Source: Deltaproteobacteria bacterium (lineage in GTDB: Bacteria; Myxococcota_A; UBA796; GCA-2862545). From it: a stretch of 38,653 nt of DNA. The stretch is taken from NCBI GenBank assembly GCA_011376105.1, contig DRPG01000192.1, positions 1-38,653 on the forward strand, read 5' to 3'. The translations under genes and the position numbers were made by a program. The notes under the pieces were generated by a model that did not search any database, had not been told where the DNA came from, and saw nothing but the letters and a program-made list of their open reading frames with translations. Positions 1 to 38,653 of this stretch are shown here, one piece after another; position 1 is the first letter of the stretch; each line of letters begins with the position of its first letter.

Positions 1-1631
1 CAGAGCAGCTCGCCACCCTCGAGGGCTCGCTCCAGGCGCTGGCGGGCCTCCTCGGGCTTGGCTCCACCCACAAGCTGCATCCCGACGAGCTCCCCCACCG
101 CCCGGGGGCTGAGGGCCAGCGGCTCGCCAGCCGCGAGGGTGCGCCGACAGCGAGCGTCAAGCCCCGACAGGGCCGCCTCCGCCACCCTGGGCTCCACCCC
201 CGCAGCGATCAGCGCCTGCTGGATCGAGCTGAGGATCGTCTCGAGCTGCTCGGTGGAGTCGATCAGGGTGAGCCCCCCCAGCGCCTGCAGGGGCCCCAGC
301 TCAAGGACCGGGGTGATCGGGGCGGGGTCGCTGCCCCGGGGCTCCAGCGGCAGCAGCTCAGGGCGCCCGGGGGCGGGCTGCGGAGCTGGATCGGGCACGA
401 TCCCGGCGGCCCCGGAGGGGGCGAGCTCGATCGGGGGAGGCTCCGGCGCCCCCCCGGGCTGTTCCTTGAGCTCCGCGAGGATCATCGGGAGCAGGATCGC
501 GAGGATCGCGAGGATCGCGGCCAGCATGGAGATCAACATCGCCGCGGAGCCCACGAGGGCCACGAACATGATCCAGTGGTATGGCGGGCTCTGGCTCGGC
601 TCGCGCTGGATGCTGGCCGAGGTGTGGAGGATCTCTGAGCTCAGGGTGGGGGTGGTGTTGGATGGATCTCCCCAGTCCATCGCGGGGAACACCTCTTGGA
701 TCCATGCTGGGGTGGCGCGGAGCCCCACTCCCATCCGCGCCAGCTCGTCGGACAGATCGGAGGCGAGCTCGGCGGCGCTCTGGTAGCGATGAGCGGGATC
801 GGCCTGCAGGGACCGATCAAGGATCACCTCCATGCGCTGCGAGATCTCGATCATGGAGGAAGCACGGGGATAGCGGCCCGCGATCAGATCCGCCATCAGG
901 TTCCCGCCGTCGAACGGCATCCGGCGGGTGAGGATCCGATATAGCAGGACCCCGACCGAGAACACGTCGGCGCGGCCATCGGGTTGTTGCCCCATGAGGA
1001 TCTCGGGGGCCATATAGGGGAGCTTGCCCTTGAGGATCCCGACCTGGCTCCCGCTCTGATCGCCGTCGAAGCGGGCGACCCCAAAGTCGATCAGCTTGGC
1101 CACGCCGGTCTGAGCGTCGATCAAGATGTTGTTGCTCGACACGTCCTGGTGGACCAATCCGCAGGGGGCTCCGTTGAGCTGGAGCCGGTGGGCGTAGTCC
1201 AGCCCATGGCAGATCTGCATCACCGCGTGCAGCATGGGGCCGGTCTGGTAGCGACGCTCCCGGCTGGCCCGGCCCTGGAGGGCACCGAGGGTGGGGCCGT
1301 GCACATACTCCATCACCAGGAAGGGGATCCCCCCCAGCGAGCGGAACTCGAACACCTGGACGATGTTGGGGTGTTGTAGCTGGGCGAGGAGCTTGGCCTC
1401 CTCGATGAACATCTGCTCGTACTCGGGCAGCCCCACCCACCGGCTGTGCAGGACCTTGATCACCAGGTGTTTCTCGAAGCCCTGGGGGCCCCGGCGGACG
1501 CACTGGTAGACCTCGGCCATGCCCCCCTCGGCCAGGGGGCGCACGATCTCGTAGGGCCCCAGCATGCTCCCGGCGATGCGTGGGGGGCGAGGCCGAGCGG
1601 TGGAGGAGATCCTGCTTCCGAAGATACCCAC
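1..1631 (-). CDS. Hanks-type Ser/Thr protein kinase with a transmembrane segment (3' end off the window)
   Basis: Probable membrane-anchored protein kinase. Numbering from the GTG at 1631, the Gly-loop variant AEGGMAEVY lies near residues 34-42, the ATP-binding Lys in VIKVL near 59, then a catalytic loop HQDVSSNN (the usual HRD Arg is Gln), LIDFGVA and PYMAPEIL, so the kinase core is complete. A strongly hydrophobic Ile/Leu/Ala-rich segment follows at about 490-590 (minus strand), then a Pro-rich linker and a region with no domain I recognise that runs off the left edge. I chose GTG 1631 because GGGGAGGG lies 8 nt upstream; an ATG at 1565 is possible but its purine run abuts the codon. HQD instead of HRD suggests activation-loop control unlike RD kinases, but that is family inference. 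The signal it senses cannot be read from this sequence. Confidence 0.88.
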   Translation of the reverse strand, partial: MGIFGSRISSTARPRPPRIAGSMLGPYEIVRPLAEGGMAEVYQCVRRGPQGFEKHLVIKVLHSRWVGLPEYEQMFIEEAKLLAQLQHPNIVQVFEFRSLGGIPFLVMEYVHGPTLGALQGRASRERRYQTGPMLHAVMQICHGLDYAHRLQLNGAPCGLVHQDVSSNNILIDAQTGVAKLIDFGVARFDGDQSGSQVGILKGKLPYMAPEILMGQQPDGRADVFSVGVLLYRILTRRMPFDGGNLMADLIAGRYPRASSMIEISQRMEVILDRSLQADPAHRYQSAAELASDLSDELARMGVGLRATPAWIQEVFPAMDWGDPSNTTPTLSSEILHTSASIQREPSQSPPYHWIMFVALVGSAAMLISMLAAILAILAILLPMILAELKEQPGGAPEPPPIELAPSGAAGIVPDPAPQPAPGRPELLPLEPRGSDPAPITPVLELGPLQALGGLTLIDSTEQLETILSSIQQALIAAGVEPRVAEAALSGLDARCRRTLAAGEPLALSPRAVGELVGMQLVGGAKPEEARQRLERALEGGELL

Positions 1632-1996
1632 AGCGTCAACCCTCCCCGGCGCGGATCAAGGCCTCAGCTCCACTGAGAGGCGATCCACCCGGGAGATGAG
1701 CCCCGGGATCCTGGGCCAAGACCACCAGAGATCTGGTGGGTCGTGGCGCTCACCTCCCAGCGGTGCGGGGCTGTGGGTTCGATGGCTCAAGGGGTGATCC
1801 GCAGGCGGAGGGCTCGAGGGAGCTGGACCCGTGGGAGGGTGATCGGGTGACAGCGAGGCAGAGTGACCTACCAGGATATATCCCGTGTGCCTGCGCGGGA
1901 TCCATGAGATGACCCACAGGACCCTCTCGAGTCCTCTTTGGATCCATCCTAGAGACAAGACACAGATCTTGCCAGATCGCTGGAGGACGGATCCGC
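1632..1996. other. Intergenic region upstream of the kinase gene
   Basis: No convincing gene in these 365 bases. The reading frames that cross it have no coherent protein character. It holds a 10-bp palindrome GGATATATCC at 1874-1883, the only AT-rich spot, which could be part of a promoter for the minus-strand kinase gene. By hand count it also has about 11 GATC sites, as dense as the coding regions. Confidence 0.5.
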
Positions 1997-3136
1997 TCAG
2001 GAGCGGTTCGGGATCGGGATCCACTCCACGATGCGCAGCGCCGCGGCGAACGCAGCGAAGCAGGCCAGGGCGAGCTGGCGTCGGTTACTGTGCCCACACA
2101 CCTCCCACAGTTCCCTCCGGGAGGTCCGGAAGGGTTCCCGGGCGATGAGGACCCCCTGTCGAGCCAGGGCCTGGTTCATCGGGTTGAAGCTCAGGGGCTG
2201 CACCGCACTCTCGAGCCAGTCAGAGCCCAGCGGGGCGTTCTCTCCCTGCCAGCCCGCCAGGTGGACCCGGATCGTGGTGAGGACCTCCTCGTCAAACAAG
2301 GCCCGGGCGGTGTGCTGGATCGTGGACCAGGTGAACAGGATCGAGTTGGCCACCTCCGCCCGGTTGCGGGTGATCCGGAGGATGTTCGCGCGATCGGCGT
2401 CGCTCATCATGATCGGGTGGGTGAGCCCCGAGGCCAGCACCTGGCGCAGGGCGATCCCGGCCTCCAAGTTCTGCTCTAGGCCCATGATGCGCACCAGGGC
2501 AAAGCGGGGTGGGCTCGACAGGGCCACAGTCTTGATCCCCTGGCGCATCCCCACTGAGTCGAGGACCCGGTTGAGGTAGTGGAAGCCCAGGGCGAGGACC
2601 GCGGCGTCGGAGACCTCATCGGCGGTGAAGGGGGGGTTGCGGATGATCGCGGCCGCGGGCTCCTTGGTCGACAGCCCGAAGCGGGCCAGATCCCGCTCCC
2701 TGGGATCGGCGATCTTCTCGGGGCGCCGATCGAGGATCAGCCCGGCGACTCCAGGCTCAGACGAGGTCCGCACCAGGGTGGAGTGGATGTTGATGCAGAA
2801 GTGGCAGCGGTTGGACACCGAGATCGCGGTCGCGATGATCTCCCGCTCGGCCCGGGTCAGCGCGGCACCGTCTCCGAGGTAGGTGTCGCGAAAGATCACG
2901 AAGAAGGCGGCGTACAGGTGCGCGTCATGGCGATGTATGCCCGCGGGGAAGTCACCCCAGGCGGTGAGGCCCAGCTCCCGGTAGGCCGCCCGGAACGCCA
3001 CGCGGAACAGCGGGAGATCTGAGCGTGGGACCTCGGGGGGGTACTTTCGGAGCTGCATCACGAGCGCCACGAACACCACAGCGCTCAGCAACAACAGAAA
3101 CAAGCAGATTGCGAGGGCTATCAGTAGTAATTCCAC
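1997..3136 (-). CDS. Membrane-anchored AhpD/carboxymuconolactone-decarboxylase-like protein
   Basis: A 379-residue protein with one N-terminal hydrophobic segment (about residues 2-30, starting VELLLIALAICLFLLLL) followed by a CMD/AhpD-like domain. The AhpD signature CHFCINIH, with the redox Cys pair and downstream His, sits near residue 110 in the context SVSNRCHFCINIH. In AhpD and its relatives this CxxC-xxx-H motif gives peroxidase or disulfide-reductase activity, so a thiol-dependent role at the membrane is likely. The second half (about residues 200-379) looks like another helical CMD-like bundle without the cysteines. I chose GTG 3136 because AGGAAGGG lies about 6 nt upstream and the hydrophobic segment follows directly; a longer in-frame extension to 3244 has no such support and overlaps the terminator hairpin upstream. 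Specific substrate unknown. Confidence 0.8.
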   Translation of the reverse strand: MELLLIALAICLFLLLLSAVVFVALVMQLRKYPPEVPRSDLPLFRVAFRAAYRELGLTAWGDFPAGIHRHDAHLYAAFFVIFRDTYLGDGAALTRAEREIIATAISVSNRCHFCINIHSTLVRTSSEPGVAGLILDRRPEKIADPRERDLARFGLSTKEPAAAIIRNPPFTADEVSDAAVLALGFHYLNRVLDSVGMRQGIKTVALSSPPRFALVRIMGLEQNLEAGIALRQVLASGLTHPIMMSDADRANILRITRNRAEVANSILFTWSTIQHTARALFDEEVLTTIRVHLAGWQGENAPLGSDWLESAVQPLSFNPMNQALARQGVLIAREPFRTSRRELWEVCGHSNRRQLALACFAAFAAALRIVEWIPIPNRS

Positions 3137-3191
3137 GCATTCCCTTCCTGTACTCTCTTCAACTCTAGCAGGAACAGAGGCGACGCCAACG

Positions 3192-3235
3192 CCAAAAGCA
3201 ACAGAGGGCGCCCGTCCGGGATCGGACGGGCGCCC
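3192..3235 (-). terminator. Rho-independent terminator after the ASPIC/UnbV gene
   Basis: A perfect 13-bp inverted repeat (3206-3218 with 3223-3235, arms GGGCGCCCGTCCG and its complement) encloses a GGAT loop. On the minus strand it is followed by a T-rich stretch (TCTGTTGCTTTTGG). It lies 21 bases past the stop of the gene ending at 3257 and upstream of the AhpD-like start, so it separates the two genes. Confidence 0.85.
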
Positions 3236-3256
3236 TCGGCTCACGGCGGGAGCGGA

Positions 3257-5494
3257 TCAGTGGTGCCCGGAGTCGTCGTCGCTGCTGGAGTCGTCGTCGC
3301 TGCTGGAGTCGTCGTCGCTGCTGGAGTCGTCGTCGCTGCTGGAGTCGTCGTCGCTGCTGGAGTCGTCGTCTCCCCCCGATCCATCTCGATCGAAGTAGGC
3401 GGAGTAGGCGCTCGCGCCGAGCCGGATCGCGTGGGATGCTGAGATCTCCCCAGCCATCTCGAGATCGTACAGGGCGTCGCTGACGCACCAGGCGTAGCCG
3501 AAGAACCAGTCGTCGGTGTTCACGTCGCAGGGGATCTCGGGCAGGACTAGGTCTTCACCGGGAAACACGAAGTACAGGCGGTTGGTCACGCCCCCCTGCC
3601 AGAACACCTCCGCGGTGCCCCACCAGGCCAGATCCATGCCAAAGTGGACGTCGAGCTCGTCCTGGGACAGGAAGCTGCTGCCGCCGAGGACAGGCAAGCT
3701 CACGGTGTTGCCCCACGCCGGGGTGAAGCGGACCACCGCCCCGATCCCCGAGCGGTTGACCTGCCCACCGTCGGTGATCCCGACGCTGCCGACCGTGTCG
3801 AAGGACACTGAGCCCTTGCCGGAGCCCTGGTTGATCTCCACTGTCATGTCGCCCGGCGACGTCTCGAAGCCGTTCCAGCTGGCCAGGCCGGTGCTTGGAT
3901 CGATGTCGACCATGAAGTTGAACACCGCGGTGGCATCGAGATCCACACCATACTGGGCTGGGCTGATGATCGAGGGATGGCCCGGCTCGACCAGGTGGTT
4001 GGCTGCGGTGACCACGTCGACATAGCCGTCGTTGTCGAGATCCCCCGTCGCGACCCCCTGGGTGCCCCGGGTGGTGTAGTCCCCCCGGAACGCAGTAAGG
4101 TTCTCGGTAAAGGTCGCGCTGCAGCCGTTGTTCTCGAGCACGACCCCGGGGTTGTCGTGGGTGATGTTGACGTTGATGTCCATCGTGCCGTGGTACAGCA
4201 GATCGAGATCCCCGTCGTTGTCGAGATCCTCCATCCCGTTGCCCCAGCCGAACACCGTGGGGAAGCCCACACCTGGATCCGAGTAGGTCCCGTCTCCGTT
4301 GTTGAGGATGTGGCGGGTGGCCAGCGCCCCCTCGTAGTAGGGAACCGGGGGGATCCCGTTGGTGGGGGCCATGTAGTCGCCCAGGTTCGAGGCGAACAGA
4401 TCGAGGGTGCCGTTGCAGTCGAGATCACCGACGCTCAGCGCCATCCAGGCTGCGGCCGAGGTGTCGTTGATGTGGATGGGAGCGTTGGTGAACGAGCCGG
4501 TGCCATCGTTGAGGAAGGTCTGCAGGTAGCCTCGATCGAAGCCGCCCTCGGCGGCGTTGGGCAGCGCGGCCTGATCATCGCCGAAGAGGATGTCGGTGTC
4601 GCCATCTTGATCGATGTCGACCATCGTCACCGCCCAGGTGATCGTCGAGGGCTCGGGATCGACCGTACCCCCGAGGGTCATGTTGTGGATCCCCGAGGTC
4701 GCGGACACGTCCGAGAAGGCCAGCCCGCCGTCGTTGTGGAACAGCTGGTTGCGATCGTTGAGCGCGTAGGGCTCGGCCACCAGGGCGAACAGGGTGCTCA
4801 GATCGAAGAGGTTGGCGACGGCAATGTCCAGCAGACCGTCTCCGTCGATGTCCCCCATCGAGCAGCTGATGTGGGAGGCCGTGCCCCCCTCCGCGCCGTG
4901 ATTTGCCACCTCGACAAACATGCCCCCCTGGTTCTCGTACAGACGGTTGCCCGCCTCCCGCCCCAGCACGTACAGGTCGTCGTCTCCGTCGTTGTCGAGA
5001 TCGCCGAAGCACACGCCGTTGCTGTCGAGATCGGTGGCGTCTGCCCCCGAGGTGGCGCTGAGATCCAGGAAGCCAAAGGTCCCGGTCTCGACCAGCTGGT
5101 TGCTGTACAGGACGTTGGCCGCCCCGGGACCGTTGGTGGCGTAGATGTCCAGATCGCCGTCGTTGTCGTGATCCAACAGGGCGACACCTGCGAAGCCACC
5201 GGTGCGGTGGGGGAGGCCGAAGAAGCCCTCCATCGGGATCGGGGTGGTCTGGGAGTCTACGTACCCAGCGAGCAGATCGGCGTAGGATGCTGACCGCGCC
5301 CGCTCATAGGTGATGCCCATCGCTGGATCGTCCGCGACGTTCGAGAACGCGACGGGCCCCGCCCACGCAGGGCCTGCGAGGGAGACCAGGACGGCCATCT
5401 TGCACAGAATCTTGTGTTGTGGTACGGGCAGACCCCGCCTGATCACAGGCTGAGAGCGCTCCTCTCGGAACATCACAGGCAAAACTTCACACAT
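3257..5494 (-). CDS. Secreted FG-GAP/VCBS repeat protein with ASPIC/UnbV domain and Asp/Ser-rich tail
   Basis: A 745-residue exported protein. After a signal-like segment ending PAWAG (hydrophobic core MAVLVSLAGPAWA) it has at least seven Ca2+-binding DxDxDG-type loops of an FG-GAP/VCBS beta-propeller: DHDNDGDLD, DLDNDGDDD, DIDGDGLLD, DIDQDGDTD, DLDCNGTLD, DLDNDGDLD and DLDNDGYVD. Next comes an ASPIC/UnbV-type domain (NRSGIGAVVRF, then FLSQDELDVHFGMD). The protein ends in a low-complexity (DDDSSS)n tail. Such CRTAC1-like proteins are extracellular and thought to bind Ca2+ and mediate adhesion. Start: ATG 5494 has GGAGGG 5 nt upstream; the ATG at 5398 would leave a signal peptide too short, and an in-frame extension to 5749 lacks protein character. 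The long basic n-region (VIRRGLPVPQHK) is unusual but acceptable. Confidence 0.87.
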   Translation of the reverse strand: MCEVLPVMFREERSQPVIRRGLPVPQHKILCKMAVLVSLAGPAWAGPVAFSNVADDPAMGITYERARSASYADLLAGYVDSQTTPIPMEGFFGLPHRTGGFAGVALLDHDNDGDLDIYATNGPGAANVLYSNQLVETGTFGFLDLSATSGADATDLDSNGVCFGDLDNDGDDDLYVLGREAGNRLYENQGGMFVEVANHGAEGGTASHISCSMGDIDGDGLLDIAVANLFDLSTLFALVAEPYALNDRNQLFHNDGGLAFSDVSATSGIHNMTLGGTVDPEPSTITWAVTMVDIDQDGDTDILFGDDQAALPNAAEGGFDRGYLQTFLNDGTGSFTNAPIHINDTSAAAWMALSVGDLDCNGTLDLFASNLGDYMAPTNGIPPVPYYEGALATRHILNNGDGTYSDPGVGFPTVFGWGNGMEDLDNDGDLDLLYHGTMDINVNITHDNPGVVLENNGCSATFTENLTAFRGDYTTRGTQGVATGDLDNDGYVDVVTAANHLVEPGHPSIISPAQYGVDLDATAVFNFMVDIDPSTGLASWNGFETSPGDMTVEINQGSGKGSVSFDTVGSVGITDGGQVNRSGIGAVVRFTPAWGNTVSLPVLGGSSFLSQDELDVHFGMDLAWWGTAEVFWQGGVTNRLYFVFPGEDLVLPEIPCDVNTDDWFFGYAWCVSDALYDLEMAGEISASHAIRLGASAYSAYFDRDGSGGDDDSSSDDDSSSDDDSSSDDDSSSDDDSSSDDDSGHH
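3269..3370. repeat. 18-bp tandem repeat encoding the (DDDSSS)n tail
   Basis: Five exact copies of GGAGTCGTCGTCGCTGCT (units starting at 3269, 3287, 3305, 3323 and 3341) plus 12 bases of a sixth. The unit is a multiple of 3, so copy changes would keep the frame of the Asp/Ser tail. It lies directly before the stop codon. Confidence 0.97.
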
Positions 5495-6183
5495 CGGTCC
5501 CTCCGGCACGGGGCACGCCCTTGTCGTTAGGTGGTCAATCCCCGGGATCAGCGTAGCGCATCCCGTAAGAATGCCACCTGCGGCAAGCGACGCGATCTTG
5601 GCCCTGTGTGTGCGATCAGGCGGCACTGAGGGGGGATCCGGGGTCTTGGTTACACAAGGGTTACATCTCGAGCAAATGCAGACTCTCCAGGCGATCGGCT
5701 CTGCTCGTGGCCCACGAGAGCCCTCCAACGGTTGACTTCTTGCAGACACGGATCGGTGCAGGGTCGGGTAGAGGGCGTCGGGCCAGCTGGAGACGGTGCC
5801 CAGACCACACGCGCTCCGGAGTTCACCCTGATTCGTAAGCCCTCTGCAAACTTGTTATCCATGCAAGATCACTAGGCTCCCTCCTCCGCGACGAAGGGTA
5901 CCAAGAGGGCGTCGTGACCATGTGGAGGCCCCGGAGACAGGGCACGATCTTTCCTCTGGGGCCATCCGACGCGGGACTAAAGCGGATCTGTCTGACGACT
6001 TCCTGTGTCCCCCGCTGTGCGGAGCCCTGCACCGGGCCCAGCCCAACGTCCACACCGGGCCCAGCAGGATCGGAGGTGGAGAGCGGCGCCACGTCCGCGT
6101 CGGAGCGCAGCGCCGGCCCCCTGAGGCGGGGGTCAGCCCCTGGGGGATCAGAGTGATAGCCCTGCAGATCAGAGGAGGGCTGT
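5495..6183. other. Divergent intergenic region between the ASPIC/UnbV gene and the 6184 gene
   Basis: No gene is supported in these 689 bases: all reading frames through it are Arg/Pro/Ser-rich and lack initiation sites. It must hold the promoters of two genes transcribed outward. A slightly AT-rich patch lies at about 5830-5880. A pair of 7-bp direct repeats at 5648-5665 is listed separately. The ribosome binding site GGAGGG for the plus-strand gene is at 6174-6179. Confidence 0.55.
5648..5665. promoter_or_regulatory. Candidate 11-bp-period operator (two GGTTACA repeats)
   Basis: GGTTACA occurs at 5648-5654 and again at 5659-5665, exactly one helical turn apart; on the minus strand this reads TGTAACC-CTTG-TGTAACC. 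Two 7-bp direct half-sites with a 4-bp gap is the layout bound by OmpR/PhoB-family dimers. It lies about 155 bases upstream of the ASPIC/UnbV start. The binding protein is unknown, so the role is inference. Confidence 0.4.
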
Positions 6184-6885
6184 GTGTCACGACCCATGGA
6201 CACCCGCTGGATCCAGGCCTCACGCTCCGGTGCCTGCCTGTTCCTCGTGCTGATCGAGGCCGATGACGCTCTCGAGATCGATCTGTCCGAGCCCCTGGCC
6301 TCCACCACCTGGGGCACCCTCGCGCGCCACTGCCAGGGCGCGTTCGAGCCCCTGGTCCAGCCCTGCGGCGCCATGGCCGGGGTGATCGAGGACCCCGGGG
6401 CGGCCGGCGCCATCGCGCTCACCGCTCAGCAGCTCCACCGCCAGGCCCAGCAGCTGTGGCCGCAGCGCCTCGACGTCGACTGGGGCGATCTCGAGGCCCG
6501 TCGCCAGCGCACCGATCCAGGCCTGGCGGTGGCCTGGGGGGAGGCCGCGGATCGAGCCCCCGAGGCCGAGGAGGGGGAGATCCTGTCCCGCACCCTCGCG
6601 CTCCTCGGCCCGGAGCTGAGCGCGGTGGGTCCTCCGCTGGAGCTCGATCCAGGTGAAGACGACGGGGCGGTGATCCTCGACGAGCTCACCCGGCTGCTGA
6701 GCGCCGAGCAGGCGCTGTGGCGGGGGCACCGGCGCCGGGGCGCACGCCGGGTCGGCCTGGCCCGACACGCCCTCGGGGCGCTGGCCTCCGAGGGCTGGAG
6801 CGCAGCAGGGCACGCCGGCGACGCGTCGCTGCGGCGGGCCGCGGGCGCCCTGGTCCTGCTCCAGCAGGGCTGGCCTCCGGGCTAA
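6184..6885 (+). CDS. Hypothetical protein, 233 aa
   Basis: I do not recognise a family. The frame is open for 233 codons with strong G/C preference at third positions, as in the neighbours. GTG 6184 is chosen because GGAGGG at 6174-6179 lies 4 nt upstream; ATG 6196 (MDTRWIQ) is the alternative. The product is soluble-looking, rich in Ala, Leu, Glu and Gln, with probable helices (AQQLHRQAQQLW, LDELTRLLSAEQALW) and an Arg-rich patch near residues 185-195 (WRGHRRRGARR). No signal peptide, membrane segment or obvious catalytic motif. It is convergent with the small lipoprotein gene, and a short GC-rich inverted repeat CCGGG-CTAAG-CCCGG overlaps its stop codon. Confidence 0.7.
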   Translation: MSRPMDTRWIQASRSGACLFLVLIEADDALEIDLSEPLASTTWGTLARHCQGAFEPLVQPCGAMAGVIEDPGAAGAIALTAQQLHRQAQQLWPQRLDVDWGDLEARRQRTDPGLAVAWGEAADRAPEAEEGEILSRTLALLGPELSAVGPPLELDPGEDDGAVILDELTRLLSAEQALWRGHRRRGARRVGLARHALGALASEGWSAAGHAGDASLRRAAGALVLLQQGWPPG

Positions 6886-7030
6886 GCCCGGGCTCAGGAG
6901 CGTCGCTCCGTCTCCCTGGCCCGGACGCCCCCGGAGCGCCCGCGTCCGGCGGACCGGCCCCAGCGATCAAGCCGGGAGCTGAGCCCGGATCGGGAGCGAG
7001 CCCACACACAGCCCGCTCCACCGACCGGTG

Positions 7031-7264
7031 CTACATCTCGCTCATGCCGGTGTCGTCTTCCATGCAGTGCCCCATGGCCGCGTGGCAGGTGCCGCCCTCG
7101 ACGTCGCAGTCTGCGTCCTGGACCAGCACGCCGCCGGTGCAGACCATCAAGAGCTGGCCATCACAGCTGAACGCGCCCTCAGTGTCGCAGGAGGTCTCCT
7201 TGCCATCGCCGCCGCAGGCGGCGGCGAGAGCGATCAAGCAAGACATCATCAGGCTTCGGGACAT
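7031..7264 (-). CDS. Small Cys-rich lipoprotein, 77 aa
   Basis: Short exported lipoprotein: MSRSLMMSCLIALAAACGG has a basic start, a hydrophobic core and a lipobox LAAAC with the lipidation Cys at residue 17. The mature part is about 60 residues, acidic, with five further cysteines in a spread pattern (SCDT, FSCDG, VCTGG, DCDV, TCHAA, HCMED), suggesting a small disulfide-stabilised fold of the kind common in Myxococcota envelope proteins. ATG 7264 has GGAGAG 6 nt upstream. The residues after the lipobox are Gly-Gly-Asp; an Asp near the mature N-terminus can favour the inner membrane in enterics, but that rule is not established here. Function unknown. Confidence 0.8.
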   Translation of the reverse strand: MSRSLMMSCLIALAAACGGDGKETSCDTEGAFSCDGQLLMVCTGGVLVQDADCDVEGGTCHAAMGHCMEDDTGMSEM

Positions 7265-7361
7265 GGAGAACTCTCCGCTCGGGGTCGACTTCAGGATCGC
7301 TCACAGGGCTGGAGCCCCATGGCGTCTACATCACGCACGTAGTGCGCAGACACCGCCGGGT

Positions 7362-7469
7362 GGATCCATCGACACCGAAAATTCACAACCCGCTGGCCCT
7401 CAGGTGCGAGACCGCTGGCAGCAGCTCCTGGGGATCCATCGACACCGAAAACTCACGACCCGCTGGCCC
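7362..7469. repeat. Pair of 38-bp direct repeats (70-bp period)
   Basis: Copy 1 spans 7362-7399 and copy 2 spans 7432-7469, with 36 of 38 positions identical (differences within ATTCACAACC versus ACTCACGACC). Each begins GGATCCATCGACACCGAAAA. The 32-base spacer between them shows no similarity to the repeat. The pair lies between the lipoprotein start and the DUF1858-like stop. Confidence 0.95.
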
Positions 7470-7505
7470 CCGGGGAGCTCCGGAGCTCCCCGGAGCTCCC
7501 CGGGG
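7468..7505. terminator. GC-rich stem-loop after the DUF1858-like gene
   Basis: A perfect 14-bp inverted repeat, CCCCGGGGAGCTCC at 7468-7481 and its complement at 7492-7505, encloses a 10-base loop that itself repeats GGAGCTCCCC. Any one of several hairpins can form, because the middle also contains a 24-bp perfect palindrome (7470-7493). It begins 15 bases after the stop at 7520 (minus strand). No T-run follows, so a classical intrinsic terminator is only a possibility. Confidence 0.5.
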
Positions 7506-7519
7506 CTGGGGCCCTGTGG

Positions 7520-7819
7520 CTACGCCGCGACCGGCTCGATGGCCTCAGGCCCGGTCCAGTCTCCGGGATCGATCACCCACACAGAGGGGGGCGCCTCGTG
7601 GATCACGTCCTCGAACCATGCGCTCGGGCCGACCCCCTGGATCGCGTGCAGGTTGCTCACCAGCTCCTCTGCGTCGAGGGCGTGCAGCCAGCACAGCACC
7701 CGCAGGGGGGAGCGGAGGCTCGAGGCCTCCACCGACACCCCGTGCCACGCCAGCACCTCTTCCGCCCACGGATGACGAGCGATGATCTCGCCGATCGGCA
7801 TGTCCAGGTGGATCAGCAC
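7520..7819 (-). CDS. Small DUF1858-like protein, 99 aa
   Basis: The N-terminal half reads like a DUF1858 domain, the short helical module found in ScdA-like and hybrid-cluster-associated proteins: DMPIGEIIARHPWAEEVLAWHGVSV followed by a helical stretch ending ALDAEELVSNLHAI. Typical members carry a conserved Cys pair after the GM motif; here that position reads GVSVEASS and the only Cys is in VLCWLHAL, so a metal- or NO-related role is doubtful. The C-terminal 40 residues (GPSAWFEDVIHEAPPSVWVIDP) match nothing I know. GTG 7819 is well supported by a perfect AAGGAGGT 6 nt upstream; longer in-frame upstream sequence is not needed. It stands alone, with a stem-loop downstream. Confidence 0.72.
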   Translation of the reverse strand: MLIHLDMPIGEIIARHPWAEEVLAWHGVSVEASSLRSPLRVLCWLHALDAEELVSNLHAIQGVGPSAWFEDVIHEAPPSVWVIDPGDWTGPEAIEPVAA

Positions 7820-8387
7820 AGCACACCTCCTTGGTGGTGATCGAGCGCCACGAGAGCGCGGGGGACAGAGACGAGGCCGCGAAGCTCCACGGACCGACGT
7901 CCAGGGACACAGCGGGGCCTCCAGTGAGGTGCAGACAGGCCACAGCGCCCGCCCACGAAAGCTCATGATCTCCTGCTAGCCGAGCGCCGGGCCTGCGGGG
8001 CCGCACGAGGGCGTCGGGGGGGGGGCACCGGTTGGGTTGCGTGTCCTCATCTCCACCTCCGATCCTCTGGGCTCGAGCCAGATCCACCGGGCCCGCCCGG
8101 TGGGGACAGTCGCTGATGGGGAGTGTTCGTCCTCTGCTCCGTAGAGCGTAGGCACAGCGCACGCTCTCGTCAAGCCCGCTGGGATCCAGCGGCTCTGAGG
8201 CTACGTCCGCCGGAGCGGGGGGTGGAACAGCACCACACCGCGTCGTTGTCGGTCCCCGCGATGGGGTGGCCCATCTCCCCGGCGTCGGCCTCGCCCCAGC
8301 AGCCAAGATCGGTGGCGTCGCGCTGGATCGACCCGGCGTCGGCACGCCAGCGCGCCGGCGCGTCGGCACGCCGGAGCTCCTCTGGCT

Positions 8388-8462
8388 CCGGGCCCGGGCC
8401 TGCTCTGGACGCCCCCTCCCCCCGGGCCCGGGCCTGCTCTGGACGCCCCCTCCCCCCGGGCC
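8388..8462. repeat. 34-bp tandem repeat, 2.2 copies
   Basis: Exact copies at 8388-8421 and 8422-8455, followed by the first 7 bases of a third. The unit starts CCGGGCCCGGGCCTGCTCTG. At 34 bp it is not a multiple of 3, so it is not selected as coding sequence. Confidence 0.95.
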
Positions 8463-8554
8463 TCAGATCATGCTACATGAAAGGGGCCCTAGTCCTGTGA
8501 TACCAGATCTGATCTAGTTTAAACCAAGATAAAAGATCTAGACTATCCACACTC

Positions 8555-8573
8555 GTACACAATCTGTACACAA
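8555..8573. promoter_or_regulatory. 11-bp-period direct repeat in the AT-rich island
   Basis: GTACACAA occurs at 8555-8562 and 8566-8573 (minus strand TTGTGTAC-AGA-TTGTGTAC). It lies just beyond the integrase stop codon in a region much richer in A/T than its surroundings. Repeats in this position could be arm-type recombinase sites or an operator; the sequence alone does not decide. Confidence 0.35.
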
Positions 8574-8589
8574 CCCCATCGGATCAGCT

Positions 8590-9798
8590 TCAAGCTGAAC
8601 TATCGACAGCTTCGCCCCTGGTCGGCTCCACGGGGCCCGGGGACGCCCCCTCCCGCAGCGGGGGGATCTGATCCACCGCCTCACGGGCCGCCTCGAGGAG
8701 GTCGACATAGCGCTCGTCGATGCCGCGGTGGTGGCCCACCAGGTAGTCCCGCACGTCGGGGGCGACCCCCAGGCGCGCCAGGCCGGTCTTGAGACCCTTG
8801 CGGAACGCATGATGCACATTGCCCTTTCGCCGACCAGGCCCCACCCCCCAGATCCGCTCCGGCACCCCCGAGGCACGCCAGATCTGGCCCATCTGCCGAG
8901 GATCGCTGTGGCGATCGAGCTTGCCCGGGGCGACGACGAACCCCCGGCGCCCCCCCCAGGCCGACAGCTCGGTGATCAGGTGGGGCGACAGCGGCAACAG
9001 CCGCCCCCCACGCTCCCGGCGGCTCTTGCCCAGCTCACCCCGGACCACCAACACCCCGCCACCTAGATCGAAGTCCTCCCATCGGAGCTGCATGAGCTGG
9101 CTGTCGACGCGCAGGCCGGTGAACCGCAGCAGCGTGGCCAGCCGCGCCCGCCAGGCCCAGGCCTGCTGGTGCTGCGGGGTCCTCGCCGCCCGGGCCAGAC
9201 CACGCGCCGCCGCGATCGCTGCGTCCATCTGGGCCCAGGTCGGCGCCTGAGCGGGCGCAGACGCCGGCGCCGGCAGCCGACCGAGCCTCCGGGGCGGCCT
9301 CGGGGTGACCGCCCGGTAGGCCTCGGAGTCATAGGCCCAGTCCCACGCTGCCTTGACCGCGGTCAGGTACAGCCGCGCGGTGGAGATCGCCAGATCCTGA
9401 GCCCGGAGCTCTGCAAACCACGCCATCAAGGCCTCGGTGGACAGCAGCTCCAGGGTGTGGCGGCGGCTCCGGGGGTGCAGCATGCTCAGGTGGAGGTAGA
9501 ACCGACGCAGCGCGCGCTCGTAGTGACGCACCGTGCCCGGCGCGAGCTGGGCCCGGACGAGCTCGAGGAAGTCGAAGAACACGCCGCCCACCAGCTCCCC
9601 CCCCGAGACCTCGAGCAGCGCCGGGACGACGTGAGCGTCCCGGGGCTCCCAGCGGTGCCCCAGCGCGACGGTGCCCTCGATCTCCCGCCGCAGGCGCCGG
9701 GCCGACTCGTAGTCCGGGGCGGTGCGCCCCCGCTCAGAGCCGTCTGGATCCCGCCAGCGGACGAGGTACTTCTTGCCCCGCTTCTTGATGCTCGCCAC
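8590..9798 (-). CDS. Tyrosine recombinase / phage-type integrase
   Basis: A 402-residue site-specific recombinase with every catalytic residue visible: Arg in FTGLRVDSQLMQL, the beta-hairpin Lys in GELGKSRRERGG, HxxR in HHAFRKGL, the second His in LVGHHRG and the nucleophile Tyr in DERYVDLL. The N-terminus (VASIKKRGKKYLVRWRDPDGS) is the three-stranded arm-binding type, followed by a SAM-like core-binding domain (about residues 80-190). GTG 9798 is chosen because GGAGGG lies 7-8 nt upstream; the frame stays open to 9981 but that extension is made of the 38-bp repeats. Intact, so an element may still be mobile, but no excisionase, phage or conjugation gene is adjacent. The catalytic domain ends next to an AT-rich island, a common arrangement for an attachment site. 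Confidence 0.93.
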   Translation of the reverse strand: MASIKKRGKKYLVRWRDPDGSERGRTAPDYESARRLRREIEGTVALGHRWEPRDAHVVPALLEVSGGELVGGVFFDFLELVRAQLAPGTVRHYERALRRFYLHLSMLHPRSRRHTLELLSTEALMAWFAELRAQDLAISTARLYLTAVKAAWDWAYDSEAYRAVTPRPPRRLGRLPAPASAPAQAPTWAQMDAAIAAARGLARAARTPQHQQAWAWRARLATLLRFTGLRVDSQLMQLRWEDFDLGGGVLVVRGELGKSRRERGGRLLPLSPHLITELSAWGGRRGFVVAPGKLDRHSDPRQMGQIWRASGVPERIWGVGPGRRKGNVHHAFRKGLKTGLARLGVAPDVRDYLVGHHRGIDERYVDLLEAAREAVDQIPPLREGASPGPVEPTRGEAVDSSA

Positions 9799-9825
9799 CG
9801 TCTGCCCTCCCCGGGAGCCTCCGCC

Positions 9826-9935
9826 CACGCTCCGGCCTGCCCAGAGCCCATGTTCACCCATGGCACTCGATCTCGACGTCGAGCACCCCGACGACGACAC
9901 GCTCCGGCCTGCCCAGAGCCCATGTTCACCCATGG
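9826..9935. repeat. Pair of identical 38-bp direct repeats (72-bp period) upstream of the integrase
   Basis: Identical copies at 9826-9863 and 9898-9935, each starting CACGCTCCGGCCTGCCCAGA. The 34-base spacer contains the perfect palindrome CTCGACGTCGAG. They sit in the leader of the recombinase gene, 28 bases before its start. Read on the minus strand both copies are in the integrase frame and would encode MGEHGLWAGRSV, but no ribosome site supports translation there. Confidence 0.97.
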
Positions 9936-9997
9936 GGCCGGCTCGAGCGGCCCGCCGCAGCCGCAGCGCCGACCCCACCACAGGGCTGCCCCCATGC

Positions 9998-11413
9998 TCA
10001 GAACTGGAAGTAGACGAAGTCCTGCAGCGTCGTGCGGTAGAACAGGAACATCGCGCCCACCAGCAGCGCCCAGCTGGTGGTCTGCAGCGGCAGGTAGGCC
10101 ACCGAGCCCTCCACCCGGGGCACCACCAGCCGGACCAGGGCCCACTGGATCAGCAACGGCACGCACACAGCCCCGGTCACCGCCAGCAGCACCGCGGTGG
10201 CGGCCCACTCGTCAGGGCCCGCGGCCCAGGGGCGCTGGGCCAGGTGGGCCACGATCCGATCGACGTGCCGCTCCCGGAACAACAGCGAGCCCACCAGCCC
10301 GACGAACACCAGGTGGAAGCCCACCGCCACCGCGCCGCCCCCCGGCAGAGAGCGCGCCCATGACGGCAGCGCCCTCGGCAGCAGCCCATACGCGATCACC
10401 ATGATCCCGTGGAACGCACCAAACAACACGAAGTTCCAGCTCGCACCGTGCCAGAAGCCGACCAACACGAACGTGAGCAGGGTGGCGGCCCCGAACCGCA
10501 GCCGACCTGCGCCGCCGTCGCCGACCAGCGGCCCCAACAGGTAGTCCCGCAGCCAGGTCGACAGGCTGATGTGCCAGCGCTGCCAAAACTCGACGGTGGT
10601 GCGCGCGAGGAAGGGCTCCCTGAAGTTCAACGCCAGCTCGAAGCCCAGCATCCTGGCGCTGCCCCGGGCGATGTCGGTGTAGCCCGAGAAATCAGCGTAG
10701 ATCTGGATCATGAACGCCGCCGTCGCGGCCCAGATCAACGGCCCTGCGGGGGCGTCGAGCACGAACACCTTGTCGACATAGGGCGCGAGGGTGTCCGCCA
10801 CCACCAGCTTCTTGAACCCGCCCCACAGCGCCAGGGCGACGCCCGAGCGCAGGGCCAGCCACGACCACGGGCGATCTGACTCGATCTGGGGCAGCAGCCG
10901 GCCCGCGCGCTCGATCGGACCCGCCACCAGCTGAGGGAAGAAGCTGACGTACAGCACGTAGTCGACAAAGTCCTCGCGGGCCTCCAGCTCCCCACGGGCC
11001 ACGTCGATGGTGTAGCCCATGGTCTGGAACGTGTAGAAGCTGATCCCCACCGGAAGCAGCAGCCCGAGGGTGGTGAAGTCTCCGGGGACCCCCAGGGCAC
11101 CCAACGCGGCGACCACGTTGCCCACGAAGAAGTCGGCGTACTTGAAGTAGGCGAGCAGGCCCAGGTTGCCAAGCACCGAGGCTGCGACACACCACCGCCG
11201 CCACGCCGGCGCGTGCACGATGACCTGGGCCAGGCTGAAGTCCAGGATGGCCGAGCCATACAGCAGAAGCAGGAACCAAGGGTGGACCCAGCCATAGAAC
11301 ACGGCGCTGGCCACGACCAGCAGCAGGTTCTGCCACCGGCGGCGCTTGATCCCCCAGTACAGGGCGAGGACCAGCAGCAAGAAGATCGGGAAGTCGATCT
11401 GGACGAAGCTCAC
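9998..11413 (-). CDS. MBOAT-family O-acyltransferase (AlgI-like)
   Basis: A polytopic membrane protein of 471 residues that transfers acyl (often acetyl) groups from the cytoplasm to an extracytoplasmic polymer or lipid. The AlgI-type signature is clear: LVAGPIERAGRLLPQ, the long block around DFSGYTDIARGSARMLGF, FWQRWHISLSTWLRDYL and the active-site His in GFWHGASWNFVLFG. About ten hydrophobic segments are spread along the length. GTG 11413 (VSFVQIDFPIF) begins at the first membrane segment; its ribosome site is weak, which fits translation following the upstream gene, whose stop is 38 bases away. There is no alginate or cellulose gene nearby and no AlgJ/AlgX-like partner, so the acceptor is unknown; the upstream PARG-like gene is its only obvious partner. 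Confidence 0.93.
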   Translation of the reverse strand: MSFVQIDFPIFLLLVLALYWGIKRRRWQNLLLVVASAVFYGWVHPWFLLLLYGSAILDFSLAQVIVHAPAWRRWCVAASVLGNLGLLAYFKYADFFVGNVVAALGALGVPGDFTTLGLLLPVGISFYTFQTMGYTIDVARGELEAREDFVDYVLYVSFFPQLVAGPIERAGRLLPQIESDRPWSWLALRSGVALALWGGFKKLVVADTLAPYVDKVFVLDAPAGPLIWAATAAFMIQIYADFSGYTDIARGSARMLGFELALNFREPFLARTTVEFWQRWHISLSTWLRDYLLGPLVGDGGAGRLRFGAATLLTFVLVGFWHGASWNFVLFGAFHGIMVIAYGLLPRALPSWARSLPGGGAVAVGFHLVFVGLVGSLLFRERHVDRIVAHLAQRPWAAGPDEWAATAVLLAVTGAVCVPLLIQWALVRLVVPRVEGSVAYLPLQTTSWALLVGAMFLFYRTTLQDFVYFQF

Positions 11414-11451
11414 GGCGACGCCGGGGTAACCGACCGAGCCCCGGCGCGGGC

Positions 11452-12417
11452 TCAGTTCCCGTCGGAGACACCCCAGGCAAAGCCCATCCGCTCGATCGCC
11501 ACCACCCATGAGCTGGGATCGTCGTCGAGCCGAGACGACAGCTCGGCGAGATGAGCCCTCGCCTCAACGAGGTGAGCTGCCCCCGAGGCCGCGAAGGTAT
11601 GGAACACGATCCGATCGACGGAGGCGGCGGAGGCCGCCACCAGCTGCAACATCGCCATCAAGACGTGGCTGCCGCCGAAGGCCCCACAGCCCCAGAACCC
11701 GGTGTGCACCACCAGCTCCCGCTCCCCGGCGCAGGCCCTCGTGGCCGCGAACGCGGTGTAGGCGGCGGTCAGGATCCACCGGATCTGAGCGGAGGTGTAG
11801 CGCCCCCGCCCACAGGCCGGCGCGGACATCGCCACCAGGTTGGTGATCGTCGGTGGATCGAGGACCTCGGTGGCGTCCCGGACCACAGAGGGATCCGCCA
11901 CAGCAAACCGGTTGCCGTACAGCCCCAGCGGACGCGCCGGCCCCGGCAAGACGTCGATCGAGACCCGACGGGGCACCCCCTCGAAGGTGAACGGCGTGGG
12001 ACGCCCGTGCCGATCCCGGGTGGTGGTGACCTGCGCCTCGGCCAGCAGCTCCAGGCGGACCGCGGCCAACGCGGGGTGCTCCGCCACCTGCAGCTCGTCC
12101 TGAGCCAGCAGGGGGCCGTCCCAGTACCCGAACAGATCGTGATCGGCGAAGTTGGGGTAGAACACCATCACGTCGGCGTCTTCGTCATCGTCGTAGGCAA
12201 ACGGTCCGTCGTAGCGCTCCACCGACAACGAGCCCACCGGCCCCACCGAGCCCACCGCCCCAGGCAACCAGCGCCGGGCCCGGATCCGTCCCGGAGGCTC
12301 CGCCCCGGATCCCTGGGCGAGATCGTGCACGAGCTGCTTGTTTGGATGGTGCCACCGCAGCGGGTGGCGCCCCATCAGCGCTACGATCTCCCAGTCCAGA
12401 TCCATGAGCGTCTCCAC
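11452..12417 (-). CDS. Divergent poly(ADP-ribose) glycohydrolase (PARG)-like protein
   Basis: A 321-residue cytoplasmic protein. Its C-terminal part has the PARG hallmark TGFWGCGAFGGS (residues 239-250), followed by a helix LMAMLQLVAASAA and the strand VDRIVFHTF, matching the PARG order TGNWGCGAFGGD, helix, YFTFGD. The catalytic loop of PARG (GGG then QEE) appears as NFADHDLFGYWDGPLLAQDEL: the catalytic second Glu is kept (QDE, residues 106-108) but the first is Asp and the Gly triplet that binds the diphosphate is replaced. So the macrodomain fold and a hydrolase-type Glu are likely, but the substrate may differ from poly(ADP-ribose). GTG 12417 has AAGGGAGG 5-6 nt upstream. It is the first gene of a two-gene unit with the MBOAT gene. 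PARG membership is my inference from motifs. Confidence 0.7.
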   Translation of the reverse strand: METLMDLDWEIVALMGRHPLRWHHPNKQLVHDLAQGSGAEPPGRIRARRWLPGAVGSVGPVGSLSVERYDGPFAYDDDEDADVMVFYPNFADHDLFGYWDGPLLAQDELQVAEHPALAAVRLELLAEAQVTTTRDRHGRPTPFTFEGVPRRVSIDVLPGPARPLGLYGNRFAVADPSVVRDATEVLDPPTITNLVAMSAPACGRGRYTSAQIRWILTAAYTAFAATRACAGERELVVHTGFWGCGAFGGSHVLMAMLQLVAASAASVDRIVFHTFAASGAAHLVEARAHLAELSSRLDDDPSSWVVAIERMGFAWGVSDGN

Positions 12418-12515
12418 CAGAGCCTCCCTTAGATGTCTAAAGCATATATGCATGAAGAATCTAATGCGATCCCCCTGCCCAGGCCAGGAGCCCCCCGATC
12501 CGGCCCGGGGGGATC
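12418..12515. promoter_or_regulatory. AT-rich divergent promoter region with two palindromes
   Basis: The 98 bases between the PARG-like gene (minus) and the ATP-grasp gene (plus) are the sharpest AT-rich dip outside the integrase region. They contain TTAGATGTCTAA (12429-12440, perfect arms TTAGA/TCTAA) and GCATATATGC (12442-12451, perfect palindrome), one base apart and just upstream of the PARG-like ribosome site. A minus-strand -10 such as TATGCT is possible. Overlapping palindromes suggest a repressor site for the PARG-like/MBOAT unit; no regulator gene is adjacent. Confidence 0.45.
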
Positions 12516-13481
12516 GTGAGCCGCTGCCTCGCGGTGCTCGTGCCTCCCTATGCCCCGGATCCCGGGATCCCCGAGGATCGCCCCATGGGCCGGGCCGCGC
12601 TCCAGCTCGAGGCACAGGAGATCGCGGTGGTCTTCGGGCACCGCGCCGAGGAGGGGCGGCTGTGGGGCGTCCGGGCCCGCCCCGGGGCCTGGGTGGCGGT
12701 GGAGGGGATCGCGGTGGCGGCGGTCTACGATCGCTTCCCGTCCCAGAGCCGTCCAGGAGCTTACCGGGCCCTGGTGCTCGGGCTCGATCCGATCCCCTGG
12801 GCCAACCCCCGGCCCCTGCTGGAGCTGTGCACCGACAAGCTCCGCTGCCAAAAGCACCTCGAGGGGCTCGCGGTGCCCGCGATCGAGGGCGATCCAGCTG
12901 CGTTCGGGGCGCGGCTGCGGCGCTGGGGAGCGGGCTTCCTCAAGCCCCGGTTCGGCAGCTTCGGCGAGGGCGTGCGACGGGTCGTCCCCGGCGATCCCCT
13001 CCCGGCCCGGATCCCCGTCCGGGGCGCTCCCCAGCCGATGATCCTCCAGCGCGCGATCTCCGCCCCCGCCCCCTGGGCCGGGATCGCCTGTCGGGTGCTG
13101 GTCCAGCGCCTCCCGGACAGAAGCTGGCGGGCCGAGCCCCCCGTGGCGCGCTGCCATCCGTCGGATCCAGTGGTCAACGCCGCCCGGGGCGCCTCGGTGG
13201 TGTCCCTGGAGCAGCTCGCGGCGGGCCGCTCCGCCCCGGTGCAGCGGCTGGCCCTGCAGGTCGCCGAGCGCCTGAGCGCGCTGGAGGGGGGCGAGCTGTT
13301 GGTCGAGCTCGGGATCGACGTCGCCCTGGACGCGGATCACACCCCATGGATCCTCGAGGTCAACGGACGCCCCCGCGGCAGGCTCGAGGCCCTGGCCCAG
13401 CTGAATCCCGGAGCCCATGGGGCTGCCCACGTCGAGGCCTGCGCCCGACCCCTGCGCTTCCTCGCGGCCCGCTTCCTCTGA
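12516..13481 (+). CDS. YheC/YheD-like ATP-grasp protein
   Basis: A 321-residue enzyme of the ATP-grasp superfamily, which joins a carboxylate to an amine or thiol through an acyl-phosphate. The N-terminal third has the YheC/D-type VYDRFPSQSRP (residues 70-80). The ATP-grasp core follows: CTDKLRCQKHL (105-115), the phosphate-binding lysine and Gly loop in FLKPRFGSFGEGV (141-153), and the metal-binding end ELGIDVALD to WILEVNGRPRG (264-288), with the Glu and Asn of EVN that ligate Mg2+. YheC/D proteins are known from spore coats of Bacillus, but their reaction is not settled. GTG 12516 has a GGGGGG run just upstream. It is transcribed divergently from the PARG-like gene, and a stem-loop lies 8 bases after its stop. 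Substrate unknown. Confidence 0.82.
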   Translation: MSRCLAVLVPPYAPDPGIPEDRPMGRAALQLEAQEIAVVFGHRAEEGRLWGVRARPGAWVAVEGIAVAAVYDRFPSQSRPGAYRALVLGLDPIPWANPRPLLELCTDKLRCQKHLEGLAVPAIEGDPAAFGARLRRWGAGFLKPRFGSFGEGVRRVVPGDPLPARIPVRGAPQPMILQRAISAPAPWAGIACRVLVQRLPDRSWRAEPPVARCHPSDPVVNAARGASVVSLEQLAAGRSAPVQRLALQVAERLSALEGGELLVELGIDVALDADHTPWILEVNGRPRGRLEALAQLNPGAHGAAHVEACARPLRFLAARFL

Positions 13482-13488
13482 AGAGCGC

Positions 13489-13542
13489 GGGCCCGGAGGC
13501 TCCCCCGCCCCACCGCAGAGCTCAGCCCTCGAGCCCGGGCCC
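13489..13542 (+). terminator. Candidate stem-loop after the ATP-grasp gene
   Basis: GGGCCCGGAGGCTC (13489-13502) pairs with GAGCCCGGGCCC (13531-13542) except for a two-base bulge, across a loop of about 28 bases. It begins 8 bases after the stop codon. No T-run follows, so it may be a pause or stability element. Confidence 0.35.
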
Positions 13543-13618
13543 TGGTGCGGACGCTCAGGGTTGTGGTGGACCACGATCGGGGGCTGTAGGTTAACCTCGA
13601 GCCCCGGAGGCCCAAACG

Positions 13619-14611
<993 letters not shown>

Positions 14612-14638
14612 GGATCCTGGGGTTACGATCCCGGGGCC

Positions 14639-15952
14639 ATGGATCCTTCTCGCCGCTCCCTCCTGTTGTCCTCCGCAGCAGCGGCTGCGCTGGGGCTCAC
14701 CGCCCGGGCGGGCGGCCCGAGCCCCGGGCGTCCCCGCCACCTGGTGGTGGTGTTCGCCGACGGTGGCTGGGACGTGACCTTCGCGATGGATCCCAAGCCG
14801 AGGGACGAGGGGGGCCTGGTCGACGGGCCCTGGGTCGATGAGCCCCCCGATCATCCCACCGATCGGGAGTACCTCGAGGTCATCCACGGCATCCCGGTAC
14901 AGTGCAACGATCACAAGCGCCCGGCGGTGGGCGCCTTCTTCCGCACCTGGGGGGCGCGGTGCTGTGTGATCAACGGGATCTGGACAGGCTCCATCGTCCA
15001 CCAGCCCTCCCGGATCCGGATCCTGACCGGCACCCCCCAGCCCTCCAGCCCCGACTTCGCCACCGTGGTGGGGGTCGAGCGCAGCAGGGTGGAAGATCTC
15101 CCGCTCGCGACCGTCGACTTCTCGGGCCTGGGCTACACCGGGCCGTTCGCCGCCAAGTCAGGCCGGATCGGCCACGCCGCACAGCTCAAGGCGCTGCTCG
15201 ATCCCACCACGACCTTCCCCGCCCCCCCCGGCGCGGGCTACACCCTGCCCATCTCTGTGCCCTCCCCCCTCGAAGAGGCCGCCCTCTCGGCACACCTCGC
15301 CGACCGGGTGGCCGCGATGCGGGAGCGTTACGGAGGCTCGGCGCCCAACGACGCGCGCCTCGACGCCATGCTCGAGTCCTACGAGCGTCGAGATCGGCTG
15401 CTCGCCGAGGGCCGGGTGCTCACCGATCCACTCACCCTGGGCACGAGGCCCGACCTCGCGCTACAGGCTGACCTGGCGGTGGAGCTGCTGCGTGCGGGCC
15501 TGTGCCACACCCTCACCCTGGCCGAGGACGGCCCGGTGTGGGACACCCACGACGCAAACCACCTCCAGCACGAGCGCTACCAGCTGTTCTTCTCCGCCGC
15601 CAACCGCCTCGTCGACGGGCTGAGGCGAGCCGATCTGCTGGATGAGACCCTCGTGGTGCTGATGTCCGAGATGACCCGCACGCCCCGGCGGAACTGGAAG
15701 ACGGGCAAGGATCACTGGTCGCACACCTCCATGATCTGGGTGGGCGGGGGCGTACAGGGCGGGACCGTAGTGGGGGGCACCAACGCATCGGTCGAGAGCG
15801 AGCCCATCGATCTCACCACCGGAGAGATCTCGGCCGCCGGGGTGTTGAACAAGTACGACAACGTCGCAGCTGGGATCCTCGCCCACATGGGCGTCGATCC
15901 CGAGGCCTACCTCCCCGGGGTGCCTCCGCTCACCGCAGCGACGCGGTCGTGA
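14639..15952 (+). CDS. DUF1501 family protein with Tat-type signal
   Basis: A 437-residue exported protein. The N-terminus MDPSRRSLLLSSAAAAALGL carries a twin-Arg with a hydrophobic stretch, the Tat layout usual for DUF1501. The family pattern is visible late in the protein: PVWDTHDANHLQHERYQLFF, LLDETLVVLMSEMTRTPRRN, GKDHWSHTSMIWVGGGVQGG. DUF1501 belongs to the alkaline-phosphatase/sulfatase-like fold, and genes of this family usually sit beside a DUF1800 gene; none is seen here. The usual SEFGR is SEMTR. ATG 14639 follows a GGGG run. Upstream is the DUF4397 lipoprotein gene (27-base gap); downstream the gene is convergent with the regulator, with a short CCGCC-GCA-GGCGG inverted repeat at 15954-15966 between them. 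Substrate unknown. Confidence 0.88.
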   Translation: MDPSRRSLLLSSAAAAALGLTARAGGPSPGRPRHLVVVFADGGWDVTFAMDPKPRDEGGLVDGPWVDEPPDHPTDREYLEVIHGIPVQCNDHKRPAVGAFFRTWGARCCVINGIWTGSIVHQPSRIRILTGTPQPSSPDFATVVGVERSRVEDLPLATVDFSGLGYTGPFAAKSGRIGHAAQLKALLDPTTTFPAPPGAGYTLPISVPSPLEEAALSAHLADRVAAMRERYGGSAPNDARLDAMLESYERRDRLLAEGRVLTDPLTLGTRPDLALQADLAVELLRAGLCHTLTLAEDGPVWDTHDANHLQHERYQLFFSAANRLVDGLRRADLLDETLVVLMSEMTRTPRRNWKTGKDHWSHTSMIWVGGGVQGGTVVGGTNASVESEPIDLTTGEISAAGVLNKYDNVAAGILAHMGVDPEAYLPGVPPLTAATRS

Positions 15953-15994
15953 GCCGCCGCAGGCGGTGAGGGGATCGTGGGCGGGGTCGCTGAG

Positions 15995-18673
15995 CTACGG
16001 CGCCTCCAGCTCATCGAGCAGCAGGCCGGCGATGAACTGGATCCCGAAGAGGGGGGAGCCCGCGCCGTCGGTGGCCTTTCGCCGGGCTGAGGCCTCCAGC
16101 TCGGGGGCCCGTGCGTCGCCGGCCCGGGCCTGGGCGAGCTCTACGAACCCTCGGGCCACCGCCGCGATCCCGCTCGCCTGTCGGGAGTGGAGCCCCTGCA
16201 GCAGCGCGTCGGCACGATCGATGCCCGCCCGGCCCCCGACCAGATCGCCGGTGGTGGCCAGCGCAGCCCCCAGGTAAGACTGCGCCATCGACTCCGACAG
16301 CCGATCCCCCACCGTCTGGAAGTGCTCGATCGCCTCGAAGAACAGGGGCACCGCAGCCCGGGCGTCCCCCATCGCCCACCGCAGGGCGGCCAGGTTCTGG
16401 GTCGCGTGGGCCGCGAACCGGGTGTAGCCGATCTCCCGGAACCGCTGTAGGGCCTCTTCTGCGTGCTCCACCGCCTCCACGTACCGGCGCTGCCCCCCCC
16501 GCAGCAGCGCCAGCCCCATCAGATCGGTGGCATAGCGCCGCCGATCGTCCCAGGCCCTGTGGATCCGCACCGCGGCGAGGATCCGCTGCTCGGACTCCTC
16601 GACCCGGCCAAACTCGAGCAGCAGCAGCCCCAGGTTGGCGTGGCTAAGCCCCGCGCGGCGATCGTTGCCCACCCCCTCCAGCAGTCGGATCGCCTCGAGG
16701 TACTGGCGCTCCGCGACCTCGGGGCGCCCCCGCATCGTGGCAAAGGCCGCGAGCATGCCGAACACCGTGCCCTGCTGATCGCGGTGCTGCCCGCCCTGGG
16801 CCAGCTCCAGGGCCAGCTGGGCCATCGCCTCGGCCTCGTCGAGGCGGGACTGATCGGCGTTGACCAGGGCCAGCCCCATCAGCGCCTCGATCTCGACCAG
16901 GCCGCCGGTCTCGCTGCTGATCTGGAGCGCACGACCCAGATCCTCGCTCGCCTCCTCCATCTCGGCCAGGACCCGCAGGACGCCCGCACGCTCGACCAAC
17001 AGACCGGCCAGCACCAGGGGCTCGGCTCCGCTGGCCTCTGCGTCGGCCACGGCGTCATCGAGCAGGCGCCGGTGCAGGGGGTAGGCCCCCCGGGTGGACA
17101 GCGCAGGCCCCAGCGCGGTCACCGCGGCGATCCCCTCGCCGGGGTGAGCCCGGCGGCGGCGTCGGACCACCGCCAGCAGGTTGTCGATCTCTGCAGCGAG
17201 GCAGCGCAGATCGTCGAGCCCGCCCCGCTGATCGATCCCCCGGGCCAGCTCGGCCCCGAGCCCGAGGTAGTAGGTCGCGTGCCGGGCCTCGGCCTCAGCC
17301 AGCTCCCCCCGCTGCACCAGCCGCTCAGCGGCGTAGTCCCGGATCGACTCGTACAGGGCGAAGCGGACGTCGCCGGGCTGCTCAGCGGGCTCGTAGGCAT
17401 GGATCAGAGACTTGTCGCGCAGGGCCTCGACCAGATCCAGCACCCAGGGGCCGGACTCCGGACGCTGGAGCACGGCCTCGGCCGCGTCCAGGGTGAAGCC
17501 TCCGGAGAAGGTGGAGCACCACGCGAGGGCCCGCTGCTGGGGCTCCGACAGCAGCCCCCAGGACCAGTCGATCGCGTGACGCAGGGCTCCACCCCCCGAG
17601 TCCCGCCCCCAGGCCAGCACCTTGAACCGCTGATCGAGCCGATCGTGGAGTTGATCGAGGGAGAGCACCCGGGCGCGGGGGGCCGCGAGCTCGATCGCCA
17701 GGGGCAACCGATCGAGCCGATCGACGATCCGATCGAGGCTCACACGGTCGTCGCTCTGGAGGGTGGCCCCGGACGCCTCCACCCGATCGACGAACAGCTC
17801 CCGGGCCTCCGCGGGCGCGAGGGGGCCGACCTCGACGGCGTGCTCCCCTGCGATCCGCAGGCGCTCCTCGCTGGTGACCAGGAACCTCGCCCGGGGCGCG
17901 CGCTCGACCCAGACCCCCAGCGCCTCCCGGGCCTGGTTCACCACGTGCTCAAACCCATCGAGCAGGACCAGGACGCGGCCCCGGGCATCCAACGCCACCC
18001 CCAGGGTCTCGATCATCGAGTCCTCGCCGCCGGTCAGGGGCACCCCCAGCACCGCCCCCACCGTGGCCACCACCCCCGCCAGCCCCTCGGCGGTGGACAG
18101 CTCGCACAGCCAGGCGCCCCCGGGCCAGTCATCGAGGTGATCAGCAGCGAACCGGGTGGCGAGGCGGGTCTTGCCGATCCCCCCCGGCCCGAGCAGGCTC
18201 ACCACCCGAGCGTCTCCAGCGAGCAGCGACGCGATCTCGGACAGCTGGGCGGTCCGGCCGACGAACGAGGAGCGCTCGGGTCGCAGGTTAGAGCGGGGCA
18301 TGTCGGGGGAGGGGGCGGCGCAGACGGAGGACACCACCAGGGGGACCTCGGGGGGAGGCACGTAGCGGTAGCCGACGCCGTGCACCGCGATCAGGTGCAC
18401 TGGGTTCTGAGGATCGGGCTCCACCTTCGCCCGCAGGCGCCGCATGGCGACATCCACCGCACGGGTCGCATAGTCCGCCCGGTACTCCCACACCTGCTCC
18501 AGCAGCTCGTCGCGGGAGATGTCCTCCTTGGGACGCTTCGACAGGTAGCCGAGCAGCTGCGTCTCCCGGGTGGTCAGGGTCTTGGTGGAGCCATCCGGGA
18601 ACACGACCGCTTGCCGGATGAGATCGACCCGCCGGTCGGCGAGCTTGACGATGTGCTCGACCTCCCCTGTCAC
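15995..18673 (-). CDS. OmpR-type winged-helix regulator with NTPase and TPR domains
   Basis: An 892-residue cytoplasmic transcription regulator. Residues about 10-105 form an OmpR/PhoB-type winged helix (LTTRETQLLGYLSKRP, ISRDELLEQVW, RAVDVAMRRLRAKVE, LIAVHGVGYRYVPP). A P-loop NTPase follows: FVGRTAQLSEI, Walker A LGPGGIGKT (residues 161-169), Walker B-like VLVLLDGFEHV, ARFLVTSEERL and the LPLAIELAAPRA motif of STAND ATPases. The C-terminal half is an array of TPR helices (for example LSHANLGLLLLEFGRVEESE and FAAHATQNLAALRWAMGDARA). The layout resembles AfsR/SARP-like and predicted-ATPase regulators, with TPRs sensing a ligand or partner. GTG 18673 has GGAGGG close upstream; longer in-frame extensions run through the opposite FHA gene. 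It is divergent from that gene by 190 bases and may control it; that is inference. Confidence 0.9.
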   Translation of the reverse strand: MTGEVEHIVKLADRRVDLIRQAVVFPDGSTKTLTTRETQLLGYLSKRPKEDISRDELLEQVWEYRADYATRAVDVAMRRLRAKVEPDPQNPVHLIAVHGVGYRYVPPPEVPLVVSSVCAAPSPDMPRSNLRPERSSFVGRTAQLSEIASLLAGDARVVSLLGPGGIGKTRLATRFAADHLDDWPGGAWLCELSTAEGLAGVVATVGAVLGVPLTGGEDSMIETLGVALDARGRVLVLLDGFEHVVNQAREALGVWVERAPRARFLVTSEERLRIAGEHAVEVGPLAPAEARELFVDRVEASGATLQSDDRVSLDRIVDRLDRLPLAIELAAPRARVLSLDQLHDRLDQRFKVLAWGRDSGGGALRHAIDWSWGLLSEPQQRALAWCSTFSGGFTLDAAEAVLQRPESGPWVLDLVEALRDKSLIHAYEPAEQPGDVRFALYESIRDYAAERLVQRGELAEAEARHATYYLGLGAELARGIDQRGGLDDLRCLAAEIDNLLAVVRRRRRAHPGEGIAAVTALGPALSTRGAYPLHRRLLDDAVADAEASGAEPLVLAGLLVERAGVLRVLAEMEEASEDLGRALQISSETGGLVEIEALMGLALVNADQSRLDEAEAMAQLALELAQGGQHRDQQGTVFGMLAAFATMRGRPEVAERQYLEAIRLLEGVGNDRRAGLSHANLGLLLLEFGRVEESEQRILAAVRIHRAWDDRRRYATDLMGLALLRGGQRRYVEAVEHAEEALQRFREIGYTRFAAHATQNLAALRWAMGDARAAVPLFFEAIEHFQTVGDRLSESMAQSYLGAALATTGDLVGGRAGIDRADALLQGLHSRQASGIAAVARGFVELAQARAGDARAPELEASARRKATDGAGSPLFGIQFIAGLLLDELEAP

Positions 18674-18863
18674 ATGCCCTCCAGACACCGACGCTTCGAA
18701 ACTTGTGGGTTGACTGGGTCGTTTCCTGCAGAATACCCCGGCCCCGGTGACAGAGCCTCCAGGGTCGGCGCCGTCACCTATCGACACCGCAGACCAATTC
18801 CTGGTTCCTGCACCGGACCCTGTGGGCTGGTAGCATCTGCGGCTCAGGAGGGAGACGGTCGAC
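18674..18863. promoter_or_regulatory. Divergent promoter region, regulator / FHA gene
   Basis: These 190 bases separate two genes that point outward and must hold both start regions. The FHA gene has AGGAGGGAGA ahead of its ATG; TAGCAT near 18832 could be a -10. No clear operator repeat was found by eye. Confidence 0.4.
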
Positions 18864-20708
18864 ATGGCCTCGAACAACACAAGCGAGCTCCGAAGGCAAG
18901 CACCCGGCTGGATCCGGGACACCCGATCGGATCTCAGGTACGGGCTCGAGGGCCTCCGCAGCGCTTTGCACACAGCGCTAGACGATCTCGCGTCGGAGCT
19001 CGCGGCCCAGGGCCAGGGCGACGTCGCGTCCCTCGACGTGATCGAGCAGCAGGCGGCGGCGTTCCTGGTCCACACCCGGCGGGAGCTGACCGGCCTGTGG
19101 GATCGGCTGGAGGAGGCGTTCGTCGATCGGCTCCAGCCCCTGGTCCGATCCGCTGAGCGGGGCCAGGAGCCGTCCCTGGGCCGGGCCAGGATCGCACAGC
19201 AGGAGTGGCTGCTCAGCCTCCACCACCACAAGACGACGGTGGTGCAGTACACCTCGGGCTGGATCGAGGGGGGAGGGGTCGCCCTGACCCTGATGACTGG
19301 CCTCGAGCCCCACGAGGCCTCCGACGTCCAGCGCTGCCAGGGCCTGCTGCGCGAGCGCATGAGCTTCATCGCCGATCGTAGCGAGGCCGGCCTCAGCCAG
19401 TGGATCGACGAGGTCCAGCGGGGGCTGGAGAGCTTGATCGGCCGGATCAGCCCGGCTCAGGCCCCGGCCGCCTCCACCCCAGAGCTGCGGGCCGCCCGCC
19501 TCGACGAGCTGCTGGGCAAGGCCGACGCGCTGAAGGTCCGGATCCGCAACGTGCCCAACGATCCGTCGGATCGCTACCTCGACAAGCTCGAGACCCAGCT
19601 CGCGGGCATCGCCGAGAAGCGGGCGCAGAAGCTGGCGGCCCGCGACGCCCGTCAGGCGCGGCTGGCCGATCTGCTGGTGTTCGCCGAGCGGCTCAACGTC
19701 CGGGCCCGGGGCGTGCCGGATAACCCGAGCGACGCCTGGCTCGACAAGATGGAGGCCAAGCTCACAGAGATCGCCGATCGCAAGGGGATCGAGCTGCCTC
19801 AGGGGGTCCAGCCGCCCTCCCCACGGGAGACCCGCTCCACCGGCGAGCCCGCACCACAGCGGGTGGCCGCTCCTCCGACCTCGCTGCGGGTCCAGGAGCT
19901 GATCCACAGGGCCGAAGACGCGAACCTCCCCCTGGGTCGGATCCCCGACGCCCCCTCGGACGACTGGGTCTCCGAGATGGAGGGTCGCCTGGAGACAGCG
20001 CTGCAGGAGCAGCGGGATCACCGTCAGCAGGAGCGTAGGCAGCGTAGGCAGCGTCTGGATCAGCTCGTCCAGCAGGCCATTGAGGCCGGCGCAGATCTGG
20101 GCGAGATCCCCGATGATCCCACGGAGTCCTGGTTCGCCGCCGCCGAGCGGCAGATCACGGCCGCGATCGAGGCCAGGGCCCTGGCCTCGGCCCCCGTCGC
20201 CCAGCCCCCGGCGTTCGACGCCAAGCGCCTAGCTGAGATCCAGCGCGCCGCCGCCGCCGCCGGGATCCACCTCGGCGAGCTCCCCAGCCACCCCACGGAC
20301 GACTGGCTCGCCTGGGCCGAGCACCGGATCCGCGAGGCCCGGGACGCCGAGGCCGCCCTCGCGGTCGAGTCCCCCACCGCGAGCGTGGCCTCGTCGGCCT
20401 ACCTGGTCTACGAGGAGGGCACGGTGCAGGAGCAGATCTGGCCCGTCGGGCAGGAGGAGATCTCGATCGGGCGCTCGAGGGGCAACACCATCCAGATCCG
20501 CGACGACGCAGCGGTCAGCCGGCGCCACGCGGTGCTCCAGATCCACAGCGGCCAGTACATCCTGCGGGATCTGAACTCGACCAAGGGCACCTACGTCGAC
20601 GATCAGCAGATCGACATCGAGCGGGTGCTCCACGGGGACGAGGTGGTCCAGTTCGGCGACACCTGGTTCACCTTCCGGCTCGGCCCGGCCCCCACGATCG
20701 CGCGCTGA
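18864..20708 (+). CDS. FHA-domain protein with five ~41-residue repeats
   Basis: A 614-residue, apparently cytoplasmic protein. Residues 512-606 form a C-terminal forkhead-associated domain that binds phosphothreonine peptides: ISIGRSRGNTIQI (533-545), the SRRH core (552-555) and LNSTKGTYV (570-578) are all present. Before it lie five degenerate repeats (212-252, 266-306, 342-383, 397-438, 455-494): each has a helix starting RL, then a loop of the form I/VPxxPS/TDxW, then a second helix beginning with an acidic/aromatic pair. The N-terminal 200 residues are helical and of no family I know. The repeat looks undescribed to me. ATG 18864 has AGGAGGGAGA upstream. It is divergent from the wHTH/TPR regulator and convergent with the lectin gene (3-base gap). 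Ser/Thr kinases in this window could be its partners, but no contact is shown. Confidence 0.85.
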   Translation: MASNNTSELRRQAPGWIRDTRSDLRYGLEGLRSALHTALDDLASELAAQGQGDVASLDVIEQQAAAFLVHTRRELTGLWDRLEEAFVDRLQPLVRSAERGQEPSLGRARIAQQEWLLSLHHHKTTVVQYTSGWIEGGGVALTLMTGLEPHEASDVQRCQGLLRERMSFIADRSEAGLSQWIDEVQRGLESLIGRISPAQAPAASTPELRAARLDELLGKADALKVRIRNVPNDPSDRYLDKLETQLAGIAEKRAQKLAARDARQARLADLLVFAERLNVRARGVPDNPSDAWLDKMEAKLTEIADRKGIELPQGVQPPSPRETRSTGEPAPQRVAAPPTSLRVQELIHRAEDANLPLGRIPDAPSDDWVSEMEGRLETALQEQRDHRQQERRQRRQRLDQLVQQAIEAGADLGEIPDDPTESWFAAAERQITAAIEARALASAPVAQPPAFDAKRLAEIQRAAAAAGIHLGELPSHPTDDWLAWAEHRIREARDAEAALAVESPTASVASSAYLVYEEGTVQEQIWPVGQEEISIGRSRGNTIQIRDDAAVSRRHAVLQIHSGQYILRDLNSTKGTYVDDQQIDIERVLHGDEVVQFGDTWFTFRLGPAPTIAR

Positions 20709-20711
20709 TCT

Positions 20712-22442
20712 TCAGCGCAGGGCCCCCGGGCGACGTCTCCGCAGCAGCGCGAGCCCGAGCAGGGCCGCTGACCCCCCTAGGGCCGGGCCATGGGAGCAGC
20801 CAAAGCCCAGCTCCGGATCCGGGCTGGACGGGGTGGGGATCCCATCGCCACCGGGATCGTAGGCCCACTCCGGCCCCTCGCTCGCGTCGCCGGCGCCGTC
20901 GCCGTCGGAGTCGGTGTCGAGGTGGTTGGGGACGCCGTCGCCATCTGGGTCCCCCGCGCCCTCGACGCTGGTGGGGATCGAGTCGCCGTCGTCGTCGTCG
21001 TCGAGCGCGTCGATCAGCCCATCGCCGTCGTGATCCGCGTCCCCCTCCTCGCCGTCGGACAGCCCGTCGCTGTCGGTGTCTGCGCTCAGGGGGTCGGTGC
21101 CCCAGGTGAGCTCGGTCCCGTCATCGATCCCGTCGCTGTCGGTGTCTGTGCTTAGGGGATCGGTGCCTAGGTCCGCCTCCTCCCGATCCGTCAGGCCGTC
21201 GCCGTCGGAGTCGGGGGAGACGAGATCGTATCCGTCGCAGTCGTTGTCGATCCCGTCCTCGGTGTCGGCCTCGATCCCGGCCGGAGAGACGTCTGGATCC
21301 TGATCGAGGCAGTCTCCGCCGTTGTCGACCCAGCCCGGGGGCGGACAGAGGGTCTCTAGCGGCTCGGCCGAGCCATCGCCATAGCCATCGCGATCCTGAT
21401 CGGGCCACCAGGGGCCCCCCACGCCATCATCGATCGTGTCGTTGCAGTCGTTGTCGATCCCATCGCACACCTCGATCGCGCCGGGGAGGACGGAGGGATC
21501 GGTGTCATCGCAGTCGCCGCCGATCGCGACGAAGCCGACGCGGGGACAGATCACGACCGGGTCTTGGCCTCCGATCCCGTCGCCGTCGAGATCGGGGTGG
21601 TACACCCCCGGGGCGGAGGCGTCGGCGTCGTCGCAGTCGAGCGCGTTGCCCACCATGCCAGCGGGGGCTGCACAGGCCGACACCGGCGCGAGCCCGTCGC
21701 CGAGCCCGTCACCATCGAGGTCCTCGAAGAAGGAGGTGGGGACGCAGCTCCGCTCACACACATAGGGCTGAAGATCGTCGCACGGCTGATCGTCCCACTC
21801 CCCGAGGGGCTCGATCTCAGCGCAGTCTTCCTCACCAGCGTAGGGGCCCCCGCCGTTGTTGGGCTCTCCGTAGCGCCAGGCGTCGAAGCTCGTCGGGGTG
21901 TCGTCCTCCCAGAGCCAGGTGCCCTCCGCCTCGAGATCGTTGAACCCGATCCAGAAGACGTCGCTGAAGGGGGCCACCACGCTGTAGAGATCGGCCTGCT
22001 CAGAGGCATCGGCGATCGACGGCAGGTGCCAGCCATCTGCAGCACAGGCGGCCTGGGCCCCGGGCCAGGTGAGCAGGGACAGGCAGATCTGCCAGACGTG
22101 GTCGCCGGTGACGGCCACGTCGCAGGGGCACGCGCCCTCGTCGATCAGCCCGTCGCAGTCGTTGTCGATCCCGTCGCAGAGCTCGGGCGCTCCAGGGAAG
22201 GTGGACGCGTCGAGATCGTCGCAGTCGTCGATCGAGGGCAGGCCGTCGCCGGAGCAGTCGGGCCCCAAGGCGCCGGATCCCATGCCCCCGTGCCCGTCGC
22301 CGTCGAGATCCGAGCCCCACGCCACGGGGCCCTCGTCGACGCTGCCGTCGCCGTCGTCGTCCACCCCGTTGCAGACCTCTGCGCCGGCCCGAGCGCCCGT
22401 CGAGGACAGCGCCAAGAGCCACAGCAGCGAGCACCCACCCAT
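20712..22442 (-). CDS. Secreted C-type-lectin / MopE / thrombospondin type 3 protein with MYXO-CTERM tail
   Basis: A 576-residue surface protein. After a signal peptide ([19 protein letters not shown]) it has MopE-type metal-binding motifs ([27 protein letters not shown]), then a C-type lectin domain at about 115-230 with [38 protein letters not shown], an EPN motif (193-195, mannose-type) and WDDQPC where WND is usual, ending YVCE. More MopE units and a block of thrombospondin type 3 repeats ([19 protein letters not shown] and relatives) follow. The end [20 protein letters not shown] plus RRRRPGALR is a MYXO-CTERM-type sorting tail. All of this predicts Ca2+-dependent sugar binding at the outer surface. 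ATG 22442 has GGAG 6 nt upstream. Confidence 0.9.
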
Positions 22443-22487
22443 GTGTTCTCCACCAGCTTAGTGTAGCAGCCACCCCCGGCGTCGGCG

Positions 22488-22910
22488 TCACTCGATCCCT
22501 GCATCGCCTCTGCGGATCTTCCCCGTGGCCAGCAGGCTGGTGAGGTGCTCCCGCCAGGCGAGATCGGAGAGGCTCAGCAGCGCCGCGGCCTCGGACAACA
22601 GGTCAGCCTCCTCTGCGGCGAGGACCCCGTCGGACGCGGCCGCCTCGATCAGCAGATCGAGCAGGGCGAGCTTCTGCCCCTGGGTCAGCCCGGCGGGCAG
22701 GGCCTCGAGCGCCTCGGCCCTCGCCTCGGTGAACGCCTCGGTCAGCCGGCCCCGGGCGTCGATGAAGCCGCAGGTCCGCAGCAGATCCGGAGGGAAGGTG
22801 TCGTCGAGGAACGACAGCTCCACCGAGTCGACCACCGTGTCCGAGCCGATGATCCGCTGGATCATGTCGTAGGCAAACGCCAGCTGTAGCGCGTTGAGGT
22901 TCGTGGACAC
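22488..22910 (-). CDS. TerB-like protein, 140 aa
   Basis: The second half matches the TerB/DjlA-N helical fold: GLTQGQKLALLDLLIEAAASDGVLAAEEADLLSEAAALLSLSD has the family pattern of a long helix, the acidic loop ASDGVL and AEEADLL before the next helix. TerB-type domains occur in tellurite-resistance operons and as envelope-stress or membrane-associated modules; no other ter gene is here. The first half (about 60 residues) is of no family I know. No signal peptide. GTG 22910 (VSTNLNALQLAFAYDMIQ) has GGAGG 6 nt upstream. It sits between the methyltransferase-like membrane gene (102-base gap upstream) and the lectin gene (45-base gap downstream), all on the minus strand, which suggests one transcription unit. 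Confidence 0.72.
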   Translation of the reverse strand: MSTNLNALQLAFAYDMIQRIIGSDTVVDSVELSFLDDTFPPDLLRTCGFIDARGRLTEAFTEARAEALEALPAGLTQGQKLALLDLLIEAAASDGVLAAEEADLLSEAAALLSLSDLAWREHLTSLLATGKIRRGDAGIE

Positions 22911-23012
22911 CCGAGGCCTCCGCTCCGAGGGCAGCTTGTGGCTGCACGATCTCCCGGGCAGCGTAGCGCGTCCCCACCCCGGCGGGGTTACCCGAGGGCA
23001 ACATCGCCCCGA

Positions 23013-24808
23013 TCAGTACAGGCCCGGGACGAACTTGAACGGGACCTGTCGGCGATAGGCCTCGTGCTCCGGCCCCATCGCGACACCCAGGAAGTGGTCC
23101 TCCCGCTCTGAGCGCAGCCAGTACTTGAGCAGGAAGCTGCCCGCTGTGATCCATTGGATCGGGGTGGTGAGCCCGGGGACGAACATCACCATGAACATCA
23201 GCGCCTCGAGGGTGTAGCTGGGGTGCCGCACGGCGGTGAAGAAACCGGTGTCCCGCAGGCCCTTGTCGGACATCACGCCAAAGTAGACGCCGAGGTTCCA
23301 CACCGTGGCGGTGTACAGCAGGTTGAGCAGCACCTCCACCCCGAGGACCGCGACATACAGCGGCCCCTCGGTGACGATCGGATCGGGGCCGGTGTAGTCC
23401 CCGTCGGCCAGCAGGTGGTGCACCACCCCCCCCAGCAGCGGGCCATAGCACATGGCGTTGGTGACCCAGCCGGCGACGGTGAAGTCCAGGTTCCGCAGCG
23501 GATGCTTCCACAGGATCGCCAGCACGGTGTGGCCGTAGCCCAGCAGACAGCCACAGATGGTGGCGGACCACAGCAGGTAGCGGGTCGACTCCAGCACGGC
23601 GAGCTCGTCGCGCACCGTCGGGAGGGTGGACAGCACGATCGGGAGGCTGCGCTGGGCGCCCGCCACGGTGTGGAACGACACCCCCGTCCCGGGCCACAAG
23701 ATCGCCCCCAGCTCGGTGAGGTTGCTGCCGAGGAAGCTGGTGAGGGTGGAGGCGAACGCATATGCGATGATCAGGTGCAGCCCCCACAGCCCGATCCCCC
23801 TCCCCAGCGGGAACCACGCGAGCTCGATCCGCCGGTACGACAGCGCGCGCCACAGGGCCAGCAGCGGGCTAGAGCGGGTGCGGAGCAGCCAGCCGTAGTA
23901 CGCCACCCCCCCCGCGATCCGTGCCATCGGCAGAGCGCTGTCGGGGAACGGGGGGGGCACCGTCAGGGGCACGCCCCAGCTCAGCAGCCACCGCGACAGG
24001 CTGTGGGCGATCCAGGTGGTGCTCCAGAAGACAAAGGGGACCAACACCGCGGGCACCGCGAGGCCCACGAGCGCGTGGAACGCGAGCCGCACCACAGCCA
24101 GCGAGGCGGCCTGTGCCAGCCGGCCCCGCACCCACCGGCACCCCAGGGCCCAGGCCCGCCCAGGCCCCGGGTGCCACAGCCCCACCCCCCACAGCAGCAG
24201 CGCTCCCCCGAGCAGCAGCCCCTCGAGCCAGGCCACGGCGGTCGAGGCCAGGGGGCTGGCCCGGGTGGGCACCGCGAACTCGGTGACGGAGGCCCCCACC
24301 AGCCCGCCGGGCTTGTCGCTACGCCGCACGATCCGCGCCACCGAGGTCTGCTCCGAGACCTCGATCACCCGCAGGACCAACCCCGCGCGATCCCCGGTGA
24401 GGCCGTTGAGCCGAAGCCCCACGGTCGCCCCCGCACCGAAGCCCAGATCCAGCACCACCTCCTGGCCACGCTCCTCGATCACGGTGGCGTGGCGCCCCAT
24501 TGGCCAGCGAAAGGTGCTCGGATCGAACCTGGCGATCACCACCGGCCCCTGGACGGACTCGACCGTGGCGCGGCCGATGGGGTAGCGCCAGCTCGGGTTG
24601 TGGCGGTGGATCGGCAGCACCTGGCCCACCTCAGGGGGCGCGGTGTCCGCCACGATCTCGATCCGGTGATCCGGCAGGGAGCGGATCACCAGCCAGTGGA
24701 CGGTGGCGGCTCCGTGCAGCGGAGCCAGGGCCAGCACCAGCCCCCCGAGGATCAACCCCAGGACGTACAGCCGCTGGCACCCCCGATCGATCAGGGCGCT
24801 CAGACTGC

Positions 24809-24812
<4 letters not shown>
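23013..24812 (-). CDS. Large membrane protein with an isoprenylcysteine-methyltransferase-like C-terminus
   Basis: A 599-residue integral membrane protein. Two N-terminal stretches (LYVLGLILGGLVLALAP, then an extracytoplasmic-looking domain of about 170 residues rich in beta-type sequence) precede at least seven hydrophobic segments. The last 90 residues match the ICMT/PEMT (NnrU-like) methyltransferase end: FFTAVRHPSYTLEALMF (RHPxYxxE) and then EDHFLGVAMGPEHEAYRRQV, the SAM-binding pattern of the family. The other halves resemble no family I recognise, so this looks like a novel multidomain arrangement. GTG 24812 has GGGGAGGAG upstream and overlaps the kinase-ATPase stop by four bases (GTGA), so translation is coupled to that gene. 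A lipid or modified-peptide methyl acceptor is possible. Confidence 0.78.
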
Positions 24813-27349
<2,537 letters not shown>

Positions 27350-27415
27350 GGGAGCGCAAGTCTACCCCAGCGGGGAGGGCGGGGCAGCGGATCGCGACGG
27401 CGCACGGCCACGCCG

Positions 27416-28546
27416 CTACGCCTCCTGCGGATCGGGGACCCCGTGGAGGGGGACGCCGGGCGGCTGCCCGACCTGACCCCGCCAGCGGAGCCAGTGGTCC
27501 AGCAACACGACGCACACCATCGCCTCGACCACCGGCACCGCCCGGGGCAACACACAGGGATCGTGGCGCCCCCGGGGTCGGATCGTGGTGGGCTGTCCGT
27601 CGGAGGCCACGGTGTCCTGCTCGTGGAAGATCGTGGCCACCGGCTTGAACGCGACCGCCAGCTCGATGGGCATGCCGTTGCTGATCCCGCCCTGGATCCC
27701 CCCCGAGCGGTTGGTCTCGGTGGCGATCCCCCTCACCGCGTCAGGGACGAACCGATCGTTGTGGGCGCTGCCCCGCAGCCGGGTGCCCCCAAAGCCCGAT
27801 CCAACCTCGATCCCCTTTGCGGCCGGCAGCGAGAGCATCGCCTTGCCCAGCTCAGCATCGAGCTTGTCGAACACCGGATCCCCGAGGCCCGCCGGCACCC
27901 CCCGGGCGACACAGCGGACCACCCCCCCCACCGTGTCACCGTCCCGCCGGGCCGCACGGATGGTGGCCTCGAACCGCGCAGCGGCCTCCAGATCGGGACA
28001 GCGCACCGGGACCTGATCCACCTGAGCCCGGGTGACGGTGTCCGATCGGACGGTGGCTGCGTCACCGGCCACCTCCTGGACCCAGGCGACGACCTCGACC
28101 GGGCCCAGCTCCGACAGCAGCCGCCGGGCGACCGCCCCCGCCGCCACCCGCGCCACCGTCTCCCTCGCCGAGGCCCGCCCACCGCCGGCCCAGGCCCGGA
28201 TCCCATACCGGGCGTCGTAGGTGAAGTCCGCATGGGACGGACGGTAGCGATCCCGCAGCTGGGCGTAGGCCCCCGGATCGGCGTCGGTGTTGCGCACGAT
28301 CATCGCCAGCGGTGTGCCCAGGGTCCGCCCCTCGAACAGCCCGGACAACACCTCGACCCGATCGGCCTCCCGCCGCTGGCTCGTCAGGGCCGACTGCCCC
28401 GGCCTGCGGCGATCCAGCTCGGCCTGGATCGCGCCGAGATCCAGGCCGATCCCCGGGGGACAGCCCTCGATCACGACGCCGATCCCTCCCCCATGGCTCT
28501 CACCAAAGGTGGTGATCCGAAACGCTCTGCCGAAGCTGCTGCCCAT
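27416..28546 (-). CDS. aroC: Chorismate synthase
   Basis: Converts 5-enolpyruvylshikimate 3-phosphate to chorismate, the last step of the shikimate pathway, using reduced FMN. The 376-residue length is normal. Family marks are all present: start [31 protein letters not shown], the basic block [67 protein letters not shown] and [20 protein letters not shown] 28546 is the natural start because it begins the conserved MGSSFGRAF. The gene is divergent from psd with only 33 bases between the two start codons, so their promoters must overlap or lie inside the neighbouring genes. Downstream the kinase-ATPase gene follows 66 bases later on the same strand, so the shikimate gene heads the run. Confidence 0.98.
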
Positions 28547-28579
28547 GTCGACCCCCGACCGCGGCGATACATCGACCGG

Positions 28580-29386
28580 ATGAAAGACGCACTCATCGTC
28601 TCAGCGTTGTCCCTCGTGCCGCGAAACCGAGGGGCTCGGGTGATGGGGCAGGTGGCGCGCTCGAGGGCGAGCCGCTGGCTGACGCGTGTGTTCGTCTCAG
28701 CCTACGCCATAGATCTCGACGAGGCCGAGGGCTCCATCGAGGACTACCCTACCCTCGAGGCGCTGTTCACCCGCCGCCTAAGGCCTGGCCTCCGGCCGGT
28801 GGATGCCTCCCCCGACGTGCTGGTCAGCCCCGTCGACGGCACCTGCGCCTTCGCCGGGCGGAGTCAAGGCGGCGCGATCGAGGTGGCCCCGGGCCAGGCC
28901 CTGCACCTCGGGGCGCTGCTGGATCGTCCGCTGCAGGGTGAGCGCGACGTGTTCGTGCTGTACCTCTCCCCACGGGACTACCACCGGGTCCATGTGCCCC
29001 GGGAGGGCCGGGCCACCGGCTGGAGCTATGTGCCCGGCACCCTGTGGCCGGTGTTCCCCGCCGCGGTGCGGCGGGTCTCCGGGCTGTTCGCCCGCAACGA
29101 GCGCGCCATCGTGCAGCTCCAGACCGATCGAGGCCAGCTCGACGTCGTCTTGGTGGGCGCCTTTGGCGTGGGCCGGATCTCGCTGACCGTGTGCGACCTG
29201 ATCACCAACTCCGGCGGCCAGCCCGCCTCGGGCCCGCTGCCCCGGATCCCGCTGGAGCGCGCTCAGGAGCTAGGCACCTTCCACCTCGGCTCGACCGTGG
29301 TGGTGATCGGTGAGGGCTGGACCCCGCTGGTGCGCCCCGGCGATCCAGTCCGGGTGGGCCAGGCCCTGGCCCGGGGGCGGCGCTGA
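28580..29386 (+). CDS. psd: Phosphatidylserine decarboxylase proenzyme
   Basis: Converts phosphatidylserine to phosphatidylethanolamine at the inner membrane, with a pyruvoyl group made by self-cleavage. The 268-residue protein has the catalytic triad of the prokaryotic enzyme: Asp in SPVDGTCAF (86), His in [11 protein letters not shown] (135 and/or 138), and the cleavage-site Ser in FHLGSTVVV (LGST, Ser 238), where cleavage falls between Gly and Ser. Further family marks are [11 protein letters not shown] and [11 protein letters not shown]. The start is ATG 28580 because sequence upstream in this frame belongs to the opposite aroC gene and has no protein character; no ribosome site is obvious and the 33-base gap leaves little room for one, so a weak or leaderless start is possible. 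Convergent with the beta-helix gene. Confidence 0.97.
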
Positions 29387-29396
29387 TCCCGCACCA

Positions 29397-29445
29397 GGCG
29401 CCCGGATCGAGCGGATCATCCAGGCCACCAGCGACCCCGGGCGCC
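29397..29445. terminator. Candidate bidirectional terminator between psd and the beta-helix gene
   Basis: GGCGCCCGG (29397-29405) and its exact complement CCGGGCGCC (29437-29445) make a 9-bp stem with a 31-base loop. It occupies almost the whole 61-base gap between two convergent genes. There is no T-run. Confidence 0.4.
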
Positions 29446-29447
29446 CC

Positions 29448-31523
29448 TCAGCGAGCCCTACGCCGGCGTCGGAGCCCCAGCAGCCCGAGCCCTCCGAGCC
29501 ACCAGCCCGTGGACAGCGGCGCCGGAGACCGACAGCCACAGCCATAGCTGGGCTTTGGTGCGGCGAGCTTGCCGTCTCCCCCCGGATCCCGGGGATCGGG
29601 ATCGATGCTGTCGGGCAGGCCATCGCCATCGCTGTCGGGGCCCGACTCCGGCTCGTCGCAGCCATCGGGGATCCCGTCGCTGTCTGTGTCGATGTCGTCG
29701 TCGTAGCCCACGCAGCGATCGCCTCCGGCGGAGGCCTCTCCAGGATCGCTGCAGTCGAGATCTTCGCTCAGGACCACGCCGGGCTCACCGTACCCGTCGC
29801 CGTCGGTGTCGGGGTAGCAGGCCTCGTACGTGTCACAGTCGTTGTCGAGCCCGTCGCCGCGGACCTCCCGTGCCCCAGGGAACACGGCCGGATCGTCGTC
29901 GTCGCAGTCGCCGCCACAGCCAGCGTACCCGTCGCCGTCGCCGTCGAAGCCATCGCTGGTGCTTGGATCGCAGTCGTTGTCGAGCCCGTCGCAGGTCACC
30001 TCGAGCTGGCCCGGGAAGACGTCGGAGGCGCTGTCGTCGCAGTCGCCCTGGCAGGCGAGGTAGCCGTCGCCGTCGGCGTCTGGATCGTCGAGGGTGCTTG
30101 GATCGCAGTCGTTGTCGAGCCCGTCGCAGATCAGCTCGGCGGCGGCGGGGGAGATCGACGGATCGCCGTCGTCACAGTCGCTGACACACAGCGTGAAGCC
30201 GTCGCCGTCGGCGTCTGGATCGTCGAGGGTGCTTGGATCGCAGTCGTTGTCGAGCCCGTCGCAGATCAGCTCGGCGGCGGCGGGGGAGATCGATGGATCG
30301 CCGTCGTCACAGTCGAGGCGGACGTCGAACCCATCTCCGTCGTCATCGACCACGATCACGTAGGGATCGGGCCCCCCGAACGCTCCGATGTCCGATGGGC
30401 CCCCGTCGGGATCGAGGTAGCCCGGATCGCCCGCGTCGATCAGGGCGCTGCCGAACCTGGGGACCAGCAGGCTGAGATCGCAGGTCGCGGGCGGGGACGC
30501 CCCCAGCAGGGGATCAGCGGTGACGGTGTCGGAGGGCAGCGAGGCCAGGGCGCTGTCTCCGTCGGGGTTGGACCAGAACGCATCGTGGGAGAGGCCCGCG
30601 GCGCTGTCGTCGTGGGCGACGCTGTCGTGGTTGTGGGCGAACAGATCGTTGGTGGAGGACATCGCCACCGCGACGACGCCGGACCCCGAGATCGAGGCGC
30701 TGTTGCCCACGAAGTGGTTGTTTCGGGTCACCAGGGCGTTCTCCGGACCGAACATCCCGCCACCGCGCGCTCCGCTGTTGTTCAGGAGCACGTTGCCCAC
30801 GAGGGTGGACGCCGCGCTGCGCACCACGAGGCCCCCGCCATCGTCGGGGGAGGTGTTGTCGCACAGGACAGAGCGGTACATCTCGAAGCTGTTGCCCCCG
30901 CTGACGTCGATGCCACCTCCGTCGTCGCCGGACTCGTTGCCCTGGATCCACAGATCGTACAGCTCGACGATGCCTGTGCCGGAGGCCCGGATCGCGCCTG
31001 CGTCGATGGCCGCGCTGCCGTCGAGGAAGACCGAGTCACGCACCTCGAGGCGATCCACGCCGGTGACCCGGACGTGCCCGCCGCTGGCGGTGGCGGTGTT
31101 GCCCTCGAACCTCGAGTCCAGGATCACCACGAACTCGGCGTAGGTCGCCAAGATCGCACCACCATCCGTCGCGACCCCTCCGGAGAAGTAACAGTCCTCG
31201 ACGATCAGGCTGGAGGCCGCGTCGATCACCTGGATCGCGCGCCCCCCGTTGCCGTCGAAGGTGATCCCCCGGACCGTGCAGTCGGCTCCCTGCCGGCAGA
31301 CCAGCGCGTCTCCCGCGTTATCAGGCGTGATCCACTCGGTCCCCTGCTGACCCTCGAAGGTCAGATCGGTGTTGATCAGCTCGACGCTGTCGGTGTACTG
31401 ACCCGCATCGATGGTGATCGTGTCACCGTTGATCGCCAAGGCGACGGCCCCTGCGATCGTGGGTGCGTCGCTGGGCACGTTCCAGGTCGCGGCATAGACA
31501 AGACTCGTCAGGTACAACCACAT
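29448..31523 (-). CDS. Secreted parallel-beta-helix protein with MopE repeats and MYXO-CTERM tail
   Basis: A 691-residue surface protein. After a short signal-like start (MWLYLTSLVYAATWNVPS) residues about 17-330 form a right-handed parallel beta-helix of the pectate-lyase/NosD type, with rungs such as DCTVRGITFDGNGGRAIQV, DGGAILATYAEFVVILDS and GGGMFGPENALVTRNNHFVG. A set of MopE-type Ca2+/Cu-binding units follows, each CDDGDPSISP...ELICDGLDNDCDPS, with DGDGDG loops between. The end YGCGCRSPAPL plus a hydrophobic stretch and RRRRRAR is a MYXO-CTERM sorting signal. Beta-helix proteins of this kind are often adhesins or polysaccharide-active; no catalytic residues were identified. ATG 31523 lies 62 bases from the divergent mutS2 start. 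Confidence 0.92.
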   Translation of the reverse strand: MWLYLTSLVYAATWNVPSDAPTIAGAVALAINGDTITIDAGQYTDSVELINTDLTFEGQQGTEWITPDNAGDALVCRQGADCTVRGITFDGNGGRAIQVIDAASSLIVEDCYFSGGVATDGGAILATYAEFVVILDSRFEGNTATASGGHVRVTGVDRLEVRDSVFLDGSAAIDAGAIRASGTGIVELYDLWIQGNESGDDGGGIDVSGGNSFEMYRSVLCDNTSPDDGGGLVVRSAASTLVGNVLLNNSGARGGGMFGPENALVTRNNHFVGNSASISGSGVVAVAMSSTNDLFAHNHDSVAHDDSAAGLSHDAFWSNPDGDSALASLPSDTVTADPLLGASPPATCDLSLLVPRFGSALIDAGDPGYLDPDGGPSDIGAFGGPDPYVIVVDDDGDGFDVRLDCDDGDPSISPAAAELICDGLDNDCDPSTLDDPDADGDGFTLCVSDCDDGDPSISPAAAELICDGLDNDCDPSTLDDPDADGDGYLACQGDCDDSASDVFPGQLEVTCDGLDNDCDPSTSDGFDGDGDGYAGCGGDCDDDDPAVFPGAREVRGDGLDNDCDTYEACYPDTDGDGYGEPGVVLSEDLDCSDPGEASAGGDRCVGYDDDIDTDSDGIPDGCDEPESGPDSDGDGLPDSIDPDPRDPGGDGKLAAPKPSYGCGCRSPAPLSTGWWLGGLGLLGLRRRRRAR
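30062..30315. repeat. Near-identical 119-bp duplication inside the beta-helix/MopE gene
   Basis: 30062-30180 and 30197-30315 are the same over 119 bases with one difference seen (GACGG/GATGG), at a 135-base (45-codon) period. It encodes two copies of a MopE unit. Other MopE units of the gene match only in protein, so this pair is a recent duplication. Confidence 0.93.
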
Positions 31524-31585
31524 GGGCCCAGACTACCACCCACGGATCGGTGGTGCAGGGATCCCTCAGTGCTGGGTAAGGCTGC

Positions 31586-33949
31586 ATGACCCTCGAAGAC
31601 GCCACCGCTCATGGGCTCGACTGGCCCTTTGTCGTAGAACACTGGGCCCGGTGCGCCCGCACCTCGATGGGTGGGGCCGCGGTCCGGAGCATCCAGCCCC
31701 TGGACAGTCGCGGGGCCGTCCTCGAGGCGATGGACGCCACCGACGAGGTCCTGTGTCTCGAAGATCAGGGCGCCGATCTGCCGATCGGAGCGGTGCAGGA
31801 CGCCCAGCAGCTCGTCCAGCGGGCCGAGAAGGGCCAGGTGCTGGAGGGGGCGGAGCTGCTGAGCGCCGCCCGCTCCCTCAACGCGCTGATCCAGGTCCAC
31901 AGGGCCCTGGATCGGGCCCGGGAGGACGCCCCCACCCTCGCCCGCTGGGCCGCCGCGATCGAGCTCGACGGGCTGGTGGTCGACGATCTGCTCAGCTCGT
32001 TCGATCCCACCGGACGCCTGTCAGGCTCGCGCTATCCAGAGCTCGACGAGCTGCGGCGCGCGATCGCCCGGCTGCACGGGGAGGTCCGTGACACCCTCGA
32101 TCGCATGGTTCGTGGCGAGGAGCTGGGCGACGATCTCCTCCAGGACAGGTTCTGGACCGTCCGCGACGATCGCTATGTGCTGCCGATCAAGAGCCACGCC
32201 AAGCGCTGGGACCTGGGGATCGTGCACGGCACCAGCGGGACGGGGCGCACGGTGTTCGTGGAGCCCCACGCGGTGGTGGCGCTGAACAACCAGCTCCGCC
32301 TCGCGGAGGGGCGCCTGCTCGCGGCTGAGCACGCGATCCTGACCCAGCTGTCCGCTGAGCTGGGCACCTTCGCCGATCGGATCGGGCCGGCGACCCGGGC
32401 CGCGATCCAGATCGACGTGGCCTGTGCCCGGGCTGGGCTGTGCCGTCGCCTCTCCGCCACCCGGCCCCAGGTCGGCGAGGGGGATCGGCTGCACGTCCGG
32501 GAGGGGCGCCACCCGGTGCTGGTGCTCCGTGGGGTCGAGGTGGTCGCCAACGATCTAGAGCTCGACGGGAGTCACCCCGTGCTGGTCCTGTCCGGTCCCA
32601 ACGCAGGCGGCAAGACGGTGGCGCTCAAGACCCTGGGGCTGTGCGCCGAGCTGGTGCGCCATGGCTGTCACGTGCCCACCGCCGAGGGCTCCCGGGTGGA
32701 TCGCTTCTCCGCGGTGCTGGCCTCCATCGGCGATCAGCAGACCGTCGAGGGCGATCTCTCCTCGTTCTCGGCCCACCTGGTCACCCTCAAGGCGATGATC
32801 GACGCGGCCGCTCCGGGCCAGCTGCTGCTGCTCGACGAGGTGGCCAGCGGAACCGATCCAGCCCAGGGGGCGGCGCTGGCCCAGGCGGTGTGCGAGCACC
32901 TCGCCCAGGCAGGCCCCCGGGTGGTGGTCACCACCCACTTTGCCGCCCTGAAGGCCATGGGCGCCGCCGATCCCCGGTTCTCCGTCGCGGCGGTGCAGTA
33001 CACCGAGGGTCGACCCACCTACCGGGTGATCCAGGGCGCCACGGGAGAGAGCCACGCGCTGGACATCGCAGGCCGGGTGGGCCTCCCACGCTCGATCCTC
33101 GCCAGGGCCGAGGCGGCGCTGGGGGAGCAGCAGGCCGAGCTGGGGCGCCTGCTGTCGGCGCTGGAGGCCGAGCGCGCCACCGCGTCCAGGGCCACAGCCG
33201 AGGTCCAGCGCCTGGCGGCGGAGGCCGAGGCCCAGGCCAGGAGCCTGGAGCAGCGCGAGGCGCGGGTCGCCGCCCGGGCGAAGGAGCTGGAGGAGGCCGC
33301 CGCGGCCCAGTTCCTCGGGCGCCTCCGCGAGGCTGAGCGGGCGATCGGCCAGGTGGTCGCCGAGCTCCAGCGCAGCCCGAGCCACCGGGGGGTCGAGGCC
33401 GCCCGGGCCACCCTCGCCGCCCTCGGCCAGCTCGCCCCCAACACCGAGGCGCAGACGCAGGCGCAGACGCAGGCGCCCGACACGATCCGCGTCGGGGAGC
33501 AGGTCCGGCTGCGTCGGGCCTCGGGCACCGGCGAGGTGATCTCGGTGTCGGGGAGCACGGCCCAGGTGCGGGTGGGCGGGCTGATGGTGAAGGCCAAGCT
33601 CTCGGATCTGACCCGAACGAGCCGGGCCCCCCAGCGGCCCCAAATCCGCAGCGGGGTCCAGCTCGCGCCGCGCTCCAGGCTGCTCGACGAGGCCGTCCGG
33701 GTGCCGACGAACACCCTCGACATGCGGGGCATGCGGGTCGACGAGGGGCAGGCGGCGGCCGAGCAGTTCTTTGACAAGGCCATGCGCAGCGGCTGGGACA
33801 CGGTGTTCCTCCTCCATGGCCACGGCACCGGGGCCCTCAAGGACGGGCTGCGGGGCTGGCTGCGGAGCAGCGGCTACGTCTCCGACTGGGTGCCCGCCAG
33901 CGAGGAGCAGGGCGGAGACGCGTTCACCGTGGTGGAGCTCGCGGGGTAG
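31586..33949 (+). CDS. mutS2: MutS2 family ATPase/endonuclease with Smr domain
   Basis: A 787-residue MutS2 protein. The clamp and core regions lead to an ABC-type ATPase: Walker A SGPNAGGKT (near residue 334), the signature QQTVEGDLSSFSAHL, Walker B LLLLDEVASGTDPAQG, and the H-loop TTHFAALK. A coiled coil of about 150 residues follows. The KOW-like segment DTIRVGEQVRLRRASGTGEV and the C-terminal Smr domain (LDMRGMRVDEG near 711, HGHGTGALKDGLRGWL near 745) complete the family layout. MutS2 resolves DNA junctions in some bacteria and in others (RqcU) rescues collided ribosomes through the Smr nuclease, where HGxG is active; both are possible here. The usual LDLRG is LDMRG. ATG 31586 has AAGG upstream. 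Divergent from the beta-helix gene. Confidence 0.96.
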   Translation: MTLEDATAHGLDWPFVVEHWARCARTSMGGAAVRSIQPLDSRGAVLEAMDATDEVLCLEDQGADLPIGAVQDAQQLVQRAEKGQVLEGAELLSAARSLNALIQVHRALDRAREDAPTLARWAAAIELDGLVVDDLLSSFDPTGRLSGSRYPELDELRRAIARLHGEVRDTLDRMVRGEELGDDLLQDRFWTVRDDRYVLPIKSHAKRWDLGIVHGTSGTGRTVFVEPHAVVALNNQLRLAEGRLLAAEHAILTQLSAELGTFADRIGPATRAAIQIDVACARAGLCRRLSATRPQVGEGDRLHVREGRHPVLVLRGVEVVANDLELDGSHPVLVLSGPNAGGKTVALKTLGLCAELVRHGCHVPTAEGSRVDRFSAVLASIGDQQTVEGDLSSFSAHLVTLKAMIDAAAPGQLLLLDEVASGTDPAQGAALAQAVCEHLAQAGPRVVVTTHFAALKAMGAADPRFSVAAVQYTEGRPTYRVIQGATGESHALDIAGRVGLPRSILARAEAALGEQQAELGRLLSALEAERATASRATAEVQRLAAEAEAQARSLEQREARVAARAKELEEAAAAQFLGRLREAERAIGQVVAELQRSPSHRGVEAARATLAALGQLAPNTEAQTQAQTQAPDTIRVGEQVRLRRASGTGEVISVSGSTAQVRVGGLMVKAKLSDLTRTSRAPQRPQIRSGVQLAPRSRLLDEAVRVPTNTLDMRGMRVDEGQAAAEQFFDKAMRSGWDTVFLLHGHGTGALKDGLRGWLRSSGYVSDWVPASEEQGGDAFTVVELAG

Positions 33950-33963
33950 CGGGCGCCGCGGTG

Positions 33964-34035
33964 GACGATCCAAGCAGGCCAGACGATCCGAGCGGACCAG
34001 ACGATCTCAGCGGGCTAGACGATCCGAGCAGCCCC
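33964..34035. repeat. 18-bp tandem repeat, 4 imperfect copies
   Basis: Units starting at 33964, 33982, 34000 and 34018 share GACGATC at the start and (A/G)AGC(A/G)G further on. The array fills the gap after mutS2 and runs into the 3' end of the next gene, so it also sets that gene's last residues and stop. Confidence 0.85.
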
Positions 34036-34690
34036 GCGGCGTGCGCCTGCGCCCCAGCAGGGCCAGGGCCAGGGCCAGGACCCAGGCTCTCTGTGCCGAT
34101 CCAAGCTGGCCACAGCTGCAGCCATCGGCCGCCACGATCGTGGCCGGGCCCCGGATCGGCACAGAGGCATCGGCCTCGACGATCTCCCCGCCGGTGTCGA
34201 GCACCACCCCCGGGCAGGGATCGCCGGACTCGATCACCAGATCCACGTAGGATCGGCTCTCTCCGGGGGAGATCCCCTGGAGATGGATCAGCTCGATCGC
34301 GACCTGCGCTCCACATAGCTCCTCGACCCCGAAGCCGGTCCCTGTCCAATGATCGGCGTGGGGCAAGGTGACGCGATCGGCGCCCCCGATCTGGAACGCC
34401 AGGGTCGCAGACGTCGCCTCGGGGATCAGGTAGGAGAAGTTGATCTCGGTGCGCCGCACGGTGAAGGGCTCGGATCGTAGCCAGAGCTCTCGTCGGCCCT
34501 CCTCTCCATCGATCTCGAACAGGGCGACGTGCTCCCCCGACGGGCTGCCTGCCCCCATCCGGAAGTCAGAGACGTGCTGGCGCGCGTCGTTGTTCTGTGA
34601 CCACCCCTCGAGGCCATCCTCGAAGTCCCCGTTGAGGGGGTTCTGAGCTACAGCGAGGGCACACATCCAGAGCATCGGGACTTGTACCAC
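34007..34690 (-). CDS. Exported protein with MYXO-CTERM-type tail, 227 aa
   Basis: Secreted, surface-sorted protein of no family I know. A signal-like start (MVQVPMLWMCALAVAQNP) is followed by a jelly-roll-like beta domain that opens NGDFEDGLEGWSQN, the usual beginning of carbohydrate-binding or discoidin-like domains (NGDFEdG..gW), and continues with FTVRRTEINFSYLIPEA and TSATLAFQIGGADRV. The C-terminus DGCSCGQLGSAQRAWVLALA, hydrophobic stretch and GRRRTPRG is a MYXO-CTERM sorting signal, so it may stay in the outer membrane or be released. GTG 34690 has GAGG close upstream; ATG 34675 is an alternative. The last codons lie in an 18-bp tandem repeat. It lies 179 bases after the beta-propeller lipoprotein on the same strand. 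Confidence 0.8.
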   Translation of the reverse strand: MVQVPMLWMCALAVAQNPLNGDFEDGLEGWSQNNDARQHVSDFRMGAGSPSGEHVALFEIDGEEGRRELWLRSEPFTVRRTEINFSYLIPEATSATLAFQIGGADRVTLPHADHWTGTGFGVEELCGAQVAIELIHLQGISPGESRSYVDLVIESGDPCPGVVLDTGGEIVEADASVPIRGPATIVAADGCSCGQLGSAQRAWVLALALALLGRRRTPRGCSDRLAR

Positions 34691-34869
34691 GATCCTCGGC
34701 TCTTGGGCCCATGTCCGGACGGAGCGCAGCGCTCACCTCACGGTGACGTGCACCGCCCCCATCGAGGAGCGCCGTGATCCGATCCATCCGAGCGCACAGC
34801 GCGCTGGAGGGGTGGTGACGATCTGGATCGCGGCGCGGCGGCCAGCCGACGCTCAGGGCGGCCCGGCGC

Positions 34870-36333
34870 TCAGCGTGTGGTGGCGGGGGGTGGGACCGCC
34901 TCGTCCCCGAGGCTCAGGGTGCGCACGTAGATGTCCTTGTTGACGTTGCGGCTGTCGGTCCAGGCCACGTGCATCGTGCCGCCGATCACCGCGATGTTGA
35001 GATCCTCGCGCTCGGTCAGCCCATCGGGCCAGGCATCGATCCGGAGCTCGGACTCGAGGAAGCCCCCGCTGGCGTCTACATAGTTGTAGTACAGATCGGA
35101 GTTCAGCGAGTCTGGATCGATCTCCAGCGCCAGCTGATCTCCCCGCCAGGCGACCACCGGGCCGTTGGGGCCCCACGCGAGCTGGGGATCCAGCGCGTTG
35201 GAGGAGCCGGCGCCGGTCCCGGTGTCGATCCGCTCTTCCTCCTCGCCGGGGATCCCGTCCTGGATCGTGCGGTGGTAGATGTCCATCGCGCTGTTCCGGC
35301 CGTCGCTCCACACCACGTCGAAGGTGCCGTAGCCCCGGCTGTAGCAGCGGGGTTTTTCGCTGTCGAAGGCGCCGGGTGTGCCCGAGTCGAGCCGCACCGC
35401 CTCATCGAGCCAGGTCCGACCCCCATCGGACGAGGTGTTGAACAGGATGTCGGTGCCCTCACCGGTCTCAGCGTCGCCGTTGCGTAGATCCTGCCAGACC
35501 ACGAGCAGATCCTCGCGGTTGTCGGTGCACAGCTGGGGGGCGAAGCTGTCGCTCGCGCCGACGTCGTCCCCTAGATCGAGGCGGGCCTCGCCGTTTGTAA
35601 AGTTTCGCCCTCCGGTGTCGCTGTAGGCAAAGTAGATGTCGCCCTCGTTGTTGCGGGTGTCCTCCCAGGTGACCCACACCTCGTCGCGCTCACCGAGGGC
35701 CACCTGGGGCCGGCCCGACCAGCCCGAGCCGGGCTGATCCGCCTCGATCCGCTGTGGGATCTGCCAGCTCTGCCCAAGATCGTCGCTGACACTCACAAAG
35801 ATGTCGTAGCTGCCGTAGCTATCGCTGGACCAGGTCACCGCGACACGATCCCCGAACAGCGAGATCCGGGGGCTCAGCTCCTCGGTGAAGCCCTCTTCGT
35901 CTCCGCTGATCAGGCGATCTTCTTCGGGGAACTCGGTGCCGTCGATCGAGTGGCTGAAGTAGATGTTGCCCCGCCCCAGGGTGCCGTCGCGATCGTCGCT
36001 CCACACGACGAACACGCCGTCGGCGGAGCAGGTCAGCTCGGGTGAGTCGACCAGGCCGTCGCCCCGGTTGATCCGGGCTGGTGCCTCGAGCCAGGTCTGG
36101 CCCAGATCCCCCGAGCGGTTCAGCCATAGATCCCTGCGCCCACTCGCCACCCGATCGTCGACCCACAGCACATAGACCGAGCTCTCGTGGGCACACATGC
36201 GGGTGCCGCTGCTCTCGGGATCGTTGAGATCCGAGCCCCCGTCGATCCGGGTGTCGTCGATCCAGGGGGGAGGCTCCTCCGGCTTGCAGCCGGTGACAGC
36301 GAACAGCAGGAGCACAGCTGAGGCGCGGGACAT
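34870..36333 (-). CDS. Sialidase-like beta-propeller lipoprotein
   Basis: A 487-residue exported lipoprotein. MSRASAVLLLFAVTGCKPEE has a lipobox VTGC, lipidation Cys at residue 17. The body is a run of BNR/Asp-box-type propeller repeats: for example SGDLGQTW, SDDLGQSWQ and SSDGGRTW, each an SxDxGxTW box, and strands such as VYVLWVDDR, VFVVWSDDR, VWVTWEDTR and LLVVWQDLR that recur at about 50-70 residues. At least six blades are visible. Asp-box propellers occur in sialidases and in non-catalytic surface proteins; the sialidase Arg triad and catalytic Tyr/Glu were not identified, so an enzymatic role is unproved. ATG 36333 has GGAGG 4 nt upstream. It follows the DUF1552 gene by 43 bases. Confidence 0.88.
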   Translation of the reverse strand: MSRASAVLLLFAVTGCKPEEPPPWIDDTRIDGGSDLNDPESSGTRMCAHESSVYVLWVDDRVASGRRDLWLNRSGDLGQTWLEAPARINRGDGLVDSPELTCSADGVFVVWSDDRDGTLGRGNIYFSHSIDGTEFPEEDRLISGDEEGFTEELSPRISLFGDRVAVTWSSDSYGSYDIFVSVSDDLGQSWQIPQRIEADQPGSGWSGRPQVALGERDEVWVTWEDTRNNEGDIYFAYSDTGGRNFTNGEARLDLGDDVGASDSFAPQLCTDNREDLLVVWQDLRNGDAETGEGTDILFNTSSDGGRTWLDEAVRLDSGTPGAFDSEKPRCYSRGYGTFDVVWSDGRNSAMDIYHRTIQDGIPGEEEERIDTGTGAGSSNALDPQLAWGPNGPVVAWRGDQLALEIDPDSLNSDLYYNYVDASGGFLESELRIDAWPDGLTEREDLNIAVIGGTMHVAWTDSRNVNKDIYVRTLSLGDEAVPPPATTR

Positions 36334-36376
36334 GGATCCTCCATCTGGGGGTGATGCCCTGCACACACCCCCATCT

Positions 36377-37738
36377 TCACCTCATCATGTCCGACAGGAC
36401 CCCGCCCTGTAGTGAAGGATCGCCGAAGTCGTCGATCCATCCACCGTCGGGTCTGCGCAGCCCGGTGGCGTTGATCAGGGAGTTGAGCAGGCGGTTGTGG
36501 GTCTCGTCGCCGACGTCCACGTAGCGCCCGACGTCCAGCGACCCATCCCCCCGGCCCGCGATCACCCACGGGATGTTCCGGAAGGTGTGGGAGACGCCAG
36601 CTCCGAGATCGCTGGTATGGACCGCGGTGGTGGTCTCGAGCAGGCCATAGCTGTCGAGCCGCTCGAGGAGGTGGGCAAAGATCTGTAGGTGGAGCCGATC
36701 GATGCTGTGGTGCATGTCGACCGCGCCCACGATCTCGGCTGCGTTGGGATCGTCACCGTGATCATAGATCCGGTGGCTGATCATGTGGAAGTTTGGTAGT
36801 CGGGTGCCCCCGATCGTGTACTCGGTGCCGTCGTTGCCGTCACCGATCTGCAGGGTGGCGGCCCGGACGAAGTCACAGGAGAACGCCAGCGCGATCAGAT
36901 CGCAGTGCATCCGGGCCACGGTCACCCGGTTGTCGTTGAGGGTGCCCAGGCCCTGGATCGAGGCCATGGCCTGCTCTTCGTCCTCGGCGAGCCGACAGGC
37001 GAGGGTCTCGAGGTCTCGGATGCTCTGGAAGTGCAGCTCGAGGCGATCGCGATCGGCCCGGGAGAGATCGGTGCGGGCCATCAGGGCGCTCATCTGATCC
37101 CGGACCAGATCGTTGACCGAGCGGCGTCGATCTTCGAGCAGCGCGTCGAGCTGCTCGCCGCCCACCATGCGCAGGTAGGCGCTCCAGGGATCGTCCTCGG
37201 CGGGCCGCAGCGCCATCGCGCCGCGGTAGGACAGGACCTCCTCGAGGTAGCCGCCCCGCGGGCCGGTGTACAGCGTCAGCGGCTCGCCGCCGTTGTTGGG
37301 GAAGTGTCGGGCCACGTAGCTGTCGATCGACTCGCCCATGGCCAGCGACAGGTTGCCTGAGGGATCTTCGCTGACGGGGGCGGACGTCAGCACCTGGTTG
37401 CCTCCGCCGGAGTGGCCACAGCCGTTGGCGGGGAACGCAAACCGGGTGCCTCGCACCAGCAGCAGCCGATCGGCGTAGGCCGCCAGCTCGGACACCGCAC
37501 GATCCGCGTCGGTGCTGCTCAGCCCCGCGGAGGTCAGGGCCCCGGTCTGGCGGGGCCAGTAGCGCTCTGGCTCTCCGTTGTCGGCCTGCTGGACGCCGTT
37601 GGCCTGGCGTAGGAACACGATCGGGTGGGCCGGCGACGCGTCGGCACCCCGGGCCGGGCGGAGGGACTCGAGCAGGGGCAACGCGAGGACTGCGCCTCCG
37701 ATCCCCCGCAGCACACCACGACGACTGATCGGCCTCAC
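36377..37738 (-). CDS. DUF1552 family protein with Tat-type signal
   Basis: A 453-residue exported protein of the DUF1552 family, found mostly in Planctomycetes, Verrucomicrobia and Myxococcota next to DUF1592/DUF1588 cytochrome-like proteins. The N-terminus VRPISRRGVLRGIGGAVLALP has a twin-Arg and hydrophobic core. Family features include PIVFLRQANGV, NGCGHSGGGNQVLT, SIDSYVARHFPN, MDALLEDRRRSVNDLV-like helices and MHHSIDRLHLQIFAHLLERL. The biochemical role is not known. GTG 37738 has GGAGG 7 nt upstream, and its first bases overlap the stop of the preceding gene (GTGA), so the two are translated together; the pairing is the family's normal one. Confidence 0.9.
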   Translation of the reverse strand: MRPISRRGVLRGIGGAVLALPLLESLRPARGADASPAHPIVFLRQANGVQQADNGEPERYWPRQTGALTSAGLSSTDADRAVSELAAYADRLLLVRGTRFAFPANGCGHSGGGNQVLTSAPVSEDPSGNLSLAMGESIDSYVARHFPNNGGEPLTLYTGPRGGYLEEVLSYRGAMALRPAEDDPWSAYLRMVGGEQLDALLEDRRRSVNDLVRDQMSALMARTDLSRADRDRLELHFQSIRDLETLACRLAEDEEQAMASIQGLGTLNDNRVTVARMHCDLIALAFSCDFVRAATLQIGDGNDGTEYTIGGTRLPNFHMISHRIYDHGDDPNAAEIVGAVDMHHSIDRLHLQIFAHLLERLDSYGLLETTTAVHTSDLGAGVSHTFRNIPWVIAGRGDGSLDVGRYVDVGDETHNRLLNSLINATGLRRPDGGWIDDFGDPSLQGGVLSDMMR

Positions 37739-38653
37739 CTCGACACCTCCGGGGCCACAGGGGAGCGGTGGAGGAAGCTCCGGGTCGTGACCAGATCGAC
37801 GATCAGATCGCGGATGGCGCGATCTTCGCTCCGGGAGATCGTGGCCTGGCGCTCGAGCAGGGCGTCGTCCTGGACCGCCACCGCCCGGCCGTGCAGGAAC
37901 TCTAGCAGGTGCTGGCTGTAGCAGCGGTGCGCCTCGACGCTGTCGGCCACCACCGCAGCGAAGCCGACCGCGTCGGTCCACACCTGGGTCCGATCGTCGA
38001 TCGTCCAGCTGCCGCTCGCATCCACCGCCACACCGTTCTCAGTGGTGCGGTGCTTCCCCAGCGCGTCGTAGCCCTCGAACGCAAAGCCCGGGGGGTTGAT
38101 CAGGGTGCTGTGGCAGCCCTCCCCACAGGTCCCCTCGCCGGTGTGGGCGTCGACCAGCTCCCGGGTGGTGCGCACCCCGTCGGGGGGAGGCAGGGGCTCG
38201 ACGTTGTCGGGGGGAGGAGGCAGCGACTTGCACATCACGTCGCGGTTCACGAACACCCCCCGACGGATGGGGTTGTGGGTGGTGGAGTCGGCCTCTAACG
38301 CCAGGAACCCCGACAGAGTCAGCAGCCCGGCGCGCTGCCCTGGATCGAGATCGATCCGCTGCAACGCCGAGCCCTGCACCGAGACCCCATAGATCGGCCC
38401 CAGATCATCGTTGGCGAAGGTGTAGGGCGCGGTATACAGCGCGTGCACGCCCCCGCCGCCCCAGACGATGTCACCGACGAACGCCTGGACCTCAGCCTGC
38501 ATCGAGGCCGGGGTGGTGTCGGTGAACGCAGGGAACCGGCCTGGGTCCTTGAAGATGTTGCGATAGCTGTCGATGTGCAGCAGCTGCCGGTGGAGCTCAG
38601 CGACGGCCTCTTCTGCCCGGGGATCCGAGATCATCTCCTCGGCGATCGCACGC
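37735..38653 (-). CDS. DUF1592/DUF1588/DUF1585 protein (5' part off the window)
   Basis: The C-terminal 300 or so residues of a larger planctomycete-type cytochrome-c-related protein; the frame is open at the right edge, so the N-terminal part is missing. Visible are the DUF1588 segment RAGLLTLSGFLALEADSTTHNPIRRGVFVNRDVMCK (given here as positions about 38250-38330) and a single haem-type motif CGEGCH followed by STLINPPGFAFEGYDALGKHR. This is the CxxxCH-like centre of the family, where CxxCH is usual, so covalent haem binding may be altered or absent. A DUF1585-like end (LLEFLHGRAVAVQD, RDLIVDLVTTRSFLHR) closes the protein. It precedes and overlaps the DUF1552 gene by 4 bases. Confidence 0.88.
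   Translation of the reverse strand, partial: RAIAEEMISDPRAEEAVAELHRQLLHIDSYRNIFKDPGRFPAFTDTTPASMQAEVQAFVGDIVWGGGGVHALYTAPYTFANDDLGPIYGVSVQGSALQRIDLDPGQRAGLLTLSGFLALEADSTTHNPIRRGVFVNRDVMCKSLPPPPDNVEPLPPPDGVRTTRELVDAHTGEGTCGEGCHSTLINPPGFAFEGYDALGKHRTTENGVAVDASGSWTIDDRTQVWTDAVGFAAVVADSVEAHRCYSQHLLEFLHGRAVAVQDDALLERQATISRSEDRAIRDLIVDLVTTRSFLHRSPVAPEVSR

What the first reader, a model, noticed from the sequence alone, without database searches (positions are those of the whole stretch)
1..38653. GATC is strongly enriched and dictates synonymous Asp codon choice
Hand counts: about 24 GATC in the first 900 bases and about 11 in the 365-base intergenic region 1632-1996, versus one to three expected by composition. 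In mutS2 codons between 31586 and 32220, Asp followed by a codon beginning with C is GAT in 8 of 9 cases, and Asp followed by any other base is GAC in 14 of 14. A codon-independent pressure for GATC therefore acts in coding and noncoding DNA, comparable in kind to HIP1 (GCGATCGC) in cyanobacteria. A Dam-like methylation mark, a repair or restriction system, or chromosome organisation could explain it.
Basis: partly seen in the sequence, partly recalled or inferred. Interest (0 to 1): 0.75.

Follow-up and report, generated by a model that had tools for sequence, protein, structure and literature searches.

The report
GATC-saturated myxobacterial genome with MutH
This uncultured myxobacterium packs its whole genome with the four-letter word GATC, bending codon choice to do so, and it also carries the GATC-methylating and GATC-nicking repair enzymes of E. 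coli, a set that the reviews I could read confine to gammaproteobacteria.

Summary
The window has 684 GATC, 6.4 times the composition expectation; 436 kb of the same genome has 17.0 per kb, 6.2-fold. After synonymous-codon shuffling GATC is the most over-represented of 255 tetranucleotides. All three codon phases and intergenic DNA are affected. Asp before C is GAT in 89% of 2,855 cases; Asp before A or T is GAT in 2-4%. The favoured word is exactly GATC, with neutral flanks.

The predicted methylase exists: an E. coli-type Dam. I also found MutH with all catalytic residues, and a MutL that has lost its endonuclease motifs. Together these resemble E. coli methyl-directed mismatch repair, in Myxococcota. 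In 379 genomes of the phylum MutH occurs in 129, co-occurs with Dam (OR 6.1) and with degenerate MutL (OR 9.2).

The causal link is not shown. Dam and MutH are shared by relatives with half the density or less, and do not predict GATC density across the phylum. Codon choice ignores distance to other GATCs, so spacing selection is disfavoured. A per-site drive linked to Dam/MutH is my best but uncertain reading. GATC excess with an orphan Dam is known in haloarchaea; HIP1 is the cyanobacterial analogue.

The parts
1..38653 (.). Whole window: 684 GATC sites (17.7 per kb), a sample of a genome-wide property
3..1631 (-).
   Evidence: gene; Pfam Pkinase E 4.5e-36; 25 GATC in 1-900
1632..1996 (.). 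Intergenic stretch with 11 GATC in 365 bases (30 per kb; 1.0 expected by composition)
31586..33949 (+). mutS2 (MutS_V, MSSS and Smr domains; not the mismatch-repair MutS); Asp codons GAT 17/18 before C, GAC 28/28 otherwise

Best explanation
The genome is under a genome-wide, site-autonomous pressure to make and keep the exact sequence GATC, the target of its orphan Dam adenine methylase. The same genome encodes MutH, the nuclease that nicks the unmethylated strand of hemimethylated GATC in E. coli, and a MutL that has lost its own endonuclease motifs, so it very probably runs an E. coli-type methyl-directed mismatch repair. I think it most likely that the GATC excess is a by-product or target of that Dam-linked marking and repair: each site is gained or retained on its own account (a repair or mutation bias, or small additive selection per site), and synonymous codons are swept along. 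Shown here: the excess, its exactness, its presence in all codon phases and in intergenic DNA, its independence of spacing, and the presence of Dam, MutH and degenerate MutL genes. Inferred: that GATC is methylated in this organism, that MutH works with this MutL, and that either is the cause of the excess.
For: GATC genome-wide 17.0/kb, o/e 6.24; synonymous shuffle 1.77x, z 90, rank 1/255, by codon phase 2.18/2.62/1.54; Asp before C GAT 0.89 vs 0.02-0.15, four-fold third base G before ATC 0.81 vs 0.31 before other A-codons (0.69 before ATG), GGA/CGA before TC 0.23/0.21 vs 0.03-0.08; intergenic 13.1/kb, o/e 5.0, OR for GAT over GAC before C 7.0 (4.7-10.4); flanking bases neutral. Dam: E 1.3e-44 to E. 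coli Dam, aligned across the GATC-contacting segment. MutH: E 2.3e-61 to E. coli MutH, with the four catalytic positions kept in all eight aligned rows. MutL lacks DQHA and CxHGRP in the MutH+ genomes whose MutL could be read. Phylum: MutH with Dam OR 6.1, p 5e-12; MutH with degenerate MutL_C OR 9.2, p 5e-14, and 15/0/1/3 within the family. MutH, MutL and Dam contigs have the native GATC density, so they are unlikely to be contaminants.
Against: Dam and MutH presence does not predict GATC density in 379 genomes; Dam-negative genomes are if anything denser (uncorrected for GC content). The same-genus relative G001 has Dam, MutH and degenerate MutL yet 8.9 GATC/kb, and G002 has both enzymes and an excess in one codon phase only. 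G222 shows a strong excess with Dam but no MutH detected. The Asp-specific index is higher in MutH+Dam+ genomes but not significantly (p 0.066; 0.17 without density-picked genomes and G000). The preference is stronger in coding than in intergenic DNA, and strongest at the T of GATC, which a single uniform drive does not predict. Canonical MutS was not found in the recovered part of this 81%-complete genome. No methylation data exist here.
Confidence: 0.45

Rival explanations
1. Spacing selection: GATC sites are selected so that every mismatch has a hemimethylated GATC close by for MutH.
For: Dam, MutH and nuclease-less MutL are present; MutH acts at a GATC up to about 1 kb away in E. coli (PMC8744996).
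Against: Gaps follow a geometric distribution (CV 0.99; 47 gaps over 300 bp vs 41 expected), codon choice does not depend on distance to the nearest other GATC (within-gene r -0.03, 0.03, 0.04), and it does not fall where potential sites are dense. The mean gap of 58 bp is far below what repair needs.
Confidence: 0.1
2. Per-site selection for GATC as a binding or marking site for an unknown GATC or methyl-GATC reader (nucleoid protein, self-recognition for defence, cell-cycle control), independent of mismatch repair.
For: Site-autonomous, non-saturating preference in coding and noncoding DNA; a strong excess in G222 without detectable MutH; haloarchaea show GATC excess with an orphan Dam homologue (PMC6471742).
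Against: No reader identified; SeqA absent in 19 of 19 genomes. Selection on some 100,000 sites at once needs a large effective population size.
Confidence: 0.25
3. Directional cytosine deamination or a C-to-T repair bias at GACC/GGTC makes GATC.
For: The Asp effect (GACC to GATC) is the strongest (log odds ratio 4.68 against His/Asn/Tyr) and appears in G002, G014 and G015 with little or no excess in phase 2.
Against: It cannot make the CATC-to-GATC transversion bias (third base G 0.81 before ATC; CATC at 0.70 and AATC at 0.10 of shuffled expectation). No Vsr homologue found in this genome.
Confidence: 0.1
4. Ordinary base composition, codon usage or dinucleotide context of a GC-rich genome.
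For: GATC is commonly 2-3 times over composition in other genomes of the order and in other MutH-bearing contigs of high GC.
Against: Synonymous shuffling keeps proteins and per-gene codon counts and still leaves 1.77x, rank 1/255; His, Asn and Tyr codons before C do not follow Asp.
Confidence: 0.03

Closest known systems
E. coli Dam / MutS / MutL / MutH methyl-directed mismatch repair
   Same: Dam homologue with the same target-contacting segment, MutH with the same catalytic residues, MutL without DQHA or CxHGRP motifs.
   Different: Host is a myxobacterial lineage; its MutH branches outside the main gammaproteobacterial clade (99/94); no SeqA; one GATC per 58 bp, against one per 256 bp in random sequence of even composition. 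Papers state that MutH is confined to some gammaproteobacteria (PMC4390886, PMC8744996).
GATC over-representation with orphan Dam homologues in Halobacteria (PMC6471742)
   Same: Orphan Dam-type methylase together with a genome-wide excess of its GATC target.
   Different: The passages I read do not describe MutH or reading-frame-resolved codon effects; densities were not compared quantitatively here.
HIP1 (GCGATCGC) in cyanobacteria (PMC4390886)
   Same: Iterated palindrome containing GATC, linked to orphan methylases; one proposed cause is biased mismatch repair.
   Different: HIP1 is an 8-mer at roughly one per 1,000 nt; here the word is a 4-mer with neutral flanks at one per 58 nt, and a real MutH is present.

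Membership tests
Dam (DNA adenine methylase, GATC) | Homology to E. coli Dam over the whole protein, with LKWAGGK and DPPY motifs | tested here: met
   E 1.3e-44 over residues 17-292; LKWAGGK and CDPPY
Dam (DNA adenine methylase, GATC) | Residues that contact GATC in E. coli Dam (K9, Y119, N120, L122, R124, P134, Y138; numbering from my own knowledge) | tested here: met
   [25 protein letters not shown] aligned to [25 protein letters not shown]
Dam (DNA adenine methylase, GATC) | Methylates A in GATC in the cell | not testable with these tools
   needs long-read methylation data or DpnI/MboI digestion
MutH | About 230 aa single-domain homologue of E. coli MutH with catalytic E56, D70, E77, K79 | tested here: met
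   226 aa, E 2.3e-61; E54 D68 E75 K77 invariant in all 8 aligned rows; single-domain size differs from the two-domain Sau3AI (own knowledge)
MutH | Nicks hemimethylated GATC when activated by MutS and MutL | not testable with these tools
   needs a nicking assay with purified proteins or rescue of an E. coli mutH deletion
Methyl-directed mismatch repair (E. coli type) | MutL without the DQHA(X)2E(X)4E endonuclease motif | tested here: met
   motif and CxHGRP absent in G000 and the other MutH+ relatives read, present in several MutH- relatives
Methyl-directed mismatch repair (E. coli type) | MutS present | tested here: inconclusive
   only MutS2 in the recovered 81% of this genome; canonical MutS in the same-genus relative G001
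HIP1 | Octamer GCGATCGC is the enriched unit | tested here: not met
   flanks of GATC match genome composition; the commonest 8-mers are not GCGATCGC
SeqA-type sequestration | SeqA homologue | tested here: not met
   0 of 19 genomes, E. coli control positive

The most novel reading that the evidence does not exclude
Methyl-directed mismatch repair itself acts as a ratchet: in a lineage relying on Dam and MutH, repair or methylation at near-miss sites favours changes that create GATC, so the repair system has written its own recognition word through the genome and overridden codon choice. This would be the biased-repair model proposed for HIP1, realised with the actual MutH enzyme.
Probability: 0.15. 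Interest if true: 0.88.

Novelty: new variant of a known kind. Interest (0 to 1): 0.7.

Why it matters
MutH in about a third of the sampled genomes of a second phylum, often with Dam and sometimes with a nuclease-less MutL, contradicts the common statement that methyl-directed mismatch repair is a gammaproteobacterial speciality, and offers further losses of the MutL nuclease to study. The extreme GATC load in this genome makes an old question testable: whether a methylase target becomes over-represented because it is useful or because repair or methylation biases mutation towards it. It also warns that synonymous codon choice in such genomes reports DNA-level pressure, not translation.

Tried and rejected
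Composition and Markov models: the second-order Markov model hides the effect because GAT and ATC occur mostly inside GATC. Spacing selection: tested by gap distribution, distance to nearest site and density of potential sites, no signal. Vsr-type repair: no Vsr found in this genome. SeqA: absent. A longer HIP1-like motif: flanks neutral. MutH as predictor of GATC density: no association in 379 genomes, nor in the same-genus comparisons visible in the tables. Divergent MutH in family f32, sought with a profile of myxobacterial MutH: nothing convincing. Presence/absence lists and pattern counts for 379 genomes were copied by hand into scripts. In alignment A2 the first three residues of row 4 were mistyped by me; the motif columns are unaffected and one search shows the DNA-derived sequence.

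Full report
What was checked. The window holds 684 GATC, 6.44 times composition. Bases 3-1631 are a kinase gene, so the first cluster is coding DNA.

Genome-wide. The window is contig C192 of a 6.7 Mb, 766-contig genome, 81% complete. In 436 kb sampled from it, GATC occurs 17.0 times per kb, 6.24 times composition; no other sampled genome of the order exceeds 10.7 per kb. I called genes with a simple codon-model script and shuffled synonymous codons within genes, which preserves proteins and codon counts. GATC remains 1.77-fold in excess (z 90), first of 255 tetranucleotides; by codon phase the ratios are 2.18, 2.62 and 1.54. Asp before C is GAT in 89% of 2,855 cases, against 4, 15 and 2% before A, G and T; His and Asn before C are 9 and 1%. 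Four-fold codons before ATC end in G in 81%, against 31% before other A-starting codons and 69% before ATG. Intergenic DNA has 13.1 GATC per kb, o/e 5.0, with an odds ratio of 7.0 for GAT over GAC before C. Bases flanking GATC follow composition, so the favoured word is the 4-mer itself.

How the pressure behaves. Gaps between sites are geometric (CV 0.99). The choice of a GATC-forming codon does not depend on the distance to the nearest other GATC and does not fall with the local number of potential sites. Both argue against selection for spacing or coverage. Near-miss words are depleted, including some one transversion away (CATC 0.70, AATC 0.10, GACC 0.73, TATC 0.25 of shuffled expectation), so deamination alone does not explain it. 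The effect is strongest at the T position and weaker between genes, which I cannot fully explain.

Genes for GATC. The genome encodes one strong Dam homologue (C693; E 2.6e-40 to the Pfam family; E 1.3e-44 to E. coli Dam with the GATC-contacting segment conserved). It encodes MutH on C534: 226 aa, E 2.3e-61 to E. coli MutH, catalytic positions E54, D68, E75 and K77 invariant in all eight aligned rows. Its MutL (C310) lacks the DQHA and CxHGRP motifs, as do the other MutH-positive relatives whose MutL was read, while several MutH-negative relatives keep them. All three contigs carry the native GATC density, so contamination is unlikely. Canonical MutS was not found in the recovered part of this genome but is present in the same-genus relative. 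SeqA and Vsr were not found in this genome.

Phylum-wide. The named relatives are Deltaproteobacteria and Myxococcota bins; I infer that the phylum is Myxococcota. MutH occurs in 129 of 379 sampled genomes, co-occurs with Dam (112/17/130/120, OR 6.1, p 5e-12) and with a degenerate MutL C-terminal domain (50/16/72/212, OR 9.2, p 5e-14). In the window's own family the MutL-MutH match is almost perfect (15/0/1/3). Many MutH-positive genomes in other families keep a strong MutL_C, so the exchange is not universal. In a tree of 44 MutH proteins the myxobacterial ones lie outside the main gammaproteobacterial clade (99/94), so a recent transfer from enterics is unlikely. These counts are not corrected for relatedness.

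Does Dam or MutH explain the excess? Not by presence alone. A triple-GATC pattern counted in 379 genomes ranks this genome first (9.3 per Mb), but density does not differ by MutH (p 0.11) and is higher in Dam-negative genomes (GC content not corrected). The codon-controlled index in 49 genomes again ranks this genome first, followed by G222 (Dam, no MutH), then G374 and G182, which have both genes; the Asp index is higher in MutH+Dam+ genomes but short of significance. The same-genus relative has all three genes and half the density. So Dam and MutH may be the context, but something further sets the strength.

What is known. GATC excess with an orphan Dam homologue is reported in Halobacteria (PMC6471742). 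HIP1 in cyanobacteria has been linked to GATC and CGATCG methylases, with a biased-repair model (PMC4390886). That paper says MutH is confined to a group of gammaproteobacteria, and a 2021 review says only a few gammaproteobacteria have methyl-directed repair (PMC8744996). No paper in the library holds the three terms MutH, Myxococcota and mismatch repair together; subscription literature was not searched.

Verdict. The cause of the excess remains open; a site-autonomous bias tied to Dam-directed marking is my leading but unproven explanation.

Noticed in passing
family f32 genomes (G222, G354, G368, G227, G310, G106, G101, G136, G237, G363, G365): MutL C-terminal domain degenerate and Dam-family methylase present, but no MutH detectable by Pfam or by a myxobacterial MutH profile; G222 has a strong GATC codon bias. 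A MutH analogue may be hidden there.
   Followed up: partly
family f16 genomes (G032, G036, G040, G049, G056, G073, G081, G122, G156 and others): MutH present without a PF02086 Dam match and with an intact-looking MutL C-terminal domain; another GATC methylase or another use of MutH is possible.
   Followed up: no
G016 (L079, L099): Opposite bias: GATC at 0.55 of shuffled expectation, low in all codon phases, although a strong Dam-family methylase is present; suggests a GATC restriction system or methyl-GATC avoidance.
   Followed up: no
G172, G343 (genus g105; L217-L220): 12-15 GATC per kb with neither Dam nor MutH found; much of it follows a general T-before-C codon context (His before C 0.53-0.75), so it is less GATC-specific.
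   Followed up: partly
L002 (G000:C133), 1435-1923 minus strand: Second, partial methylase-like protein (DPFMGSGS motif) in this genome; specificity unknown.
   Followed up: no
window 3257-5749 minus strand: FG-GAP/ASPIC-repeat protein ending in a repeated DDDSSS tail; MopE-type metal-binding and C-type lectin proteins are encoded elsewhere in the window.
   Followed up: no

What the first reader, a model, noticed from the sequence alone, without database searches (positions are those of the whole stretch)
18864..20708. FHA protein with five copies of an unrecognised ~41-residue repeat
Each copy has two helices joined by a loop matching PxxPS/TDxW. The loop is the most conserved part: VPNDPSDRY, VPDNPSDAW, IPDAPSDDW, IPDDPTESW, LPSHPTDDW. 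The repeats occupy residues 212-494 and precede a complete FHA domain. I know of no named repeat with this pattern.
Basis: partly seen in the sequence, partly recalled or inferred. Interest (0 to 1): 0.65.

Follow-up and report, generated by a model that had tools for sequence, protein, structure and literature searches.

The report
Unnamed helical-hairpin repeat in FHA protein
A myxobacterium-like bacterium makes a protein with five copies of a small, previously unnamed two-helix repeat in front of a phosphothreonine-reading (FHA) domain; the repeat is real but very narrowly distributed, with likely single-copy cousins attached to protein kinases in one related genome.

Summary
Confirmed. The 614-residue protein at 18864-20708 (+) holds five ~49-residue copies (residues 207-256, 261-309, 337-386, 392-440, 450-499), each helix, 13-residue loop with [VIL]-P-x-x-P-[STD]-[DE]-x-[WY], helix. 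Leave-one-out E-values are 1e-7 to 1e-11; a profile from other genomes scores 45-62 bits per copy against at most 16 in 2000 local shuffles. AlphaFold2 on 20 copies gives a two-helix unit (pLDDT 88.7) without significant Foldseek match; Pfam, NCBIfam, PHROGs and PDB sequences name no family. TPR and HEAT are not supported. An FHA domain follows.

Full-length relatives (4, 5 and 6 copies plus FHA) occur in only three other genomes, all of the same family. Three Ser/Thr kinases in one genome of another family of the order carry a probable single copy just after the kinase domain. The loop's S/T/D looks like a helix N-cap, so phosphorylation is not implied. Most likely role: a cytosolic phospho-signalling scaffold, FHA docking to phosphothreonine and paired hairpins forming a hinged helical arm. 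The repeat's function is inferred, not shown. A new, small, lineage-restricted repeat family on a known kind of protein: modest interest.

The parts
18864..20708 (+). gene for the repeat-FHA protein, 614 aa
   Evidence: ORF; GC by codon position; homologues in three other genomes
18876..19448 (+). N-terminal long helices, residues 5-195; kept in G001, reduced in G009, absent in G014
   Evidence: AlphaFold2 model, alignment, search
19482..19631 (+). repeat copy 1, residues 207-256, loop VPNDPSDRY
19644..19790 (+). repeat copy 2, residues 261-309, loop VPDNPSDAW; best conserved copy
19791..19871 (+). Pro-rich linker between copies 2 and 3, residues 310-336, predicted disordered
   Evidence: pLDDT below 50 at 315-338; Pro-rich in all four relatives
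19872..20021 (+). repeat copy 3, residues 337-386, loop IPDAPSDDW
20037..20183 (+). repeat copy 4, residues 392-440, loop IPDDPTESW; joined to copy 3 by a continuous charged helix (366-408)
20211..20360 (+). repeat copy 5, residues 450-499, loop LPSHPTDDW
20391..20681 (+). FHA domain, residues 510-606, core R537, S552, H555
   Evidence: PF00498 E 8.2e-16; invariant in four relatives; Foldseek to GarA, OdhI, FhaA

Best explanation
A soluble phospho-signalling scaffold. Shown by sequence or prediction: a C-terminal FHA domain with an intact phosphothreonine-binding core, preceded by five copies of a two-helix unit in which neighbouring copies 1+2 and 3+4 are predicted to share one continuous long helix, the pairs being separated by flexible hinges, with long helices at the N-terminus. 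The loop [VIL]-P-x-x-P-[STD]-[DE]-x-W is most likely structural: S/T/D is the helix-2 N-cap; that W packs between the helices and that R6 and E37 form an inter-helix salt bridge are inferences. Also inferred: the FHA domain binds a phosphothreonine on a Ser/Thr kinase or its substrate, and the array acts as a jointed helical arm that spaces it from, or docks, a second partner, the N-terminal helices giving oligomerisation. It probably arose when the array became joined to a duplicate of the order-wide coiled-coil FHA protein. Which partner the repeat binds is unknown.
For: FHA domain and core residues. Repeat unit and structure. S/T/D in 20 of 20 copies just before helix 2, D or E next in 17 of 20, W/Y in 20 of 20: the pattern of a helix N-cap. 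Copies keep position identity across genera (9 label changes on the tree against 15.5 shuffled, 0 of 200 as low). Copy number varies 4, 5, 5, 6 while repeats plus FHA stay constant and the N-terminal region is lost in G014. Copy 2 and FHA are the best conserved parts (73% and 62% identity to G001, 45% for the N-terminal region). Probable single copies just C-terminal to the kinase domain in three Ser/Thr kinases of G037 put the unit in the same signalling context. The FHA shares a YxEGTxxEQ strand with a near-invariant coiled-coil FHA protein of the order.
Against: No partner is known. Most neighbours are not conserved; only the TerB-like gene lies beside it in the same-genus relative. Full-length model pTM is 0.36, so the relative placing of the units is not reliable, and coordinates could not be inspected. 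The kinase copies are weak matches chosen by the profile itself. Nothing here shows that the arm does more than separate two ends.
Confidence: 0.5

Rival explanations
1. Passive spacer: the hairpins only set the distance between the N-terminal helices and the FHA domain and bind nothing.
For: Copy number varies between relatives (4, 5, 5, 6); copies 4 and 5 are weakly conserved (37% and 42% to G001).
Against: Copies keep position identity across genera; copy 2 is more conserved than the FHA domain (73% against 62%); single copies on kinases (if true relatives) would be odd spacers.
Confidence: 0.22
2. Homotypic adaptor: the unit pairs with the same unit on kinases, as effector-associated domains do, bringing kinase and FHA reader together.
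For: The unit appears to occur both on FHA proteins and on kinases.
Against: In no searched genome do both forms occur: G000, G001, G009 and G014 have only the FHA form, G037 only the kinase form. The genomes are incomplete (77-90%).
Confidence: 0.1
3. Phospho-acceptor array: the S/T in P-x-x-P-[ST]-[DE] of each loop is phosphorylated by a Ser/Thr kinase, so the array counts or displays phosphates.
For: S/T in 17 of 20 copies in a conserved context, in a kinase-rich lineage.
Against: The other three copies have D, and the residue sits exactly at the predicted helix-2 N-cap, which explains S/T/D without phosphate.
Confidence: 0.08

Closest known systems
GarA / OdhI / FhaA-type bacterial FHA proteins
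   Same: FHA fold and phosphothreonine-binding core; Foldseek E 1.9e-8 to 6.5e-7
   Different: Solved matches cover only the FHA domain; none of them carries this repeat. NCBIfam FhaB and OdhI cut-offs are not reached
Order-wide coiled-coil FHA protein (no family name; copy in this genome at G000:C170:24061-24357, L002)
   Same: Homologous FHA with the shared YxEGTxxEQ strand, 40% identity; likely paralogue
   Different: Coiled coil and acidic linker instead of the repeats; no repeat detected
Helical repeats: TPR, HEAT, spectrin-like
   Same: Tandem helical units; continuous helices between units recall spectrin (general knowledge)
   Different: No sequence match; the conserved 13-residue PxxP[STD][DE]xW loop is not part of them; Foldseek gives only generic hairpins such as PRC1 at E 6
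Ser/Thr kinase linkers of G037 (kinase + unit + FGE-sulfatase or TM)
   Same: One P/x-[STD]-xx-W helix-loop-helix unit just after the kinase domain
   Different: Single copy and diverged; two have 1-2 residue loop insertions and one (L070) is a residue shorter; no FHA

Membership tests
FHA domain proteins (PF00498) | FHA profile above gathering score | tested here: met
   58.6 bits against a cut-off of 20.7
FHA domain proteins (PF00498) | conserved pThr-binding residues GR and S-x-x-H | tested here: met
   G536, R537, S552, H555 invariant in four relatives
FHA domain proteins (PF00498) | binding of phosphothreonine peptides | not testable with these tools
   needs a binding assay
TPR | TPR profile match, 34-residue consensus | tested here: not met
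   no TPR hit at E up to 10 in the protein or E up to 1 in 20 copies; unit is 41-49 residues with a 13-residue loop
HEAT | HEAT profile match | tested here: not met
   no hit
Known two-helix folds with a long loop (LEM/SAP-like, peripheral-subunit-binding) | significant structural match | tested here: not met
   best Foldseek E 2.6; emerin LEM only at E 8-10 with TM below 0.55
The PxxP[STD]xxW repeat defined here: kinase members in G037 | profile match over the full unit | tested here: inconclusive
   three matches at E 0.001-0.002 per genome before inclusion; all three in kinases at the same place, 0 of 27 other weak-match loci contain a kinase; hhalign 93.8% but post-selection

The most novel reading that the evidence does not exclude
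The unit is the first seen member of a new signalling module of Myxococcota, single-copy on Ser/Thr kinases and tandem on FHA proteins, that binds a common partner and so recruits kinase and phosphothreonine reader to the same place.
Probability: 0.2. Interest if true: 0.55.

Novelty: new variant of a known kind. Interest (0 to 1): 0.36.

Why it matters
It adds an undescribed helical repeat, absent from Pfam, to the phosphothreonine-signalling repertoire of a bacterial group that is very rich in Ser/Thr kinases and whose wiring is largely unknown. If the kinase copies are true relatives, the unit marks a kinase/FHA recruitment module that can be tested directly. Its small phylogenetic range keeps the general importance modest.

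Tried and rejected
Known-repeat assignment: rejected. PHROG 7393 at E 0.014 over 30 residues left as chance. The SEFIR/TIR-looking match in G023 and the other weak matches outside G037 were read and judged chance: unrelated proteins, mostly partial units. Weak matches of the enlarged profile in G001, G002, G026, G052, G053 and G057: chance. Other FHA proteins of the order do not contain the unit, nor do the closest other kinases. Another class of the phylum: none in 57 genomes. Viral contigs: none. The first genome-contig scan with the single protein found nothing; the alignment scan found the three relatives. The FHA tree with remote FHA domains was unresolved through long branches; without them the repeat-FHA proteins split from the order-wide ones (89/81), but branches remain long. 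The tree did not group the three kinase copies together, as expected for 49 diverged columns. Literature searches for an FHA protein with such a repeat gave nothing relevant.

Full report
Observation. The ORF 18864-20708 (+) encodes 614 residues, with the GC pattern by codon position expected of a gene here (0.74/0.48/0.91); the long antisense ORF shows the mirror pattern. The five loops VPNDPSDRY, VPDNPSDAW, IPDAPSDDW, IPDDPTESW and LPSHPTDDW are present. A profile built from the copies places them at residues 207-256, 261-309, 337-386, 392-440 and 450-499. Each copy is recovered by a profile of the other four at E 4e-7 to 1e-11 (for 20,000 sequences), and by a profile built only from other genomes at 45-62 bits, against a best of 16.2 bits in 2000 locally shuffled proteins. 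An unsupervised self-comparison gives the same pairs.

Relatives. Searching 142 relatives found full-length homologues in three genomes: G001 (same genus, 51% identity, five copies), G014 (six copies) and G009 (four copies), all in the same family. They are public as JAHQVJ010000210 (Myxococcales MAG), PKDJ01000238 and CANLGQ010000120. A 20-copy profile finds the repeat in these four genomes and no others among 63 genomes of the order at E <= 0.001. A sample of 379 genomes of the phylum adds only weak matches. Nothing was found in viral contigs or in 57 genomes of another class.

Shape of the unit. Over 20 copies the invariant or nearly invariant positions are R6, A14, P25, P28, [STD]29, W/Y32 and E37, with mainly hydrophobic residues at 7, 10, 19, 21, 24, 33 and 40. 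AlphaFold2 with the 20 copies gives helix 2-16, loop 17-29, helix 30-47 at mean pLDDT 88.7. S/T/D29 sits just before helix 2 and is followed by D/E in 17 of 20: this is the pattern of a helix N-cap (general knowledge of protein structure), so the S/T should not be read as a phosphosite without data. The full-length model (pLDDT 79, pTM 0.36) has the second helix of copy 1 continuous with the first of copy 2 (236-276), likewise copies 3 and 4 (366-408), low-confidence hinges at 315-338 and 443-450, long N-terminal helices to residue 195 and a C-terminal beta domain. The packing between units cannot be trusted at this pTM.

Known families. No Pfam hit for the repeat in the protein or in any of 20 copies beyond chance, none in NCBIfam or PDB sequences, one short E 0.014 match in PHROGs. 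Foldseek finds no significant match for the unit in the PDB (best E 2.6) or among viral models (best E 1.7). No library of predicted cellular structures was available, so an unnamed fold relative there is not excluded.

FHA domain. PF00498 scores 58.6 bits. The model matches GarA, OdhI and FhaA FHA domains. G536, R537, S552 and H555 are invariant in the four relatives. The nearest other FHA domains are those of a near-invariant order-wide protein with a coiled coil and an acidic linker, sharing the YxEGTxxEQ strand; without remote outgroups the repeat-FHA proteins form one side of a branch (89/81). I infer a paralogue that diverged fast and gained the array, but the tree has long branches.

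History of the array. Copies keep their position identity across genera: labels by position need 9 changes on the tree against 15.5 in shuffles, none of 200 as low. The duplications thus mostly predate the split of these genera, and each copy has been under its own constraint; copy 2 is the best conserved (73% to G001, 57% to G009). The N-terminal helices are conserved in G001, reduced in G009 and absent in G014, so repeats plus FHA is the constant core.

Kinase link. Three of the weak matches of the phylum scan lie in one genome, G037, of another family of the order, and all three are Ser/Thr kinases in which the match follows the kinase domain directly: two kinase + unit + FGE-sulfatase proteins (L087, L070; the FGE-sulfatase part named from sequence inspection, not by a profile) and one kinase + unit + coiled coil and membrane helix (L088). 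None of the 27 other weak-match loci examined contains a kinase. All three keep S/T/D at the cap position and W. Profile-profile comparison places the unit on the right segment with 93.8% probability, though these sequences were chosen by the profile, so that figure is inflated. Other close G037 kinases lack the unit. I rate common origin as likely but not proven.

Surroundings. Upstream and divergent is a winged-helix, NB-ARC/AAA, TPR regulator; downstream are a lectin/MopE protein, a TerB-like protein, a protein without Pfam match and a kinase-AAA protein. In G001 the next gene is the TerB-like gene, 61% identical; in G009 and G014 the scanned neighbours differ. There is no strong operon evidence on function.

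Function. The best-supported reading is a cytosolic pThr-reading scaffold with a jointed helical arm. FHA binding capacity is predicted from conserved residues; the role of the arm is inferred from architecture. Rivals are a passive spacer, a homotypic adaptor and a phospho-acceptor array; none is excluded. FHA proteins acting as phospho-dependent recruiters are documented, for example Fha with phosphorylated TssL (PMC3953482) and Bdellovibrio DgcB (PMC6733907); of these I saw only the start of the abstracts.

Verdict. It is a small, lineage-restricted family on an otherwise familiar type of protein.

Noticed in passing
L087, L070, L088 (G037:C53, C145, C97): Three Ser/Thr kinases with a probable single copy of the same unit right after the kinase domain; two go on into what looks like an FGE-sulfatase domain.
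   Followed up: partly
L002, L012-L037 (e.g. G000:C170:24061-24357): A near-invariant coiled-coil + acidic linker + FHA protein (ALLLYQEGTAEEQIYPF...) recurs across the order; its strong FHA conservation suggests a core function.
   Followed up: partly
22488-22910 (-): TerB-like protein, 61% identical to the gene next to the FHA gene in the same-genus relative (L045).
   Followed up: partly
15995-18700 (-): Winged-helix + NB-ARC/AAA + TPR regulator divergent from the FHA gene; a 35% identical regulator lies about 4 kb downstream of the FHA gene in G001.
   Followed up: partly
13619-14611 (+): ORF with a long Asp-Ala alternation and a C-terminal Thr-Gly-rich repeat tract.
   Followed up: no
24809-27349 (-): Ser/Thr kinase fused to an AAA_16 domain, about 4 kb downstream of the FHA gene; a possible client of the FHA domain.
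   Followed up: no
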